In this document: positions 1 to 64,000 of the stretch, one piece after another | How the letters are laid out: every line of letters begins with the position of its first letter | Position numbering within the stretch: the stretch's first letter is position 1 | Assembly: GCF_900110435.1 (NCBI RefSeq) | Contig: NZ_FODT01000012.1 | Location: 62,001 to 126,000 of the forward strand | DNA from: Rhodopseudomonas pseudopalustris | GTDB taxonomy: Bacteria > Pseudomonadota > Alphaproteobacteria > Rhizobiales > Xanthobacteraceae | Reading direction: 5' to 3' | DNA: 64,000 nucleotides | Made by a program: the position numbers and the translations under genes | Notes under the pieces: generated by a model | Told to the model about the DNA's origin: nothing | What the model saw: only the letters and a program-made list of their open reading frames with translations | Database searches by the model: none

Positions 1-1
1 C

Positions 2-1027
2 GTCTACGCCATGGCTGCGGCGCGGCAGGCGCTCGATGACGCTGGATGGCATCCGTCTACGGAAGACGAGCGTTGCGGCACTGGCGTGCTGATCGGTTCC
101 GGTATCGGCGGCCTCGAAGGAATCGCCGAGACTGCGCTGCTGTTGAAAGAGCGCGGACCGCGCAAGATCTCCCCCTTCTTCATTCCAGGACGCCTCATCA
201 ATCTGGCGTCGGGCTATGTGTCGATCGAGTTCGGACTCAAAGGGCCGAACCATGCTGTGGTCACCGCGTGTTCGACCGGGGCGCATGCGATCGGCGACGC
301 TTCACGGCTGATCGCGCTCGGCGACGCCGACGTGATGGTGGCCGGCGGCACCGAATCCCCGATCAGCCGCTTGGCGATGGCCGGCTTCTGCGCCGCCCGC
401 GCGCTCTCAACCGGCTTCAACGACGCGCCGCAAAAAGCGTCGCGTCCGTACGACAAGGATCGCGACGGCTTCGTCATGGGCGAGGGCGCCGGCGTCGTCG
501 TGCTGGAGGAATACGAGCACGCGAAAGCGCGCGGCGCGCGGATCTGCGCCGAAGTCATCGGTTACGGCCTGTCCGGCGACGCCTATCACATCACGGCGCC
601 AACCCCGGATGGCGATGGCGCTTTCCGCTGCATGACGGCGGCGATCAAGCGTGCTGGCATCTCCGTTTCGGACATCGACTACATCAACGCGCACGGCACC
701 TCGACGCCGCTCGGCGACGAGATCGAACTCGGCGCCGCACAGCGGCTGCTCGGCAACGCGGCGTCGCGGGTCTCGATGTCGTCGACCAAATCCTCGATCG
801 GGCACCTGCTCGGTGCGGCCGGTGCAGTCGAAGCGATCTTTTGCACGCTGGCGATTCGCGACAACGTTGCGCCTCCCACCATCAATCTCGACAACCCGTC
901 GGTTGAAACAGCGATCGATCTCGTGCCGTGGAAGTCGCGTGCGCGTGAAATCAATGTCGTGCTGTCGAACTCTTTCGGCTTTGGCGGCACTAACGCATCG
1001 TTGATCCTGCAACGCGTCGCGAATTGA
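2..1027 (+). CDS. fabF: 3-oxoacyl-ACP synthase II (FabF), 5' truncated by window
   Basis: Beta-ketoacyl-ACP synthase II condenses malonyl-ACP with a growing acyl-ACP in type II fatty acid synthesis in the cytoplasm. The frame is already open at the first base, so the N-terminal part (roughly 75-80 residues judged by the family) lies outside the window; the ATG at 11 is internal. The thiolase-fold catalytic triad is visible: the Cys in TACSTGAHA, the His in [11 protein letters not shown] and the Lys/His stretch [15 protein letters not shown]. The C-terminal glycine-rich [12 protein letters not shown] is typical. mltG follows 200 bp downstream on the same strand, as in other Rhizobiales. The assignment is firm; FabB is less likely given this neighbourhood. 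Confidence 0.95.
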
Positions 1028-1229
1028 CGCGTCAGGCCCGACTTCAACGTTCCGCCGTAATCCCCGTTAAACCCTACGACAATCGTTGATTTGGGAGTAT
1101 GATCGACAGTGGCCAGATCGGTCCGGAGCGATCCAATGCCTGACCATCGAGTGATGCCGTGATCTCCAGCGCCGCTGGTGCAATCTTGAACGAGACCACC
1201 CACGAGACGACAGGAATCAGGTTGCATTG

Positions 1230-2510
<1,281 letters not shown>

Positions 2511-2705
2511 AATTCCCGGTCTGAGTGCTCACGACCGTTGCTTCAGAGTTCCTGTTTGATCGTTTTGTGCGCGCGTCGACGCCTGCTTTGACGGAAAGCC
2601 CTGGTCGTCACGCATCCTGTTCCCATTCCAAGGCATGATGGGCTAAGGTCCGCCGCTCACGCTTCAAGCGAATCTCAACCTTGCAATCTGTGGAGTCGGC
2701 CAGCG

Positions 2706-3593
2706 ATGTCTTTGTCGAGCATGACGGGGTTTGCGCGTCACCACGGGAGCAGCGGCCCCTATACGTTCGAATGGGAATTGAAGTCAGTCAACGCCAAGGG
2801 CTTCGATTTTCGGCTCCGGATTCCGCAAGGGTGGGACGACATCGAAGCCGGCGTTCGCAAGCGTGCGGCCGATGCGCTGTCCCGCGGCACCGTATACGCC
2901 AACCTCACCGTCAAGCGCGCCGATGCGGGATCGACCGTGCGCATCAACGAAGAGGTGTTGTCCTCGGTGCTGAAGGTCGCGAGCGATCTGGCCGGGCGGG
3001 TTGATGCGGTCGCGCCGAGCATCGACGGCCTGATGTCGATCAAGGGCGTGATCGAGATGGTCGAGTCCGAGGCCGACGAGGCGGAGGAGACCGCCGCCCG
3101 TTCCGCGGTCGAGGCCGCGTTCACGCAAGCGCTCGGCAGCCTGATCGAAATGCGCAAGCGCGAAGGCGCGACGCTCGGCGGCCTGCTGTTACAGCGTCTC
3201 GACGAAATCGAAACCCTTGCGAAAAAGGCAGAGGCCGCGCCGGGGCGCAAGCCGGACGCGATCAAGGCTCGGCTCGCCGAACAGGTGGCGGCGCTGCTGG
3301 AGACCTCGGAGCGCTTCGACCAGGATCGGCTGCATCAGGAAGCCATCATGATGGCGACCAAGGCCGACATTCGCGAAGAACTCGATCGCATCGCCTCGCA
3401 CGTCGCACAGGCGCGCGAAATGCTGAGCAAGGGCGGCGCCGTCGGCCGCAGGCTCGACTTCCTCTCTCAGGAGTTCAATCGCGAGGTCAACACCTGCTGC
3501 TCCAAGTCGATCGATCTCGAACTGACAAACACCGGCCTCGCGATGAAGAATGTGGTCGAGCAGTTTCGCGAGCAAGTGCAGAATCTGGAGTGA
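2706..3593 (+). CDS. YicC family protein (putative endoribonuclease)
   Basis: This 295-residue protein has the YicC layout: N-terminal MSLSSMTGFAR, a long helical middle, and the conserved C-terminal stretch RRLDFLSQEFNREVNT. E. coli YicC has been described as an endoribonuclease acting on small RNAs; that function is transferred by family only. The stop codon lies three bases before the ATG of gmk, so the two are probably translationally coupled. The yicC-gmk order is common in alphaproteobacteria. Confidence 0.9.
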   Translation: MSLSSMTGFARHHGSSGPYTFEWELKSVNAKGFDFRLRIPQGWDDIEAGVRKRAADALSRGTVYANLTVKRADAGSTVRINEEVLSSVLKVASDLAGRVDAVAPSIDGLMSIKGVIEMVESEADEAEETAARSAVEAAFTQALGSLIEMRKREGATLGGLLLQRLDEIETLAKKAEAAPGRKPDAIKARLAEQVAALLETSERFDQDRLHQEAIMMATKADIREELDRIASHVAQAREMLSKGGAVGRRLDFLSQEFNREVNTCCSKSIDLELTNTGLAMKNVVEQFREQVQNLE

Positions 3594-3595
3594 GC

Positions 3596-4255
3596 ATGAA
3601 AGACGGGTCGGGCGGCTTCAATGGCGTCGAGCGACGCGGACTGATGTTCGTGCTGTCGTCGCCGTCGGGCGCCGGCAAGACCACGCTGTCGCGGATGCTC
3701 GTCGACGAAGCGCCCGGATTGACGATGTCGGTGTCGGCGACCACCCGGCCGAGGCGACCGGGTGAAGTCGACGGCCGGGACTACTACTTCGTCGACCGGC
3801 CGAAGTTCGACGCCATGGTCGAGGCAGATGAATTCCTCGAATGGGCGCATGTGTTCGACAATTGCTACGGCACGCCGCGCGCCCCGGTCGAGGCCGCGCT
3901 GGCCGCGGGACGCGACGTCCTGTTCGACATCGACTGGCAGGGCACGCAGCAGCTGCGCAGCCGGGCTTCGAACGATGTCGTCAGCGTCTTCATCCTTCCG
4001 CCATCGGTTCAGGATCTGGAGCATCGTCTCCACACCCGCGCGCAGGACTCGGATGAAGTGATCCGCGGACGGATGAAGAAGGCCGGCGACGAAATGAGCC
4101 ATTTCGACGCCTATGACTACATCGTCGTCAACGACAACATCGGCGTCGCGTTCGAATCGGTCAAAGCGATCCTGCGAGCCGAGCAGCTCAAGCGCGAACG
4201 TCAGATCGGAATCGAGGCCTTCGTGCGCGACATGCGCAGGCAGCTCGAGAAGTAA
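3596..4255 (+). CDS. gmk: Guanylate kinase
   Basis: Guanylate kinase phosphorylates GMP to GDP with ATP in the cytoplasm, feeding GTP and dGTP pools. The P-loop GAGKTT is at about residues 25-30, followed by the GMP-binding part SVSATTRPRRPGEVDGRDYYF and the core EWAHVFDNCYGTP. The length (219 residues) is normal. The ATG at 3596 is chosen; a GTG at 3590 overlapping the yicC stop would add two residues. A hairpin without a long T-run follows at 4270. Confidence 0.96.
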   Translation: MKDGSGGFNGVERRGLMFVLSSPSGAGKTTLSRMLVDEAPGLTMSVSATTRPRRPGEVDGRDYYFVDRPKFDAMVEADEFLEWAHVFDNCYGTPRAPVEAALAAGRDVLFDIDWQGTQQLRSRASNDVVSVFILPPSVQDLEHRLHTRAQDSDEVIRGRMKKAGDEMSHFDAYDYIVVNDNIGVAFESVKAILRAEQLKRERQIGIEAFVRDMRRQLEK

Positions 4256-4269
4256 CACGGGTGAAAACC

Positions 4270-4289
4270 GCAGCGGCGAGCGCCGCTGC
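4270..4289. terminator. Hairpin between convergent gmk and 4310 gene
   Basis: GCAGCGGC and GCCGCTGC form a perfect 8-bp stem with a four-base loop, just after the gmk stop and just before the end of the convergent leftward gene. It is followed by CGCTTCTATCTT, only moderately T-rich. Its place suggests a bidirectional terminator; this is inferred from geometry only. Confidence 0.5.
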
Positions 4290-4309
4290 CGCTTCTATCT
4301 TGCATTCGA

Positions 4310-5344
4310 TCAGGCCGCCGGACGCTTTTGCGCGCGGGACAGCAATTGCTCGATCTCGTCGGTGCCTTTGATGTCGGTCTGCCGCTGCCGCGCCGCTTTG
4401 ATCCAAGACGGAGGCTCGGTCGGCTGCATCGGGGGCGAGGGGTCGACGTCCAGATCAATTCGATCAGCCGCGATGTCGTGTTCTGCCGGTCTAGCCGCGG
4501 CGCCCCAGATATCCGGACGACCATTGAGATCGCGGCGAACGACCGGTTCGCGCCTGCCGAATTTCACGATGCCACCGACAATCACGCCCGCGAGAGCCAG
4601 CGCGGCAAGAAGTGCAATGATCAGCGTGGATGCTGATCCGGTCGAGGAGAGTGCTGCCGTTGCCGGCGCGGCGCCGTTGGCAACGGCCGCTTGCGCTGCC
4701 GTGCGCAATTTGGTGGACGCATCGGCCGCCAAAGCGGGGTTGGCTGAGGATGAATCGCTCGAGGTGGCATCCGACCAGCGCTGCTCTATCGGTGAGCCTT
4801 GGCTGGCCTCGGCCGATGGATCGCTTTGTTGGGCCGAGCTTGTTGCCGGTAGAGGCGCCGGAAACTGCGATGCCGCATCCTGAGCAGCGACGTCGCGCAT
4901 CGGCGCTGGTTCCGGCGGAGACTGAAACTCGGCACGCGCATTTGCGATCGACGAATGCAGCGGAACCGCAGTTGTTCGCACAGGCTTCGGCAAGGTCTTC
5001 AGTGCGGCGGCAGAAGCAGGAGAAGCAGCGGGGTCGGCCGGTACCGTTTCCCTCGTGGCTGTCGGCGCGGTGGTTGCGACCGCCGCGCTATCGGGAACTC
5101 CGTCGTTCGACGCGGCCTCTGTCGGTTTCCCCGACTTCTCGCTCGCTGCGCGAAGGTACCAACAATTGCGCTTGCTGGCATGATCAGTTCGGTAGAACCA
5201 ATGGCTCCCGGCAGGCGCCGGTCCCTTTGGTTGGGTGAGGCATTCGCGCGCTTGTGCGTCGCCGCCTGGAATGGCGGTGAGCGCGAGGCTTGCGAGCAAT
5301 CCTACGCCGGTGGCGCAAAGAACATTTGCGGTCTGCTTACGCAT
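4310..5344 (-). CDS. Exported hypothetical protein with C-terminal membrane segment
   Basis: No specific function is recognised. The N-terminus MRKQTANVLC followed by a hydrophobic run and GGDAQA looks like a Sec signal peptide (about residues 1-32). A Cys-containing segment follows with HWFYRTDHASKRNCWYLR, an arrangement I have seen in short exported alphaproteobacterial proteins. A long Ala/Thr/Pro-rich low-complexity middle leads to one membrane helix (about residues 247-268, LIIALLAALALAGVIVGG) and a charged tail. It is monocistronic and convergent with gmk. An envelope protein with a periplasmic domain is likely; the role is unknown. Confidence 0.75.
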   Translation of the reverse strand: MRKQTANVLCATGVGLLASLALTAIPGGDAQARECLTQPKGPAPAGSHWFYRTDHASKRNCWYLRAASEKSGKPTEAASNDGVPDSAAVATTAPTATRETVPADPAASPASAAALKTLPKPVRTTAVPLHSSIANARAEFQSPPEPAPMRDVAAQDAASQFPAPLPATSSAQQSDPSAEASQGSPIEQRWSDATSSDSSSANPALAADASTKLRTAAQAAVANGAAPATAALSSTGSASTLIIALLAALALAGVIVGGIVKFGRREPVVRRDLNGRPDIWGAAARPAEHDIAADRIDLDVDPSPPMQPTEPPSWIKAARQRQTDIKGTDEIEQLLSRAQKRPAA

Positions 5345-5454
5345 GGCATCCCCCGATCGTGATGCGGTAACGGAAATTTAGCGTTCCGTGTTTTCCGCAT
5401 GAAATGGGGTCGCAATAAGCCGCAATTTCGTTGGGGTTGAGACAAGAATCGGGC

Positions 5455-5488
5455 CTGCGTTGCGGGTGTCTTGGAACCCGCAACGCAG
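5455..5488. terminator. Perfect 13-bp stem downstream of alcohol dehydrogenase
   Basis: CTGCGTTGCGGGT and ACCCGCAACGCAG pair perfectly around an eight-base loop, 37 bp past the end of the leftward alcohol dehydrogenase gene. There is no T-run on either side. It is probably a transcript-end hairpin; the exact termination mode cannot be told. Confidence 0.55.
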
Positions 5489-5524
5489 ATATTCAGCGCC
5501 TGTTCCCGCGTCGGCGAGGCGCGA

Positions 5525-6583
5525 TTAGTTCGTCAGCATGATACGGCCGACGACCTTGCCGGCGCGCAACTGATCGATCCATTTTTGCGCGTCGCCCATC
5601 GGCTCTTCCTTCATCGGCGTCGGCTTGATCTTGCCGGTACGCGCCAGCGCCAAGAGCTCCTTGGTCTCTTCCAACGTGCCGACCATGAAGCCTTCGACGG
5701 TCATGCGCTTGTAGATCCATTGCACCATCGGCAGGCTGAACTGTCCGCCCATCAGCCCGGACACGACGATCTTGCCGCCGCGCGCCACTGCGCCGACCGC
5801 AAAGTTCATCGACTTGTCGTTGCCGGCGAAATCGACCACGCAGTCGAAGCCGCCATCGGTTTCCTTGACGATGCGCTTGATCACATCAGGTTCCGACGGA
5901 TCATACGCGAAGGACGCGCCATTCTTGAGCGCAGCCTCGCGCGCAGCCTCGCTGAGATCGGCGACCGAGATCGGCTGTTTGAACATCGCCTGGGCCAGCG
6001 ATAGGCCCATCATGCCGACGCCGCCGAGACCGATCAGCAGGATGTTGCGCTGGCGCGGCCGATCGACAAGGCGCTTCAGCGCGCCATAAGCGGTGATGCC
6101 GGAGCACATCAGCGTCGCCGCGACATTGGTCGGCAGCGGATCGTAGTCGAGCAGGTACTTCGCATCGGGCACCAGCACATGCGTGGCGAAGCCGCCGTCG
6201 ATCGAGACGCCGAGGAAGCGGTTCCGGGCGCAGAGGTTCTCGTCGCCGGTCAGGCAGTCGCGGCACTTGCCGCAGCCGATCCAGGGAAACACCGCCATCT
6301 TCTTGCCGATCAGATCGGCGGGCGCATCGGGGCCGACTTGATCGACGACGCCGGCAATCTCGTGCCCCAGCGTGAACGGCAGCGTCATGCCGCGCGTGGT
6401 GTCGAGCTTCTTGCCGCCGCCGAGGTCGGCATAGCCGTCCTGAATATGCAGATCGGAGTGGCACAAACCGCAGCGTTCGATCCGGACCAGCACTTCGCGG
6501 CCTTGCGGCTTTGGCGCGTCGATGATGGTCTCGCACAGCGGGGCGTCGAATTTCACCAGAGATTGGCGACGCATCTGCGTCAT
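5525..6583 (-). CDS. Zinc-dependent alcohol dehydrogenase (MDR family)
   Basis: Medium-chain dehydrogenase of 352 residues, oxidising an alcohol or reducing an aldehyde with NAD(P). The catalytic zinc site is CGLCHSD plus GHEIAGVV; the structural zinc site is the four-Cys lobe CGKCRDCLTGDENLC. The Rossmann motif GLGGVGMMGLS is near residue 180. Substrate cannot be read from sequence. It lies 15 bp downstream of rsmA on the same strand, so it may be a readthrough tail of the lptF-rsmA operon. Confidence 0.9.
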   Translation of the reverse strand: MTQMRRQSLVKFDAPLCETIIDAPKPQGREVLVRIERCGLCHSDLHIQDGYADLGGGKKLDTTRGMTLPFTLGHEIAGVVDQVGPDAPADLIGKKMAVFPWIGCGKCRDCLTGDENLCARNRFLGVSIDGGFATHVLVPDAKYLLDYDPLPTNVAATLMCSGITAYGALKRLVDRPRQRNILLIGLGGVGMMGLSLAQAMFKQPISVADLSEAAREAALKNGASFAYDPSEPDVIKRIVKETDGGFDCVVDFAGNDKSMNFAVGAVARGGKIVVSGLMGGQFSLPMVQWIYKRMTVEGFMVGTLEETKELLALARTGKIKPTPMKEEPMGDAQKWIDQLRAGKVVGRIMLTN

Positions 6584-6598
6584 GTCGGGGCTCTCCCT

Positions 6599-7462
6599 TT
6601 AGGTCTGTGTTTTTGTGTTGCGTATATTGTTCAATTCATTCGCCATGGCAACAAAGCCGGAGACGGCGACGGTTTCGGCTCGCCGCGTCGGATCGATTCC
6701 GGCAGCCGCCGCCAGCCGCGCAGGATCGACGCCGAGCGATTTCAAGCTCTGCCGCAGCATCTTGCGACGCTGGCCGAAGGCGGCTGCGGCGACCTGCTCG
6801 AGCGCTGCGCGATTGCACGGCTCCGGCGCAGCGCGCGGCGCCAGACGCACCACCGAGGAGGTCACCTTCGGCTGCGGCACGAAGGCGGATGGCGCGATGT
6901 CGAACAGCATGTTGGTTTCGCACCGCCAGTTCGACAAAACCGCGAGCCGACCATAGGCGTCGTCGTCCTCGCGGGCGACGATCCGCTGCGCGACCTCGCG
7001 TTGAAACATCAGCACCATCATGTCGTACCAGGGCGGCCAGGGTTCGGTGCAGAGCCAACCGATCAACAATGGCGTCGCGATATTGTAGGGCAGGTTGGCG
7101 ACGATCTTGGCGCGCTCGCCGCCGAGCAGCGGCGTCGGGTCGAACTCCATCGCGTCGGCGCAGACAATCTCCAGCCGGCCGGGGTAGTGCGCGGCGATCT
7201 CTTCGAGCGCGCCGAGCGCGCGTTCGTCGCGCTCGATCGCGATGACGCGCCTCGCGCCGGTGGCGAGCAGCGCCCGCGTCAAGCCGCCGGGACCGGGGCC
7301 GATCTCCACCACAGTCACGTCGTCGAGCGGTCCCGCGGCGCGAGCGATCCGGGCGGTGAGATTGAGGTCGAGCAGAAAATTCTGGCCGAGCGACTTCCGT
7401 GCGGCGAGATCGTGACGCCGGATCACGTCACGGAGCGGAGGCAGACCGTCGATCGCGCTCAT
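6599..7462 (-). CDS. rsmA: 16S rRNA dimethyladenosine transferase (KsgA)
   Basis: RsmA dimethylates two adjacent adenosines in helix 45 of 16S rRNA during small-subunit maturation, using SAM. Visible are the N-terminal QNFLLD, the SAM-binding [16 protein letters not shown] (about residues 51-66) and the catalytic NLPYN at about 123-127. The 287-residue length is normal. Its ATG overlaps the pdxA stop by four bases (ATGA), indicating translational coupling. Confidence 0.96.
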
Positions 7463-8463
7463 GCGGGTTGCGCAGCGGTCATGCGCGCCGCGAGCCGCAA
7501 CGCCGCGATCAGGCTCGACGGATCGGCGCGCCCGGTGCCGGCGATATCGAAGGCGGTGCCGTGATCGGGCGAGGTGCGGATGAAGGGCAGGCCGAGCGTG
7601 ACGTTGACGCCTTCGTCGAAGGCGATGGTCTTGATCGGGATCAGCGCCTGATCATGATACATGCAGATTGCGCAATCGTAGGTTTTCCGCGCGGCGGCAT
7701 GAAACATGGTGTCGGCGGGCAGTGGGCCGCGGGCGTCGATTCCGTCTCGTCGAAGGATCTCCACCGCGGGCGCGACAACGCTGCGGTCTTCGGTCCCGAG
7801 CGAGCCGTCTTCGCCGGCATGTGGATTGAGTCCCGCGATCGCGAGCCGCGGCGCCGCGACGCCGAGGCGGCTCTGCAGATCCTTCACCACGATACGCGCA
7901 GTCGACACGATCAGCTCGGTCGTGAGCGTGGCGATCGCGTCGCGCAACGAAACATGGATCGTGACCGGCACCACCGCGAGGCTCGGGCACCACAGCATCA
8001 TCACCGGCTGCGGCGCGGCGCCATCGCCGCGAGCCAGCTCGGCGAGGAATTCGGTGTGTCCGGGGTGCGCGAAGCCGGCCTGATACAGCACGCTCTTGGC
8101 GATCGGATTGGTGACCACGGCGGAGGCTCGGCCGGCGCCGACATCACTGACGGCCTGGCGGATCGCGCCGACCGCGGCGGCGGCGCTGGTGGCGTCCGGC
8201 TTGCCCGGGTCGGCGGTGGCGAGGTTTCCCGTGGCGACCACGGGCAGGGCATTGGGAAAGGCGCTGATCGCTTCCTCGACGCCGACGTCAGCGATCGGAA
8301 GGTCGACGCCGAGCGCACAGGCGCGGCGCGCAATGCAGTCACGGTCGCCAAGCAGATAGAAGGGCGGCAGTCGCAATTCTCCCCTGCGTAGCCACATCGC
8401 AATTGTGATGTCGGGGCCAATTCCTGCGGGCTCGCCCAGCGTCACAGCCAGAGGTTTGATCAT
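7459..8463 (-). CDS. pdxA: 4-hydroxythreonine-4-phosphate dehydrogenase
   Basis: PdxA oxidises 4-phosphohydroxy-L-threonine in the DXP-dependent route to pyridoxal 5'-phosphate. The start [18 protein letters not shown] matches the family; an upstream in-frame start would add 29 unrelated residues, so the ATG at 8463 is chosen. Metal and substrate motifs include the His in HTEFLAEL, the GLNPHAGE segment and [11 protein letters not shown]. The pdxA-rsmA pair is a widespread arrangement. Confidence 0.95.
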
Positions 8464-8565
8464 CTCGCTTCCGTCCGCCGCCACCGTCGGCGCTCGCCGC
8501 GTTTGCTCGTCGAGGCGCGGCAGCGGAACTTCTATCGCGTTTTCGAGCAAAATACCGAAAATGCT

Positions 8566-9495
8566 CTACCGAACCTCGATCATCGCGGCATTGCGGACTT
8601 CCCGCAAATATTCCTTCGATTTGGCCTGAAATTTTTCGGCGAACAACTTATCGCGGATTTCGCGCTTCTTCGGCGTATCGGCGGTGGTCGGCTTGCGCGA
8701 GCACAGCGCCACCATTTCGATTCCTTGCTTGGTGGCTTCCGGCGCGGTCATTTGCCCGACCGGTGTTTTGTCCAGGATCTCGCGCAAGGCCTGCGGCAGG
8801 TCGGCCGATGTCTTGACCACGGTGCTGCGGATCGCGGTATTCGGCAGTGCTTTAAAGATCCGGTCGGCGTCGGCGCAGCTCTGGACGCGACTGCGCAGCG
8901 ACTCGGCTTCCTTGCGCCGGGCTTCCAATGCGCTCGAATCGGAGCCGCGCGATACGATCAGCACGACCGGTCGCAGCTGATACTCGAAGCTCTCTGTCGT
9001 GGCCGGCTCGTCGCCGCCTTTCGCACCGAGCTGCGCCTGGATGTCCTTTTCGCCGACCAGCAGGCTGTCCTTGAAACGTCCGCGCACCAGGCTGGCCCAG
9101 ACCATCTCGGCCTTGATCTTGGACTTCAGGGTCTCGGGACGAATGCCTTGGGCACTCAGCATTTTGGTCATCTGATCCGGAGACATGCGCATCCGCGAAC
9201 TCATCGTTGAAAACGACGATTCGATGTCGGAATCGCTCGGGCTGACGCCGTACTTCTTGCCTTCCCGGATCTTCACTTTCTCATCGATCAGTTCGTCGAG
9301 CACCTGCTGGCGAGTCCTCGACGCACGCGACAGCCTGTCCAGTTTGGAGCGCTGTTCGATGTCGAAATTCGTAATCGGCTCACCATTGACCATCACGGCC
9401 ACGGATTGCGCGGTCGCAACGCCGAGTCCGCCGCCCACCGCCACCGCGCAGAACAGAGCCAAGCCGAGAATGCGAAATAAGAACTTTGTCGTCAT
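8566..9495 (-). CDS. SurA-like periplasmic chaperone
   Basis: A signal peptide (MTTKFLFRILGLALFCAVAV, cut near ATAQS) precedes SVAVMVNGEPITNFDIEQRS, the SurA N-terminal chaperone signature, and a helical LDELIDEKVKIREGKKYG stretch. The C-terminal half is parvulin-like but divergent. SurA-type chaperones escort outer-membrane beta-barrels through the periplasm, fitting the place directly downstream of lptD. A longer open frame upstream has no signal sequence and runs into lptD, so the ATG at 9495 is preferred. Confidence 0.88.
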   Translation of the reverse strand: MTTKFLFRILGLALFCAVAVGGGLGVATAQSVAVMVNGEPITNFDIEQRSKLDRLSRASRTRQQVLDELIDEKVKIREGKKYGVSPSDSDIESSFSTMSSRMRMSPDQMTKMLSAQGIRPETLKSKIKAEMVWASLVRGRFKDSLLVGEKDIQAQLGAKGGDEPATTESFEYQLRPVVLIVSRGSDSSALEARRKEAESLRSRVQSCADADRIFKALPNTAIRSTVVKTSADLPQALREILDKTPVGQMTAPEATKQGIEMVALCSRKPTTADTPKKREIRDKLFAEKFQAKSKEYLREVRNAAMIEVR

Positions 9496-9563
9496 GGGTC
9501 GCGTATGCCTCCCAGCCGATTTGCGCTTGTTCAAAACGAGGCTGCCCGTATGCGTTTTCGGTA

Positions 9564-12065
9564 CTACTGGCCGAAGACGCCGCTTGAGGCGTTCGACACG
9601 CTCTGCTGAATCGCGCCCATTCCGATGGTGCGGAGCCCGATCTGCAGCATGACCGAGTGATTCAGCGTCGGTGTCGTTCCGTAATTCGTGTAGGAATAGC
9701 CGGTGACGTAGTTCACGGCCATGACGAAGCAATCGTCCACATAGCCGGCGCCGACGATGTATTGATTGATGCGGTTGGCCTCGAGGTCCCAACGGGCGCC
9801 GCCCGACACCACCCAGTTCGATGCCACCTTGATCGAACCCGTTCCCAGGATGCCCTGACGGCGGCCCAGGAACCCGAGTTCAGGCTGTGCAGCATAGCTT
9901 CCATAAATCGCGGAGACCGACCAGCGATTGAACGAGGCGCTGGCCTCGGCCTCGAATCGGTTGACGGCGAGCGTCGCTTCGTCGAGACGCGCGCGGGTGG
10001 TGAATTTGTAGGTCGAGTTCGGCGAGTACGACACCCGGCCGACATAGTCGGAGCGGGTCGTCGCCAGGCCGGAATCGAGGCCGGTGTTGGTGATATCCCG
10101 CACCGCGAAGGAGTTCAGTCCGAACAGCTGATAAGACTGACCGAACAGCACATTAACCGCGCCGCCGCGATCGAATTGCGTGGTCGCCTGAACGCCGACA
10201 TTGGCCCGCCCGCCGCCTTCGATCCGGTCGTAACCGGAGAATTTGTCGACGCTGAACAGGTTGCTGGCATCGAACACCATGCTCTGCGCGTCTTCGTTCG
10301 GCAGCCTGCCGGCGTAGGTTTCGTTGGGGCGGATGATGACCTGGCCGATCGGTTCGATCGTCGTGGTGCCCCACGGCTGCACGTTGATGAACGGGTAGCG
10401 ATATTCCAGGCCGATTGTCGGCATTACCCGGAACGCCTGGGTATCGCCGACCGGGAGATAGTTGGACACGCCGGGCTGATTTGAGATCGACGCATCGATC
10501 GCATCGGCTCGGATCGATGCAAACGGGGTCCAGATCTGACCGTAGGAATCGGTGAACGACCGGCGCCATTGGGCCTCGGCCGATACCCGCGTGTATGTGC
10601 CCGGGATGCCGCGCAGCAGGCAGCTCGACGGCATTCGCGCTAGCGGATCGGCCGACGTGGTCAGACACAGGCCGGAGGTGTTGGCGATCGTGGTGATCGG
10701 GTCGAACTGCGCAGTTTGGCGGGTCAGGCTCACAAAATTGGTCTTGAAGCTGACCTCACCGCCGAAGATCGACTGATCGAGCGTCTTCGAATAGTCGATC
10801 ACCGGGTGGATGACCGGGATTTGCCCCTGGATGTCGGCGGCAGCCCAACCAAGATAGTGGATCGCTCGCAGGTCGAAATAGGAGCGATTACCGACGCCTG
10901 TCAGATAGACCTGAGAAGTCGCTTCAGTGCTCTGATTGAGGAAGGTGCCCCAGCTGTCCCGGTATTGGGCGAGCCGATAGTCGAGGAAGAACGCCCGGTC
11001 GGACAGCAGCACGCCTTCCCAGCCGACCACCCATTTGTCGTTCAGCGCGAACTGGCCCTTGGTGTCGACGCCGCCACGAAAATCACGGTTGCCCGGATTG
11101 CTGCCGAACGCAGCGGGATCGGCCTGATTGATACCGTACGCTCGGATCTGATAGGCGCCGTTCAGCAATTGCTGCCGGAACTCGGCCTGCATCAGGACGC
11201 CCTGCTTGGTCGTGATCCGCGGCGTCAGGGTGACGTCGTAGTCCGGTGCAAGCGCCCAATAGAACGGGACTTCGAAGCCCATGCCGAAGGTGGTGTTGGT
11301 CGAGTAGGCCGGCATCAGGAAGCCGGTCTTGCGCTTCACCGTCGGGTCCGGAGTCGAGAAATACGGTAGATAGGCCAACGGAACGCCGAAGAATTCGAGC
11401 TGGGCGTTCTCGAAATACAGCATCTTGTCGGTTTGATCGTGGATGATCCGCGCGCCCTTGACCTGCCACAGCGGGGGCTTCTTCGGATTGTCCCGGCACG
11501 GCGCGCAAGCGGTGTACACGCCGTTCTGGAAGACGTTGTAGTCGCCGTTGGTGCGGTCGGCCCGCGACGCCGCGATGCGGGTGTCTTCGGCGGTGTCGAC
11601 GCGCAGCGAATCGACGAAGCCGTCGCGGTAGTCGTCGCTGAGATCGAGCATATTGGCGTAGGTGATCTTGCCCGTCGCATCGGTCATGCGGACGTTGCCC
11701 TCGGCCCGCAGACGTTTGGTGTTCTGGTCGTAGACGAGGCGATCAGCTTCGACGCTGGTGCCGTTGAAATGCATCTGCACGTTGCCGATCGCCGACACGC
11801 GCTGGTTGTTATAGTCGTAATTGACCTCGGTCGCCTGCACGAGCATCTGCCCATCCTGCCCCGATTGGGGCGGACGCGGCCGGGCCGGGCGCGGATTATA
11901 GGTATAGCTCTGCGCCTCCGCCGACGAGATCGACGCAAGGTCCGCGGCGCCCGCGAGCAGCAGGGCGGCCAGCGGAATCGCGCAACTCGCCATGAGCGAA
12001 CGCTTGCTGCGCACGATGGTGCGCAGCCGCGAAGCAGGCAGCTTTTCTAGGAGGGCGGCGATCAT
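9564..12065 (-). CDS. lptD: LPS assembly protein LptD
   Basis: LptD is the outer-membrane barrel that inserts lipopolysaccharide into the outer leaflet. After a signal region (about residues 25-52, ending SSAEAQS), an OstA/LptA-like domain contains VSAIGNVQMHFNGTSVEADR, followed by a long beta-barrel region rich in aromatic and Gly residues. The start at 12065 follows the lptG stop by five bases, with GAGG further upstream; the ATG at 11993 is a shorter alternative. Paired Cys residues for the inter-domain disulphide are sparse (CAPC at the LptA-barrel boundary). Confidence 0.94.
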   Translation of the reverse strand: MIAALLEKLPASRLRTIVRSKRSLMASCAIPLAALLLAGAADLASISSAEAQSYTYNPRPARPRPPQSGQDGQMLVQATEVNYDYNNQRVSAIGNVQMHFNGTSVEADRLVYDQNTKRLRAEGNVRMTDATGKITYANMLDLSDDYRDGFVDSLRVDTAEDTRIAASRADRTNGDYNVFQNGVYTACAPCRDNPKKPPLWQVKGARIIHDQTDKMLYFENAQLEFFGVPLAYLPYFSTPDPTVKRKTGFLMPAYSTNTTFGMGFEVPFYWALAPDYDVTLTPRITTKQGVLMQAEFRQQLLNGAYQIRAYGINQADPAAFGSNPGNRDFRGGVDTKGQFALNDKWVVGWEGVLLSDRAFFLDYRLAQYRDSWGTFLNQSTEATSQVYLTGVGNRSYFDLRAIHYLGWAAADIQGQIPVIHPVIDYSKTLDQSIFGGEVSFKTNFVSLTRQTAQFDPITTIANTSGLCLTTSADPLARMPSSCLLRGIPGTYTRVSAEAQWRRSFTDSYGQIWTPFASIRADAIDASISNQPGVSNYLPVGDTQAFRVMPTIGLEYRYPFINVQPWGTTTIEPIGQVIIRPNETYAGRLPNEDAQSMVFDASNLFSVDKFSGYDRIEGGGRANVGVQATTQFDRGGAVNVLFGQSYQLFGLNSFAVRDITNTGLDSGLATTRSDYVGRVSYSPNSTYKFTTRARLDEATLAVNRFEAEASASFNRWSVSAIYGSYAAQPELGFLGRRQGILGTGSIKVASNWVVSGGARWDLEANRINQYIVGAGYVDDCFVMAVNYVTGYSYTNYGTTPTLNHSVMLQIGLRTIGMGAIQQSVSNASSGVFGQ

Positions 12066-12070
12066 GGCCA

Positions 12071-13150
12071 CTACCCGTCCTCCTGGTACAGCAAGGCCAA
12101 AAAACCAGCGAGGCCGCCCACACAAACGGGCAACCACGCCGCAGCAAGCGGATGCATTAACTCAGCCTTGCTCAAATCCTCAGTCACTTTCGACAGGATA
12201 TAGAGCAGAAAGCCTGCCCCCACGCCACTCAAAACCATCTTTTGCACGCCGCCGAAACGGAAGAATCGCAAGCTGACAGAAGCAGCTAGCATCACCATTG
12301 CGGCCAGCAAAAACGGCTTTGCCAGAAGCTTATGATACTGCAGACGATAGCCCGAGGTCGCGAAGCCCGAACTCTCGGATGCTCTGATGTAGGACGGGAG
12401 TTGCCAAAAAGACACACTTTCTGGAGTGGCGAAGCTGTTCCGGACCTGCGCAAGCGTCAGCGCAGTCGGCAGCCGGAAAGTGTCTTCCTGAACCGGCGCG
12501 CTGTCGAGCGTATAGCGCCGGACGTCCTTCAGCAGCCAATGCCCGGGTTCGAGGACCGCTTCACGGGCTTCGATTCGGTCCTTGAACTGGAAGTCGGGCT
12601 CGAAGCGGAACACGCTGATCCCGCTCAGCACGGCGCCTTGTTGCTGGCTCCGCGCTGCATTGATGATCGACTGTCCTTCCGGGCTCACTTGATTCATCCA
12701 GAAACCGCTTGCGTCCTGAAGGCTTCCAGATCCCTGGCCGAACAATTCGGCCTCCATCTGCTTGGCCCGCTCTTGCATATACGCCGACATGGGATTGAAG
12801 ACGGCGCTCGCGAACACCCCGAGCGCGAGGGCGCTCCATAGCGCAGGCGAAACAAACTCCCAAGCCGACAGGCCGGCGGCCCGCGCGATCACGAGTTCCA
12901 GACTGCGGGACAGCGCGAGGTAGCACGTCATGCCGCCGATCAGAATGCAGAACGGCATCAGCCGCTCGAGCAGTTGCGGGACCCGGTAGAACGACGCCTG
13001 CGCGATCACCAGTGCTGAAACCGCGAGCCCGCCGGCGCGGCGCAGCAGGTCGATGTAGTCGACGAATACGAGCAGCACGAACAGCCCGAAGAAAACGCCG
13101 AGCGCAGAGGTGACGAATCGGGCTGCGAAATAGCGTCCGAGCGTGTTCAT
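12071..13150 (-). CDS. lptG: LPS export permease LptG
   Basis: Inner-membrane permease of the LptB2FG transporter that extracts LPS for delivery to LptC. It begins MNTLGRYFAARF with a first membrane helix at once, two more helices near residues 50-110, a periplasmic jellyroll-like domain in the middle, and three C-terminal helices (YKLLAKPFLLAAMVMLAAS onwards). In-frame starts exist at 13156 and a GTG at 13168; the ATG at 13150 best fits the family. Confidence 0.93.
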   Translation of the reverse strand: MNTLGRYFAARFVTSALGVFFGLFVLLVFVDYIDLLRRAGGLAVSALVIAQASFYRVPQLLERLMPFCILIGGMTCYLALSRSLELVIARAAGLSAWEFVSPALWSALALGVFASAVFNPMSAYMQERAKQMEAELFGQGSGSLQDASGFWMNQVSPEGQSIINAARSQQQGAVLSGISVFRFEPDFQFKDRIEAREAVLEPGHWLLKDVRRYTLDSAPVQEDTFRLPTALTLAQVRNSFATPESVSFWQLPSYIRASESSGFATSGYRLQYHKLLAKPFLLAAMVMLAASVSLRFFRFGGVQKMVLSGVGAGFLLYILSKVTEDLSKAELMHPLAAAWLPVCVGGLAGFLALLYQEDG

Positions 13151-13169
13151 GACCATGGTGGACACCACA

Positions 13170-14336
13170 TCATGCCGTCATCGGGCGCCGGACCAGCCGG
13201 CTCAGCGAAGCGGTGAGGGCGTTGAGCGCCTCGACAAGTCTGGCGGGCGGTTCGATCACCACGTGCCGCCGGATCAGCCACAGGCTGACCCCGATCGCGA
13301 CCGCAAGCAGCAGATACTGGATCCCGGCGATGTAGGGTGTGTGGTTGGCGACCACAGACAATGCGAAACCGGCAAGCCTCACGACAAAGGCGCAAGCGAC
13401 TGCGCCGACCATCGAGAAGTTACGACTCTGGCGCGTTGTCCGCGGCATCCCGAGAAAGGCGAAAGTGACCGCAGCGAAGAAGAATGGATAGATCGGCGCC
13501 AGCAGCCGGTCATGCATCTCCGCGCGAAATTGTGTCGGCACTTGCGCCAGCAGCGGATCCTTCGGGTCCGGCCAGATCAGTTCCCAGAGATAGTGCTCGC
13601 GAATTCCGTAGGTCACGTCCCGGGCGCGCGAGAATTTCGACATGTCGAACGCATAGCGGCTGAAGGCAACCAGCGCCGGCTCTTGCTTTCCCGCCTGAAA
13701 GCGTTCGAGATGGCCGTCTTCCAGGACGAGAAACGATCCGTCGCTGTTCTTCACCACCGTGCCGTGGTCGGCGATGATGCTGACGCGGTCATTGGGGTCG
13801 CGGCGATCATCAATGAATACGCCGACGAGCAGCCCGCCTGCCTGACGCTCGCGCACCCGGATGGTCAAATTCTGCTCGAGCTGGGCGAAGCGGCCCGGCT
13901 GCAGCACGTTGGCGAGCACGTCAGCAGTGATTTCGCTGTCCCATCGGGCGATGCGGCGCAATCCGTCCGGCGCAATATAGGCCCCGATCAATGTCACCAG
14001 CACGGCGACCGCGATCGTCGCATACACGAACGGACGGAACAGCCGGATCGGCGACAGGCCGGCGGCGTTCATGACGATGATTTCGGAATCGGTCGCGAGA
14101 CGATTCAGCGTATGCGCCACAGCGATCATTAGAGCGATCGGAGCGATCACCAAAATCAAGACGGGAACGGCCAGGCCGGTCAGGCCGAGGAAGGTCACGA
14201 TCGTCTGGCCCTGGCTGGTCATCAGATCGATGCCACGCAACGCCTGGGTAATCCAGATCACGCCCGTCAGGCTGGCCATGACCACCGCAAACGACGTCAA
14301 CGTCGTGCGGAAAATATAGCTGTCGATGGCACCCAT
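13170..14336 (-). CDS. lptF: LPS export permease LptF
   Basis: Partner permease of LptG. It starts MGAIDSYIFRTTLTSFAVVM, with membrane helices at about residues 15-35, 55-75 and 100-125, the conserved stretch NRLATDSEIIVMNAAGLSP on the cytosolic coupling side, a periplasmic beta domain, and three C-terminal helices. It heads the leftward operon lptF-lptG-lptD-surA-pdxA-rsmA. Confidence 0.94.
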   Translation of the reverse strand: MGAIDSYIFRTTLTSFAVVMASLTGVIWITQALRGIDLMTSQGQTIVTFLGLTGLAVPVLILVIAPIALMIAVAHTLNRLATDSEIIVMNAAGLSPIRLFRPFVYATIAVAVLVTLIGAYIAPDGLRRIARWDSEITADVLANVLQPGRFAQLEQNLTIRVRERQAGGLLVGVFIDDRRDPNDRVSIIADHGTVVKNSDGSFLVLEDGHLERFQAGKQEPALVAFSRYAFDMSKFSRARDVTYGIREHYLWELIWPDPKDPLLAQVPTQFRAEMHDRLLAPIYPFFFAAVTFAFLGMPRTTRQSRNFSMVGAVACAFVVRLAGFALSVVANHTPYIAGIQYLLLAVAIGVSLWLIRRHVVIEPPARLVEALNALTASLSRLVRRPMTA

Positions 14337-14756
14337 CGGCTGACGAAATCCCCTGCGCCCAATATTCGCCGCCAGGATTCGATCCGAATCCTCCCCATGG
14401 CGGCCGACCTCACGGGCTATCCCACAAACGCATTACCATCTGTCTGATCTGTCAACAAAATGGCTGATCGGCGGCGGCGACCGGATATGGTTAATCTTGT
14501 GCAAGTGTCGCACGCGGGCCACTAAATCGACCGGGAAGAGGGTGTCTGAGCACCTTAGGTCGGCGCGGCCTGGGAACCGGCTCTGACGATCGCATCGGAA
14601 TCGACCGGCCATTTTCTCTCGACGAGAGAATCGTCCCGAGCGAATGCTGGCTTGACTTGCTGGCTTGACTTGGAGCCATAGGACACCAAAACAGCAACAT
14701 ACACCTGCGCCCGCCGGTTCTGGTCGGGTCCGACAGCCCTGATTGGAGGAATATCC
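14337..14756. other. Intergenic region between divergent lptF and pepA
   Basis: No gene is supported here. The 420 bases must hold the promoters for both directions. A perfect 13-bp tandem duplication (TGCTGGCTTGACT, 14645-14657 and 14658-14670) gives two TTGACT hexamers that could act as -35 elements for pepA, but no convincing -10 follows. An AGG-rich ribosome-binding sequence (TTGGAGGAATATCC) precedes the pepA ATG. Confidence 0.6.
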
Positions 14757-16259
14757 ATGCCCGACGCCGTCAAGGTCGGCTTCGTCCCGTTTTCCGCTGC
14801 CGCGCGCGGCACGCTGGTGGTGTTCTGCGACGACACGCTGAAATTCGGTTCGGTCACCGGCAAAGCGCTGGGGGCGGCGGCCAGCACCGTGAAGCGCGCG
14901 GTCGCGGCAAGTCAGTTCAAGGGCAAGTCGGGTTCCGCTCTGGATCTGCTGGCGCCTGAAGGACTGAAGGTCGGTCGCCTGATCGTGATCGGTACGGGCA
15001 AGGCTGCGGCCCTGAAGGACAACGATATCGTCAAGCTGGGTGGGGCGGTCGCCGGCAAGTTGAGCGCGGGCGATAGTGCGGTCACCGTGATCGCTGAACT
15101 GCCGGGTGGGGCGATGAGGCCCGAGCAGGCGGCTGCGGTCGCGTCGGGTATCCGGTTGCGGGCCTACAAATTCGATCGCTACAAGACCAAAAAGAAGGAC
15201 GACGACGCCGACGCGGCGAACGCCAACGTGTCGATCGCGGTTGCCGATGTTGCCGCGGCGAAGAAGGCGTTTGCGCCTGATAGCCATGTCGTCGATGGCG
15301 TGATCCTGGCGCGGGAACTCGTCAATGAGCCGCCGAACGTCCTTTACCCGGAAGAATTCGCCAAGCGCGCGGCGCAATTGCGCAAGCTCGGCGTTCAGGT
15401 CGAGATCCTCGACGTCAAGGCGATGACCAGGCTGAAGATGGGCGCGCTGCTCGGCGTGTCGCAGGGCTCGGCCCATCCCGGACGCACCGTGATCATGCGC
15501 TGGAACGGCGGCAAGCGGGGCGCGCAGCCGGTCGCCTTCGTGGGCAAGGGCGTCTGCTTCGATACCGGCGGCATCTCGATCAAGCCGTCGGCCAGCATGG
15601 AAGACATGAAGGGTGACATGGGCGGCGCCGCCTGCGTGGTGGGGCTGATGCACGCGCTTGCAGCGCGAAAGGCCAAGATCAATGTGATCGGCGCGATCGG
15701 TCTGGTCGAGAATATGCCGGACGGCAACGCGCAGCGCCCAGGCGACATCGTGACCTCGATGTCCGGTCAGACCATCGAGATCATCAACACCGATGCCGAA
15801 GGGCGTCTCGTTCTCGCCGACGTGCTCTGGTACGTCGCGCAGAAGCACAAGCCGAAATTCATGGTCGACCTGGCGACGCTGACCGGCGCGATCATGGTCG
15901 CGCTCGGCACCGATCACGCCGGCCTGTTCTCGAACAACGACGAACTCGCGGAGCGGCTCACCGCCGCGGGCCTCTCGACCGGCGAGCGTGTCTGGCGGAT
16001 GCCGCTCGGACCCGAATACGACAAGCAGATCGATTCGCAGTTCGCCGATATGAAGAACACGGGCTCGCGCAATGGCGGCTCGATCACTGCCGCTCAGTTC
16101 CTGCAGCGCTTTGTCGACAACACGCCGTGGGCGCATCTCGACATCGCCGGCACGGCGATGGGCGCGCCCAAGTCCGACATCAACCACAGCTGGGGATCCG
16201 GTTACGGCGTGCGGCTGTTGAACGCGCTCGTCGCGGAGCACTACGAAGCCAAGAAATAA
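14757..16259 (+). CDS. pepA: Leucyl aminopeptidase (PepA, M17 family)
   Basis: Cytosolic di-metal exopeptidase removing N-terminal residues; PepA proteins can also bind DNA. The metal-binding signature [16 protein letters not shown] is at about residues 343-358, preceded by [16 protein letters not shown] and [11 protein letters not shown] with catalytic Lys and Asp residues. At 500 residues it is full length. A strong ribosome-binding site supports the ATG at 14757. holC follows after 15 bp. Confidence 0.95.
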
Positions 16260-16274
16260 CCCCAAGACAATGCG

Positions 16275-16727
16275 ATGACCGACGTCCTCTTCTATCATCT
16301 GCAGGGCCGGACGATCGAACAGGTGCTGCCGCCGTTGCTGGAGAAATCTCTGGCGCGCGGCTGGCGGGTGGTGGTGCAGTCGGGTTCCGAGGAGAGAACC
16401 GAAACGCTCGACGCGCATCTGTGGACCTATCGTGATGATTCGTTTCTGCCGCATGCCACCTCGCGCGTTGCGGATGCGGCCCACCAGCCGATCGTGCTGA
16501 CGGCCGAGGAGGGGAATCCGAACGCTGCGATGGTGCGGTTTCTGCTCGACAACGTGGCTTTGCCGGCCGACGCGGAAAGCTACGAAAGAATGGTGCTGCT
16601 GTTCGACGGCGACGATGACGATGCTGTGGCGATGGCGCGTGTCGCGTGGAAGCAGAGCAAGTCGCGCGGCTTCGACGTCACCTACTGGCAGGCCGACGCC
16701 GCGGGGCGCTGGCAGCGGCGGGAATAG
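16275..16727 (+). CDS. holC: DNA polymerase III chi subunit
   Basis: The chi subunit links the clamp loader to the C-terminal tail of SSB at the fork. The protein is 150 residues with the typical opening DVLFYHLQGRTIEQVLPPLL and the AHLWTYRDDSFLPH core seen in alphaproteobacterial HolC. It sits 15 bp after pepA, the usual pepA-holC order. Confidence 0.92.
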   Translation: MTDVLFYHLQGRTIEQVLPPLLEKSLARGWRVVVQSGSEERTETLDAHLWTYRDDSFLPHATSRVADAAHQPIVLTAEEGNPNAAMVRFLLDNVALPADAESYERMVLLFDGDDDDAVAMARVAWKQSKSRGFDVTYWQADAAGRWQRRE

Positions 16728-16801
16728 CCTCGCGAGGCCGTTAACGTTATTCTGGCAACCTGGCGGTTGCGCCGACGCGGCCACGGTCGTGCCGTAAATC
16801 G

Positions 16802-17392
16802 ATGTTTGGACAGATGCTTATGCTGCGGGATGGGACCCAATCAATCGTGCAACACAAGCTTTCTTGCCGCCTGGTCGTGCTCACCCTCGTGCTGGCGGCG
16901 CCGCTGCTCGCCGGTTGTTCGGGCGCGTCCGAGCTGATGTCGCGCGATGCCGACTGGTTTTCGCGTCCGGGCCGGGTGTTCATCAAGAACATCTCGATCG
17001 AAACCCCGCCGCTGACGCCGGACAAGCCGGTGATGGCGGAGGATTTGATCAGCGCCGATGGGATGTGCCCCGGCATGTCGGCGGCCCCCGGATCGCCTGA
17101 CGCAAATTCGGCTCCGGGTGGTGACGCCGCAGCGCCGACGGCGCCCCGCGGCGGCACGGTGGCGCTCGGCCATACCGAATGCGACGTCGCGCGCGGCGCC
17201 GGCGCGCCGGACAGCGTGAATCTGTCGACCAATGAACGCGGCCAGCGCGTTGCGCTGCTGAACTACTCGCGCGGTTCGCGCGCCGGCATCTACACGTTCA
17301 CCGCAGGGCGGCTGACGTCGATCGAGCGTGGACCGGATCCGGTCGCGCAACCGAAATCAGCGAGACCGAAGCGTCAGAAGCAGGCGTCGTAG
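16802..17392 (+). CDS. Putative lipoprotein, function unknown
   Basis: The N-terminal region LSCRLVVLTLVLAAPLLAGC ends in a lipobox (LAGC, Cys near residue 39), so the product is probably a lipid-anchored envelope protein. The mature part carries a disordered Pro/Ala/Gly segment with two Cys and ends in a basic tail (SARPKRQKQAS). A conserved-looking TECDVARGAGAPDSVNLSTN resembles short outer-membrane lipoproteins of the SmpA/OmlA type only loosely. The longer start at 16802 is used; the ATG at 16820 would trim six residues. Confidence 0.75.
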   Translation: MFGQMLMLRDGTQSIVQHKLSCRLVVLTLVLAAPLLAGCSGASELMSRDADWFSRPGRVFIKNISIETPPLTPDKPVMAEDLISADGMCPGMSAAPGSPDANSAPGGDAAAPTAPRGGTVALGHTECDVARGAGAPDSVNLSTNERGQRVALLNYSRGSRAGIYTFTAGRLTSIERGPDPVAQPKSARPKRQKQAS

Positions 17393-17432
17393 TCCGGGCG
17401 CGTAGCCTCGGCCGTTCAGCCTGCGCCATGTC

Positions 17433-19292
17433 TCAGGCCGAACTCGCTTCCAGCCATTGCTCTTCGGCCTTGTGAAGCGCTGCCTGTGCATTGGCGCGCG
17501 CGGTCGAGAGTTGTGCGGCCTGTTTCGGATCGCGGGTGAAGAGATCCGGCAGTGCGAGCGCCGCATCGATCTTGGCGATGATCGCGGTGATACGCTCGAT
17601 CTCGGCTTCGGCTTCGGCGATCTTCTGCTTCAGCGGGACGCGCTTTTCGGCCTTCGGACGCGCTGCCTTCGCGGCGGCGCTGTCCGCGCTTCGCTCCTTG
17701 GCGTCACGCGCTCCGCTGCGCGCGCCGCGTGACGACAGAACAGCGCGGCGATAGTCGTCGAGGTCGCCGTCGTAAGGCTTCACCTTGTGATCGGCGACGA
17801 CCCAGAGCTGATCCGCGCAGGCGTCGATCAAGTAGCGATCGTGCGACACCATGATGACCGCGCCGGGAAAGTCGTTGATCGCCTCGGCCAGCGCCGCGCG
17901 GCTGTCGATGTCGAGATGGTTGGTCGGCTCGTCCAGGATGATCATGTTCGGGCCGTAGAAGGTCGCGAGCCCGAGCAGCAGCCGTGCTTTCTCGCCGCCT
18001 GACAAGCTCCTCACCAGCGTGTCTGCGGCCTTGCCGGAAAAGCCGATCGCGCCGGCGCGGGCGCGGATCTTGCTCTCGGGCGCATCCGGCATCAGCCGGC
18101 GGATGTGGTCGTAGGGCGAGCCGTCCTCGTTGAGTTCGTCGAGCTGGTGCTGGGCAAAGTAAGCGACCGAGAGCTTGTCGGCGCGCGTCACCGATCCGGA
18201 GAACGGCGTCAGCCGGTCGGCCAGCAGCTTCACCAGTGTGGACTTGCCGTTGCCGTTGGCGCCGAGCAGGGCGATGCGGTCTTCGGTGTCGATCCGCAGC
18301 GTGACATGGCGAAGCACCGGGTGCTTGGGGTCGTAGCCGATCGAGACGTTGTCGGCGGCGAGGATCGGCGGCGACAGGATCTTCTCGGGCGCGGGGAAGA
18401 CGATGTCGGGCACGTCGTCGCTCACCAGCCGCGCCACCGGCTTCATCTTCTCCAGCATCTTGACGCGCGACTGCGCCTGGCGCGCTTTGGAGGCCTTGGC
18501 CTTGAAGCGGTCGACGAACTCCTGCAGATGCTTGCGACGCGCCTCCTCGCGCTTGGCGTTCTTGGCGTCGAGCGCCTCCTTGTTGGCGCGGAATTCAGCG
18601 TAGGCCGAGTAGGCGCCGCGGAAATGCACCAGCCGGCCGCGGTCGAGATGCAGGATCTCGTTGACCGAGGTGTCGAGCAAATCGCGGTCGTGGCTGATCA
18701 CGATCACCGTGCGCGGGTAGTTGGCGAGGTGATCTTCGAGCCACAGCGTGCCTTCGAGATCGAGATAGTTGGTCGGCTCGTCCAGCAACAGCAGGTCGGG
18801 CGCCGCGAACAGCGTCGCCGCCAAGGCCACCCGCATCCGCCAGCCGCCGGAGAATTCCGAACAGGAGTGCGCCTGATCCGCGGCCGAGAAGCCGAGGCCG
18901 CTGAGAATGGCAGCGGCGCGCGCCGGAGCCGAATGCGCATCGATATCAACCAACCGGGTCTGGATGTCGGCGATCCGGTGCGGATCGTGCGCGGTCTCGG
19001 CCTCCCGCAGCAGCGCGTCGCGTTCGAGATCGGCCTTGAGAACCACTTCGAGCAGGGTCTCCGGACCGTTGGGGGCCTCCTGCGCCAGGCTGCCAACCCG
19101 CCAGCGTGGCGGCATGGTGATGCGGCCGGTCTCGGTGGCGAGTTCGCCACGGATGGCGTTAAACAGCGTCGACTTGCCGGCGCCGTTGCGGCCGATGAAC
19201 CCGACCCGCGCGCCAGGCGCGATCTGGACCGTGCTTTGATCGATCAGCAGTCGTCCGGCAATCCGGACCGATATGTCGGACAGTGTGAGCAT
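17433..19292 (-). CDS. ABC-F family ATP-binding protein
   Basis: Two ATP-binding cassettes on one chain with no membrane domain, the ABC-F layout (Uup/EttA-like, ribosome-associated). The first cassette has Walker A GRNGAGKST, signature SGGWRMR and LLLDEPTNYLD; the second has GANGNGKST, SGGEKAR and IILDEPTNHLD. A charged linker lies between them and the C-terminal region from about residue 515 is a Lys/Glu/Ala-rich coiled coil. Precise subfamily is not determined. It is transcribed divergently from ndk. Confidence 0.93.
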   Translation of the reverse strand: MLTLSDISVRIAGRLLIDQSTVQIAPGARVGFIGRNGAGKSTLFNAIRGELATETGRITMPPRWRVGSLAQEAPNGPETLLEVVLKADLERDALLREAETAHDPHRIADIQTRLVDIDAHSAPARAAAILSGLGFSAADQAHSCSEFSGGWRMRVALAATLFAAPDLLLLDEPTNYLDLEGTLWLEDHLANYPRTVIVISHDRDLLDTSVNEILHLDRGRLVHFRGAYSAYAEFRANKEALDAKNAKREEARRKHLQEFVDRFKAKASKARQAQSRVKMLEKMKPVARLVSDDVPDIVFPAPEKILSPPILAADNVSIGYDPKHPVLRHVTLRIDTEDRIALLGANGNGKSTLVKLLADRLTPFSGSVTRADKLSVAYFAQHQLDELNEDGSPYDHIRRLMPDAPESKIRARAGAIGFSGKAADTLVRSLSGGEKARLLLGLATFYGPNMIILDEPTNHLDIDSRAALAEAINDFPGAVIMVSHDRYLIDACADQLWVVADHKVKPYDGDLDDYRRAVLSSRGARSGARDAKERSADSAAAKAARPKAEKRVPLKQKIAEAEAEIERITAIIAKIDAALALPDLFTRDPKQAAQLSTARANAQAALHKAEEQWLEASSA

Positions 19293-19467
19293 GGCGCGTT
19301 TTGACCGGGACGGCCGGCAAAGGCAACCGGGATCGGATCGATTGTGATCGGGCAGGGGCGCAACGTGTCCGAAGCGGTCGGATCAGCCGACGGCGCGGCT
19401 TGCCGTGCCGCAGTGGCGTCGATATAAGCGCCGCAACTCATCCGCCCAGCATTTCAAGGATATTTCC

Positions 19468-19890
19468 ATGGCGATTCAACGGACTTTCTCGATTCTCAAG
19501 CCCGACGCGACCGAGCGCAACATCACTGGCGCGATCAACGCCCTGATCGAAAAGGCCGGCCTGCGCATCGTGGCGCAGAAGCGGATCCACATGACCCGCG
19601 GTCAGGCCGAGACTTTCTACGCTGTCCACAAGGAACGCCCGTTCTTCGGCGAGCTGGTTGACTTCATGATCTCCGGCCCGGTGGTCGTCCAGGTGCTGGA
19701 AGGCGAGAACGCCATCGCGAAGTATCGCGACGTGATGGGCGCGACCGATCCGTCGAAGGCGGCCGATGGCACCATCCGCAAGGCCCACGCGAAGTCGATC
19801 GGCGAAAACTCGGTTCACGGCTCGGATGCGCCGGAGACCGCGGCGATCGAGATCGCCCAGTTCTTCGCCGGCAACGAAATCGTCGGCTGA
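19468..19890 (+). CDS. ndk: Nucleoside diphosphate kinase
   Basis: Ndk transfers the terminal phosphate of ATP to nucleoside diphosphates through a phosphohistidine. The 140-residue protein starts [18 protein letters not shown] and contains the active-site His in [17 protein letters not shown] seven bases upstream supports the ATG at 19468; longer in-frame starts lack this. A GC-rich hairpin follows the stop. Confidence 0.97.
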
Positions 19891-19905
19891 ACGTTGACCA
19901 ACCGA

Positions 19906-19937
19906 GACCGCGGACCGCTGATCGAGCGGCCGCGGTC
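19906..19937 (+). terminator. Hairpin after ndk
   Basis: GACCGCGG-A-CCGCT pairs with AGCGG-CCGCGGTC (one bulged A) around a short loop, 16 bp past the ndk stop. Only TT follows. It is probably the ndk terminator. Confidence 0.55.
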
Positions 19938-19963
19938 TTAGAAAAGCGAGGGGAGCAGAGGCC

Positions 19964-20796
19964 ATGGACTGGGTTCTGAGCACCTTCGACCCCGCGACCC
20001 TTTAGGGGCTCATCGCTCAGTTCAAGAGCATTGAACGGCCCTGCTTTCTGGCTCTCCATCGGCAAGATCATCCGGATCAACGTGCTGTTGTCGGGCGACC
20101 ACGCGCTGGATCGCGTTGACCTGCCGGGGGCCCAATCTGCGGCATCGGCTATGGGGATGATCTCGGCGCCGGCGCCGCTTTGCATCTCCGCATCATCTTC
20201 ACCGGCATCGTCGTCTCCCTGATGGAGTGGCCCTACCTCAAGCTGGTCGGTAGACTGGCTCTGCTGGTGATCGCTGCGAAGCTGCTGGTGCCTGTGAATG
20301 ACGACGAAGACAGCGTCGAATCAGGCGTGCATCTGTGGCACGCCGTGCAGATCGTGGTCGTTGCCGACATCATCATGAGTCTCGACAACGTCATCGCCGT
20401 GGCCGCGGCCGCCAACGGCAGCGTGCCGCTGTTGATCCTCGGCCTCACGATCAGCGCGCCGATGATCGTTGCCGGCGCCGCATTGATCATGCTGGTGCTG
20501 GAGAAACTGACGCCGCTGGTGTGGGCCGGAGCGGCGCTGCTCGGCTGGATCGCCGGCGAAGTGATCGCGCGACCGACCCGGCGATTTGTCCGCTGATGTC
20601 GAGCTTCGACGGGCCAGGCGCTCCGATCGATGCGTTGTTCAGGACGATCGGTCTGGCTACCGATTTCTCCGGTAGCTGCAATTTCGGCGAGTATCTGTTT
20701 GCGCTGTCGGGCGCAGCCATGGTCCTGATTGCAGGATCGATCTGGCGGCGGAGGGCGGCAGGTGATCAGGCTGCAGGCTCGACCGCGCAGCACTGA
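19964..20796 (+). pseudogene. Frameshifted TerC/YjbE-family membrane protein gene
   Basis: Fragments of a TerC-type integral membrane protein can be read in different frames: MDWVLSTFDPATL then an in-frame TAG; FWLSIGKIIRINVLLSGDHA; LRIIFTGIVVSLMEWPYLKLVG with VVVADIIMSLDNVIAVAAA from 20180; and, after a further shift near 20575, ATDPAICPLMSSFDGPG to the TGA at 20796. The family signature SLDNV is intact, but at least one premature stop and two frame changes break the gene. Sequencing error cannot be excluded; the separate lesions favour real decay. A ribosome-binding site (GAGGGGAGCAGAGG) still precedes the ATG. Confidence 0.85.
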
Positions 20797-20839
20797 TCAC
20801 CGATTTCGAAGGCAACTCCGCGCCCGCGGCGCGGCGCCG

Positions 20840-21589
20840 TCAGGCGGTGCCGGCGATGATGTCGCCGTCCTGCCCATGAGCGCATCCGGCGTGATGGTGG
20901 TCGTCGTGCGTGACCTGCGCCCACGCATAGGCGTCCCGGACAATGTTGTAGCAATCGCAGGCGCGCTTCTCGAGGCCGAGCCGGTCGATCACCCGCACTG
21001 CTCCGCGCGACTTTTGCAGAATGCCTTCGGCCTCGAAATGCAACAGCGCATTGGTGATGCTGGCGCGGCGAACGCCCAGGCTGGTCGCCAGCAATTCGTG
21101 AGTGATGTAGAGCACGTCATTCTGAATGCGATCGTTGGCGAGCAACAACCAGCGCGCCAACCGCTGGTTAATTTCGTGCCGGGCAGCGCACAGCACGCTC
21201 TGGGTATTCTGTGCGATCAGCGCCGAGATGTAGCGCAACAGCTGGTCGCGGACCTGCGGCCGAGTTGTCAGCACGCGCGAAAGATCCTCTGCCTCAATCC
21301 GCAAAGCGGTTCCGGGCACTGAAACAATCGAGCGCTGTGCAGCGACCGGATTCCCGAGAAGCAGCGGAACGCCGACATAACCGAACACGCCGACCATGGC
21401 GGTCTCGACGTAGTCGGTTCGACTACCGGCCATATGCGAAACAAGGCCGTCCTCGATGAAGTACACGTACTCGACAGGGCGGTTGGCCTCCTGCAGCACG
21501 GCTCGTCCCTTGAACTCGACCGGCGTCAACATCGGCTTGAGGGCGAGAAAATCGTCCGGCGGCAGTTGCGCCAGAACGCGGTTCTTCAC
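20840..21589 (-). CDS. Crp/Fnr-type transcriptional regulator
   Basis: An N-terminal cyclic-nucleotide-binding-like beta-roll (ALKPMLTPVEFKGRAVLQEA, then VEYVYFIEDGLVSHM) is followed by a dimerisation helix and a C-terminal winged helix with YITHELLATSLGVRRASITNAL as recognition segment. The four-Cys [4Fe-4S] pattern of true FNR is absent. A His-rich tail (THDDHHHAGCAHG) is unusual and might bind metal. The start is a GTG with no clear ribosome-binding site. The preserved family type is secure; the signal is unknown. Confidence 0.85.
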   Translation of the reverse strand: MKNRVLAQLPPDDFLALKPMLTPVEFKGRAVLQEANRPVEYVYFIEDGLVSHMAGSRTDYVETAMVGVFGYVGVPLLLGNPVAAQRSIVSVPGTALRIEAEDLSRVLTTRPQVRDQLLRYISALIAQNTQSVLCAARHEINQRLARWLLLANDRIQNDVLYITHELLATSLGVRRASITNALLHFEAEGILQKSRGAVRVIDRLGLEKRACDCYNIVRDAYAWAQVTHDDHHHAGCAHGQDGDIIAGTA

Positions 21590-22123
21590 CGTTGAAGGGC
21601 ATTCGTTGATGTCGCTTGAAAGGGGCAGAACTCAACTCCTCGCGCGGGGGCTTTTTAGGGGAGGGAACCGGGCTGGAGCCGATTCACGGCAACGATAGTC
21701 ATGAGCAAGACGTATGAACACCGTAGCGGGTGCTCAATATTGTCGCATGCGCGGGAACAAAGGGGGCTTTCGCGCTGCAGCAAGAAATTGCCTCGCTGCC
21801 GAGCTCGATTGGGATTGCGTTGCTACGCATCGCTCGATGAGAAATTTCATCGCGAAACAGCGATCGCTGCCGACTGATAGATCCTTGCGACGTCGGCGCG
21901 CGATCGGCTTTCGGAACCTAACCGTTGCGGCGCTCATTTCTGCGGCACTCGCAAGACTTGCTAACTGCAAAAAATCGTGTTGCAATTGACCCGCAATCGG
22001 ATTTGGGTCGTTCGGCTTTATGTTTCGCGACTGGAAATACAAGCAGATTTCTGGAGCGCCGTTTGTGGCGTGGCGTGCATTGAGCGCGCCGCGTCTTTTT
22101 TGTGTCTAGAGAGGAGACAGGCG
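21590..22123. other. Intergenic region upstream of cold-shock gene
   Basis: About 530 bases with lower GC than the surroundings and no coding sequence I can support; short frames here have no ribosome-binding site or recognisable content. It should hold the divergent promoter for the Crp/Fnr gene and the promoter plus long 5' leader of the cold-shock gene, whose ribosome-binding site (GAGGAGACAG) ends the region. Long structured leaders are usual for csp mRNAs; I did not fold it. Confidence 0.5.
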
Positions 22124-22327
22124 ATGCAAAAGGGCACCGTCAAGTGGTTCAACCCGACCAAGGGTTATGGCTTTATCCGTCCGACCAGCGGCGACAAGGA
22201 CGTGTTCGTCCACATCTCGGCGGTCGAGCGCGCCGGGCTCAGCACGCTCAATGAAAACCAAACCATCGAGTATGAACTGGTCGACAATCGCGGCAAGACG
22301 TCGGCAGAGAACCTGAAGGTCTCTTGA
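22124..22327 (+). CDS. Cold-shock domain protein (CspA family)
   Basis: A 67-residue single cold-shock domain that binds single-stranded nucleic acid as an RNA chaperone. RNP1 is KGYGFI and RNP2 is VFVHIS, both intact, with the usual opening KGTVKWFNPTKG. A strong GAGGAGAC ribosome-binding site sets the ATG. It is convergent with purN. Confidence 0.96.
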   Translation: MQKGTVKWFNPTKGYGFIRPTSGDKDVFVHISAVERAGLSTLNENQTIEYELVDNRGKTSAENLKVS

Positions 22328-22394
22328 ACGGGTGCGATCGCCGGAGCTATTACCTCGGCGACAGTCCGGGGTGTTCTCCTGGTATCGACGAGTT

Positions 22395-23051
22395 TTACGC
22401 GGGCACGATCAACGTCTGATCAGAAGCGTCACTCGGGGTCGATTTGCACAGATCGCCCTCGAACCGCGTCTGGCCGGACGCAACCATCTTGAGCGCCTTC
22501 GGGTAGATGCTATGCTCGATCGCGAGAACACGGGCGGCAAGAGCATCCGCTGTGTCGTCGTCATGCACCGGCACCGCACCCTGAATGACAATCGGGCCAG
22601 CGTCTGTTTCGGCGATGACGAAATGCACGGTTGCGCCGGAGATCTTCACGCCCGCGCGCAACGCCTGACCGTGCGGATCGAGCCCCGGAAACGACGGCAG
22701 CAGCGACGGGTGAATATTGAGCATCCGGCCGTACCAATGATTCACGAAGTCCGCCGTGAACAGCCGCATGAAGCCGCCGAGGCAGATCAGTTCGATCCGG
22801 CGCTCGTCGAGCGCCGCCTGCAGCACGGCCTCGAAGCCAGCGCGATCCTTGCCGAACGGCTTGCTTTCGATCACCAGGGTTTCGATGCCGCTGCGCTGGG
22901 CGATCGCGAGGCCGCCAGCGCTGGCTGTATTGGCGATCACGACGGCGATTTCGGCGGGAAACCCGTCCTCGGCCGCGGCTTCGATCAGCGCGGCCATATT
23001 CGACCCGCGCCCGGAAATCAGGATAGCGACGCGACGCTTCACCGGGGTCAC
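22395..23051 (-). CDS. purN: Phosphoribosylglycinamide formyltransferase
   Basis: PurN transfers a formyl group from 10-formyl-THF to GAR in purine synthesis. The start [19 protein letters not shown] binds the substrate phosphate; the catalytic [20 protein letters not shown] and the Asp-containing [14 protein letters not shown] are intact. The GTG start overlaps the purM stop (GTGA), so translation is coupled; a second GTG three codons later is possible. Confidence 0.95.
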
Positions 23052-24121
23052 CGACCGAGATCGAGGTGACCGTCGTAAACGACGCGATGCTCGCCCGTGG
23101 CCTCGATCACTTCACCGAGCAGATGGACGCTTTCCCCGCTGCTGGTGAGCGCCTCGGTGACGGCGTCGACGGCGTCGGCTCTGACGATCGCGATCATTCC
23201 GATGCCGCAGTTGAAGGTGCGCAGCAATTCGAGTTCGGCGATGCCGCCTTGCTCGGCGAGCCATTTGAACACCGGCAACACTGGAAGTCGCGGCAGATCG
23301 ATTCCGACGCCGAGATGTTTAGGGAGTACGCGCGGGATGTTGTCGGTGAATCCGCCGCCCGTGATATGCGCCAGTCCTTTGATCGCGCCGGTCGTGCGGA
23401 TCGCGTTCAGGCACGATTTCACGTAGAGTTTGGTCGGCGTCAGCAATGCGCCACCGAGCGTCATCACCGGCGAGAACGGCGCCTGCGCGTCATAGGGCAG
23501 GCCGGATTTCTCGACGATCTTGCGCACCAGCGAAAAGCCGTTCGAATGTACGCCCGAAGAGGCGAGCCCGATCACTGCATCGCCTTTGGCAATGTCCGGG
23601 GAGGGCAACAGGGTTCCGCGCTCGGCCGCGCCCACCGCAAAGCCGGCGAGATCGTAGTCGCCGTCCTTGTAGAGCCCCGGCATCTCGGCGGTCTCGCCGC
23701 CGATCAGCGCGCAGCCGGACTCGCGGCAGCCTTCGGCCACCCCGGCGACGATTTCGGCCGTGGCTTCTGGATCGAGTTTTCCGCAGGCGAAGTAGTCGAG
23801 AAAGAACAGCGGCTCGGCGCCCTGCACCACGAGGTCGTTCACCGACATTGCGACCAGATCGATCCCGATGCCGGCGTGCAATCCGGCCTCGATCGCAACC
23901 TTGATCTTGGTGCCGACGCCGTCGGTGGCCGCCACCAGAACCGGGTCCTTGAAGCCTGCGGCTTTCAGATCGAACAGCCCGCCGAAGCCGCCGATTTCGG
24001 AATCGGCGCCGGGGCGAGCGGTGGCCCGCACCATCGGCTTGATCAGGTCGACAAGACGATTGCCCGCGTCGATGTCGACGCCGGAATCAGCATAGGTGAG
24101 GCCGTGCTTCCGCTCGGTCAT
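23048..24121 (-). CDS. purM: Phosphoribosylformylglycinamidine cyclo-ligase
   Basis: PurM closes the imidazole ring to form AIR in purine synthesis. The start [20 protein letters not shown] and motifs [15 protein letters not shown] and [19 protein letters not shown] are typical. Length 357 residues. An in-frame ATG at 24175 would add 18 unlike residues, so 24121 is used. The operon is purM-purN, both leftward, with the prophage inserted about 300 bp upstream. Confidence 0.95.
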
Positions 24122-24387
24122 GGCCGGCTCCCTCAAAGATAAAGGCGCTGCGCGGCCTGGATTGCCGCCCGGCACGAAGCCGCCGCCGATTGACCCCGTC
24201 GGTCGCGCTAGACCTAAGTCCCGCTTGCCCGCGCCCGAACGATGGTTTTGGGGTGGTTACGTCGGATTCCGCCAGCGCGCAATGGCTCGCAAGGGGGCCC
24301 AGCATGTACTATGTAGACAACGAGCCCGTCCCGCCGTCGAAAGTTCAAGGGTATCGCCGGCTCTGGGCCGGAATCCGGGAACGTCGC

Positions 24388-24423
24388 GTGAGCATTCCGA
24401 ATATCATTTCGCGCGATTTGTAA
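24388..24423 (+). pseudogene. 5' remnant of a CDP-alcohol phosphatidyltransferase-like gene cut by the prophage
   Basis: GTG with GGGA upstream begins a frame reading (V/M)SIPNII, then SRDL and a stop. SIPNIIT/SIPNLIT is the usual N-terminus of CDP-alcohol phosphatidyltransferases, and from memory such a gene is often divergent from purM in Rhizobiales. After the seventh codon the sequence drops in GC and reads into phage-like DNA, so the gene seems split by integration. The same frame is open upstream to an ATG at 24304, so the true start is not certain. The rest of the gene should lie past the right prophage end, outside this window. Confidence 0.45.
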
Positions 24424-24571
24424 TTCGGTTGTATCTCAACCACTTAACCCGAAATAGCCCTGATTTAGCTTCGTCTTCTTCTGTTTGTATGCTGCATTGT
24501 ATCCCATTTCGTATTACAACGTATCTCGTTTCGCGCTCAATTTGAGCGCTTTGCACCCCAAAGTGCGCGCA
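24405..24571. other. Predicted left prophage end (att region and arm)
   Basis: Base composition changes at about 24405-24425 from GC-rich host DNA to a T-rich stretch, ending at the first phage gene. The core of recombination probably lies within CCGAATATCATT (24397-24408), but the other junction is outside the window, so no direct repeat can be shown. The arm contains GTATN repeats that may be integrase or repressor sites. Confidence 0.4.
24487..24525 (+). repeat. GTATN iterons in the left prophage arm
   Basis: GTATG (24487), GTATC (24499), GTATT (24511) and GTATC (24521) occur at 12, 12 and 10 bp steps, near one helical turn. The 13-mer TTTGTATGCTGCA here is repeated exactly in the repressor control region at 26446-26458. 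They could be arm sites for integrase/Xis or a repressor operator. Confidence 0.55.
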
Positions 24572-24727
24572 TCAAATCAGCTTCCCGTCCGGCCCGCGCG
24601 GGCGGTGGTGCAGGTGCCCTTTGTCGTCGTAACGAGCGCTCACGGCCATAACCTGAACGCCGCAGGCTTCGCACCAGTAGCCTTCAACGCCTTCCCGGCC
24701 TCGTGTGACGGTGTGATCGCATGTCAT
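24572..24727 (-). CDS. Small Cys/His protein, putative zinc-binding
   Basis: A 51-residue reading frame downstream of the integrase gene on the same strand. It contains CDH near the start and YWCEACG at about residues 18-24, then a basic His-rich end (HLHHRPRGPDGK), a treble-clef-like or zinc-ribbon-like spacing. Its ATG follows a copy of the sequence that ends the integrase gene (TTGGAGTTGACAGA), whose GGAG serves as ribosome-binding site. Similar mini-proteins are frequent in phage arms. Function unknown. Confidence 0.5.
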   Translation of the reverse strand: MTCDHTVTRGREGVEGYWCEACGVQVMAVSARYDDKGHLHHRPRGPDGKLI

Positions 24728-24774
24728 TCTGTCAACTCCAAAACGGGTTGTCGCTCATTCTGCCAACTCCAAAA
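24724..24774. repeat. 20-bp direct repeat at the end of the integrase gene
   Basis: TCATTCTGTCAACTCCAAAA (24724-24743) and TCATTCTGCCAACTCCAAAA (24755-24774) differ at one base and are 31 bp apart. The right copy is the last codons and stop of the integrase; the left copy forms the leader of the next gene. Confidence 0.85.
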
Positions 24775-25834
24775 GCCCGCCAGAGATCATTTCAACACCG
24801 CCGGCCAGGCCTTCCCGGCAATGGTGCCCGTACACCTTCTCGACCAGCGCGACCGTGTTGCCGAGGACGCCGGCAACCGTCCAGATCGGCACCCCGCGGC
24901 GCAGCATGTGCGTGGCCGCCGTGTGGCGCAAGACGTGCGGGCTAACGCGCTCGACGCCGGCGTGCTTGGCGATCGCCTGCGTTGCCCGCCAGATCGTCAG
25001 CACCTTGTTGTCCATCACGAGATCGCCTTCGCGTTCGTCGTGCGCCCGCAGCAGCACAGGGCGCAGCGCCTTCGAGATCGGGACGCTGACGCGCCGCTTC
25101 TTCGTCTTCCTCCGGCCCGGCACGTTGTAGTGAACCATGCCGGTTTCAAAATCGACGCGATCCCAGGTTAAATCAAGGATCGCCTGCAGGCGCGCCGCCG
25201 TTTCGAGCGCCAACCAGAGGAACCGCTCGCCACGCGACAGGCGAGGGCCTGACCGCAGCGCGGCCGCGGCGGCGAACAGCGCCTGTATCTCGTCAACGCG
25301 CAGCCACCGATCGCGCGGGTCGCTGTCTGGCGGTATATCAAATACCGGGATCAGGGCGGCCGGGATGATCGCGACTTTCGGTTTCGCGCACCAATTGAGG
25401 GCCGCACGCAGCAACGTGACCTCGTGCCTGATCGTGGCCGGCGCGGCCTTGCACCGGCCGATCTTCCCGGCGGCGCGCAGCGCCACGTAGCGTTCGACCG
25501 CGTCGGCGCCGGAGGCGTCCTTTTTCGCGAAGTCGGCCAACGTCAAGGCCGCGAAGTGCTGCGAGAGATTTTTCCAAGCCGTGTCGGCGGGGCGGGTCTC
25601 GACGTTGTTCTTTTCGACGTGGCGCTCGTAGTAGGCGGCCCAAAGCTCGCCGACCGTGTAGCTCGGCGCGCCCGTTTCGGCTTCCTGCTGATCGCTCAAG
25701 ATCCAGCGCGCGAGGAACACCTGCGCTTCAGCCTCGCTTTCCGTACCCGTGCTGCGACGGCGGCTTCGTCGACCTTCTGTCCAGTGGATGTAGAAGGCCC
25801 CGTTGTCATGTTGTCGTAGGATGTAGGATGGCAT
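24755..25834 (-). CDS. Tyrosine integrase
   Basis: Site-specific recombinase for prophage integration and excision. After an N-terminal AP2-like/arm-binding part (PSYILRQ...FYIHWTEGRRSRR) and a SAM-like core-binding domain, the catalytic residues are visible: Arg in ETAARLQ (about 215), Lys in RRKTKKRRV (about 246), HVLRH (His about 300, Arg about 303) and the nucleophile Tyr in VEKVYGHH (about 335). The usual second His is replaced by Asn in LGNT, a common variation. The ATG at 25834 lies inside a TGTATCAAAT operator-like sequence; a GTG at 25843 is an alternative. It overlaps the Xis-like gene by about 140 bp. Confidence 0.94.
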   Translation of the reverse strand: MPSYILRQHDNGAFYIHWTEGRRSRRRSTGTESEAEAQVFLARWILSDQQEAETGAPSYTVGELWAAYYERHVEKNNVETRPADTAWKNLSQHFAALTLADFAKKDASGADAVERYVALRAAGKIGRCKAAPATIRHEVTLLRAALNWCAKPKVAIIPAALIPVFDIPPDSDPRDRWLRVDEIQALFAAAAALRSGPRLSRGERFLWLALETAARLQAILDLTWDRVDFETGMVHYNVPGRRKTKKRRVSVPISKALRPVLLRAHDEREGDLVMDNKVLTIWRATQAIAKHAGVERVSPHVLRHTAATHMLRRGVPIWTVAGVLGNTVALVEKVYGHHCREGLAGGVEMISGGLLELAE

Positions 25835-25995
25835 TTGATACACCGAAGGTAAATTTCAATGTCGTCTTCGCCGATGCGGACTGGTCGCCCCGGCGTGTAT
25901 CCCAGCTTGCCGGTGTGGCGCAGCCGCCGAATTTGGCTGACGGTCCGGTTCAGCAGGGCCGCGGCTTCGGCCTCACTCATCTGTCTTGGTATCAT
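25696..25995 (-). CDS. Putative excisionase / MerR-like HTH protein
   Basis: The first about 55 residues (SEAEAAALLNRTVSQIRRLR, then GYTPGRPVRIGEDDIEIYL) form a winged-helix of the excisionase/MerR type, including the wing segment before an Ile-rich helix. A CIKCH follows. The last third overlaps the integrase gene in another frame and is basic (RVRKARLKRRC). Such proteins bend DNA at att sites and steer integrase to excision. The start overlaps the repressor stop by 23 bp; the ATG at 25980 is also possible. Confidence 0.65.
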   Translation of the reverse strand: MIPRQMSEAEAAALLNRTVSQIRRLRHTGKLGYTPGRPVRIGEDDIEIYLRCIKCHPTSYDNMTTGPSTSTGQKVDEAAVAARVRKARLKRRCSSRAGS

Positions 25996-26362
25996 GCGCT
26001 TCGATCAGTCCCATGATCTTGATAGCGAGCGTCGTCGGCATCGCCCGGTTGATCCTGATCCAGGCCGTCTTCGAATCGCCCGGAGAAACGCGCAGCTCCA
26101 GCTCGGGGTGGTCGCGCTCGATCGCGGCTTCCTGGTAGTTCGGCAGCAACTCTTCGGGCTTCACGCCGAGCGCCTTGGCGAGCTTTTGCAGGCTTTCCGG
26201 GTTCGGGAGGCTGCTGCCACGCAGGTAAACAGAGATCGCGTTGCGCGCGAGCCCGGCCTGCCGAGCGAATTCGGCCTGGCGCCAACCCTTGCGGCGCATC
26301 AGGGTCAACAGGCGACGAGCAAATTCGTCTTTCGCGAGGTGCTTCGGTATCAATTTGGGCAT
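25973..26362 (-). CDS. Cro/CI-family HTH repressor
   Basis: A 129-residue protein with an N-terminal XRE helix-turn-helix (FARRLLTLMRRKGWRQAEFA, then RQAGLARNAISVYLRGSSLP) and a short C-terminal oligomerisation-like domain with no Ser/Lys LexA-type protease residues evident. GGAGGGAG four bases upstream supports the ATG at 26362; an ATG at 26407 preceded by GAGG would add 15 residues. It is the likely lysogeny repressor, divergent from the early operon, with GTATG operators directly upstream. Confidence 0.88.
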   Translation of the reverse strand: MPKLIPKHLAKDEFARRLLTLMRRKGWRQAEFARQAGLARNAISVYLRGSSLPNPESLQKLAKALGVKPEELLPNYQEAAIERDHPELELRVSPGDSKTAWIRINRAMPTTLAIKIMGLIEAHDTKTDE

Positions 26363-26420
26363 ATCTCCCTCCGACGCGGGGAGGTGGGTTCGATAAGACT
26401 TAGCCATAGTAGCCTCAATT

Positions 26421-26472
26421 TACGTATGCAATATTCGTATGCCTTTTGTATGCTGCAACTAGCATACGTATG
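26421..26472. promoter_or_regulatory. Operator cluster of the lysogeny switch
   Basis: GTATG at 26424, 26437 and 26448 (13 and 11 bp apart) is followed by the palindrome CATACGTATG at 26463-26472. Promoter-like hexamers overlap both ways: rightward TTGTAT-N17-TATGGC from 26446, leftward TTGCAG-N17-AATATT reading to the repressor gene. This is the classical place for CI/Cro-type operators. Confidence 0.65.
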
Positions 26473-26581
26473 GCGGGCGGTCAACGCCAAAAAGTCAGCA
26501 TAACATCAGAAAGATTGACGCAACCTGAAATTGCCGGTCGCCGTTCGCGTGACGCCGGCGTGAATGTGGCGATATTATATC

Positions 26582-26610
26582 TTGACCGTCCAGCTTGGTC
26601 GGCATACAGT
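26582..26610 (+). promoter_or_regulatory. Predicted early rightward promoter with CATAC operator
   Basis: TTGACC, a 17-base spacer and TACAGT form a good sigma70-type promoter 59 bp before the first rightward gene. A CATAC iteron (26603-26607) overlaps the -10 element, so repressor binding there would block it. The same -10 context CATACAGTG recurs at 27679. Confidence 0.6.
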
Positions 26611-26668
26611 GTAATACATGAGACAAACGCAATCAGCCTGACTAGGCAGTTGATACGTAGGTGGAATA

Positions 26669-26884
26669 ATGCCGTGTGGCCACGACGCGATGCTTGAGCT
26701 GCAGCAGTTTTTCGCGATCTCATCAGACCTGGCCGCGGCGAGACGGGCCTGTGACTGTGCGGCCGTAGAACACCACATAGACGAGCTGGAAATCATGCGG
26801 ATGCACAGCGAAAGCGTCCGGATCAGACGCGCTTGCACCGCGCAGATCAACGCGGCGCAAGAGGCTGTCGCGGTCCACGCATGA
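26669..26884 (+). CDS. Small phage early protein, unknown
   Basis: A 71-residue, mainly helical protein with no recognised domain; Cys/His residues are scattered (MPCGHDAM, RACDCAAVEHH). AGGTGGAAT upstream gives a ribosome-binding site and the stop overlaps the rusA start (ATGA). It is the first gene of the rightward early operon, a place where phages often carry small regulators such as Cro, but there is no clear HTH. Confidence 0.6.
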   Translation: MPCGHDAMLELQQFFAISSDLAAARRACDCAAVEHHIDELEIMRMHSESVRIRRACTAQINAAQEAVAVHA

Positions 26885-27306
26885 TTTATTTCGAGTTAGC
26901 CGGCGCGCCCCGCGGCAAAGAGCGCGTGAAGCAGGCGCGCGACGGCCACTCATACACCCCCGAGCGCACCGTCACCTTCGAGGGGCGTCTAGCCTACGCG
27001 GCGCAACTCGCGATGGGCGATCGACCGCCGTTCGAGGGGCCGCTTCGCCTTGAAGTAACTATGCACATGCCCATCCCAGCGTCGAAGCCGAAGGCGTGGC
27101 GCTCGGCCGCGCTGCGGGGCGACATCAGGCCGACGGTTAAACCCGATTGGGATAACGGTGGAAAGCTCACGGACGCGCTCAACCTTATCGTGTGGATCGA
27201 CGACAAGCAGATTGTCTCCGGCCACGTCGAGAAGTGGTATAGCGACCGGCCGCGCACCGAGGTCCGCGTGACGCCCATAAATCCAGCAGAAGGAATATTC
27301 GCATGA
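26881..27306 (+). CDS. RusA-type Holliday junction resolvase
   Basis: RusA family endonucleases resolve Holliday junctions in phage recombination. The metal-binding signature KPDWDNGGKLTDALN...WIDDKQI (acidic residues about 86-112) is complete, and the family opening FELAGAPRGKERVK is present. Length 141 residues. Its ATG overlaps the stop of the preceding gene. It ends in EGIFA, one of the shared C-terminal motifs of this prophage. Confidence 0.92.
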   Translation: MIYFELAGAPRGKERVKQARDGHSYTPERTVTFEGRLAYAAQLAMGDRPPFEGPLRLEVTMHMPIPASKPKAWRSAALRGDIRPTVKPDWDNGGKLTDALNLIVWIDDKQIVSGHVEKWYSDRPRTEVRVTPINPAEGIFA

Positions 27307-27662
27307 GCCCCGAAATCTATTGCTCTGGTTGCGCAAAGAAGGCATCGGCCTGCGATTGCGGAGACGTGGCCGTGAAGCCCGTTCGTGTGACGATCCTCGA
27401 AGAGGGCGCCGGGCTGACGAACGGCTCGCGTGATGCGAGCTACGGCCCGCCGAAGGTCAATCTCGCGTGCTCGGGCGAACTCAAAGCGGTCTTCCGGAAG
27501 CATATGCGGCGGCAGCTTTCAGCCGGCGAACTCGAAGCGATCGACATGGTGCTGACCAAGGTCGGTCGCGTGGCCACTTCGCCGAAGCCGGTGCGCGACA
27601 CCTATGTCGACGGCGCCACGTACTTCGCGATCGCAGGTGAAATCGCTCTCGATGTGTCTTGA
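27303..27662 (+). CDS. DUF6378-like protein with N-terminal Cys motif
   Basis: A zinc-knuckle-like start (CSGCAKKASACDCG) is joined to a domain with SRDASYGPPKVNL, a helical stretch (LEAIDMVLTKVGRVATSP) and DTYVDGATYFAIAGEIA. This matches the phage DUF6378 pattern as I remember it, of unknown function, often near nucleotide or DNA-metabolism genes. It is coupled to rusA by ATGA. The next gene follows a 70-bp gap with a promoter. Confidence 0.7.
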   Translation: MSPEIYCSGCAKKASACDCGDVAVKPVRVTILEEGAGLTNGSRDASYGPPKVNLACSGELKAVFRKHMRRQLSAGELEAIDMVLTKVGRVATSPKPVRDTYVDGATYFAIAGEIALDVS

Positions 27663-27693
27663 CTGTATCAAATAACAACATACAGTGACATAC
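27659..27693 (+). promoter_or_regulatory. Promoter with TGTATCAAAT and CATAC operator elements
   Basis: TTGACT, a 16-base spacer and TACAGT lie at the very end of the preceding gene, in front of the helicase. The spacer holds TGTATCAAAT (27664-27673); CATAC occurs at 27679 and 27689, ten bases apart, the first overlapping the -10. Confidence 0.55.
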
Positions 27694-27732
27694 AACACCA
27701 AGCCACCAAGATAGATTTGCTCGCAGGCCTGA

Positions 27733-29088
27733 ATGAAACCCTTGCCGACCCAACTATCGGGAAGCCTTTTCCTCGCGCGGAACGCGAACGCCTTGCTGGC
27801 GGACGCCCCTCGCGTGGGAAAGACAGGCACGGCGATCATCGGCGCTGACCTCAATCTTGAGCAGGACATTCTCGTTATCACGACCGCCTCGGGGCGGCCG
27901 GTGTGGCGCCGCTCATGGCCGCTGTGGTCGGACTTCGGCCGCCCCGTGCGCGTTCTCTCGGGGCCTCCCACCGCTCGGGAAAAGCTCGGCGGCGTGACGA
28001 TCGTCGGATGGGGGCAGGTGTCCGAGCCGGCGATGCGCGCAGCGCTGATGTCGCGCGACTTCGACAGAGCCATCCTCGACGAAAGCCACGCCGCGAAGAG
28101 CTTTGACGCCAAGCGTACGGCCGCCGTGTACGGCGACCTGCGAGACGATGGGCAAGCGCTTGAAAAGCGAACCTCGATCACCGCTCGCGCGGCGGGCGTC
28201 TGGTGCTTGTCCGGCTCTCCGCTGCCGCACGACCCGAGCGATGCTTACCCGATGCTGCGCGCGCTTGCGCCGGAGCGCCTGGCCGCCGACCCCGCGCGCG
28301 GCTGGCCGGACGTCACGCGCTACAGCGCTTTCGAGAGCCGCTACTGCATCGTGCGGAAGAAGAAAACGTCTCAGTTTCGGCGCATCAACGTCGTGGTCGG
28401 CGGGCGCAACACCGAAGAGCTGAACGCCCGCCTGAAGGGGTTCATGCTTCGGCGAACGCAGGCCGACGTCGGCATTCGGCCCCCCGTGTACGAGTTGCTG
28501 CCGCTGATGATCAGCGGGGCGCTGCGCCAGCACGCCGAAGGTGACGTCGACCGCGCGGCGATCCTGAAAGCGATCGACGAGGGCCGTACACGCGAGCTGG
28601 AAATGCACCTCGGGCCGCTGCGCCGCAACACCGGCGCTCTGAAGGCGCGCGCCGTTGTTGACGCCGTGAAAGACGAGTTCGACGGCGGCCTCGACAAGAT
28701 CGTGCTGATGTACTGGCACAAGGAAGTCGGCGACGCGCTGCAATTGGCGCTCGAAAAGTTCGGTGTGCTGCGCCTTGACGGATCGACGCCGCCCGCGCAG
28801 CGCGGGCCGATCGAGCAGGCTTGGCTTCACGACAAATCGAAACGCGTCTTCCTCGGCCAGATAGTTGCGGCCGGCGAAGCGATCGATCTCAGCTCGGCGG
28901 CGTTGCTCTGGTTCGTCGAGCAATCCTTCACGCCGAAGGACATGCAGCAGGCATCACTCCGCATCACCAATCACAACCAGGCGCGCCAGGCCGTCGTCCG
29001 CGTCTGTGTGATCGAAGGCTCTATCGACGAGGCAATACAGGCCAGCCTCATGAGGCTATGGGCCGCAATCAGAGAGGTTCTAGGATGA
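27733..29088 (+). CDS. SNF2/superfamily 2 helicase-like ATPase
   Basis: Helicase-like protein of 451 residues. Motif I is ADAPRVGKTGTA (about residues 23-34), a variant Walker A; motif II is ILDESHAAKS (DESH box). The C-terminal RecA-like lobe includes KIVLMYWHKEVGDAL, LDGSTPP and a motif V/VI-like QASLRITNHNQ. Phage SNF2-like proteins are usually placed in replication or recombination. It is coupled to the next gene by ATGA. DNA remodelling versus unwinding cannot be decided from sequence. Confidence 0.85.
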   Translation: MKPLPTQLSGSLFLARNANALLADAPRVGKTGTAIIGADLNLEQDILVITTASGRPVWRRSWPLWSDFGRPVRVLSGPPTAREKLGGVTIVGWGQVSEPAMRAALMSRDFDRAILDESHAAKSFDAKRTAAVYGDLRDDGQALEKRTSITARAAGVWCLSGSPLPHDPSDAYPMLRALAPERLAADPARGWPDVTRYSAFESRYCIVRKKKTSQFRRINVVVGGRNTEELNARLKGFMLRRTQADVGIRPPVYELLPLMISGALRQHAEGDVDRAAILKAIDEGRTRELEMHLGPLRRNTGALKARAVVDAVKDEFDGGLDKIVLMYWHKEVGDALQLALEKFGVLRLDGSTPPAQRGPIEQAWLHDKSKRVFLGQIVAAGEAIDLSSAALLWFVEQSFTPKDMQQASLRITNHNQARQAVVRVCVIEGSIDEAIQASLMRLWAAIREVLG

Positions 29089-29675
29089 GCATCACCGTCA
29101 ACTTTCACGCCGAGACCGTCGCCGCGCTGCACGACGATCTGCAGACGTTGTTGAACGGCTACGGTCGGCACACGACTGCGATCAGCAGCGGCACTGTCGG
29201 CGGCGCGCCGTCGACCGCCGACGCGGCCGAAGCGGAGAAACCGAGGGGCCGCCGCAACACCAGAACGACCGCTGCCGAGACTGCGCAGAACATTTCGACC
29301 GGCGAAGAGCGCGTCGCGCCCGGCGAAGAAGCCGAGGCCAAGCAGGACGCCAAGGACGAAGCGGCCGACACCGCGAAGGAGAAGGCGGCCGAACCGCGGA
29401 AACTGACGCACGACGACGTCAAGAAGATGCTCAGCGGCTACGTTCAGGCTTACGGCATGACCGCCGTGCAAGAAGACGGCAAGGGCTTCATCGGCGCCGA
29501 CAAGGTCAGCGACTTGCCCGACGATCAGGCGGCGCTCGCGAAGGCCGTGATCGGCATCGCCAACGGCGTCGAGAAGAACCCCAACAAGCGCGAAATGACC
29601 GGCGAGCTTTCGGCCGAGAAGCTGGCTGAAATGAAGGCGATCGTTCAGGCGGCGCTCGCCGTCAGCGGCAAGTAA
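29085..29675 (+). CDS. Phage protein with charged linker, unknown
   Basis: A 196-residue protein with a short N-terminal part (MSITVNFHAETVAALHDDLQ), a long Glu/Ala/Lys/Asp-rich low-complexity linker (about residues 45-105), and a compact C-terminal domain (LTHDDVKKMLSGYVQAYGMT onwards). The layout resembles phage proteins placed beside ssDNA-binding or recombination genes, but no family is named. The ATG overlaps the helicase stop. Confidence 0.7.
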   Translation: MSITVNFHAETVAALHDDLQTLLNGYGRHTTAISSGTVGGAPSTADAAEAEKPRGRRNTRTTAAETAQNISTGEERVAPGEEAEAKQDAKDEAADTAKEKAAEPRKLTHDDVKKMLSGYVQAYGMTAVQEDGKGFIGADKVSDLPDDQAALAKAVIGIANGVEKNPNKREMTGELSAEKLAEMKAIVQAALAVSGK

Positions 29676-29689
29676 GGGGAGCGCTCGCA

Positions 29690-30973
29690 ATGACGAAGCC
29701 GGTCGATCACGGAGCCCGTGACCATGCGACGTGGTCGGCCAGCTCGACAGCGCGTAACTGGCTCTGCTTGGGCGCGATCGCGCTCAACACGCGTATCACC
29801 ACGCCGGAGAAGGAAAGCGAAGCGTCGGCCTGGGGGACGGCGTGCCACCAGCTCAGCGAGAAGTGTTTCGCCGCGGGGCGGGACGCCGACGAATTCATCG
29901 GCACGACCGAGCGAACGAAACAGCGTTCGGTCGAAGTCGACGAGGAAATGGCCGAGACGGCGCAGGTTTATGTCGACTACGTCCGTGGCCGCGTGGCCGA
30001 ATACAACGCCGAGTTTCCAGAAGGCCCAGCGCCGATCGTCGTTCACGAGCAGTATTTCTCGCTGAACGACCTCAAGACGCCGTTCGATGCGGGCGGCACC
30101 GGCGACACGGTGATCCACTTTCCGCGCTGGCGGTCGCTCGAAGTCGTCGACCTGAAGGGCGGCCGGGGCGTCGTCGAGGCGGCCGACAACAAGCAGTTGC
30201 GCACCTATGGACTCGGCGCGGTGCTGGCGAACCCGGGGCGCGACGTCGAGGATATCAAGGTGACGATCGTTCAGCCCCGCGCGCCGCACAAGGACGGCCG
30301 GGTGCGGAGCGAGACGTTCCACATTGGCGACCTGATCGATTGGACGACCGAGCTGCTGCAGCGCATGGCGCTCTCGAAGCAGGCGCAAGACGAAATCAGC
30401 GAGCTACCTTTCGCGGCGTGGACGGCGAAGTGGTTGACGCCGGGATCGTGCAAATTCTGCCGCTCCGAAGGCTCATGCCCCGCGCTGGAGCAACGCGCGC
30501 TCGACGCGGCGCAGGTGTGGTTCGACGACCTTGACAGGCCGCAGATCAGCAATTCGCCAACTAACGACACGCCCGAGGCGCTGTCGAAGACGCTCGATCT
30601 GCTCGATATGATCCAAGACTGGATCAACGCACGGCGCGCCTTCGCGCACCAGCAGTCCGAGGCGGGCGTCGATATCCCGAACTATGTGCGCGTGCCGAAG
30701 GTCGGCCGGGAGAAATTTATCGATGACGAAGCCGAAGCGAAGGCCCGGTCGGTCTGCCGCGACGCAGGCTTGCCCGAAAGTAAGTACCTGAACCCGGCCA
30801 AGACGAAGACGCCGAAGCAGATCAGGAAGGCGCTCGGCAAGGCGAAAAAGAGCTTGTTGGCTGGCCTGTCGGTCACGCCATCCGAAGGTAGCGACCTAGT
30901 GCGTGCTGACAAGACGACGCGGGAGGCAATTCGGCCTGCCGCGGATCGATTTTTCGAAGAACTGAAGGACTGA
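29690..30973 (+). CDS. DUF2800 family protein, RecB/Cas4-like nuclease
   Basis: The 427-residue protein has the DUF2800 pattern: GTACHQLSEKC, then a PD-(D/E)XK-like core with GDTVIHF, LEVVDLKGG and NKQLRTYGLGA, and a C-terminal Cys group GSCKFCRSEGSCPA that could hold an Fe-S cluster or zinc. DUF2800 and DUF2815 usually sit side by side in phage replication modules, as here. Probably an exonuclease in recombination. GGGGAG upstream sets the start. Confidence 0.85.
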   Translation: MTKPVDHGARDHATWSASSTARNWLCLGAIALNTRITTPEKESEASAWGTACHQLSEKCFAAGRDADEFIGTTERTKQRSVEVDEEMAETAQVYVDYVRGRVAEYNAEFPEGPAPIVVHEQYFSLNDLKTPFDAGGTGDTVIHFPRWRSLEVVDLKGGRGVVEAADNKQLRTYGLGAVLANPGRDVEDIKVTIVQPRAPHKDGRVRSETFHIGDLIDWTTELLQRMALSKQAQDEISELPFAAWTAKWLTPGSCKFCRSEGSCPALEQRALDAAQVWFDDLDRPQISNSPTNDTPEALSKTLDLLDMIQDWINARRAFAHQQSEAGVDIPNYVRVPKVGREKFIDDEAEAKARSVCRDAGLPESKYLNPAKTKTPKQIRKALGKAKKSLLAGLSVTPSEGSDLVRADKTTREAIRPAADRFFEELKD

Positions 30974-30978
30974 ATAAC

Positions 30979-31599
30979 ATGGGATCGAGATCGGAAGACT
31001 TCAAGACGGGTTTGGTGCGCGTGGCGTTCGCCAACGGCTTGTTCGAACTGCAAGAAGACGATTGGGGTAACAAGAATTGGACGGCGTCGCTGCTGATCCC
31101 GAAGGCCGATAGCCTTGCGGTCTACGAGAAGGCCGCGCTTGAAGCGGCCACGGCCGAGTGGGGCGACAAGGCGCGTCAGATGATCAAGGATAAGGTCATT
31201 CACAGCCCGTTCCTCGACGGTGACGGCCCGCAAGGCAAGTCGAAAAAGACGGGCGATCCGCACGCCGGCTTCCCCGGGCACAATTTCATTCGCGTGAAGT
31301 CGGGCGCCGATTATCGGCCGGCACTGATTGACCGCCAGAAACTGCCGATCGTCGACAAGGCGAAGCTCTATAGCGGCTGCTGGGGCTACGGAGTGCTGCA
31401 CTGCTTCACCTGGGACAACGACAAGAAGGGCAAGGGCCTGACGTTCGGGATCTCCATGTTCCAGTCGACCGAGAAGGGCGACCGGCTAGGTGGGGGCGGT
31501 GGTGTCGACGTCGACAAATGGGCCGAGAGCATTCCCGACGAGGGCAACGCGCCCGAGAGCACGAAGACCGGCGCGGGAGCTGGGGGCCTCTTCGGCTAA
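30979..31599 (+). CDS. DUF2815 family, Enc34-like ssDNA-binding protein
   Basis: A 206-residue protein with the DUF2815 sequence pattern (TGLVRVAFANGLFELQ, then WTASLLIPK and GCWGYGVLHCFTW). This family includes the phage Enc34 ssDNA-binding protein, an OB-fold. It ends in a Gly-rich linker and GGLFG, a tail that recalls the flexible, partner-binding C-terminus of bacterial SSB though without its acidic run. Position directly after DUF2800 supports the call. Confidence 0.85.
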   Translation: MGSRSEDFKTGLVRVAFANGLFELQEDDWGNKNWTASLLIPKADSLAVYEKAALEAATAEWGDKARQMIKDKVIHSPFLDGDGPQGKSKKTGDPHAGFPGHNFIRVKSGADYRPALIDRQKLPIVDKAKLYSGCWGYGVLHCFTWDNDKKGKGLTFGISMFQSTEKGDRLGGGGGVDVDKWAESIPDEGNAPESTKTGAGAGGLFG

Positions 31600-31601
31600 A
31601 G

Positions 31602-31623
31602 TGTATCAAATAGAGCAAGACAG
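31602..31623 (+). promoter_or_regulatory. TGTATCAAAT operator-like site
   Basis: TGTATCAAAT is followed by AGAGCAAGACAG; 20 of these 22 bases recur on the minus strand at 45503-45524. It lies in the 71-bp gap before the GapR homologue. No TTGAC-type -35 is evident, so it may be a repressor site rather than a promoter. Confidence 0.45.
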
Positions 31624-31670
31624 CGGCGGGCAATGGCGCCCGCCGCGCACCGCAACCGGAGACTGACAAC

Positions 31671-31976
31671 GTGGCAAAGGTAGACAATCCGCGGGCCGTC
31701 GCGGGCGACAACAGCGGCACCGAACAGGCTGCTACCAAGTTCGCAAAGGACGCGCTGAAAGCGCTCGTCGAGCGCATCGAGCGCTTGGAAGACGAGAAGT
31801 CGTCGATCGCCCAGGACATCAAGGACGTGTATGCCGAGGCGAAAGGCAACGGCTACGACGTCAAGGTGCTGCGCAAACTGATCGCGATGCGCAAGCGTGA
31901 TCAGAACGAACTCACCGAAGAAATGACCATCCTCGAAACCTACGCGCACGCGCTCGGCATGGGGGTGTTCGGATGA
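31671..31976 (+). CDS. DUF2312 / GapR-like nucleoid-associated protein
   Basis: The 101-residue protein carries a long coiled coil ([20 protein letters not shown] onwards) and [16 protein letters not shown], matching DUF2312, the family of Caulobacter GapR. GapR clamps over-twisted AT-rich DNA ahead of replication forks and stimulates topoisomerases. A phage copy could serve viral replication. It differs from the host protein by an N-terminal [14 protein letters not shown] segment and the C-terminal GVFG motif. Coupled to the exonuclease by ATGA. Confidence 0.88.
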
Positions 31977-32518
31977 ACCACGCCATGATCGATTTGGAAA
32001 CCTTCGGCACGCGCCCCGGCTGCGTGATCCGGTCAATCGGCGCCGTGCAGTTCGACCTCGACGGCAACACCGGCGCGACGTTCTACCGGAATATCAGCAA
32101 GCAATCGTGCCTCGACGTTGGCCTCGTCGTCGACCCGGCGACTGAACGCTGGTGGGCTGAACAAGCGCCTGCTGCTCAGCGAGCGCTGAGCAACGACCAA
32201 CGCCCTCTGCGCGAGGTGGCGGAAGAGTTTCGCGCGTGGTTCACTGCCAATGCCGAGTTTGCATGGGGCCACGGCGCGTCGTTCGACCCGCCGTTATGGG
32301 AGGCCGCCTGCGTAGCTGCCAAAGCTCTTGTGCCGTGGAAGTTCTGGAACGTCCGCGACACGCGCACCGTGTATCACGTCTTCAACTTCGAAACACGCGA
32401 TCTACGCCGCCGCGGCGTGCACCACAACGCATTAGACGATGCGATCTATCAAGTCGATTGCGTCGCCGCTGCGCTGAAGAAAGGCTTGCCGGCCCAAGAC
32501 GGCGGGGTGTTCGCATGA
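31973..32518 (+). CDS. DEDDh 3'-5' exonuclease (RNase T/Rv2179c-like)
   Basis: A 181-residue exonuclease fold: Exo I MIDLETFG with the metal-binding Asp and Glu, Exo II in [12 protein letters not shown] and Exo [14 protein letters not shown] with His and Asp. The insert and length fit the Rv2179c/DUF5051-type exoribonucleases found in phages. It may trim RNA or DNA ends. Ends in GGVFA. ATGA overlaps on both sides place it in the early operon. Confidence 0.88.
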
Positions 32519-33012
32519 GCATCAAGGCTGTTGGTTCCGGGCTGCTTGCCAGCGCTCAAGCCTTCGTCGATCGCAAATACACCACCCGCGCGGACGCCCG
32601 ACAGAGAGAAATGGGCTTGGCGTACGTCGAAGCCGAACGCCAAGACTTGGCTCGTGAGATAGCAAGCTTCGCGCAGCAAAACGGGATCGAAGACAAGCTG
32701 AACCAGCTCGCCGCCGACGGCCGCCTGCACGGTTTCACGCTTTGGAAGTGCCCCGACCATTGGCAGGCGAACATGCAGACCGGGGCGTCGGCCGGGTGGC
32801 GCTGTATGCGTGGCGCGACGCCGGGCGAAGCGATCCGAAAAGTGCTCGACATGGATTATGTCGACGCGATCGACGACGCGCTCGGCGAACCGCCGCTGCC
32901 GATCATGACGCGCAGCGAGGCGGATTTCGCGGAGGCTGCGCTGGCTGACGTGCTCGCTGAAGAGGGCGACGAGCCGCCCGCTGGTGACGACGAAGACAGC
33001 ATCTTCGGATGA
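32515..33012 (+). CDS. Conserved phage protein with acidic tail, unknown
   Basis: A 165-residue protein with a helical N-terminal half, then LHGFTLWKCPDHWQANMQTG and GWRCMRGATPGEAI, and a strongly acidic end ([17 protein letters not shown]). The acidic run followed by a hydrophobic-Phe end is the closest in this prophage to an SSB- or gp2.5-type tail. No family is named. Start and stop both overlap the neighbours by ATGA. Confidence 0.72.
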   Translation: MSIKAVGSGLLASAQAFVDRKYTTRADARQREMGLAYVEAERQDLAREIASFAQQNGIEDKLNQLAADGRLHGFTLWKCPDHWQANMQTGASAGWRCMRGATPGEAIRKVLDMDYVDAIDDALGEPPLPIMTRSEADFAEAALADVLAEEGDEPPAGDDEDSIFG

Positions 33013-34262
33013 CCGCCTACTACAACGAGATCGACCCGTTCGCGGCGGCGTGGCTTCGCAACCTGATAGTTGCGGGCCACATCGCGCCCGGCGACGTGGA
33101 CGAAAGGGACATTCGGGATGTTCGGCCTTCTGACCTCCGAGGATACAGACAAGTCCACCTGTTCGCCGGCATCGGCGTCTGGAGCCGGGCTTTCCGGGGG
33201 GGCGGCATCCGGGACGACGAACACGGTTGGAGCGCGAGTTGCCCATGCCCGCCGTTCAGCTCCGCAGGAAAGAAAAAAGCCTGCCCAAGCTGCGGTGGTA
33301 CAAACCCTGTCCCGCATGTTGGACGAACTGGCTACTTCGTATGCTGCGGTTGCGGCCACGCGTGGCTGGCCGACGACAGGCACCTCTGGCCCGAGGTTTG
33401 GCGGCTCGCGCGAGACTGCCGGCCTGGCCGAATTTACGGCGAGCAGGTTGCGAGCAACGACGGACGAATTTGGATCGACACTGTTTGTCCTTCGCTGGAA
33501 ATCCTGGGCTACACCTCTTGGGCGGTTGATACCTGCGCTGCGGGCTTCGGTGCGCCGCACATCAGACAGCGACTGTATTGGGTGGCCGACGCCAACCGTG
33601 ACGGACGCGCACCGGGGAGTGAAGGACGCGCGCCCGTGGGATACGGGGCGGCCTCTCGGGCAGGTAGCAGCGCTTACGTCATGGGTGACGCCGAGCGCTC
33701 GCGACTGGAAGGACACAGCGGGCATGGCAACGACCGGGACCAACCCGGACGGTTCGGAGCGCTCACGAGTAGATCAGCTACCGCGGCAGGCGCAGCTCGC
33801 GAGCTGGACAACGCCGTCCGCGACGGACGGCGACCGCGGTGGGTCTTTGACGCCGAACATGACGGGGACTTCGCTGACGCAGCAAGCCGCGTTCAATCTG
33901 GCGGCGTGGCCGACGCCACGGGCAGAGGACAGCGAGAGCAGCGGAGCGCGCTGGAGCCGGGGCACGTTCGATACGCTGACGGCGGTAGCAACGCATCTGG
34001 CGGCGTGGTCGGCGGAGGGCGCAACTGGCGGCCCGGCCCGACTAACGGCCTCTGGCAAGATCCTGACTGGCTGCTCTGCCGGGATGACAAATGGCGGCCA
34101 GTTGAACCCGGCGCATTCCCGCTGGCTCATGGGCTTGCCGGCCGAGTGGGACGCCTGCGCGCCTATGGCAACGCGGTCAACCTCGCGCAAGCCGAAGGAT
34201 TCGTCCGAGCCGCCAACGAAGCGATCGAACATCTTCGACTGAACGTCGGAGTGTTCGGATGA
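33009..34262 (+). CDS. DNA (cytosine-5-)-methyltransferase with zinc-ribbon insert
   Basis: A 417-residue C5 methyltransferase: motif [11 protein letters not shown] (about 50-59), the catalytic Cys in SCPCPPFS (about 80), [22 protein letters not shown], and the C-terminal LRAYGNAVN. Between the PC motif and RHLWPEVW lies an unusual insert with CPSC and CCGC (about 92-115), a likely zinc ribbon. The middle (about 195-370) is a low-complexity variable region with repeated DA-type segments. It would methylate cytosine in phage DNA, perhaps against restriction. Another long frame overlaps nearly the whole gene (see 33118-34242). It ends GVFG and is coupled to both neighbours. Confidence 0.88.
33118..34242 (+). 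CDS. Overlapping +1-frame ORF with WxTP repeats (candidate dual-coding gene)
   Basis: Inside the C5 methyltransferase gene, shifted by +1, an open frame of 374 codons starts [15 protein letters not shown] and reads [18 protein letters not shown], then four copies of a W-x-T-P-x-x-x-D unit ([36 protein letters not shown]) and [21 protein letters not shown] recognise this as a type often annotated in phage genomes next to or over dcm genes. It ends NIFD, matching the C-terminal motif of other early proteins here. Long open frames are common by chance at this GC, and the recurrent annotation might itself be a shadow of conserved dcm DNA, so coding is not proven. Confidence 0.4.
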
Positions 34263-34660
34263 TCGACTTCCTCGATCCGAACACCTGGGACGCGCCGCCG
34301 GACACCGGGCGGGTCTGGCTCGACCCGGCGAATGACCTGTTCGCCGTGGTCGACATGATCGATTACGCCTGGGCGCTTCAATGGGCCTGGTCGGTCACGC
34401 CGAACAGCACTGGCCGGAAGTTCTACGCGACGCGGTCGACGCGGCTCAGCGGTCGCGGCGGCCCGCAAACGAAACTCTTCCTGCACAAGGAAATCTTGAT
34501 CCGCGCCGGCGAAATCCCGCCGAGCCGCAAGCACACGATCGGCGACCATCGCGACGGCGACAGCCTGAACTGCCGGCGCGAAAATCTCGCTTGGGCGACG
34601 CCCGTTCAGAACCGTGCGAACCGCCACGGCGTCGCCGCGCTTCAGCGGGTGCTCGTATGA
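34259..34660 (+). CDS. HNH endonuclease
   Basis: A 133-residue protein with the HNH_3 pattern: LHKEILIRAGE, then KHTIGDHRDGDSLNCRRENLAW (His-Asn-His-type core) and TPVQNRANR. Such phage HNH proteins are mostly free-standing homing-type endonucleases that sit between genes. It is joined by ATGA to both the C5 and the N6 methyltransferase, so it may be domesticated. It lacks the C-terminal motif of its neighbours. Confidence 0.85.
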   Translation: MIDFLDPNTWDAPPDTGRVWLDPANDLFAVVDMIDYAWALQWAWSVTPNSTGRKFYATRSTRLSGRGGPQTKLFLHKEILIRAGEIPPSRKHTIGDHRDGDSLNCRRENLAWATPVQNRANRHGVAALQRVLV

Positions 34661-35175
34661 AGGGGATGGGCGGGCACCACAGCCCTGCGGCTGAAAGCGA
34701 CGTGTGGTTGACACCGCCGGAAATCATCGCTGCGCTCGGACCGTTCGACCTCGACCCCTGCGCCGCGCCCGAACCCCGGCCGTGGCCGACAGCGGCTTGG
34801 CACATCACGCTCCCGGAAAACGGCTTGCGGTCGCCGTGGTGCGGGCGCGTCTGGCTCAATCCGCCCTACAGCACGGCTGATATCAAGGCTTGGCTCCCGC
34901 GGCTGGTCGACCACGGAAGCGGCACAGCGCTGATCTTCGCGCGCACAGAGACGGACAGTTTTTTTCGCTTCGTGTGGGAGCGAGCCGACGCCGTCCTGTT
35001 CCTACGTACGCCGCGGCTTCACTTCCACTACCCGGATGGCCGTCGCGCGGAAAACAACTGCGGCGCGCCGTCGGCGCTCTGCGCCTACGGCGAATATGAC
35101 GCCTACCGGCTCGAAACGTCAGGCATCCGCGGCAAGTTCATCCGCTTGCGCGAACCGGCTGGGCTTTTCGCATGA
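34657..35175 (+). CDS. Phage N-6-adenine methyltransferase (Dam family)
   Basis: A 172-residue adenine methyltransferase of the phage Dam type (PF05869): start region SDVWLTPPEIIAALGPFDLD, the catalytic NPPY in VWLNPPYS, and LIFARTETDSFF. It would methylate adenine in phage DNA; target unknown. Ends AGLFA. With the C5 enzyme it gives the phage two methylation activities, which suggests restriction pressure. Confidence 0.9.
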   Translation: MKGMGGHHSPAAESDVWLTPPEIIAALGPFDLDPCAAPEPRPWPTAAWHITLPENGLRSPWCGRVWLNPPYSTADIKAWLPRLVDHGSGTALIFARTETDSFFRFVWERADAVLFLRTPRLHFHYPDGRRAENNCGAPSALCAYGEYDAYRLETSGIRGKFIRLREPAGLFA

Positions 35176-37415
35176 AGGGCCTGGAGATCGATTTCGAGAC
35201 GCGCAGCGACGTCAACATCAAGACGGCCGGCACCTATCTCTACATGGCCTCGGCGCACACCAGAGCGCTGCTCGCGTCATACAGGATCGACGGCGGCCCG
35301 CTCCGCCGCTGGTGCTACGGCGAGCCATGCCCGGCGGACATCGTCGAGCACGTCCGTAACGGCGGGCTCATTTGGGCGCACAACGCCAGCTTCGAACGCC
35401 TGCTCTGGCAGATGGTGCTTACGCCGCGGCTCGGCTGGCCCGAGGTGTCGACCGAGCAATTCCGCTGCACCGCCGCCACGGCCGCCGCCATGGCGCTGCC
35501 GCGCGATCTAGGCGGCCTGTCGGACGCGCTCGATCTGCCGATCAAGAAAAACAAGAACGGCGTGGCGCTGATCCGGCATTTCTCCAGCCCGAGGCGCGCA
35601 AAGAAAGGCGAGCCGCCCGGCATCTACTTCAACGAGCCTGAAGACTTCCCGGAGAAGTTCGAACAGTTTCACGACTACTGCGATGACGACGTGGAAGCCG
35701 AGGCGGGCGCCGCCGCCCGTATGGTGCCGCTGTCCGACGCCGAGCAGGAAATGTACCTGCTCGACCAGCGCATCAATGACCGCGGAATGCGGATCGACAC
35801 GCGCTCGGCGCGCGCCGCGCTGCGCGTCGCCGAGCGTGCGAAGATCCTGCTCGATCGCGACATGAAGGAAGCGACCGGCGGCGCGGTCACGGCCTGCTCA
35901 CAGGTCGGAAAGATCGTCGAGTGGGTCAACGCGCAGGGCGTGCCAATCCCGAGCGCCGCGAAGGCTGAGATTGAAGAGCTGCTCGAAGCCGACGACCTGC
36001 CGGCGCACGTACGCAGGGTGCTGGAGCTGCGGCAGGAAGCCGCGAAAAGCAGCGTATCGAAGTTAAGGGCCTTCCTCGGCCGCGCCGGCAAGGACGGACG
36101 GGTGCGAGGCGCATTCCTGTTCAACGCCGCGAGCACGGGCCGATGGTCATCAGTCGGCGCGCAGATGCACAACCTGCCGCGCCCGCGGAAGGTTTACAGC
36201 GACCTCGCGGAGAAGCACGCGCTCAACCTTGAAACGCTGTTCGAGGCGATCCGCTTCGCCGACCCGAAATATCTGCGCTTCTGCTACGGCGACGAGCTGG
36301 GCAAGCCGCTGCATCTGATCTCCGACGCGCTGCGGTCCTTTATTTGGGCCGCGCCCGGCCACGAGCTGCTGGCGGCCGACTATTCGGGCATCGAGGGCGC
36401 CGTTGCCGCGTGGTTCGCCGGCGAGCACTGGAAAGTGCAGGCGATGTTCGACCTGATCGCCGATCCGAGTTTGCCGGACCTCTACCGGCGGGCCGCCGCC
36501 GGCATCTTCAACACCACGACCGATCTGCTGACGAAGAAAGACCCGCGCCGGCAAGTCGGCAAGGTGTCCGAACTGTCGCTGCAGTATCAGGGCGGCGTCG
36601 GCGCGTTCCGTTCCATGGCGCGAAACTACTCGCTCAAGATCGATCCGGTTTACGGGCCTGCATGGGAGGCGGCCAGCGAGGAACGCCGCGAGGCGGCCGT
36701 GACGCGTTACGAGCAGTGCGTCAAGCGCGGCGAGGCCACAACGAAGCAGCTCTCCCGCGAAGCCTGGCTCGCCGCCGAACTGGTCAAGGTCGGCTGGCGG
36801 GCGACGCACCCGGCGATCGTCGGCGCCTGGCGCGCGCTCGAAGACGGCATTCGCGAGGCGATCGAGAACCCCGGCGCCAAGGTACAGGTGATGAAGTGCA
36901 CCTACCTTGTGACGCGCAGCTTCCTTTGGTGCCGCCTGCCTTCGGGCCGGTGTCTGGCTTACGGCAAGCCGCGTCTCAGCGAGCAGGTTTGGGCGAAGAA
37001 GAAAAACCCGGACGGCTCATGGGCCGACGCCGAAGTGATGCTCCGCACGACCGCCGAGCATCTGGAGCGGGCAGGGCTCGCGAAGGTCGAAAGCAAGGCG
37101 AAGCCGGCCGCGACCGCGCTCGGCGTCGACAGTGTGACGCGCAAGTACGTGCGCTTCGCGCTCTACGGCGGGCTCGCCTTCGAGAACATCGTTCAGGCGA
37201 TCGCGGCCGACCTGCTGCGCAACGGCATTCGGCTGGCCGAGGCGCACGGCTACCCGATCATCGGCCACGTCCATGACGAACTGATCGCCGAGCTGCCGCG
37301 CGGGGTGGCCGATCTCGATTTCTTCCTCGAACTGATCTGCCGGCTCGATCCCTGGGCGGACGGCCTGCCGCTTACGGCGAGCGGCTTTGTCGGGAAGCGA
37401 TACCGCAAGGATTGA
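35172..37415 (+). CDS. Family A DNA polymerase (phage replicative)
   Basis: A 747-residue PolA-type polymerase. The N-terminal 3'-5' exonuclease begins LEIDFETRSDVN and has IWAHNASFERLLW and YCDDDVEAE. Polymerase motif A is LLAADYSGIEG (Asp about 402), motif B the Lys-containing RRQVGKVSELSLQYQGG (about 460-475), motif C IIGHVHDELIAE (Asp about 702). There is no 5' nuclease domain, as in T7-like polymerases. It is the main replicative enzyme of the module and lacks the shared C-terminal motif (ends KRYRKD). Confidence 0.95.
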   Translation: MKGLEIDFETRSDVNIKTAGTYLYMASAHTRALLASYRIDGGPLRRWCYGEPCPADIVEHVRNGGLIWAHNASFERLLWQMVLTPRLGWPEVSTEQFRCTAATAAAMALPRDLGGLSDALDLPIKKNKNGVALIRHFSSPRRAKKGEPPGIYFNEPEDFPEKFEQFHDYCDDDVEAEAGAAARMVPLSDAEQEMYLLDQRINDRGMRIDTRSARAALRVAERAKILLDRDMKEATGGAVTACSQVGKIVEWVNAQGVPIPSAAKAEIEELLEADDLPAHVRRVLELRQEAAKSSVSKLRAFLGRAGKDGRVRGAFLFNAASTGRWSSVGAQMHNLPRPRKVYSDLAEKHALNLETLFEAIRFADPKYLRFCYGDELGKPLHLISDALRSFIWAAPGHELLAADYSGIEGAVAAWFAGEHWKVQAMFDLIADPSLPDLYRRAAAGIFNTTTDLLTKKDPRRQVGKVSELSLQYQGGVGAFRSMARNYSLKIDPVYGPAWEAASEERREAAVTRYEQCVKRGEATTKQLSREAWLAAELVKVGWRATHPAIVGAWRALEDGIREAIENPGAKVQVMKCTYLVTRSFLWCRLPSGRCLAYGKPRLSEQVWAKKKNPDGSWADAEVMLRTTAEHLERAGLAKVESKAKPAATALGVDSVTRKYVRFALYGGLAFENIVQAIAADLLRNGIRLAEAHGYPIIGHVHDELIAELPRGVADLDFFLELICRLDPWADGLPLTASGFVGKRYRKD

Positions 37416-37422
37416 TGGTCAC

Positions 37423-37455
37423 TTGACGCCAACATACAAATGACATACAAAATAC
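37423..37455 (+). promoter_or_regulatory. Promoter with CATAC iterons 11 bp apart
   Basis: TTGACG, a 17-base spacer and TACAAA stand just after the polymerase stop. CATAC at 37433 and 37444 are 11 bp apart with AATAC at 37451; the second overlaps the -10. The core CATACAAATGACATAC is identical, reversed, at 45703-45718. Confidence 0.6.
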
Positions 37456-37482
37456 AAATCATCAACTATAGGAGAGGGCGAC

Positions 37483-37680
37483 TTGGCAGCGAGAAAGAAA
37501 CCTCAAGCCGCGCCAAGCAAGACCAGAACGTCGATCTGGCTCGCTAACGATCTGCGCGCGCAGCTCGACAAGCGATGCGAGGCGGAGAACAGCTCGCTCG
37601 CCCGCATGATCGAAATGCTGCTGCGGGACGGCCTGTCCAAGCGGGTCAGGAAGGCGGCCGATGCTTCCATCTTTGGATGA
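37483..37680 (+). CDS. Ribbon-helix-helix-like small DNA-binding protein
   Basis: A 65-residue protein beginning at a TTG with GGAGAGGG upstream. After a basic tip (AARKKPQAAPSK) it reads TSIWLANDLRAQLDKRCEAE and SSLARMIEMLLRDGL, the Arc/CopG ribbon-helix-helix pattern. It may regulate the downstream mini-gene cluster. It ends ASIFG. Confidence 0.72.
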   Translation: MAARKKPQAAPSKTRTSIWLANDLRAQLDKRCEAENSSLARMIEMLLRDGLSKRVRKAADASIFG

Positions 37681-37876
37681 CCTCCGGGCGGCGCGACCTG
37701 AATTGTCGCTCGCGCTTTACGCCTACACGCCGGGCGGCGCCGTCACGCTGGAAATCCTGCATGACGGGCAGTCCTACAAGTTCACCGGCGCGACTGTCGC
37801 CGAAGCAATCCTCGCGGCTTTCGCGCCCCCGCCGGAAGCCGCGCCATCACCGCCTGACAGCGACATTTTCGATTAG
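37661..37876 (+). CDS. Small phage protein, unknown
   Basis: A 71-residue protein with a beta-rich centre (ELSLALYAYTPGGAVTLEIL) and helix (ATVAEAILAAF), a Pro-rich linker and the end DSDIFD. The start overlaps the preceding gene by 20 bp. No family recognised; the linker plus motif suggests a tethering tail. Confidence 0.65.
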   Translation: MLPSLDDLRAARPELSLALYAYTPGGAVTLEILHDGQSYKFTGATVAEAILAAFAPPPEAAPSPPDSDIFD

Positions 37877-37889
37877 GAGGACCACCGAC

Positions 37890-38249
37890 ATGAGCTGCAA
37901 CACCTTTGCGCCAGAAGCTGGCTACCCACAGCACCGCGATCGCGTGTCCTTCCTGCGTATCGGACGTAACTGGTCAATTCTTGCCGGCTACGACATGCGC
38001 GGCTACGCGATCCGCCTGCAGCAGTGCACCGACGAGCGCGAGCCTATGGTGAGGGCCGGATGTAAGTATCTCACGTTGAAAGAAGCCCGCAAGCATTGGG
38101 TTTCCGCCGGGCGAAACGACACGATTTCTCGCCGCCGGACGGCAGCTCAGGTGCTCATGTTGATCGGCCTCGCTGTCGAGGCGGCGAAGTACAATGGCCT
38201 GATCGACGGGAAGGTTCGTTTCAACACGACGCCCCGCAAGGCGAGTTAG
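37890..38249 (+). CDS. Hypothetical phage protein
   Basis: A 119-residue protein with a strong ribosome-binding site (TAGGAGGA). It has an N-terminal segment with WSILAGYDMRGYAIRLQQC and a helical C-terminal half. No family or motif is recognised. Confidence 0.6.
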   Translation: MSCNTFAPEAGYPQHRDRVSFLRIGRNWSILAGYDMRGYAIRLQQCTDEREPMVRAGCKYLTLKEARKHWVSAGRNDTISRRRTAAQVLMLIGLAVEAAKYNGLIDGKVRFNTTPRKAS

Positions 38250-38253
38250 CGCC

Positions 38254-38511
38254 ATGTGGCAATTTGGCCCGATTCATAATCAGCGGGGGTCTTACAACTC
38301 CGCTGAACACGAGAGCCTGCGCGCAGTGGTGCGATCGGTAATTGTCCACGGCGGCCGCACCTCAGGGTGCGCGCTCAGCGCAGTGCTGCTTGGTCAGAAA
38401 TTCCCCGCGGCTACGCAGCCTGTTGGCTCGTCGCATCTTACCCCGGAAGAAGCCCGCGAAATGCGGAGGGTAGTAGAAGCCCTTCTCCCGCCCGTTGATC
38501 TGATCCAGTGA
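38254..38511 (+). CDS. Hypothetical small phage protein
   Basis: An 85-residue frame directly after the preceding gene; the C-terminal half (LTPEEAREMRRVVEALLPP) is helical. No motif is recognised. Real by its place in a tightly packed operon; otherwise weakly supported. Confidence 0.5.
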   Translation: MWQFGPIHNQRGSYNSAEHESLRAVVRSVIVHGGRTSGCALSAVLLGQKFPAATQPVGSSHLTPEEAREMRRVVEALLPPVDLIQ

Positions 38512-38519
38512 GGCGCATC

Positions 38520-38705
38520 ATGCTCGAACATGACGAGACGGCACTGCTGTTGCAGCTCAGATCGCGCCATCGCGCTTACACTCGCGGCGGCGACCCCGCG
38601 CACACCCTCGACGCCGACACCGCGGAGCTGGAGCGCAGGCTCGACTTGATACGATACGCCCGAGGCGGCGGGCCGCGGTGCGCGCAGAAGGACGACAGGC
38701 CATGA
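38520..38705 (+). CDS. Hypothetical small phage protein
   Basis: A 61-residue helical protein (LEHDETALLLQLRSRHRAYT) with GAGG six bases before the ATG; a GTG at 38508 is an alternative start. The stop overlaps the next ATG (ATGA). Function unknown. Confidence 0.5.
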   Translation: MLEHDETALLLQLRSRHRAYTRGGDPAHTLDADTAELERRLDLIRYARGGGPRCAQKDDRP

Positions 38706-39082
38706 TCCTGAATTGCCCCTGCTGTGGCCGCGTGACCGAGGCCGAGTGGCCGCTCGTGGATCTCACCACCAACCTGATCGCGCTGCCCGGCGGGGTGTTC
38801 AGGGTGAAGCCGAAATGCGCCGAGCTGTATTCGATCCTGCTCGCCGCGCACCCGAAATCCGTCTCCGCTGACGAACTGATTTTCGGGCTGTGGGGTCAGA
38901 GCCCGCAACCGCCCGAGCTGCCCGACAAGGCTCTCGGCGCGCATCTGTGGCACCTGCGTCGATTGCTGGAGAAGGGCGGCTTCACGATCGACACGCTGCA
39001 TTGCAAGGGGTACGTGCTCTTGAAGCCCGGCGCCGTGCCGAAGCACCGCTCTATCCGCAAACGCCTGGAGACGAAGCAGTGA
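38702..39082 (+). CDS. Winged-helix (OmpR C-terminal-type) protein with CPCC knuckle
   Basis: A 126-residue protein starting with CPCCGR, then a stand-alone OmpR/PhoB-type DNA-binding domain: FRVKPKCAELYSILLAAHPK, ADELIFGLWG, LGAHLWHLRRLLEKGGFTI and the wing HCKGYVLL. There is no receiver domain. It is a plausible regulator of middle or late phage transcription. ATGA/GTGA overlaps tie it to both neighbours. Confidence 0.75.
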   Translation: MILNCPCCGRVTEAEWPLVDLTTNLIALPGGVFRVKPKCAELYSILLAAHPKSVSADELIFGLWGQSPQPPELPDKALGAHLWHLRRLLEKGGFTIDTLHCKGYVLLKPGAVPKHRSIRKRLETKQ

Positions 39083-39246
39083 CCATCATCCACGGCCTTT
39101 ATGTCGCCGCGCTTAGCGCTGGCGCGTCAATCGCGCTTCTGCTGTTCGTGATCCGCGTCCAGATCGCAGGCCTGCGCAACGCCGGCGCTTACGGCTACGC
39201 GCTCGCCGGCGTGCTCGGGCTGATCCTGCTCGCCTTCACGGCCTGA
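39079..39246 (+). CDS. Small membrane protein with two predicted helices
   Basis: A 55-residue protein starting at GTG overlapping the preceding stop (GTGA). Hydrophobic stretches at about residues 3-24 and 35-54 predict two membrane helices (LSAGASIALLLFVIRVQ; ALAGVLGLILLAFTA). It could be an inner-membrane phage protein; holin-like but not in the lysis cassette. Confidence 0.6.
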   Translation: MTIIHGLYVAALSAGASIALLLFVIRVQIAGLRNAGAYGYALAGVLGLILLAFTA

Positions 39247-39247
39247 A

Positions 39248-39271
39248 TGTATCTTTTGACTTGATGCAACG
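39248..39271 (+). repeat. 24-bp element shared with 57346-57369
   Basis: TGTATC...TGACTTGATGCAACG here matches TGTATT...TGACTTGATACAACG upstream of the scaffold gene at 19 of 24 bases. At the second site it overlaps a good promoter; here a -10 is poor. It sits in the 140-bp gap before the next gene, which also has a CGGCGGG/CCCGCCG hairpin (39314-39340). Confidence 0.5.
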
Positions 39272-39386
39272 AGAGACGAGGGCTTAGGCTCACGCTCTGC
39301 CGGCAAAGCGAAACGGCGGGCCGATTTCTCGATCCCGCCGCCCGACACCAACGCAATCCACCACCTGACAAGCAGAGGACAACACA

Positions 39387-40025
39387 ATGACTAGCGTATT
39401 AAATGGAGAAATGCAACAGCATACAGACGTCGAAATGACCACGGAGCTGCGCACGCGGGCACGGCTCGCTTGGGCCGGTTGGCCGGACACCGCCTATACT
39501 CGTGAAATTCTCGCTGCGAGCGGGTGCAGCGATCCTGTGTTCGCTGCCGCCTGGGATCGCGTAGTGGCGGTGATCATCGGAGCGGCGCGCTCGATGGGGC
39601 TCCAGCAAAAGCCGGTGGGCTATCAGATCGTAGGGCCTAGCGGCGTGGCGAGTAAGACGATAGTCAATCGCTCGTTGCGCGAGGCTGTTGAACGGCGAGG
39701 CGGGAAGCTCCGTCCTCTTTACGCTGCACTCGACGCGGAAGCCGGGTCAACGGCCACGCTCGCGCACGAAGCCGTTTGGGGCATGCTCGGCGTCACCAAT
39801 CACGCCGACGCGGTCTTGAAGTTGAAGCGGTTGATGGAAGAGACGCGGCGTTTCGCCCGCATCGCCGCGATCGATGAAAAGTTCGATACCGCGACCGATT
39901 GGGGCTCGTGGATGGTCGGCGCCGCCAACGAGCGCGAGCAGCACGTCAAGAAGCTGCGCGCCGCCGGCTACACCATCAGCCACCGGCACCAGGCACGCAC
40001 GTCGAGCGGCGAGCGCGTATCGTGA
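39387..40025 (+). CDS. Hypothetical phage protein
   Basis: A 212-residue, mostly helical protein (MTTELRTRARLAWAGW; HEAVWGMLGVTNHADAVLKL). Nothing in it identifies a family. Its stop overlaps the next gene (GTGA). It opens a run of six small coupled genes leading to the primase-helicase. Confidence 0.6.
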   Translation: MTSVLNGEMQQHTDVEMTTELRTRARLAWAGWPDTAYTREILAASGCSDPVFAAAWDRVVAVIIGAARSMGLQQKPVGYQIVGPSGVASKTIVNRSLREAVERRGGKLRPLYAALDAEAGSTATLAHEAVWGMLGVTNHADAVLKLKRLMEETRRFARIAAIDEKFDTATDWGSWMVGAANEREQHVKKLRAAGYTISHRHQARTSSGERVS

Positions 40026-40240
40026 ACAAGGCCCCCGTTCACGTCCTCGCGGTCCCGTGCACCGAGGAAGAGTTTCGCCGGTTCGAGGACCTGATCTTCG
40101 CGGCGAATGACGCTCGCCACGACGTCCGGCTCGGCGCCCGCGCCGACCTCGCCGCCTTCGTCAACGAGCACGGCAGGGCAAAGTGCGATCTCATGATGGT
40201 CGCGCTGGCGAACCACCACGACAAACCCGCGGAGAGCTAG
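40022..40240 (+). CDS. Hypothetical small phage protein
   Basis: A 72-residue protein starting at GTG overlapping the previous stop (VNKAPVHVLAVPCTEEEFRR). Mixed alpha/beta in appearance. Function unknown. Confidence 0.55.
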   Translation: MNKAPVHVLAVPCTEEEFRRFEDLIFAANDARHDVRLGARADLAAFVNEHGRAKCDLMMVALANHHDKPAES

Positions 40241-40242
40241 AC

Positions 40243-40515
40243 ATGACCGACCTGGAAATCATACGCGCCAAGCTCCCTTGGCAGCGCACCGCCAAGGAAA
40301 AGGAACTGCTGCACATCGCCGAGCCGGAGGCCGAAGAAGCGCGCGGTGTCGCTCGCCGGGCGGCCGAGGCGGAGCAGCGCCTCGACGAGCCCGTGTCTCG
40401 CCGCGAGCTGTTGGAGGTGATCGCCGCGGTGCGCGCCAAATACGCCGGCAGCGGAACCGAGCCGCGCGACACGATGGCCGACGCGCTCGGCGCGCTGGCG
40501 GAGGAATTGAAGTGA
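40243..40515 (+). CDS. Hypothetical small phage protein
   Basis: A 90-residue, strongly helical and charged protein (LHIAEPEAEEARGVARRAAE), with a coupled GTGA end. Function unknown. Confidence 0.55.
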   Translation: MTDLEIIRAKLPWQRTAKEKELLHIAEPEAEEARGVARRAAEAEQRLDEPVSRRELLEVIAAVRAKYAGSGTEPRDTMADALGALAEELK

Positions 40516-40703
40516 AGAAGTGGCACGTTTACGGAAGCGTAGTCGCAACGAAGTATCTCGGCGCGTTCGAGGCTGAGACGGCGGAAGAGGCCGAGCGGGC
40601 GGCAATGGCCACGAACGGCCAAGTATCTGTCTGCCACCACTGCAGCGGCGAAGTTGAGAACCCGCAAATCGAAAGCTGCGCCGTCGAGGCCGACAATGCG
40701 TGA
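40512..40703 (+). CDS. Hypothetical small phage protein with CxxC
   Basis: A 63-residue protein starting at GTG (VKKWHVYGSVVATKYLGAF) with CHHC near residue 41, a possible zinc site, and an acidic end. The fold recalls short phage beta-beta-alpha proteins, unassigned. It overlaps both neighbours. Confidence 0.55.
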   Translation: MKKWHVYGSVVATKYLGAFEAETAEEAERAAMATNGQVSVCHHCSGEVENPQIESCAVEADNA

Positions 40704-40896
40704 GATCGATCGCCGCGTTCTCGGGCACATCGAGAACAGCTACGTCATCCGCAAATTTCCCGGCACGACGAAACGGCTCGAAGCGCGAGGCCTGATCGAG
40801 CGCACCGGGCCGCTGCGCAGATGGGCGCTGACACCGGCCGGCGCCGTGGTGCTGGCTTGCGCGAAAGCGGTCGAGGCACAAGGGGTTGGGCGATGA
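40696..40896 (+). CDS. Small winged-helix-like phage protein
   Basis: A 66-residue protein: REIDRRVLGHIENSYVIR, TTKRLEARGLIERTGPLRRW and ALTPAGAVVLA read as a short winged helix with a PadR/MarR-like turn (ARGLIER, wing, LTPAG). It may be a DNA-binding regulator. Overlaps the preceding gene by 8 bp and the following by ATGA. Confidence 0.6.
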   Translation: MREIDRRVLGHIENSYVIRKFPGTTKRLEARGLIERTGPLRRWALTPAGAVVLACAKAVEAQGVGR

Positions 40897-41333
40897 ACTG
40901 TGCAACGGAACAGAGCGTGCTAAACGCGCAATGGAACGCGGCCTGCGCGGCCTGCGCAGCCGAGGACGCCCGCCGCGCGCCGCATGTCCTGATGCGCCCG
41001 GCGCTTTTCCCGGACGGCGATATGTGGTGCGCGCTCTACGGCGAGAACCTGCAGGAAGGCGTCGCCGGCTTCGGCGCGACACCGGCCGCTGCGATGGAGC
41101 AATTCGATTGGGCGTGGCGGAACGAGCAGGCGGCGCCCGCGGAAGCGTGCGCCGATGCGGAAGTTAGAAGCGAAACCGTCCTCTTCGCTGCGGCCTTCCT
41201 GCTCGCCCGACTGCAGGAATTCGACCCTGGCGACTTCGCCGCCGAGCGGGAGTTTAACGGCCACGTGGCGCCGGCAATGGCGCGGCTGAAGAGCGCGATC
41301 GAGGGTTGCACCCCGACGGCACACAAACAGTAA
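40893..41333 (+). CDS. Hypothetical phage protein
   Basis: A 146-residue protein with several Cys residues near the start (CAACAAEDARRAP) and a helical C-terminus; the centre VAGFGATPAAAMEQFDWAW resembles the small MazE/HicB-like or DUF phage fold only vaguely. It ends immediately before the primase-helicase ATG (no gap). Confidence 0.55.
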   Translation: MNCATEQSVLNAQWNAACAACAAEDARRAPHVLMRPALFPDGDMWCALYGENLQEGVAGFGATPAAAMEQFDWAWRNEQAAPAEACADAEVRSETVLFAAAFLLARLQEFDPGDFAAEREFNGHVAPAMARLKSAIEGCTPTAHKQ

Positions 41334-43607
41334 ATGCTCCAGATCATGCGCGCGCCGCAGACCTTCGCTGATTACGCCGCGCTCGGATACAAGCGCTTAG
41401 TTCCGATCATCCCGCCGAATGCGCCGATCAGCGAAACGTCGTCGCTGTTCAAGCGCATCGGCACGCCGCAGGATAGTCGCGGCAAGGCGGTCGGCGTCCG
41501 CGGAGCGAACGGCTGGTACGGCTACGACTGGCTCAACCAGCCCGACCCGGACGCCGCCGACCTCAACCGCTGGCAGCGCATGGGCGCCGGCATCGGCATC
41601 ATGACCGGCCAGGAAGCGCTCGCGATCGACGCCGACACGCTCGATCAAACCTGCGCCGGCAAGATCCTGATCGCGGTGATGGAGCATTTCGGCGCAGTGC
41701 CGACCCGCATTGGCCGCTCGCCGAAGGCGCTGTACCTGATCCGTCTCAGCGCGCCGATGCAATACACGCGCGTCGAGTTCGGGCCGCTGAACGAACAGGG
41801 CCGGCGCGTCAGCCGCGTCGAGTGCCTCTCGGCCGGCAGGCAATTCGTCGCGCACGGCGTCCACCCGGTCACACTGCAGCCCTACGTGTGGACCACGCCG
41901 CTTGTCCCGCAACACCAGCTCCCGATCTTCGCACCCGAGCAGGTGCAGGCCTTCATGGCGCACCTGCGTGAGATCCTGCCGAACACCGGCGAGATCGTTA
42001 CCGAGGGCGCGCAAACAGAGATCGCGCAAGCCTCTCTCAGAGGCGACCCCGAGAAGGTCCGCGCCGCCGTGAAGGCGACGCCCAACAACTCGGCCATGTT
42101 CGGCTCACGCGAGGCCTATCGGGACTTCGGCTATGCGATCAAGGCCGCGCTCCCGGACGACGAGCCCGAGGCTTTCGAAATCTTCGCCGACTGGTGCGCC
42201 AGGTGGGAAGACGGCGACAACGATCCCGACGTGGTAGCCGCCGACTGGCGGCGCATGAAGCCGCCATTCCGCCGCGGCGCAAACTGGCTCTACGAGCTGG
42301 CCGAGCAACACAGCGGCGGGCAATTTCAAAAGGTCGACGCCTTTTTCGACAAGCTGCCGGACGAACCGGAAAGCCTGTTCCCCAAGGACGCGCCCGAACG
42401 CCCCGAACCGATCACGATCAAATGGGTCGCACCGCTCGATTGGGAGGGCGTCACGCCGCCCGTCCGGCGGTTCAAGATCGCCAACATGATCCCGGACGGC
42501 GAGGTGACGTTGCTCACGGGCGCCGGCGGCGTCGGCAAGACGCTGCTCGCGCAACAGAGCATGACATGCGTTGCGCTCGGCAGGCCGTTCCTCGGCCGCC
42601 GCACCGCGCAGTGCAAGGTGATGATGTTCCTGTGCGAGGACAGCGAAGACGAACTGCACCTGCGGCAACGGGCGATCAACAAAGCTCTCGGCGTCGGCAT
42701 GGCCGACGTCTCGGACGTGCTGCGCATCGCGTCCCGCAAATACATGGACAACCTGCTGTGCACCTGGGACCGCGCCACCGGCACGATGAAGCGGTCGGAC
42801 GTCTGGCACCGCCTGCGCGACGACGCGGTGAAGTGGGGCGCGGGCCTGATCGTCGTGGACACGATCGCCGACACCTTCGGCGGCTCCGAGATCGACCGCA
42901 GCCAGGTCCGGCAATTCGTGCAAGCGTGTCTCGGCCGGCTGGCGCAGGACATCGGCGGCGCAGTGCTCGCGCTCGGCCACCCGTCCAAGGCGGGCCAGGC
43001 GGTCGGCGGCGACGGCACGTCGGGGTCGACAGCGTGGCACGCGTCAGTCCGCAGTCGGCTGTACCTGCAACACGCGTCGCAAGATGGCTCGGGCCCCTTC
43101 CGCCGGCTGGAGAACCGCAAGGCGAACTACGGCGCTGCGGGCGACACGTTCATGCTGCGCTGGCACGCCGGTGCGTTCGACATGGTAAGCGGCAAGACGC
43201 TCGGCGCCGACGACATGGACGCGCTCGGGGGTGGTGCCGAGGGCTCGGCTTCGGCCGCTGCCGACGCCGGCTTGGCGGGCGTTTCGGGTGGTGCTGGGGC
43301 GGCGGGCGGCGGCGCGCCGGCGATGAGCGACGTGATCGACGACGCGCTGCTGGCCGCCGTTGTCGAGGCTGCTGGTGAGGCCGAGCCGGTCGCGCTGTCG
43401 TCGTCCGCTAACGCCCGGGCGTACGCACCCAAGGTGCTGCGGAAACGCTCGGCGGTGCTGTCGCTTTACCCGATGGACGACGTTGAGGCGGGTTGGCACC
43501 GCGTCGTCAAGGCGGGGCGGGTGAGGGCGGCCCCCGTCGGCAGGAAGGCTAATCGAATGCCGATTATGTCATACGTTTTGCATACAAGCGCAGACGTTTT
43601 CAACTGA
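41334..43607 (+). CDS. Primase/polymerase-like and RepA-like (AAA) helicase fusion
   Basis: A 757-residue replication protein. The N-terminal part (about residues 1-220) resembles prim-pol domains: GIGIMTGQEALAIDAD, RIGRSPKALYLIRL and VECLSAGRQFVAHGVHP. A middle linker leads to an AAA/RecA-like helicase of the RepA type with Walker A LLTGAGGVGKTLLA (about 392-405), Walker B LIVVDTIADTF and LALGHPSK. An Ala/Gly-rich segment then joins to a small C-terminal domain and the end SADVFN. This is the likely primase-helicase of phage replication. An ATG at 41346 is an alternative start. Confidence 0.85.
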   Translation: MLQIMRAPQTFADYAALGYKRLVPIIPPNAPISETSSLFKRIGTPQDSRGKAVGVRGANGWYGYDWLNQPDPDAADLNRWQRMGAGIGIMTGQEALAIDADTLDQTCAGKILIAVMEHFGAVPTRIGRSPKALYLIRLSAPMQYTRVEFGPLNEQGRRVSRVECLSAGRQFVAHGVHPVTLQPYVWTTPLVPQHQLPIFAPEQVQAFMAHLREILPNTGEIVTEGAQTEIAQASLRGDPEKVRAAVKATPNNSAMFGSREAYRDFGYAIKAALPDDEPEAFEIFADWCARWEDGDNDPDVVAADWRRMKPPFRRGANWLYELAEQHSGGQFQKVDAFFDKLPDEPESLFPKDAPERPEPITIKWVAPLDWEGVTPPVRRFKIANMIPDGEVTLLTGAGGVGKTLLAQQSMTCVALGRPFLGRRTAQCKVMMFLCEDSEDELHLRQRAINKALGVGMADVSDVLRIASRKYMDNLLCTWDRATGTMKRSDVWHRLRDDAVKWGAGLIVVDTIADTFGGSEIDRSQVRQFVQACLGRLAQDIGGAVLALGHPSKAGQAVGGDGTSGSTAWHASVRSRLYLQHASQDGSGPFRRLENRKANYGAAGDTFMLRWHAGAFDMVSGKTLGADDMDALGGGAEGSASAAADAGLAGVSGGAGAAGGGAPAMSDVIDDALLAAVVEAAGEAEPVALSSSANARAYAPKVLRKRSAVLSLYPMDDVEAGWHRVVKAGRVRAAPVGRKANRMPIMSYVLHTSADVFN
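43570..43585. promoter_or_regulatory. CATAC pair 11 bp apart
   Basis: CATACGTTTTGCATAC lies inside the last codons of the primase-helicase, repeating the CATAC iteron at 43570 and 43581. The related CATACGTTTTAGC occurs at 44375 and GATACGTTTTGC at 57381. Confidence 0.5.
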
Positions 43608-43628
43608 CCGAAAACAGCCTGCTCTCCA

Positions 43629-43789
43629 GTGCATCGAGTGCCTGCTCTCCAGTGCATCGGAGTGCATCAAGTGCCGAAATTCGTCAATGATTTCAATGCT
43701 CCGGTTCCAAATGTATGTCTGCTCTCGGGTGCATCAAGTGCGGAAATTCGCCAGCGATTTCAATGCTCCGCAGTGCATCGGGGTGCATC
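43629..43789. repeat. GTGCATC iterons and 35-bp duplicated block
   Basis: GTGCATC occurs six times (43629, 43652, 43662, 43729, 43773, 43783), twice as pairs exactly 10 bp apart, mostly continuing as AAGTG or GAGTG. In addition the block 43669-43703 is repeated at 43736-43770 with four differences in 35 bases, ending GATTTCAATGCTCCG. Iterons beside a replication gene are typical of origins. Confidence 0.7.
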
Positions 43790-43798
43790 AAGTGAGGC

Positions 43799-43842
43799 CA
43801 CCCCCTAAAGGGGGTGATGCCCTGTTGGGCAGCATCACCCCC
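43799..43842. terminator. Nested alternative hairpins between convergent genes
   Basis: CACCCCC-TAAA-GGGGGTG is a perfect 7-bp stem; GGGGGTG also belongs to GGGGGTGATGC, which pairs perfectly (11 bp) with GCATCACCCCC 11 bases on. The two stems exclude each other. Situated between the rightward primase operon and the leftward lipoprotein gene, the array is probably a two-way terminator. Confidence 0.65.
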
Positions 43843-44012
43843 GGGGGTCTAGGGGCGCGATGACATACAAATTCGAAGGGCGGTTTATGAAAAGTTTGCC
43901 ACGCCTTTTGAAACGCCAAAGGCAGCGGCCGACGCCAGGCCACCCGGCCGGCGCAGGGCCGCACGGGTCGAGCGCGGCGGGCGGTCGGCGCCAACCGGGG
44001 GCGGCCGACGCG

Positions 44013-44318
44013 TCAGCACGGCCCCGACCAGCGCACGGCCGTGATGCGCCAATCGTCCGCGGTCGACCCCGCGCCGTCCGGCACCGCGTCGAGCCAAAGC
44101 CAACAAGCGCCGTTGACCACGATGAACACCTTGCCGCCGCGCACGGGCAGCGCGTCCGACGGCAGCAAGCCGGCGTCGCGGGAAAACTGCGCGATGGTCC
44201 GTCCGACCAGGCGCTGCAGCTTCGGAGCGGCCGATTGCTCGGATTGCTCGGCGGTCTGGCACCCCGCCAGCGCGCCCGCGGTGGCCGCCAGTGCGATAAA
44301 TCGGGTCAGGACGTGCAT
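44013..44318 (-). CDS. Small lipoprotein (possible moron)
   Basis: A 101-residue protein: MHVLTRFIALAATAGALAGC is a lipoprotein signal with lipobox LAGC (Cys 20). The mature part KLQRLVGRTIAQFSRDAGLL, a Val-rich strand (KVFIVVNGACWLWL) and end WSGPC looks like a small periplasmic fold. It has a terminator just upstream and a hairpin array downstream, the layout of an autonomously expressed accessory gene (moron). Superinfection exclusion is one known role of phage lipoproteins; here only a guess. Confidence 0.75.
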   Translation of the reverse strand: MHVLTRFIALAATAGALAGCQTAEQSEQSAAPKLQRLVGRTIAQFSRDAGLLPSDALPVRGGKVFIVVNGACWLWLDAVPDGAGSTADDWRITAVRWSGPC

Positions 44319-44339
44319 CGGTTGCCCCCAGGCGCGAAA

Positions 44340-44368
44340 AAGCCCCTCACGGGGCTCGTGAGGGGCTT
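44340..44368 (-). terminator. Rho-independent terminator on the minus strand
   Basis: AAGCCCCTCAC pairs perfectly with GTGAGGGGCTT over a seven-base loop; on the minus strand it is followed by TTT. It ends the leftward clamp operon, 22 bp before the lipoprotein ATG. Confidence 0.85.
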
Positions 44369-44382
44369 CGATAGCATACGTT

Positions 44383-44535
44383 TTAGCGCGGTGTCGCTTT
44401 TCTCGGCGGCGGGGCGGGCGGCTTGTTGTCTCTGATCAGCCTCCGCAGCAGTGTTTCACAGCTCCAACCGAAGATCCTGGCTGGCGCGGTTAAGCCGAGC
44501 AGCAGCGCGGCGAAAAAGATTGCCCAGGCGATCAC
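44383..44535 (-). CDS. Small single-helix membrane protein
   Basis: A 50-residue frame starting at GTG overlapping the previous stop (GTGA). One membrane helix (VIAWAIFFAALLLGLTAPA) is followed by a basic, Pro-rich cytoplasmic-type tail (NKPPAPPPRKATPR). It belongs to the leftward clamp operon and ends just before the terminator. Function unknown. Confidence 0.55.
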   Translation of the reverse strand: MIAWAIFFAALLLGLTAPARIFGWSCETLLRRLIRDNKPPAPPPRKATPR

Positions 44536-44672
44536 GGCAGCAACAGGCGGACGCGGGACAGGAAAAACTTGACGGTTTCGGTTGTCGCTTCGCCGCGGTC
44601 GGCGCGGCCCATCGCCGCGCCTCTTCTCGGATCGCCCATCCATCCAGTTGCGGGCAAGGTTGGCGCGGTCAT
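44532..44672 (-). CDS. Mini-protein coupled to the clamp gene
   Basis: A 46-residue frame whose ATG overlaps the clamp stop (ATGA) and whose stop overlaps the next GTG (GTGA). Sequence is basic with a hydrophobic end (ETVKFFLSRVRLLLP). The double coupling is the main support. Unknown function. Confidence 0.45.
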   Translation of the reverse strand: MTAPTLPATGWMGDPRRGAAMGRADRGEATTETVKFFLSRVRLLLP

Positions 44673-45397
44673 TCCGCGGCCTGCGCGGTTGCCGTCGTCG
44701 CGGGCGTCGGCGCGTTGAACCAGCCGGGCAACGAGCCGTGGATTTCAGAGGCCCGTGTCGGCATAAGCAACATGAACACGGCAGGCGACCGCGGCCAAGT
44801 GATTAGCGCGGGTCCACCTCCAGGGCTCTCATCGTCCTGCGCGGTGATTAGGATCTGATCCAGTCGGTTGACATCGCTTGTTGATGCGCGAGGCCTGAAG
44901 TCGTGGAAGTGCGCGGCGATTTCGGCACCGATCGCGCAAATCAACCCCAGGTGCTGAGAGGCGAAAGCCGGTGACACGACGTTCTTGAACGCCTTCGGCA
45001 CAGCGCGACGGTAGTCCGGAAAAGACCCGTCTATGCGAACGTTATAGGCGGCACCCATCGGTCCGAACCCGCGTTCCGTCTTGCCGCTCTTGTCGCTGTA
45101 TTCGAAAGCTAGACAAACCCGCGCGTCATTGGAACCGGTGTCGATTATAACGTCGCGGCGCTCCTTACCTTTCGGCCTGCAGAGCTTCAATGCGTCGCGC
45201 AGATTGATGATTGCGCTTTCGTTGGCTTCGCCGCTTTCGTCGAAAATGCAGATCAGCTTACGGCCATCGGTGGCGGTCATTCGCACACCGCCGCCGCTCT
45301 GAGGTTCGACGAAAACGCCATTGAGGTAGTATCTCGTTTCCTCGTTCGAAGCGGCGAGCATGGCTATGCGGAACAAGTTAGCGTTGAAACGTAGCAT
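44669..45397 (-). CDS. DnaN-like sliding clamp homologue
   Basis: A 242-residue protein with clamp-like blocks: RYYLNGVFVEP and VRMTATDGRKLICIFD correspond to the DnaN stretch 'G.f.......ATDGhRLa', and PALITWPRSPAVFMLLMPTRA matches the C-terminal 'p.yvvMPMRl' block that forms the partner-binding pocket. It is about two thirds the length of DnaN, so one domain may be missing or reduced. It would tether phage polymerase or other factors to DNA. It is leftward, under the promoter at 45728, away from the replication operon. Confidence 0.75.
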   Translation of the reverse strand: MLRFNANLFRIAMLAASNEETRYYLNGVFVEPQSGGGVRMTATDGRKLICIFDESGEANESAIINLRDALKLCRPKGKERRDVIIDTGSNDARVCLAFEYSDKSGKTERGFGPMGAAYNVRIDGSFPDYRRAVPKAFKNVVSPAFASQHLGLICAIGAEIAAHFHDFRPRASTSDVNRLDQILITAQDDESPGGGPALITWPRSPAVFMLLMPTRASEIHGSLPGWFNAPTPATTATAQAAE

Positions 45398-45423
45398 CGT
45401 AGGTTACCTCTATGGTTTACGTG

Positions 45424-45516
45424 TCAGATGATGAAAGCAAAGATGACGAATGAGCCGGCGAAGCCGATTAGCAGCGTCCAACCGTTGGGCATTTGCACCT
45501 CACTGTCTTGCGCCAT
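45424..45516 (-). CDS. 30-residue single-helix membrane peptide
   Basis: MAQDSEVQMPNGW is followed by one hydrophobic helix (TLLIGFAGSFVIFAFII). The ATG lies in a TGTATCAAATG operator-like sequence, just as the integrase start does. It overlaps the DUF932 remnant by 17 bp and precedes the clamp gene. Short, so the call rests on hydrophobic pattern and place. Confidence 0.45.
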   Translation of the reverse strand: MAQDSEVQMPNGWTLLIGFAGSFVIFAFII

Positions 45517-45658
45517 TTGATACAGCGGTGCCGCGCGACCAGTCGGCGGTCGACATACCGGGGCGCATTTCCTGCCCGAGCCGGTGCCACACATCCATGC
45601 GCGATCCGAGATAGGCGATATTGGCGCGGCCGTTGGTCATGTCGATATTGTGAGCCAT
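45500..45658 (-). pseudogene. DUF932 N-terminal remnant (52 residues)
   Basis: The frame MAHNIDMTNGRANIAYLGSR, MDVWHRLGQEMRPG, MSTADWS matches the N-terminus of DUF932 phage/plasmid proteins ('M..ni....g..a.ay.ge..WHglG....g.s...w'), normally about 300 residues or more. It stops at codon 53 inside the downstream small gene. It is either a truncated copy or a deliberately short version kept as leader of the clamp operon. Confidence 0.5.
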
Positions 45659-45691
45659 TGGGGAAACCTCGTGTTCAGCGGCGTGATTGCC

Positions 45692-45728
45692 GTATGCCTT
45701 ACGTATGTCATTTGTATGCCGTGGTCAA
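45692..45728 (-). promoter_or_regulatory. Leftward promoter with three GTATG iterons at exact 11-bp period
   Basis: GTATG stands at 45692, 45703 and 45714, exactly 11 bp apart. On the minus strand TTGACC (45728-45723), a 17-base spacer and TACGTA (45705-45700) form a promoter for the DUF932 remnant and clamp genes. Its core equals the rightward promoter at 37423. Confidence 0.65.
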
Positions 45729-45844
45729 GTGGTGTGAGATACAAAATTTGCAGATCAAAGGCGTAGGGTGTAAACGGTGATTTCTGGAGTAATTCAACGG
45801 CTTACAAGCCTATGGGGTAATTCGGGGGATTGGAGTTGTGAGAA

Positions 45845-46318
45845 ATGGCGTTGAAGAACGGGCGGTTAACGCCGATGGAGCGGGAGTTTGCGAAGCAAAT
45901 GGCGCGGACAGGCGATAAGCTGTATGCGGCGACAAAGGCCGGCTACGCGCAACCTGCGGTGCGTTCGTCGCAAACGCTGCAGCGGCCGGAAGTGCAGGAG
46001 GAAATCAGGCGGCAGGCGCAACACCGCTTGCGCACCGAAGGCGCGCAGATCGGCGTTGACGTGCTGATCGAGCTTGCCCAGGACAAGAAACAGAAGGGTT
46101 CGACGCGCGGCATGGCGGCGAAAAGCCTGGTGCAGCTATCAGGTATCGCGGGCGCTAACGCGCTTAGTGAGGCGGACCTCGCTGAAATGCCGGCAGAGAA
46201 GATCCGCGGCCTGCTGGCAGAAGCGGAACGGCTGCTGTCCGAGCGCATGGCGGCGGCGCGCGTGATCGAGCACGAGCCCGCAGCGATCGAGGTTGAAGCG
46301 GGCGACGTGTTCGACTGA
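45845..46318 (+). CDS. Terminase small subunit (putative)
   Basis: A 157-residue DNA-binding protein: RLTPMEREFAKQMARTGDKL, AATKAGYAQPAVRSSQTLQRPEV is the Terminase_2-type HTH pattern, followed by helices with EIRRQAQHRLR and ALSEADLAEMPAEKIRGLLAEAERLL. It recognises the packaging site and recruits TerL. Unusually, TerL lies 7 kb away, after fibre and lysis genes. Ends GDVFD. Confidence 0.85.
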   Translation: MALKNGRLTPMEREFAKQMARTGDKLYAATKAGYAQPAVRSSQTLQRPEVQEEIRRQAQHRLRTEGAQIGVDVLIELAQDKKQKGSTRGMAAKSLVQLSGIAGANALSEADLAEMPAEKIRGLLAEAERLLSERMAAARVIEHEPAAIEVEAGDVFD

Positions 46319-46694
46319 CTGCGCGCAGGGCCGCGCGCAAAGCTGGTGGCGATCCGCGCAGAAACCTAAGTAAATTGGGCGTTGCGTGAACATCGCTGAT
46401 ATCGTTACACCCCGATCGGACGCGGGGTGCGTCGGCGACGCGGCTCGGCACCGGCCTGCGGCCGGGCTGGCCCCTGGGGGACGGTTTGCCCGCCAAAACG
46501 CAGACGGCGTCGGGTGCTCACACAAAATCGCGCCCCAAAATCCGAATTCGGGCTGCGCTCGAAATCCGAATTTGAAAACGGCCGAGACGGCCAAGACGCC
46601 GAGGCGACGAGACGCCGCCGGGCTTGGCGTTCACCTTGACGGTGTATGTCACTCATGAGATACATGCAGGACATCAACGCGAGAGGACAACGCA
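46319..46694. other. Intergenic region after terS, possible packaging site
   Basis: About 375 bases without a supported gene. A GCGCGC-N6-GCGCGC hairpin (46321-46338) follows terS. AATCCGAATT occurs twice (46539, 46565) around a GC-rich spacer and a GGCC/GGCC small hairpin follows. The place next to terS is where cos or pac sites are common. Confidence 0.45.
46636..46664 (+). promoter_or_regulatory. Promoter for RyR-domain gene
   Basis: TTGACG, a 17-base spacer and GATACA (or TACATG with a 19-base spacer). The spacer carries GTATG (46644), the iteron seen elsewhere. It lies 30 bp before the next gene. Confidence 0.45.
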
Positions 46695-47096
46695 ATGAGT
46701 GAGCACGAGGGGTTGCCCGCCGGCGGCTGCGAGCCGCGGAGCGCAACGACCGATCCGCGCAGGATCGCAGAGGTTTGCCACGAGGCGAACCGGGCGCTTT
46801 GCGAGGCGTTCGGCGATCACACCCAACCTGCATGGGCCGACGCCCCGGCATGGCAACGTGTGAGCGCGATCGCGGGTGTTCAATTCTGTATCGCCAACCC
46901 CAGCGCGCCGCCGAGCGCCAACCATGACAGTTGGCTCGAAGAGAAGCGCGCGACCGGCTGGCGCTACGGACCGGCCAAGGACGCCAAGGCGAAGACGCAT
47001 CCGTGTTTCGTGCCGTACGCTCGATTGCCGCCCGGGCAGAAAGCGAAGGACCACGTCTTCAAGGCGATCGTGGCCGCCATGTCGCGAAAGCACTGA
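46695..47096 (+). CDS. RyR domain protein
   Basis: A 133-residue protein that matches the RyR (ryanodine receptor) repeat as found in bacteria and phages: IAEVCHEANRALCEAFGDHT, HDSWLEEKRATGWRYGP, and FVPYARLPPGQKAKDHVFKA. RyR domains are proposed ligand (nucleotide-derivative) sensors in defence or anti-defence contexts. Its role here is unknown. It lies between terS and the fibres with its own promoter. Confidence 0.82.
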   Translation: MSEHEGLPAGGCEPRSATTDPRRIAEVCHEANRALCEAFGDHTQPAWADAPAWQRVSAIAGVQFCIANPSAPPSANHDSWLEEKRATGWRYGPAKDAKAKTHPCFVPYARLPPGQKAKDHVFKAIVAAMSRKH

Positions 47097-47100
47097 CGAC

Positions 47101-47328
47101 ATGGCCGAAGCAAAGCCGTCATGCGCCCGATGCGTGTATGCTAGGGCGCTCCCAGGCACCGGGAAGAACGCACAGGGGGAGGAAGTGGCCGTCGCGTTGT
47201 GCTGCTTCAACCCGCCGACTGTCTTCCCCGCAACCGGCGCGTCACATTTCCCGATTGTTGGCCTCGACGACAGTTGGTGCGGGAAGTTCAAGCCGTCCTC
47301 GCGCCGCAAAATTGCACGGAGGCGGTGA
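47101..47328 (+). CDS. Small Cys-rich phage protein
   Basis: A 75-residue protein with CARC (about 8-11), CC (about 34-35) and SWCGKF (about 59-63), a spacing that suggests a bound zinc or iron-sulphur cluster, plus a basic end (SSRRKIARRR). No family recognised. Confidence 0.6.
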   Translation: MAEAKPSCARCVYARALPGTGKNAQGEEVAVALCCFNPPTVFPATGASHFPIVGLDDSWCGKFKPSSRRKIARRR

Positions 47329-47568
47329 ATGGATTGGAAGACAGCGAGGAAGCTGGTCGAACAGGTCCCGTCGGTGAGCGTGATCCCGTTCGACAGCAGT
47401 GCGCCGCGGATGTTCTGCATCCGGGCCAAGGACGGCACGGTGCCTTACTCGATCATGTTGCCCGAAGGCGATGACGATCTCGCCGAGGCGCAGTTCCTCA
47501 TGATGCTGCACCACGGCCGGATTTGGTTGATCCAGAACCCGCCGCCCAAAATGCCGGTGGTGGCGTAA
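47329..47568 (+). CDS. Hypothetical small phage protein
   Basis: A 79-residue protein starting right after the preceding stop; MDWKTARKLVEQVPSVSVIP, YSIMLPEGDDDLAEAQFLMM. Not recognised. A terminator follows about 110 bp on. Confidence 0.55.
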   Translation: MDWKTARKLVEQVPSVSVIPFDSSAPRMFCIRAKDGTVPYSIMLPEGDDDLAEAQFLMMLHHGRIWLIQNPPPKMPVVA

Positions 47569-47677
47569 TTCAGGCCGTTGACGGGTGACAGACACGGCGA
47601 TACGTTGACCGCGTGGCCGGCTTCTCAGGTTGCGAACCCGCCGGTCACTCGCCATGTTGTCTCCCACGCACTGACTT

Positions 47678-47712
47678 GGCCGCCACGGACACCTCCGCGG
47701 CGGCCTTTTCTT
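47678..47712 (+). terminator. Rho-independent terminator before the tail spike gene
   Basis: GGCCGCC...CGG pairs with CCG...GGCGGCC, followed by TTTTCTT. It separates the terS/RyR block from the fibre gene. Confidence 0.85.
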
Positions 47713-47763
47713 GTAATCAATGGTCTGATATGTCTCGTGACACGATGGACATGAGGGCAGGGC

Positions 47764-50271
47764 GTGCCGTATCCACGACTTTACAGTCCGAGCTATAGCT
47801 ACACCGATTTTTCGGCCGCGCAGGGCGACAGCGGGTTCCCCGGAACGCGTATTGACGCGGACCTGGCGGGCTTGAGCCAAACCATCGCGAACGTGGCCGC
47901 CTTCATGCAGGGCGTCATACGGTCGGACGGCGCGCTGAACAACGGCGTCGTCACCTATGACAGCCTGGCGCCCTCGCTGCAGACGGCAGGGCTGATACCG
48001 GCCGACGGTTGGGCACCCGGGGTGAACTTCGCTGCCGGCCAGCCTGCCGTCGTGAACGACGGGCTCTATCGCTCTCGCGCGCTGCATACGGCGTCAGCGA
48101 ATTTCGCCGCTGATCTAGCGGCTGGGCTTTGGCAGTTCGTGTTCGCGCTGCCGCTCGGCCCGGTCGGACCGAAGGGTGACGTCGGCGCGACCGGGCCGAA
48201 GGGGGACACCGGGGCGATCGGCCCGGTCGGCGCCTCTTACGCAGCAACATCAAGCACCAGCCTTACGATCGAACCCGGCGTAAAGACCGTGACGACGCAG
48301 GCCGGTCTCGCGTACGTGTATGGTTCGCGCGTGCGCCTCACGCCGGCCGCCGGTGCTGCTAACTACATGGAGGGTATTTGCACCGAGTATATCGGCCCGT
48401 CGATGACGATTAACGTCACGCGTTTTGCCGGTAGCGGCACATTTGCGGCTTGGACTATCAGCCTAGCTGGCGATCCTGGCAGCGGTGACATGTTTTCGGC
48501 CGCGAATTTATCGGATCTTGCCAACTACACAATCGCTCGGAATAACCTCGGCGTCGGGGCGATCGTCAATGGTCGAACGGAATTGGCGGGCCTGCCTGCC
48601 AGCGTTATGACATATCGGTCGGCTGAATTGATGGAAGCCGGGCGCGAAGGTCGCTTCAAGTGGGTCGGGCAAAATCTGGCGTCGAAGGTTGCCTCCGACC
48701 TATCTCAAGGGCTCTATGTCGCACCGTCATTCGATCCTACGGGCGCGAGCGGCGCGTGGGTGCGCGTGTTCAGCGGCCCCGCAATCGCGACGTGGTGGGG
48801 CGTTGATCCCACCGGCGTTGTTGACGCTGGCGGGTTGATCAGCCGGATTTTCGGCACGGCCGATGTCAAATGGCTGCGCTTCCCCGCGGGGTTGTACCGC
48901 ATTGATACGTCCCCCGATCCGCGCACCACTTCGATAGTAATCACGGGAGACGGGAAGGGGATCACTGTCCTCAATTTCAGCAACGCCGCAGCTCGTTTTC
49001 AGTTCAACGGGTCAATCAGCGCTTTGCCGACGCTTAGCTCTTACATGCGCACCGAACGAGACTACGCGGCGTTCTCGTCCGCGCACAGCCTTGCACCGAA
49101 CGACTTGTTTCTTGCGTTCAAGCCGGGTGCGAACAGCTTCTTCGACTCTAACCGCCCCGGACAGGCGCGCAATTACACTCAGGCTGAGTTCTTCACAGTC
49201 GCTAACGTTACAAACGCGACAGACGTGAAGATATTCGGCCGCCCGTCAGACCTTTACACGCCGTCAGACACGGCGATGTACAAGGTCAATCCGATATCGT
49301 TTTCCATGTCCGACCTTACAATAACGGGCGGGGCCGTGGAAGCTATCGTCTACGTGCTGTGGGCTCGCGGCGTCGACATCCGAAACGTTGAACTCAAGGC
49401 AAAAGACTACTCTGCGATCGAGATTGACCGTTGCTTTGACGGTAAGCTCTCCGGGGTGTCGTGCTCGAACAGCTCGACTTCTGGCGGCATGTACGGCGTC
49501 TCGCTCAATAGCTGCACCAACTTTACGTATGACGGCGGATCGCCGGCCGCCGGGCGCCACGCGATTGCTCTCGGGCAGCGCGAAGAGGTTGGAGCCGGTC
49601 CAAATCGTTACATTTGGATCGTCAACACCAGGCTTAGCAATGCAAGCAACGGCATCGGTGCTGCCGATATGCACGGCAGCGTCGAGAGCATATTTTACGA
49701 CAATTGCGTACTTGATGGTGGCCTTGTCCTTGCCGGGAAAAATGTCAGCGCCAGAAATTCGATCATCAGGCAAATGCCGGGCGACACGAACGGCAGCGCC
49801 GTTTACGGGTCCGAGTTCTTGGGCGGGACATTCACGCTCGAAAACATCAAATTTATAGTTCACTACGGAAACTTGGCATACGGGCTTATCCGCCTGTCGC
49901 CCGGGAACACGCTAAAGCAAAAATGCAACTTCATATTCCGAAACATCACGATAGACAGCCAGCTCGGCTACGACGACACGGTCTCGACGTCCAGATTGAT
50001 TTATGTCGGCGCCCGTTCAGCCAATATGGCTGTCAACGTTGTTGTCGACGGCCTCATTGCTAACGTCAGCAGCCTCGATGCGGTTATCTACGCGCACGAC
50101 GAGGAACTCTCGACGCTCAATTCGGACTACCTCGTGGCTGATAACGTGACGCTCAAGTGCGGCGGATCACGCAACTGCATCGCCGCAACGTCTGACATTG
50201 CTGCGGTCAAGACCAGGCAGCAGGGCACTACCGGCACAGGCGGCGGCCTTGCCCTGACCTGGCCGAACTAG
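47764..50271 (+). CDS. Tail spike with collagen-like linker and beta-helix
   Basis: An 835-residue receptor-binding protein. Residues about 1-125 form a virion-attachment-like domain (YSYTDFSAAQGDSGFPG, GALNNGVVTYDSLAPSLQ) shared with the next gene. A collagen-like Gly-X-Y stretch (GPVGPKGDVGATGPKGDTG) leads to a pectate-lyase-type beta-helix (ATWWGVDPTGVVDAGGLI, then repeated strands), as in depolymerase spikes acting on capsule or LPS. The GTG start follows GAGGGCAGG. Enzyme activity is inferred only from fold pattern. Confidence 0.82.
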   Translation: MPYPRLYSPSYSYTDFSAAQGDSGFPGTRIDADLAGLSQTIANVAAFMQGVIRSDGALNNGVVTYDSLAPSLQTAGLIPADGWAPGVNFAAGQPAVVNDGLYRSRALHTASANFAADLAAGLWQFVFALPLGPVGPKGDVGATGPKGDTGAIGPVGASYAATSSTSLTIEPGVKTVTTQAGLAYVYGSRVRLTPAAGAANYMEGICTEYIGPSMTINVTRFAGSGTFAAWTISLAGDPGSGDMFSAANLSDLANYTIARNNLGVGAIVNGRTELAGLPASVMTYRSAELMEAGREGRFKWVGQNLASKVASDLSQGLYVAPSFDPTGASGAWVRVFSGPAIATWWGVDPTGVVDAGGLISRIFGTADVKWLRFPAGLYRIDTSPDPRTTSIVITGDGKGITVLNFSNAAARFQFNGSISALPTLSSYMRTERDYAAFSSAHSLAPNDLFLAFKPGANSFFDSNRPGQARNYTQAEFFTVANVTNATDVKIFGRPSDLYTPSDTAMYKVNPISFSMSDLTITGGAVEAIVYVLWARGVDIRNVELKAKDYSAIEIDRCFDGKLSGVSCSNSSTSGGMYGVSLNSCTNFTYDGGSPAAGRHAIALGQREEVGAGPNRYIWIVNTRLSNASNGIGAADMHGSVESIFYDNCVLDGGLVLAGKNVSARNSIIRQMPGDTNGSAVYGSEFLGGTFTLENIKFIVHYGNLAYGLIRLSPGNTLKQKCNFIFRNITIDSQLGYDDTVSTSRLIYVGARSANMAVNVVVDGLIANVSSLDAVIYAHDEELSTLNSDYLVADNVTLKCGGSRNCIAATSDIAAVKTRQQGTTGTGGGLALTWPN

Positions 50272-50325
50272 CCCGGGCCAGGCCGCGCCGATCGAGGGTC
50301 GATTGCGTTGTCTTGTCGTTCTGTT

Positions 50326-51618
50326 ATGTATTGCGACGGAACAGACAAAAACGATGGTCTCGCCTTGGTCGGATACCCGGAAGTCTACAGCATAGCTTAC
50401 AGCTACGCCGATTTCAGCCTAGCCCAAGGGAACAGCGGGTTTCCGGGCGCGCAGGTTGACGACGACCTGGCGGGGCTGCAGGCCAGCATCGAGAATGTGG
50501 CGGCTTTCGTGCAGAAAGCCATCCGAGCCGACGGAGCGCTGAACAACGGCATTGTCTCCTACGACAGCTTGTCGCCGGGGTTGCAGGTTGCCGGGCTCGC
50601 GCCGGCGAACGCGTGGCAGGCGGGTGTCTCCTACGTGGCGGGGGCGAACGTTGTTCTGCTGGGCAAGCTGTATCGATCGACCACCGCGCACACCTCCGGG
50701 GTTTTCGCGTCGGATCTCGCGGCGGGTTTGTGGTTGCTGATCGCCGAATTGCCCGCAGGTCCGCCCGGCCCGAGCGGCACCGGTTCGGGCGACATGCTGA
50801 GATCGCAAAACCTGTCCGACGTCGACGACCCGGCGGCGGCGCTCGCGAATATCGGCGGCGTGCCGCGCTCCGGCGGTGCGTTGACCGGCCCCTTGACGCT
50901 CGCCGGGGACCCGACGGTAGCGCTGCACGCGGCGACGAAGCGCTATGTGGATACGACCGTCGGCGGCGCGGCGTGGCGCACCGGCAGCGTGCGCTTGACG
51001 TACCAGAGCGTGGCCGAGGCCGGTTGGATCATGATCAACGACGGCTCGATCGGCGACGGGGCCTCGGGCGCTACGACCCGCGCAAACGGTGACACCTGGG
51101 CGTTGTTCGCCTTGATGTACGCCCTCCCGATTGGCCTGACACTGCAGAATAGCAGCGGCAGCGTAGTCGCGCGCGGGGTGTCGGCGGAAGCGGACTACGC
51201 CGCTCATCGCAGGCTTGTGCTCCCGAAGACGCTCGGGCGCGCCATCGGCGTCGCCGGCTCCGGAGCCGGGCTTACGCCGCGCGCGATGGGGGCAGTCGTG
51301 GGGGCCGAGAACCATCTGTTGACCCTTCAGGAAGCGCCGTCGCATTCGCACACCGGCGGCGGCGCCGGCTACACCGATACTATGGATCGAAATACTTCGC
51401 ACTCCCACGCTTACAACAGGCCTTTCAGAGGCGGAACCGCAGACGGCGGCGGCTATACGTGGTGGCTGCAAGAACTACAAGTCTACGACACGACGCCAGC
51501 TAATATCGATCACCAGCATTACTTCACCTATTCGTTCACCACGTCGGAGAGCGGTGGTGGCGCGGCTCACAACAACATGCAGCCGACAACCTTCCTGAAT
51601 GCGGAGATGAAGCTATGA
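50326..51618 (+). CDS. Second tail fibre with shared N-terminal domain
   Basis: A paralogue of the preceding spike at the N-terminus (YSYADFSLAQGNSGFPG, GALNNGIVSYDSLSPGLQ), then GPPGPSGTGSGD and a different shaft: LHAATKRYVDTTVGGA, a phage collar/fibre repeat, and a tip with His motifs (SHSHTGGG, SHSHAYN, HQHYF) as in metal-holding fibre trimers. Probably a second receptor-binding protein. The start is uncertain: ATG at 50326, TTG at 50308 or a later in-frame codon. Confidence 0.82.
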   Translation: MYCDGTDKNDGLALVGYPEVYSIAYSYADFSLAQGNSGFPGAQVDDDLAGLQASIENVAAFVQKAIRADGALNNGIVSYDSLSPGLQVAGLAPANAWQAGVSYVAGANVVLLGKLYRSTTAHTSGVFASDLAAGLWLLIAELPAGPPGPSGTGSGDMLRSQNLSDVDDPAAALANIGGVPRSGGALTGPLTLAGDPTVALHAATKRYVDTTVGGAAWRTGSVRLTYQSVAEAGWIMINDGSIGDGASGATTRANGDTWALFALMYALPIGLTLQNSSGSVVARGVSAEADYAAHRRLVLPKTLGRAIGVAGSGAGLTPRAMGAVVGAENHLLTLQEAPSHSHTGGGAGYTDTMDRNTSHSHAYNRPFRGGTADGGGYTWWLQELQVYDTTPANIDHQHYFTYSFTTSESGGGAAHNNMQPTTFLNAEMKL

Positions 51619-52466
51619 GAAAGTTAGAGCCGGCGTCGATCCGCTACAAGAACCCGGGAGCGATGTGGGGAAGCCCCATTGCTATCAAGTGGGGCGCACA
51701 AAAGCGCGCCGTCACGCTGAACGACGGCAAAGGGCAGGGCAACAACATCGCCGTGTTTCCGACCTACGTTCAAGGTATCTGCGCGCAACTTGATCTATGG
51801 CGGACGTCGAAGAACTATCGCAACAAGCGCTTCGCCGACGCCATCGCGATCTGGTCGGGTCACAACGAGGTGCCGTCTTACATCGCGTTTTGCAAGGCTC
51901 GCGTCCCCGGCCTGACCGAAAACACGGTTATGAACGATGCGTTTTGGAGCGGGCCTTCGGGGGTTGCGTTCCTGAAAGCTCAGGCGTGGCATGAGGCTGG
52001 AAAGCCATATCCGGCACCCGATGCGGACTGGATCGAGGCGCAGCGCCGCGTCTTCGCGGCCAACCCCGCGAAACTCGGCGTCGGCGCGACCACGACCACC
52101 GTTGCAGCGGCCACGGCCACGGCCACGGCCACGGCGGCCGTCTCGGCCACGGTGACGAAAGGCGCGCACGAGGGCTGGGGCTGGGAAGCGTGGTTGATCG
52201 TCGCGGCGGCCGTCGCGGCGGCCGTCGCGGCGGCCGTGTGCGCGGCGGCTGTTTGGCGGTTGTGGAAGCGAAAAGCTGCCGCGCGGCCGCAGCTCGCGTC
52301 GACCGCATCGGAGGCGCAGGCGCGTTACGATGCGTTCAGCTTGCCGTCGGCGCCCGAGGCAGAGCTGGCGCCTAAGCAAGCTCGTAAGTCAGCGGTGCGC
52401 GCGCGGAAGCCAGCGGCGAAGAAAACGGCGCGGAAGCGGAAGCCCGCCCAGGAAGTGGTGGCCTGA
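51615..52466 (+). CDS. Putative endolysin with C-terminal membrane anchor and basic tail
   Basis: A 283-residue protein. The N-terminal domain (IRYKNPGAMWG, FPTYVQGICAQLDLWRTS, IAIWSGHNEVPSYIAFCKAR) resembles phage P5-like muramidase/structural lysozyme domains. It is followed by a Thr/Ala linker, one membrane helix (WLIVAAAVAAAVAAAVCAAA) and a Lys/Arg/Ala-rich, histone-like tail. Being next to holin-like genes it is likely the lysis enzyme. Catalytic residues are not certain. Confidence 0.65.
   Translation: MRKLEPASIRYKNPGAMWGSPIAIKWGAQKRAVTLNDGKGQGNNIAVFPTYVQGICAQLDLWRTSKNYRNKRFADAIAIWSGHNEVPSYIAFCKARVPGLTENTVMNDAFWSGPSGVAFLKAQAWHEAGKPYPAPDADWIEAQRRVFAANPAKLGVGATTTTVAAATATATATAAVSATVTKGAHEGWGWEAWLIVAAAVAAAVAAAVCAAAVWRLWKRKAAARPQLASTASEAQARYDAFSLPSAPEAELAPKQARKSAVRARKPAAKKTARKRKPAQEVVA
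52110..52235. repeat. In-frame microsatellites in the putative endolysin gene
   Basis: CCACGG is repeated four times (52111-52134) and the 12-mer GTCGCGGCGGCC three times (52200-52235). They encode the Thr-Ala linker and part of the Val-Ala-Ala-Ala membrane helix. Unit lengths are multiples of three, so copy changes would alter length without shifting frame. Confidence 0.8.
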
Positions 52467-52467
52467 C

Positions 52468-53097
52468 ATGGCGGTCAATCTTGGGAGTTGGGGGTGGGCT
52501 GTCGGCCTTGCGATCGACTTCGGCGCGCCGGTGCTCGGCGCGGCGCTCGGCGTCCCGGGCCTCGCCGGCGAGGCGGGCCAGATCCTCAAGCGCGCGCTCG
52601 GGCTCGCGCCGAACGTGTCCGAGGCGACGGTTCGCTCGACGATCGAGGCTGATCCGGAGGCGGCGAGATCGGCCTTCGCGCAAGCCAACAGCGACGCCGC
52701 GGCGAAGTGGGACTATCTGGCGCGCGTGATCGAGGCGCAAGCCGACGTCGCGAAGACGCAGATCGGCGAAGTCAACGAGACGATCCGCGCCGAAGCCCGG
52801 GTTATGGCGGCTTCACCGAATAAGTGGTGGGGCCATTGGCGAACGATCATGGCCTACGAGCTGACGGTCGAGTGCCCAGCGTGGGCCGCGCTCATGATGT
52901 GGTGCATCTGGACCGGCAAGGTCGCCGATCTGTTGGCTGCGGCGACGGTTTTGACCGTGTGGTGGGGCGTGCGTTTCGGGGTGCTCGGCGTCCACGTGTG
53001 GACCGGCAGTAACGAGCGGCAAACCGCGATCACCGGCCAACCGATCGGCGGCGTCGCTTCGGCGATAGCGTCCGCAGTGACGCGAAAGGTCAGATAA
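52468..53097 (+). CDS. Holin-like protein of the 3TM phage type
   Basis: A 209-residue protein with a hydrophobic N-terminus (WGWAVGLAIDFGAPVLGAAL), a helical charged middle (YLARVIEAQADVAKTQIGEV), then PNKWWGHWRTIMAYELTVEC and two to three membrane segments, matching the 3TM holin family. It is placed directly after the putative endolysin. Confidence 0.72.
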   Translation: MAVNLGSWGWAVGLAIDFGAPVLGAALGVPGLAGEAGQILKRALGLAPNVSEATVRSTIEADPEAARSAFAQANSDAAAKWDYLARVIEAQADVAKTQIGEVNETIRAEARVMAASPNKWWGHWRTIMAYELTVECPAWAALMMWCIWTGKVADLLAAATVLTVWWGVRFGVLGVHVWTGSNERQTAITGQPIGGVASAIASAVTRKVR

Positions 53098-53448
53098 ATG
53101 TCGAGTGCGCTGCCAGCCGAGCTGACGGAACTAACAGAGGCACAAAAGGCGTTTCTCGTTTGCCTGACAGACCAGCGCGTGGCGAACATCCTTGAGGCGG
53201 CCGACGATTGGTTTGACCTTCGGCCGGAGGCGAAGGACTTGTTGCGCAACGCCAAGCCCGAAACGTTGGAGTGGCTGGAGCGCGCGTCGAAGGACGACAT
53301 AGAGCTGCTGAAATACAGCATTTCGTTTATCTCGGCGTCGCGACTGCTCGGCAAGGTCGGCTGGTTCATAAGCGCGATGCTCTTCGGCATCGCTGTCGGC
53401 GTGCTTACGTTGTGGGACCGCGTCAAGACCATGATCGTGGCGAAGTAA
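53098..53448 (+). CDS. Small membrane protein of the lysis region
   Basis: A 116-residue protein, helical and charged for the first 80 residues (ELTEAQKAFLVCLTDQRVAN), with one membrane helix near the C-terminus (VGWFISAMLFGIAVGVLTLW). It directly follows the holin-like gene and may be a lysis accessory. Not recognised. Confidence 0.6.
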   Translation: MSSALPAELTELTEAQKAFLVCLTDQRVANILEAADDWFDLRPEAKDLLRNAKPETLEWLERASKDDIELLKYSISFISASRLLGKVGWFISAMLFGIAVGVLTLWDRVKTMIVAK

Positions 53449-53454
53449 CTGCCA

Positions 53455-55101
53455 ATGCCGCGGAAAACCGCCATAGACCCGAAGACAGGAAAGCGGTTCG
53501 ATTTCGTCGATCCGGCGCACAAGACGCCCGAGGATCGCGAGGAAACGCTACTTCGTAGCCAGGTCATGTTGCTGCGGCGCCAGGCCAAGGCGCTCGAAGC
53601 GCGCGACCGCTTTATGCCGTTCATCAAGTACACGTCGCCCGATCCGGAAGCGCCGAACGACCCGGACCGGTCGAGCTACAAGAACGCCCGGCATCACGAC
53701 GCCACAGCGCGCGCCATCGAAGAGGTCGAGAAAGGGAACATCCCGTTTCTGATCCTCGTCGAGCCGCCGCGGCACGGCAAGAGCGAGCAGGTGTCACGAA
53801 AGCTGCCGGCGTGGTACGCGGGCCGCCACCCGCGCGAGAACGTTGTCGTTGCGACATACAGTGACGAGTTCGCCGCCGACTTCGGCGCGAATGTCCGCGC
53901 TGTGATGCACTCCCCCGCCTACAAGCAAGTGTTTCCGAACGTGAAGCTGACGCGCGGCGGCGCGGCCAAGGACCGGCTGCAGACGACCGAGGGCGGGCTG
54001 TTGTTCTTCGTCGGCCGCGGCGGCGCGCTGACCGGCCGCGGCGCGCATATCCTGATCGTTGATGACCTGATCAAGGACGACAAGGAGGCCTCCAGCCAGG
54101 CGATCCGCGATCAGGCGTGGAACTGGTTGACGCGTGTTGCGCTGACGCGCCGGCAGGGCCGGAAGCTCGTCATCCTGACGTTCACTCGCTGGCACTCGGA
54201 CGACCCGATTGGCCGGCTCACAGACCCGGAGAACCCGCACTACAACCGCGAAATCGCGAAGGGCATCAAGATTATCAGTATGCCGGCGATCGCCGAAGAG
54301 GGCGATCCGCTCGGCCGCGAGCCGGGCGAGGCGTTGTGGCCGGACGGCCCGGATCAATTCAATCTCGACTTCCTGCGCCAGCAGCAAGCGTTGGACCCGC
54401 TCGGGTTTTCCGCGCTTTACCAGGGGAGGCCGAGCGTTCTGGACGGCGATCTGTTCAAGCGCGACGATGTCCGTTATTGGCGCCCCGAAGACTTGCCGGA
54501 AAACCTGCGCAACTACTGCGCATCGGATCACGCGCTCGGCCAGAACCAACGCAACGATCCGACGCTGCTTGCCGCGTTCAGCATCGACGCGCAAAGCAAT
54601 ATCTACGTGCGGAGTTGCTACTGGCGGAAGCAGCCGACGAACGTTGTCGTCGAAGCGATGCTCGACATGGCGCAGGCTCACAAACCCCTGCTCTGGTGGG
54701 CCGGGCGGGATCATATCACGAAGTCGATCGGGCCGTTCCTGCGCAAGCGTATGATGGAGCGCGAGACGTACATCAACATCCGCGAGGTGCCGACGATCGG
54801 CGACAAGGTAGCCGGCGCGCAGGCGATCGCCGGGCGCTTCGCGATGGGCAAGGTGTTCTGGCCGAAGGGTGAGCCTTGGGTAGAGCGAGCGATCAACGAG
54901 TTGCTCGCGTTCCCGAACGGGCTGCACGACGAATGGGCTGACGTGCTGGGCCTGATCGGGCGCGGGATGCAGAGCCAGACCAAACCAAGCGTTGCAAAGC
55001 CGAAGACGGGCGAGCCAGCGTACGGCACGATGGCGTGGATGAAGAAGCATGACAGGTGGACGAAAGAGCGTGAGGCCGAGCAAGCGGCCGGAGGATTTTA
55101 G
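53455..55101 (+). CDS. Terminase large subunit
   Basis: A 548-residue packaging motor. Walker A-like EPPRHGKSEQ (about 101-110), Walker B ILIVDDLIKDD (about 199-209), the coupling-type TFTRWHSDD, and a C-terminal RNase H-like nuclease with CASDHALGQNQRNDPT (Asp) and LHDEWADVLGLI. It pumps DNA into the prohead through the portal, encoded next. Confidence 0.93.
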   Translation: MPRKTAIDPKTGKRFDFVDPAHKTPEDREETLLRSQVMLLRRQAKALEARDRFMPFIKYTSPDPEAPNDPDRSSYKNARHHDATARAIEEVEKGNIPFLILVEPPRHGKSEQVSRKLPAWYAGRHPRENVVVATYSDEFAADFGANVRAVMHSPAYKQVFPNVKLTRGGAAKDRLQTTEGGLLFFVGRGGALTGRGAHILIVDDLIKDDKEASSQAIRDQAWNWLTRVALTRRQGRKLVILTFTRWHSDDPIGRLTDPENPHYNREIAKGIKIISMPAIAEEGDPLGREPGEALWPDGPDQFNLDFLRQQQALDPLGFSALYQGRPSVLDGDLFKRDDVRYWRPEDLPENLRNYCASDHALGQNQRNDPTLLAAFSIDAQSNIYVRSCYWRKQPTNVVVEAMLDMAQAHKPLLWWAGRDHITKSIGPFLRKRMMERETYINIREVPTIGDKVAGAQAIAGRFAMGKVFWPKGEPWVERAINELLAFPNGLHDEWADVLGLIGRGMQSQTKPSVAKPKTGEPAYGTMAWMKKHDRWTKEREAEQAAGGF

Positions 55102-57339
55102 ATGTCTCTTCTCGACGGTGACGCGGTGGCGCCGATCAACTTGACGAACAACGTGCCGGACGACAACGAGCCGGAGGCGGATGCACGCGGCGAAGAGAAG
55201 ACGCCAGCCGAGAGCGAACGCGCGCTGGTCAACAAGATCATAAGGAAGATCAAATCCGACAAGCTGAAGCACGCTCCGGCTTTCAAGCGGATGAGGCACG
55301 CTATGTTCGTCGCGATGTGGGGCCGCGACGAAAATTGGAGCGAGGATAATTACAAAGCGAACATCGCCGGGCGCCACGTTAAGCAGAAGACGGCGACGCT
55401 CTACGCGAAGAACCCGAAGGCGACCGCGCGCCGCGCCGAGCGGTTGGAGTTTGCGCTGTGGGATGAGACGCCCGACACGCTCGCGCAGGCTGTGCAAGTC
55501 ATGCAGCAGAGCGCGATCGCCGAGCAGATGCACGCGCAGGCGCAACAGCAACTCGTCGCCGCAGCGGTGCAAGACCCGCTCGGCGCGGCGGTGATGATGG
55601 GTCACAACGGCGGTCCGCCGCTGGAGCCCTACCAGCCGCCGCCGGAAGCGATGGCGGCGAGCGCCTTGCTGGAGGACTTCCAACAGGGGTTGGAGCGGCG
55701 GAAACAGCTCGACAAAATCGGCAAGACGCTGGAGATCCTCTACGCGAAGGCGCTCAAGGAGCAGAAGCCGGTCGACTTCAAGACCGGCGCCAAGCAGCTC
55801 GTGCGGCGGACATGCACGACGGGCGTTGGTTACGTCGAGCTGGGGTTTCAGCGGGAATACGGCCCGCGCCCGGGTATCGTCGAGAGGCTCGCTGACGCGC
55901 GGGCGCGCCTCGGCCATCTGCGCACGCTCGCCGAGCGCGCGGCTGAAGGCGAGATCGAGAGCGCAGACGCGGAGATGGCCGAGCTGGAGGCGTCAGTCGC
56001 GGCGCTCCAGAGCGAGCCCGAGATCGTCATGCGCGAGGGCCTGATCTTCGACTACCCGCGCTCGACGAAGGTGATCCCCGACCAGCTCTGCAAAACCCTG
56101 ACAGGCTTCATCGGCGCGCGCCACCTCACGCTCGAGTACGACTACACCGTCGACGAGGTCCGCGAGCTGTTCGACGTCGATTTGAAGAAGTTCGCCCCGT
56201 ACACGGCCGACGGCAAGGCCTACCGGGAGGCTGTCGGCGTGGTGTTCGACGAGGACGGCGGCGACATGACGCCTGGCCCGTCCGACGGCCTCGTTCGTGT
56301 GTGGAAGCACTACGACAAGCCGAGCGGGTTGGTCTATTTCGTGGCGGACGGCCACGACGCGTTCTTGCGCGAGCCGGCAGCGCCGGACGTGTATGTTGAA
56401 GACTTCTGGCCGGTGTTTGCTTTGACCTTCAACGCGGTCGAGAGTGAGGACGAACTTTTCCCGCCGTCGGACGTGCACCTGCTGAGCGACATGCAGAATG
56501 AGCACAACAGGTCGCGGCAGGGCAAACGCGAGCACCGGGAAGCTCGGCGGCCACGCTGGGTTTTCCCGAACGGCGTGTTCGAGGAAGAAGACGTCAAAAA
56601 GATTTCGAAAATGAAACCTTACGACGCGATCGGGCTCAACATGGACCCCGGCACCGATATCTCAAAGGTGCTGCAGGCTATGCCAGTGCCCGGCGTCGAC
56701 CCGAACCTCTACGACACGGGGGAGAGCTTCGGTGACGCCCAGCTCGTCGTCGGCGCTCAGGAAGCCCAGCTTGGCGGCGTGTCGAGTTCGAGCGCTACCG
56801 AGGCGGCGATCGCCGCCGGCAGCACCAGCACGGCCGACAGCTCCAGCGTGGACGACCTTGACGGCTTCATGTCCACCCTGGCCCGCGCGGCCGGGCAGAT
56901 ACTGCTCCGCGAAATGTCAGAAGAGCAGGTAAAGCAGATCGTCGGCCCGGGTGCGGTCTGGCCGCAGATGTCGCTCGCTGACATTGCCGGCGAAATCTAT
57001 CTTGAGATCGAGGCCGGCTCGATGGGCAAGCCGAACCAGGCAATCGAGATCAAGAACTGGAGGGAGATACTGCCGCTGCTGATCCAGATGGGTTCGATCA
57101 AGCCGTATTGGCTCGCGAAGGAAACGTTGCGCCGCCTCGATGACCGCATGGATCTGACCGAGGCGCTCGTTGAAGGTATGCCGTCGATAGCGGCCCTCAA
57201 CCAGAACGCGCAGCCCAGCGCAGCCGGCGCGGTAAACGACCCGAGCGCGCAGGGCGCGGCGGGGGCTAGCAACGCGCCGAAGGGGCCGTCGGAAGTCCAA
57301 CCGGGCAGTGAGGCGCCAATGGGCAATAACCGCGTGTGA
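55102..57339 (+). CDS. Portal protein
   Basis: A 745-residue portal of the podovirus type; recognisable parts are the N-terminal RMRHAMFVAMWGRDENW, the GLIFDYPRSTKVIPD and DVHLLSDMQNEHNRSRQGKR stem-like segments, and GLNMDPGTDISKVLQ. The C-terminus is low-complexity. It starts directly after terL. At this length it could carry a barrel or crown extension. Confidence 0.88.
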   Translation: MSLLDGDAVAPINLTNNVPDDNEPEADARGEEKTPAESERALVNKIIRKIKSDKLKHAPAFKRMRHAMFVAMWGRDENWSEDNYKANIAGRHVKQKTATLYAKNPKATARRAERLEFALWDETPDTLAQAVQVMQQSAIAEQMHAQAQQQLVAAAVQDPLGAAVMMGHNGGPPLEPYQPPPEAMAASALLEDFQQGLERRKQLDKIGKTLEILYAKALKEQKPVDFKTGAKQLVRRTCTTGVGYVELGFQREYGPRPGIVERLADARARLGHLRTLAERAAEGEIESADAEMAELEASVAALQSEPEIVMREGLIFDYPRSTKVIPDQLCKTLTGFIGARHLTLEYDYTVDEVRELFDVDLKKFAPYTADGKAYREAVGVVFDEDGGDMTPGPSDGLVRVWKHYDKPSGLVYFVADGHDAFLREPAAPDVYVEDFWPVFALTFNAVESEDELFPPSDVHLLSDMQNEHNRSRQGKREHREARRPRWVFPNGVFEEEDVKKISKMKPYDAIGLNMDPGTDISKVLQAMPVPGVDPNLYDTGESFGDAQLVVGAQEAQLGGVSSSSATEAAIAAGSTSTADSSSVDDLDGFMSTLARAAGQILLREMSEEQVKQIVGPGAVWPQMSLADIAGEIYLEIEAGSMGKPNQAIEIKNWREILPLLIQMGSIKPYWLAKETLRRLDDRMDLTEALVEGMPSIAALNQNAQPSAAGAVNDPSAQGAAGASNAPKGPSEVQPGSEAPMGNNRV

Positions 57340-57345
57340 TCTGTT

Positions 57346-57387
57346 TGTATTCAATGACTTGATACAACGCGGTCAATGGGATACGTT
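57346..57387 (+). promoter_or_regulatory. Promoter for the head genes
   Basis: TTGATA (57359-57364), a 17-base spacer and TACGTT (57382-57387) lie in front of the scaffold gene. The upstream part is the 24-bp element also present at 39248. GATACGTTTTGC repeats the operator-like context CATACGTTTTGC at 43570. Confidence 0.55.
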
Positions 57388-57414
57388 TTGCTGCACCAAA
57401 CCGTAGAGGGGTTT

Positions 57415-58407
57415 ATGAAAATCTCGAATTTGACGGACGACGTTGAAGAGCCGGGCTCGTCCGACGGCCAAACCCTGGACGCCTCGACCAACCCGCCCGA
57501 GGGCGGCGAGGGCGAAATCGCGACCTCGTCCAACGCGACCGACGAAGACGCTGGCCTTCTCGATGTTGTCCGTGACGTGGTCAACGATCGTGAAGTGTCA
57601 GCCGATGCGGCCTCGTCAGCCGAAGTCAACGAAGCCGGGGAAGACACCGGCGCACCTGCTACCACTGAACCGGACGATTATTCCGACGTCCCGTTCAACA
57701 AGCACCCACGTTTTCAAGCGCTGATCGCCGAGAAGAATTCGCTTCGGGAAGATGCTGTCCGTTATCGCAACGTGCAGAGCTATCTCGACACGAACAACCT
57801 CTCGGCGGACGAAGCCGCCAACGCCCTTGCCGCCTTCGCTCGTGCGAAGGTGGACCCGGCAGGCGCATTCGCGGAGCTGAAGCCGTGGTTGCAGGATCTG
57901 CTTGTCGCGGCCGGAGAAATCCTGCCGGACGATCTGCGTCAGCGTGTCGAAAAGGGTGAGTTAACCCACGATACGGCGATGGAGATCAGTCGCGAGCGTG
58001 CGAAGTCGAAGTCGCACGAGAGCCGGCAGAGCTTCGATCAGCAGCGGCAACAGAGGGACCAGGACGCCCAGCGCGTTCGAGACCTGACCGGCGCCGCCGA
58101 CACGTGGGAAGCGGACCGCGCCGCCAAAGACCCGAACTTCGCTGCAAAAAAGCCCGCGCTTTTCCGGGAACTGGCATTTCTTCAGATGGCAGAAGGCAAG
58201 CCGAGGGACGCAGCCGGCGTCAAGGCCCAGCTCAAAAAGGCCTATGACGCCGTCAATTCAACGTTCGTCCTCCCGGCCGCCGCGCAGCAGTCGCAGAAGA
58301 GACCAGCCACGCGTCCCGTAACGGGCGGGGTCAAGGCAGGCACTGTTCGCGAGGCGCCGAAGTCAACGCTCGACATTGTTCGAGCTAATCGGCGCGTCAC
58401 GAACTAA
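57415..58407 (+). CDS. Head scaffolding protein (putative)
   Basis: A 330-residue, acidic N-terminal protein (NLTDDVEEPGSSDGQTLD) with a helical, Gln/Arg-rich middle (ESRQSFDQQRQQRDQDAQRV) and a basic C-terminus, the charge layout of scaffolds. It lies between portal and capsid genes, with AGAGGGG before the ATG. Confidence 0.75.
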   Translation: MKISNLTDDVEEPGSSDGQTLDASTNPPEGGEGEIATSSNATDEDAGLLDVVRDVVNDREVSADAASSAEVNEAGEDTGAPATTEPDDYSDVPFNKHPRFQALIAEKNSLREDAVRYRNVQSYLDTNNLSADEAANALAAFARAKVDPAGAFAELKPWLQDLLVAAGEILPDDLRQRVEKGELTHDTAMEISRERAKSKSHESRQSFDQQRQQRDQDAQRVRDLTGAADTWEADRAAKDPNFAAKKPALFRELAFLQMAEGKPRDAAGVKAQLKKAYDAVNSTFVLPAAAQQSQKRPATRPVTGGVKAGTVREAPKSTLDIVRANRRVTN

Positions 58408-58424
58408 ATCAGGGTCACGGACCA

Positions 58425-59504
58425 ATGGCGTTTACCGCGGAAGAAATCGCGAACATCAACAATGCTACGCTCGAAGCCTTTATCGATAAGGGCAAGGTTT
58501 GGGTGCAGAACGTCGCGAACAAGCCGATGCTGCAGGCATTCAATGCTGCAGCCGGCAAATTCTCGGGCGGCAAGGACTACGTGAGCTTTGGCGTCAAGTC
58601 GGGCCAGGGCGGCGGTTCGCTTTCTGGCTACACCGGCGACGACCAGCTCAGCTACTACAATCCGGTCGGCATCAAGCGGGCGAAATTCCCGTGGAAAGAG
58701 CACTTCATCGGCCAGCAGGTGACGCATACCGAGCTGAAGATCGACGGCATCGATATCGTCGAGGACGACGGCGAAGTGTCGACGAGCCCGATGGATGGCC
58801 GCGAGGATCACGCGCTCGCCAACCTTCTCGACGAGAAGAACGAAACGCTCGGCGAGGACTTCGCGTTCAGCTTCGATCGTCTGTTGCACAGCGACGGCTC
58901 GACCGACGCGAAAGCCTTCGCCGGCATTCAGTCGATCATCCTCGACGTGCCCGCCGCCGGCATGACCGGCAGTCTGTCGCGCGTCGCCAACCCGTACTGG
59001 CGCAACCGGGCGGCGACCGTCGTGAACGGGCTGGCCGGCGGGCAGGACGCGATCACGTCGGCAACGGCCAACGGTGGGGCTCTGATCGAGTTCCTGGAGA
59101 AAGAATGGCTGTTGCTCTCGAAGTACCGCAAGGGCTCGACGCGCTACAAGCTGTTCGCCGGCTCGGATTTCATCGCGGCGTACCGCAAGGAAATGCGCGC
59201 CAACGGCTACTACACCACGAACGGGCTCGGCGGAAAGGTCGACGGAAGCCAAGGCGCGGTGGAATGGAAGCAGATCCCGATCGAGTGGGACCCGACGCTC
59301 GACGATATCGGCCTGTCGAAGCGCATGTATGTCCTCGACATGGGGCGCACCGGTTTGCGGCTGCTCTACCTGAACGGCAAGCGCATGAGCAAGCACAAGC
59401 CGGCCCGGCCGTATGACCGCATGGTGATGTACAACGGCATTTCTACGACCTGCGTGCTGATCGCCAAGCAGCTCAACACGTCCGCGGTGTACGATATCAA
59501 GTAA
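58425..59504 (+). CDS. Major capsid protein
   Basis: A 359-residue protein with parts typical of podovirus capsids: FTAEEIANINNATLEAFIDK, SYYNPVGIKRAKFPWKEHFI and DFAFSFDRLLHSDGSTD, and a C-terminal end GISTTCVLIAKQLNTSAVYDI. It probably adopts the HK97 fold. Its place after scaffold is canonical. Confidence 0.85.
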   Translation: MAFTAEEIANINNATLEAFIDKGKVWVQNVANKPMLQAFNAAAGKFSGGKDYVSFGVKSGQGGGSLSGYTGDDQLSYYNPVGIKRAKFPWKEHFIGQQVTHTELKIDGIDIVEDDGEVSTSPMDGREDHALANLLDEKNETLGEDFAFSFDRLLHSDGSTDAKAFAGIQSIILDVPAAGMTGSLSRVANPYWRNRAATVVNGLAGGQDAITSATANGGALIEFLEKEWLLLSKYRKGSTRYKLFAGSDFIAAYRKEMRANGYYTTNGLGGKVDGSQGAVEWKQIPIEWDPTLDDIGLSKRMYVLDMGRTGLRLLYLNGKRMSKHKPARPYDRMVMYNGISTTCVLIAKQLNTSAVYDIK

Positions 59505-59574
59505 GACAGCGTGATACGGCGGGCGCCGGTGCGCCCGTCGATACGCGTCCCTCTCAAATCAAGGATCACCAGCT

Positions 59575-60240
59575 ATGCCGTCTAACCGATCGTCTTCGAA
59601 CGCGATGGTGCTCGCGAGCGCTGTCGCCAACAACGCCACCGTCGATATCGGCTACCCGGCCGGAACGTCGCAGAACAACTACAACGCCGGCAACGCCGGC
59701 TCCGGTCATTACGTCATGTTGAACGACAACGACAAGATCGCTGCCGGCGCGGGCGTCGCGTTTTCGTTCGGCGCCGCGGCCATCACGATCACCAACCAGA
59801 GCGGCTACACCTGGCCCGCCGGAACGCGGCTGGCGGTGAACGCCGACCAGCAGGACGGCAATCAGGTGATCTTCCTGCAATTCCCGCTCAAGCTCGCGAA
59901 AGTCGCTAACGGCGACGTCGTCACGGAAATGCGCCCGGGCGTATTCGGCGCACTCGAATACGCCGAGTTCGTCACGACCGACCCCGTAACGACGGCGGGG
60001 AAGGCTGCGTCGCTCAACCTGGAGATCGACACGACTGACGTGACCGGCGGCGTCGTCGCGCTGACGTCGGCCGCCGCTACGCCGCTGGGCAAGGTCATCG
60101 CCGGCTCGGCGATCACCGGCAACAACAAGCTGACGCCGGCGAGCAAGCTGTCGCTCAAGGCGTCGGGTGTGACCGCCTTCGCCGAAGGTGAGGGCGTGCT
60201 GTTCGTCCGTGTCCGTCTCAATCAGGACTTCAACTACTAA
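59575..60240 (+). CDS. Putative capsid decoration protein
   Basis: A 221-residue beta-rich protein (ASAVANNATVDIGYPAGTSQ; VTGGVVALTSAAATPLGKVI) with low charge and small residues, as in head decoration or head-fibre proteins. It directly follows the capsid gene. No motif names a family. Confidence 0.6.
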   Translation: MPSNRSSSNAMVLASAVANNATVDIGYPAGTSQNNYNAGNAGSGHYVMLNDNDKIAAGAGVAFSFGAAAITITNQSGYTWPAGTRLAVNADQQDGNQVIFLQFPLKLAKVANGDVVTEMRPGVFGALEYAEFVTTDPVTTAGKAASLNLEIDTTDVTGGVVALTSAAATPLGKVIAGSAITGNNKLTPASKLSLKASGVTAFAEGEGVLFVRVRLNQDFNY

Positions 60241-60247
60241 CCGCGAC

Positions 60248-60267
60248 AGCGGGGCTTCGGCCCCGCT
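60248..60267 (+). terminator. UUCG-capped hairpin after the capsid genes
   Basis: AGCGGGGC-TTCG-GCCCCGCT is a perfect 8-bp stem with a very stable TTCG loop and no T-run. It lies between the decoration gene and the next head gene and may protect mRNA or attenuate transcription. Confidence 0.55.
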
Positions 60268-60305
60268 ACTCACTTCACCGCGCCCAAACCTTCGGAGGCT
60301 TCGAT

Positions 60306-60803
60306 ATGGAAACCGCAAATATTCTGCTGTCGATCGGCGGCGACGACGGCAACACGGTCATGAAATGGGGCGTCACCGCCGCGGAGATCGCGGTGCTCCG
60401 CGCTATCCACGGGGAGGCGGCCGTCAACGATGTTGAGCCGACCGGCGAGACCGATCGCACACACCGGCAGGAACGCGAGCGTCTTATCGGCATTTACGGC
60501 CGGGCGCGCTTCGCCGATGACAAGCCGGTTGTCGACAACCTATTTCCCGGCGTCGCGGCGCGCGTGTTCGAGCGCCTCGACGAGCTGGATCTGGACGAGA
60601 GCTTCTTCAAGCCGACCAGCCGGGCGAAGCCCCGCGCAGAGCCGGCCGAAGTCGTGCCCGATAAAGCGCAGGGGCGACGAAGCAAGAAGGCGCCGCAGCC
60701 GGCAAAGGCGCAACCCGCGACGCAGGGGGAAAGCGGCGGCGAGGCCGACGATGGTGACGACGGGATCGGTGACATGGACGACGGTCAAGGCATCATGGAC
60801 TGA
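60306..60803 (+). CDS. Phage head-region protein, unknown
   Basis: A 165-residue protein: an N-terminal globular part (NILLSIGGDDGNTVMKWGVT, AEIAVLRAIHGE) and an acidic Gly/Asp-rich tail (DDGDDGIGDMDDGQGIMD). Genes of this kind between capsid and adaptor often make small head or completion proteins. Not recognised. Confidence 0.6.
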   Translation: METANILLSIGGDDGNTVMKWGVTAAEIAVLRAIHGEAAVNDVEPTGETDRTHRQERERLIGIYGRARFADDKPVVDNLFPGVAARVFERLDELDLDESFFKPTSRAKPRAEPAEVVPDKAQGRRSKKAPQPAKAQPATQGESGGEADDGDDGIGDMDDGQGIMD

Positions 60804-60814
60804 AGGCCAGAACT

Positions 60815-61522
60815 ATGCGCGACGTCACACTGACGAAACTTCTCGACAAGTTCCGCGTCGAGATAAAGGCATCACCGAGCGCCGCGCATAACGCCGGGGC
60901 GCGCGATCAACAGGTCGCGCTGCTCCAGTCGACGCAGGAATGGTTGTGGGAGGACTTCACATGGCCGCACCTGCGCATCGAGCGTCTATATCAGTTGCAA
61001 GCCGGTCAGCGGTTCTATGACGTCAAGAACGACATGCTGATCGACCGCATTGAGTTGATCGAGGTGAAGGTTGACGGCCGATGGCGCAGGTTGGACGCCG
61101 GCATCGACGCTGATCACTATGCGGCGCACGACAGCGCGCTCGATCAGCGCGCGTCGCCCGCGCGGCGCTGGCGCATTTACGAAGGCGAGCAGATCGAGAT
61201 TTGGCCGGTGCCGGACGCTAACGGCGTGCTGGCTTCGCAAGAGGGCTACATCAAGGTTGGGGGCATCCGCCCGCTGCGCCCGCTCGTGGCCGGCAGCGAC
61301 CGTTGCGATATCGACGATCAGTTAATCTATCTGTACGCCGCGGCGAAACACCTCGGGATGACAGAGGCGGGAAAAGTCGCGCTCAACATGGCGAACAAGC
61401 GCCTGGCGAGGCTCAAAGGTGAGCTGACGCCTCGTCGCGAATTCAAGGTGTTCGGGCTCGGCGATATCGCTCAGCCGCGGCGCATGTTCGTCGGGCAATA
61501 CCGGCCGCCGAGCAACGCATGA
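60815..61522 (+). CDS. Head-tail adaptor (connector) protein
   Basis: A 235-residue protein with a helical opening and strands (LLQSTQEWLWEDFTWPHLRI, EIWPVPDANGVLASQEGYIK) and the conserved middle RRWRIYEGEQIEIWP; this fits the podovirus adaptor ring (gp6/gp4-like) placed between portal and nozzle. It overlaps the following gene by ATGA. Confidence 0.75.
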   Translation: MRDVTLTKLLDKFRVEIKASPSAAHNAGARDQQVALLQSTQEWLWEDFTWPHLRIERLYQLQAGQRFYDVKNDMLIDRIELIEVKVDGRWRRLDAGIDADHYAAHDSALDQRASPARRWRIYEGEQIEIWPVPDANGVLASQEGYIKVGGIRPLRPLVAGSDRCDIDDQLIYLYAAAKHLGMTEAGKVALNMANKRLARLKGELTPRREFKVFGLGDIAQPRRMFVGQYRPPSNA

Positions 61523-63597
61523 GCACGATCTGGCTGCGCGACTTCAAAGGTGGCCTGGACGCTCGGCGTATGCCGGAGGCACTGCCCGGCGGGTTCGCGA
61601 TCCGCGCCGTTGACGGCCACATAACCCGCGGTGGCGAGTTCGAGCAGCGCGCCGCTTTCGTCCCGGAGTACACCTTGCCGGCGGGGCAGACCGTCGGCCT
61701 GGCTGTAGGCCGCACGGGGCTCCACGTGTTCGGCCACGCCGCGGCGCCAGCCATGCCGAAGGGTGTGACGTATCAACGCTTGCAGCATCCGGACGGGGCA
61801 ACAGCGCTTCACCGGGTCATGTCGGCCGACATGTTCGCCGGCAAGCTATACGTCGTTGCGGAGTATGTTGACGGGTCGCAATACCACTTCTACGACGGCG
61901 CTCGGGTCACAGATTGGCAGGACGGCCGCGCGCGGGCGTCGTTCACGATCGTCGCGGGCGGCATTCAAGCGGCGACGCCCGCAACCGGATCGTTCACGGT
62001 GTCCGGCGGCACGGCCGGCGTCAGCAACCGCCTGTCCGTCGCGATAAACGGTGTCGCGCTGCACGTTGGGTCCGTCCAACACACCGGGGCCAACGCAACA
62101 ACGGCAGCGGCCATCGCCGCGGCGATCAACGCGGCGGCCACAAACCCCGATTACACAGCGACGTCGAGCGGGGTCACGGTCCTGATTGCGTCGGCCGCCG
62201 CTAACACCGTCGCGAACGGCCTCCCGATCACGGTCACAGTTAGCGGCGACGCGACAGTGACGGGTGTCGGCACAATGTCGGGCGGCCAGATCGCGCTCCC
62301 GTCGGCCCTGGTCGATCTGACGGTCAACGGCGTGTCGATCATCGGGGACGCGGTCGACTGGCGCGGCAGCAACGCGGACACCGCGCAGGCCATCGCCGAA
62401 GCGGTCAACAACTACTCTTCGACGCCCGACTACACGGCGACGGCCGTGGGGGCGCGGGTCAATGTCCTGGCCGTGGCGCCGGGTGTCGGATCGAACGGCT
62501 ACACTGTGACGCCGACGCTCGCCCGCGGGCTCGTCGTTTCTCCTTCGTCAGGGATCGTGCTGGCTAACGGCCTGGCCCCGGGGGCAGTGTTCCAGTCGGG
62601 CACCTTCGCGAAGACAGTCGGCTCGAAAGTGTATGTTACTGGTGGCCCCAGCCTATTCTTCTCTGGCGTCAAGGTTCCGACTGGTTTTCAGACGACCAAC
62701 ACCGGCGCCGGCTTCATCGATATGTCGACGGAGACGTCCGGCGCGGAGACGCTTCAGGCGCTCGGGAAGTATCTGAATTTCGTCGTTGTGTTCGCGAACC
62801 GGGATATTCTCGTCTGGTACGTCGACCCTGACCCGTCAAACAACAAGCAGGCTCAAACCCTTAACAACATGGGCACGCGCTTCCCGCGCAGCGTGACGCA
62901 ATTCGGCGACAATGATCTGTTCTTCCTCGATGAGAGCGGCGTTCGGTCCCTGCGGTCACGCGACGCGTCGAACGCCGCGTCAACGTCGGATATCGGCATT
63001 CCGGTTGACCCCCTTGTCGTGGCGAAGTTGCAGAGCCTGTCAGAGAAGCAGCGGAGCGAGGTTATCGGCCTGATCGAGCCGTCCGACGGCCGTTTCTGGT
63101 TGCTCTTCCCCGACGAGATTTTCGTTCTGTCATTCTTCACTGGCTCGAAAATCAGCGCGTGGTCGACATACAGGCCCGCCGGCAACGGTGCGCCGTTCAA
63201 GATCAACGACGCCCAGGTGCTGAAACGGAAAGTGTTCATCCGCTCCGGAGACACGATCTATAGCTACGGCGGGCTCGGCGCGGCGCTTGTTTATGACGAC
63301 ACGGCCCCGGAGTTGCAGACGCCCTATCTTGACGCGGATGTGCCCGCACGGACGAAAGACTTCACAGCTATCGACGTGGCGTGCGTCGGAGACTGGCGCG
63401 TCGAGGCCGGGCTAGATCCGACGAACCTGCTGGCGTCCGAGAAGATCGCAACCGTTTCGCGCACGACGTACGGCGTTCCGACGATCACTTACCGCGCGGC
63501 CTCAACTCACATCTCGCTTCGGTTCGTCGGCGCCGGGCCGGGCTACAAGAAAGTTGCTGCGGCGGCTATCCGCTTCGCTATTCAGGGGGAGGACTGA
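61519..63597 (+). CDS. Tail nozzle / tubular tail protein with duplicated domain
   Basis: A 692-residue protein beginning STIWLRDFKGGLDARRMPEA, a T7 gp12/P22 gp10-type start. In the middle two related units of about 85 residues occur in tandem (LSVAINGVALHVGSVQHTG ... ATNPDYTATSSGVTVLIA and LTVNGVSIIGDAVDWRGSN ... SSTPDYTATAVGARVNVLA), then a beta-propeller-like C-terminal part with repeated DLFFLDESGVRSL, FWLLFPDEIFVLSF. It is the nozzle of a short tail. Confidence 0.75.
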   Translation: MSTIWLRDFKGGLDARRMPEALPGGFAIRAVDGHITRGGEFEQRAAFVPEYTLPAGQTVGLAVGRTGLHVFGHAAAPAMPKGVTYQRLQHPDGATALHRVMSADMFAGKLYVVAEYVDGSQYHFYDGARVTDWQDGRARASFTIVAGGIQAATPATGSFTVSGGTAGVSNRLSVAINGVALHVGSVQHTGANATTAAAIAAAINAAATNPDYTATSSGVTVLIASAAANTVANGLPITVTVSGDATVTGVGTMSGGQIALPSALVDLTVNGVSIIGDAVDWRGSNADTAQAIAEAVNNYSSTPDYTATAVGARVNVLAVAPGVGSNGYTVTPTLARGLVVSPSSGIVLANGLAPGAVFQSGTFAKTVGSKVYVTGGPSLFFSGVKVPTGFQTTNTGAGFIDMSTETSGAETLQALGKYLNFVVVFANRDILVWYVDPDPSNNKQAQTLNNMGTRFPRSVTQFGDNDLFFLDESGVRSLRSRDASNAASTSDIGIPVDPLVVAKLQSLSEKQRSEVIGLIEPSDGRFWLLFPDEIFVLSFFTGSKISAWSTYRPAGNGAPFKINDAQVLKRKVFIRSGDTIYSYGGLGAALVYDDTAPELQTPYLDADVPARTKDFTAIDVACVGDWRVEAGLDPTNLLASEKIATVSRTTYGVPTITYRAASTHISLRFVGAGPGYKKVAAAAIRFAIQGED

Positions 63598-64000
63598 GTG
63601 TTCGTTAGGCTGCCTCTCGAAGAAGAACTCGGCACGTTTGTCGAGCTGGCGCGAATGGCCATGGCGGAAAGCTATCCGGACGAGCCCTTCAGCGAGCAGG
63701 CGGCGGCTGCGACTTTCAGGCGGTACCTCGACACGGCCGCCCCGACGTTCTTCTTTTGCGATGACCGCGGGAGGGTGGCCGGCGTCCTTCAGGCGACGAT
63801 ATCGGCGTTTGATTTCTCGGATGGCATTTTCACAACGCTGTGTGGTACGTTCGTGCACCCCGACTATCGCGGCACTCGGGCCGCCGCGCTTCTGATAGCT
63901 GAGTTTTGCCGCTGGAGTGACCGCCTCGGCGCGGTCAAGAGCACCGGCGGCAACGACAACCGGCTGACGACGGAGAGAACCACAAGGCTGCTCGGCCATT
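63598..64000 (+). CDS. GNAT-family acetyltransferase, cut by window end
   Basis: The frame starts at GTG overlapping nothing but touching the preceding TGA; MFVRLPLEEELGTFVELARM opens a GNAT fold, with motif-A-like FVHPDYRGTRAAALLIAEF. The frame is open to the last base, so the C-terminus is missing. In this place (after the nozzle) phages carry acetyltransferases of unknown purpose, perhaps modifying host or virion proteins. Confidence 0.82.
   Translation, partial: MFVRLPLEEELGTFVELARMAMAESYPDEPFSEQAAAATFRRYLDTAAPTFFFCDDRGRVAGVLQATISAFDFSDGIFTTLCGTFVHPDYRGTRAAALLIAEFCRWSDRLGAVKSTGGNDNRLTTERTTRLLGH

Follow-up and report, generated by a model that had tools for sequence, protein, structure and literature searches.

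A shared C-terminal phenylalanine tail on early proteins of a Rhodopseudomonas pseudopalustris prophage, a candidate docking tag for one common partner

The early module and its tailed proteins

The window, the whole stretch of 64,000 nucleotides of Rhodopseudomonas pseudopalustris DNA analysed here, comprises a host part and the early and late modules of a prophage. Eleven proteins of the early module (24.7-46.4 kb) share a C-terminal tail in which an aliphatic residue (position -3) is followed by a phenylalanine and one last residue. They are listed with their last six residues, family matches and the occurrence of the tail in relatives.

26881-27306, forward strand: RusA-type resolvase, AEGIFA; PF05866, E 3.5e-28; tail in 31 of 36 orthologues
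30979-31599, forward strand: ssDNA-binding protein of Enc34/T7 gp2.5 type (DUF2815; hereafter SSB), AGGLFG; PF10991, E 1.2e-25, also phrog_112
31671-31976, forward strand: GapR-like DNA-binding protein, GMGVFG; PF10073, E 5.8e-32; tail in 42 of 46
31973-32518, forward strand: Rv2179c-type 3'-5' exonuclease, DGGVFA; PF16473, E 1.8e-42; tail in 11 of 11
32515-33012, forward strand: small protein ('32515') with neither Pfam nor PHROG match, EDSIFG; tail in 34 of 35
33009-34262, forward strand: C5 cytosine methyltransferase, NVGVFG; phrog_363, E 1.3e-64; tail in 19 of 21
34657-35175, forward strand: Dam-type N6 adenine methyltransferase, PAGLFA; PF05869, E 1.3e-11; two members found, one tagged
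37483-37680, forward strand: ribbon-helix-helix protein, DASIFG; PF07878 at 19.6 bits, below the 26-bit cut-off; tail in 24 of 36
37661-37876, forward strand (start placed at 37703 by our own caller): small protein ('37661') with no family match, DSDIFD; tail in 37 of 39
41334-43607, forward strand: primase-helicase (Prim-Pol, PriCT_2, AAA_25), SADVFN; tail in 21 of 24
45845-46318, forward strand: TerS-like protein, AGDVFD; PF03592 at 25.3 bits, just under the cut-off; tail in 11 of 11

Neighbouring genes code for proteins without the tail:

27733-29088, forward strand: SNF2-type helicase (PF00176); 0 of 45 tagged
29690-30973, forward strand: DUF2800/PD-(D/E)XK nuclease (PF10926, E 7.4e-50); 3 of 48 tagged
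35172-37415, forward strand: family A DNA polymerase (PolA), ending in KRYRKD; 0 of 51 tagged

Genes were delimited with our own gene caller, which reproduced 58 of 60 annotated ends compared on the RHph_N65 stretch and added none, a single CDS cut by the end of that stretch being excluded. All eleven tails that the original prediction had regarded as firm were found in their places, and [ILVM]-F-x ends were counted in 11 of the 74 window genes. Their distribution is confined to the early module (11 of 35 genes; the 24 genes of the host part and the 15 of the late module have none), no [ILV]-F-x end occurring among the 39 window genes outside it. When the [ILVM]F dipeptide was displaced so that F stood at -1 or at any position from -3 to -8, a single case was obtained in all the window. 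Enrichment over shuffled C-termini was likewise evident, since 5000 rounds of shuffling the 30 C-terminal residues in the 35 early genes yielded 0.19 tails on average and never more than 3. The tail was present in 7 of 395 host genes (C16:1-400000, taken in 20-kb stretches), three of which sit in a satellite-like element that bears the same tail, and in 9 of 1213 genes from loci whose polymerase and SSB are related but which have few tags and no protein of the type encoded at 29085-29675. A twelfth predicted case, an alternative-frame ORF ending in NIFD, looks like a by-product of methyltransferase coding DNA: in the main frame these nucleotides encode HLRL, with which the methyltransferase ends, and by our reading of the frames a similar shadow ORF occurs in the relatives L008 and L013.

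Conservation of the tail and concerted choice of its -3 residue

Comparison of the last residues in relatives bore out the expectation that the phenylalanine is not freely lost, as it is kept on orthologues of most families and seen on mutually unrelated proteins. All 48 SSB homologues have F within their last five residues, some with at least one residue beyond LFG; in L252 and L254, GGLFG is followed by ends resembling the bacterial SSB C-terminus (DDEIPF and EDDISF, respectively). The pattern originally described, [GSDN]-[ILV]-F-[GADN], holds in the window and proved slightly too narrow for the relatives, which additionally have A, M or C at -3 and E, S, Q or T at -1. In 329 tails the -3 residue is V (0.45), I (0.28), L (0.18) or A (0.08), and the fraction of acidic residues is 0.172, compared with 0.121 in untagged proteins. 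A variant with Leu for Phe ([ILVMACF]L) is mildly enriched (0.024 versus 0.008 of genes). Further untagged families in relatives include the integrase (0 of 31), the repressor (0 of 34), the '27372' family (0 of 13) and that of the 29085-29675 protein (0 of 48).

The -3 residue is chosen in concert within each genome. Across 51 phages, 0.703 of within-genome pairs share it, against a mean of 0.377 and a maximum of 0.451 in 2000 rounds of permutation within families, and the effect persists after pruning to less than 65% PolA identity (28 genomes; 0.688 against 0.414, maximum 0.539). Positions -4 and -1 displayed no significant sharing in the same permutation. Synonymous codons of the tails are alike to the same extent within (0.344) and between (0.340) genomes, which argues against both gene conversion and a signal in the DNA; GC bias was also considered as a source of the sharing, which GC3 does not explain. 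A-type genomes occupy several separate places of the polymerase tree; L151 and L166, for example, are A-type, L167 is V-type and L267 I-type. Because the -3 residue is shared within genomes and neither the neighbouring residues nor the synonymous codons are, the concordance points to selection by one partner particular to each genome.

The tail also extends to satellite-like elements, five of the six carrying it on three genes, which encode a primase, a TerS-like protein and a third protein. One of them lies in the genome of the window itself:

G000:C16:194795-205550: satellite-like element, recognized by an integrase-like gene, repeats at a tRNA-Thr gene and the tail on three genes

Its perfect 50-bp repeat overlaps the 3' end of tRNA-Thr and its integrase-like gene shares 26-27% identity with phage integrases, so that it has the integrase and the attachment repeats at a tRNA that characterize phage satellites. 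No capsid or portal family was named in the part of its genes that was scanned, and one gene resembles a RHph_N65 protein of unassigned role. These elements look like parasites of such phages. Homologues of the 29085-29675 protein were not detected in them, and a search of five other host genomes yielded at best one weak match (E 0.02). Searches for the SSB in 391 genomes of the host's family and 385 of its class revealed no second close prophage, the class genomes giving one weak match of 24%.

Candidate partners of the tail

These sequence comparisons give good support to the proposal of a docking tag that many proteins share for a single hub: non-homologous DNA enzymes have kept the tail, and its -3 residue varies in concert; the hub originally named, the phage sliding clamp, did not stand. 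The explanation that we favour, with a probability of about 0.5, is a C-terminal docking motif for one common partner, the most likely phage-encoded candidate for which would be the following protein:

29085-29675, forward strand: g29085, candidate hub, with a short N-terminal part, a disordered basic linker and a C-terminal four-helix domain (about residues 105-195; AF2 pLDDT 90); never tagged

Tag-rich loci were defined by the number of tags, which makes a Fisher's test of tag counts against tag-poor loci circular, and its p value is disregarded; both tag-rich and tag-poor loci were selected on PolA and SSB. All 44 tag-rich loci have the g29085 domain, as do 8 of 47 tag-poor ones, whereas PolA, SSB, DUF2800 and SNF2 are frequent in both classes, the first two (by selection) and DUF2800 occurring in every tag-rich locus. 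L252 and L254 keep a two-domain g29085 protein, yet only 0 of 37 and 1 of 35 of their genes are tagged. In Rhizobium phage RHph_N65 (L012) the homologue lies at 17264-17908 (EVC08_022). The protein bears one or two copies of the domain, two being found in all 5 A-type genomes and in none of the 14 I-type genomes in a post hoc comparison that relied for some copies on assignment by their length and by visual inspection; phylogenetic simulation of this association, equally post hoc, gave p values of 0.001-0.024 for I and 0.0007-0.023 for A.

At the whole-protein level, covariation with the motif class did not single out g29085, and column-level and window-level scans for a hub gave no clear winner. 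Among 3291 columns, the correlations of g29085 column 136 (r 0.36) and PolA column 101 (r 0.38) are suggestive only. Many top ranks went to small families (primase, methyltransferase, integrase), an effect of their low membership, and the two highest-ranking columns, methyltransferase 415 and RusA 139, are positions of the motif. Structure searches with the full-length protein retrieved no match at E < 1.4 in the PDB or at E < 0.57 in a viral library, and the domain alone retrieved none at E < 0.94 in the PDB. A sequence search of solved structures returned a designed repeat protein (E 0.0058), taken as a chance hit, and Pfam and PHROGs gave weak matches only, to families uncharacterized or without a plausible link. 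The family diverges fast, and its absence in distant phages may reflect missed detection.

We regard as possible, albeit unlikely, that the hub is instead the phage family A polymerase, in the manner of T7, whose polymerase is bound by the SSB gp2.5 and the primase-helicase gp4 through acidic tails. PolA is never tagged, occurs in every tag-rich locus, these loci sharing a PolA clade, and has clade-specific segments near residues 491-534; moreover, the SSB resembles T7 gp2.5 structurally (PMC5686142). The T7 tails provide a precedent: PMC5686142 implicates gp2.5-like tails in binding T7 polymerase and primase-helicase, and PMC12230644 describes the primase-helicase tail, with a terminal Phe, as binding the polymerase. 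However, PolA is also present in 47 of 47 tag-poor loci (by selection), including L252 and L254 within the clade, and its identity alone is no predictor of tags, L185 (44%) being tagged and L252 (50%) untagged. A resolvase, methyltransferases and TerS would furthermore be unusual partners of a polymerase. In the partial Mantel test PolA identity was the control variable, so PolA as a whole lies outside that test.

It is rather improbable that the hub is a host protein, such as the host clamp or another replication factor, exploited by the phage clade and the satellite-like elements alike. Such a hub would account for elements that keep the tail with no g29085, PolA or SSB gene detected; a resident helper is rare, an SSB match of this phage type being found only in the window's own genome among the 391 of the family. 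Clamp partners likewise use short motifs ending in LF; nevertheless, the canonical motif, Q-phi-x-[LM]-[FL], requires a conserved Gln according to PMC11139829, and Gln stands at -6 in only 13 of 329 tails. Ala, Val or Ile at -3 also misfits the Leu/Met of that motif, and a conserved host pocket would leave the -3 changes between sister phages unexplained.

A degradation signal clearing early proteins later in infection, which would agree with the C-terminal position, the early genes and the small terminal residues, is very improbable: the most conserved tail is on the SSB, required throughout replication, further residues follow the motif in L252 and others, and fast concerted -3 changes are ill-suited to a conserved host protease.

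Scarcely tenable is an origin in translation signals, by which GGAG ... TTCGGATGA would combine a ribosome site, an ATGA overlap and the codons of G-V-F-G: although in our own calls an overlap with the following gene is seen for 180 of 347 tagged genes and GGAGTGTTCGGATGA of the 33009 gene fits, 130 have a gap before the next same-strand gene, 37 precede an opposite-strand gene or the end of the stretch, the codons vary (GTG, GTT, GTC, GTA, ATC, ATT, ATA, CTG and GCG, among others) and the concerted choice is seen at the amino-acid level only. The original prediction had argued that the ATGA junction alone does not explain the tail, and these many non-overlapping genes and variable codons agree with it.

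The hub that it had named lies within the window:

44669-45397, reverse strand: phage sliding-clamp-like protein (phrog_3007, E 1.1e-18; PF02767 at 22.5 bits, below the cut-off)

Apart from the existence of this gene, the evidence leaves the clamp next to no probability as the hub, since whole-record searches of 12 records with phrog_3007 and PF02767 detected a clamp in only two, the window's own phage and one bacterial MAG, and in none of nine other motif-rich phage records (RHph_N65, EBPR siphovirus 2, L004, L005, L008, L025, L029, L071 and L094; eight of 46-51 kb, that of L029 a 26-kb fragment), while five clamp-bearing phages (L014-L018) have the motif in 0 of 70, 79, 73, 64 and 47 genes, respectively. 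In the MAG, the single match is on a separate 17-kb contig, at its edge, and the 49-kb phage contig of L011 has none. A tenth clamp-free record, the contig L006, is 27.7 kb long, and 2 of its 13 genes are tagged. A clamp that has diverged strongly could have escaped detection.

Returning to the docking reading, the tail would be a C-terminal short linear motif, approximately x-[GDSN]-[I/V/L/A]-F-[GDAES], on a flexible linker, by which the early DNA enzymes of one phage clade (SSB, resolvase, GapR, exonuclease, methyltransferases, primase-helicase, TerS and small proteins) would dock onto one common partner. We infer that the pocket of this partner accepts in each genome one size of aliphatic residue beside the Phe, and that tails follow when the pocket changes. 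g29085 would be the scaffold that, with its basic linker, gathers the tailed enzymes on phage DNA, and satellite-like elements presumably bear the tail in order to use the assembly of a helper. In its boldest form, which we put forward tentatively, a scaffold encoded by the phage, with a new four-helix domain for docking, would organize the whole early DNA machinery through a genome-private -3 code, a change of socket shifting the tails of some ten unrelated proteins, and satellites copying the tag to enter.

In the mosaic genomes of phages, a portable and privately coded tail would directly answer how swapped enzymes come to cooperate: if this is true, four gained residues make any enzyme part of the team. 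Members of the replication assembly, including uncharacterized proteins and satellites, could then be listed from sequence only, a new hub candidate without a PDB match would be at hand, and the coevolution of socket and tail becomes testable with short peptides.

Comparison with known docking systems and satellites

The closest likeness is to T7, whose gp2.5 and gp4 have flexible C-terminal tails with a key Phe on the SSB and the primase-helicase; the SSB described here is of the same gp2.5/Enc34 type (PF10991, phrog_112) with an F-containing end, for which docking is suggested by analogy. In contrast, the Phe is penultimate here and last in T7 ([ILVM]F stands at -3/-2 in 11 window genes and at the very end in none), the tails are only mildly acidic (0.172 versus 0.121 in untagged proteins) and about ten families carry them. 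The bacterial clamp-binding motif (QLxLF) similarly places a short aliphatic-Phe motif on many DNA enzymes that share one hub, whereas the tail lacks a conserved Gln and allows Val, Ile or Ala at -3, and it was thus rejected as a canonical clamp motif (Gln at -6 in 13 of 329). In the bacterial SSB C-terminus (DDDIPF), one SSB tail binds many pockets; the two have in common a hydrophobic docking peptide at the end of an SSB, but here the relation appears to be reversed, with many tails for one pocket. Finally, P4-like and PICI phage satellites carry an integrase, a primase and a TerS-like gene, and the satellite-like elements resemble them in these genes and in having no recognized capsid genes, with a tRNA attachment site in the element of the window's own genome; they differ in bearing the tail of the phage clade on three proteins.

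The C-terminal tail in the prophage and its relatives

All eleven tails of the original prediction, which had described a shared [GSDN]-[ILV]-F-[GADN] end on prophage proteins, were confirmed at their stated places. Genes were called with a simple caller of our own; in a trial on a stretch of Rhizobium phage RHph_N65 it reproduced 58 of 60 annotated gene ends (the final, cut CDS excluded) and added none. By this caller, an [ILVM]-F-x end was identified in 11/35 early genes of the window vs 0/24 host and 0/15 late genes, and shuffled C-termini yielded a mean of 0.19 motif ends (maximum 3). The phenylalanine is penultimate: with F placed instead at -1 or at -3 to -8, the dipeptide occurred once in the window. 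Protein identities were confirmed by Pfam and PHROGs, the RHH, TerS and clamp assignments being weak (below the Pfam cut-offs) and named accordingly. An alternative-frame ORF within the methyltransferase gene (33070-34242) ends in NIFD; a similar shadow ORF occurs in two relatives (L008, L013) as a result of the RL-type end retained in the main frame, and it is probably a by-product.

The relatives came from IMG/VR and GenBank phages and from one MAG, and 51 motif genomes were defined as polymerase (PolA) groups with two or more tagged genes other than SSB.

Occurrence of the tail by protein family in the 51 motif genomes (members with the tail/members)
RusA: 31/36
SSB (DUF2815): strict tail 42/48; F within the last five residues 48/48
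GapR: 42/46
Exonuclease: 11/11
'32515' protein: 34/35
C5 methyltransferase: 19/21
RHH protein: 24/36
'37661' protein: 37/39
Primase: 21/24
TerS: 11/11
Dam methyltransferase: 1/2
PolA (untagged): 0/51
SNF2 (untagged): 0/45
29085 protein (untagged): 0/48
Integrase (untagged): 0/31
Repressor (untagged): 0/34
'27372' protein (untagged): 0/13
DUF2800 (counted as untagged): 3/48

Free loss of the phenylalanine among homologues, which the original prediction had named as refuting a docking tag, was thus not observed, although RHH loses Phe in 12/36. Other tagged proteins in relatives include an annotated PAPS reductase and HNH endonuclease in RHph_N65, and annotated methylases in EBPR siphovirus 2. 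Searches limited to an open-access library returned no account of a tail or phage docking motif shared in this way, which is no proof of novelty.

Satellite-like elements bearing the tail

Host control counts revealed three consecutive tagged genes on a contig of the host's own genome (G000:C16). They belong to a 10.7 kb element (L300:4795-15550, equivalent to G000:C16:194795-205550), flanked by perfect 50-bp repeats at a tRNA-Thr gene and coding for integrase-like and excisionase-like proteins, a resolvase, a primase-helicase, a TerS-like protein and a third tagged protein. The primase-helicase is 71% identical to that of the prophage over 619 residues, with its own C-terminal part and the end PIFD; the TerS-like protein (27.6%, E 4e-4) ends in GGLFD and the third protein in GIFG. 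The primase had many matches elsewhere in the host's family, of which seven were examined with the surrounding stretch. Five (L323-L327) held the same trio, tagged throughout in four (the L327 primase is untagged), so that all three proteins are tagged in 5/6 elements including the own-genome one; L328 and L329, with weak primase matches, had no tags. Integrase-like genes were recognised in 3/5 of L323-L327, and models of PolA, SSB and the 29085 protein had no match in the read stretches of any of the five. The elements may depend on a helper phage. A search of the open-access library found no report of satellites like these.

Concerted variation and candidate docking partners

Unrelated proteins of one genome agree in the residue at -3. 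It is always Val in L167, L163, L146 and EBPR siphovirus 2, always Ile in L008, L170 and L177, Ala in L166 and mostly so in L151, L249 and L246, and mostly or always Leu in L147, L168 and L245, with mixtures in some genomes, including the window (5 Val, 4 Ile, 1 Leu). Leaving out SSBs, whose -3 residue is mostly Leu, the proportion of within-genome pairs sharing this residue was 0.693 vs 0.36 when shuffled (maximum 0.416 of 2000; 307 instances, 51 genomes), or 0.397 with shuffling inside GC3 quintiles. Agreement persisted under permutation inside protein families only (0.703 vs 0.377, maximum 0.451; 227 instances) and in 28 genomes pruned to <65% PolA identity (0.688 vs 0.414, maximum 0.539); the same test detected no significant within-genome agreement at -4 or -1. 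Synonymous codon identity was 0.344 within vs 0.340 between genomes, therefore the agreement acts at the protein level. Ala-type genomes, classed by this residue, occupy separate places in the polymerase tree, adjoining Val or Ile types. The tails thus probably follow a single genome-specific pocket. In L169 and L145 several ends read [SN]VLD, TVLD or [DE]VLA, Leu replacing Phe, alongside normal tails of the same genome.

Among core untagged families, only the uncharacterised 29085-29675 protein matches the tag in its distribution, being present in 44/44 tag-rich vs 8/47 tag-poor non-redundant loci. Corresponding counts were 41 and 33 for SNF2 and 44 and 45 for DUF2800; PolA and SSB occur in every locus by selection, and GapR (42 and 10) and RusA (31 and 6) share the enrichment but carry the tag themselves. 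The C-terminal domain of the 29085 protein, for which AlphaFold2 predicted a confident four-helix fold (mean pLDDT 90) and a PDB structure search returned no match, occurs in one or two copies per protein, in tandem where doubled (examples: window 29085-29675, L151:3815-4708, L163:3087-4094). Two copies were found in 5/5 Ala-type, 0/14 Ile-type, 5/7 Leu-type and 6/22 Val-type genomes, three of these six Val-type cases (L163, L175, L013) having only a partial or weak first match and being assigned by length and eye, and weak partial matches in L257 (Ile-type; E 0.1) and L025 being left uncounted. Copy number was simulated on three trees, in a test chosen after the data were seen that counted the truncated Val-type L159 as two-copy despite its single match; p was 0.001, 0.018 and 0.024 (Ile difference) and 0.0007, 0.005 and 0.023 (Ala difference).

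Covariation scans did not single out a hub, and the polymerase stays a serious rival to the 29085 protein because of the precedent of T7 (passages in PMC5686142 and PMC12230644). Segments of the window polymerase (35172-37415, residues 491-534) are specific to the tagged clade and absent from most of the remaining phage family A polymerases in the comparison. In EBPR siphovirus 2, the polymerase (L013:26691-29828; 1045 aa) is matched in two pieces and may carry an insertion, e.g. an intein.

The phage clamp, originally proposed as the common hub, is excluded in that role, no clamp being detected in nine other motif-rich phage records and no motif in five clamp-bearing phages (the MAG that contains L011 has a clamp match, but on a different contig of 17 kb, at its edge), and the tails do not fit the canonical bacterial clamp motif as given in passages of PMC11139829. 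For the clamp-like protein of the window (44669-45397) the best PHROG is phrog_3007, whose label 'RusA-like Holliday junction resolvase' looks wrong, because phage records annotate several homologues as DNA polymerase III beta.

Phylogenetic limits of the tail and other SSB ends

The tail is a property of one phage clade. Most loci with a PolA 41-84% identical to that of the window carry 3 to 12 tags, and those at <=38% carry 0-3. Exceptions within the clade are L252 (0/37 genes tagged) and L254 (1/35), in which most early proteins other than SSB are without the tail; their SSBs (9992-10651 and 9992-10636) end in GGLFGDDEIPF and GGLFGEDDISF, in which a sequence like a bacterial SSB-Ct comes after the clade tail. 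A Leu-tail subgroup (e.g. L231, L244) has few tags, and its SSB extends one residue beyond LFG. A hydrophobic SSB end is general, since DUF2815 SSBs of other lineages terminate in other hydrophobic tails (AALF, DDLV, DELFN, DDTLPF, TTKLW), whereas its spread onto many proteins is seen only in this clade.
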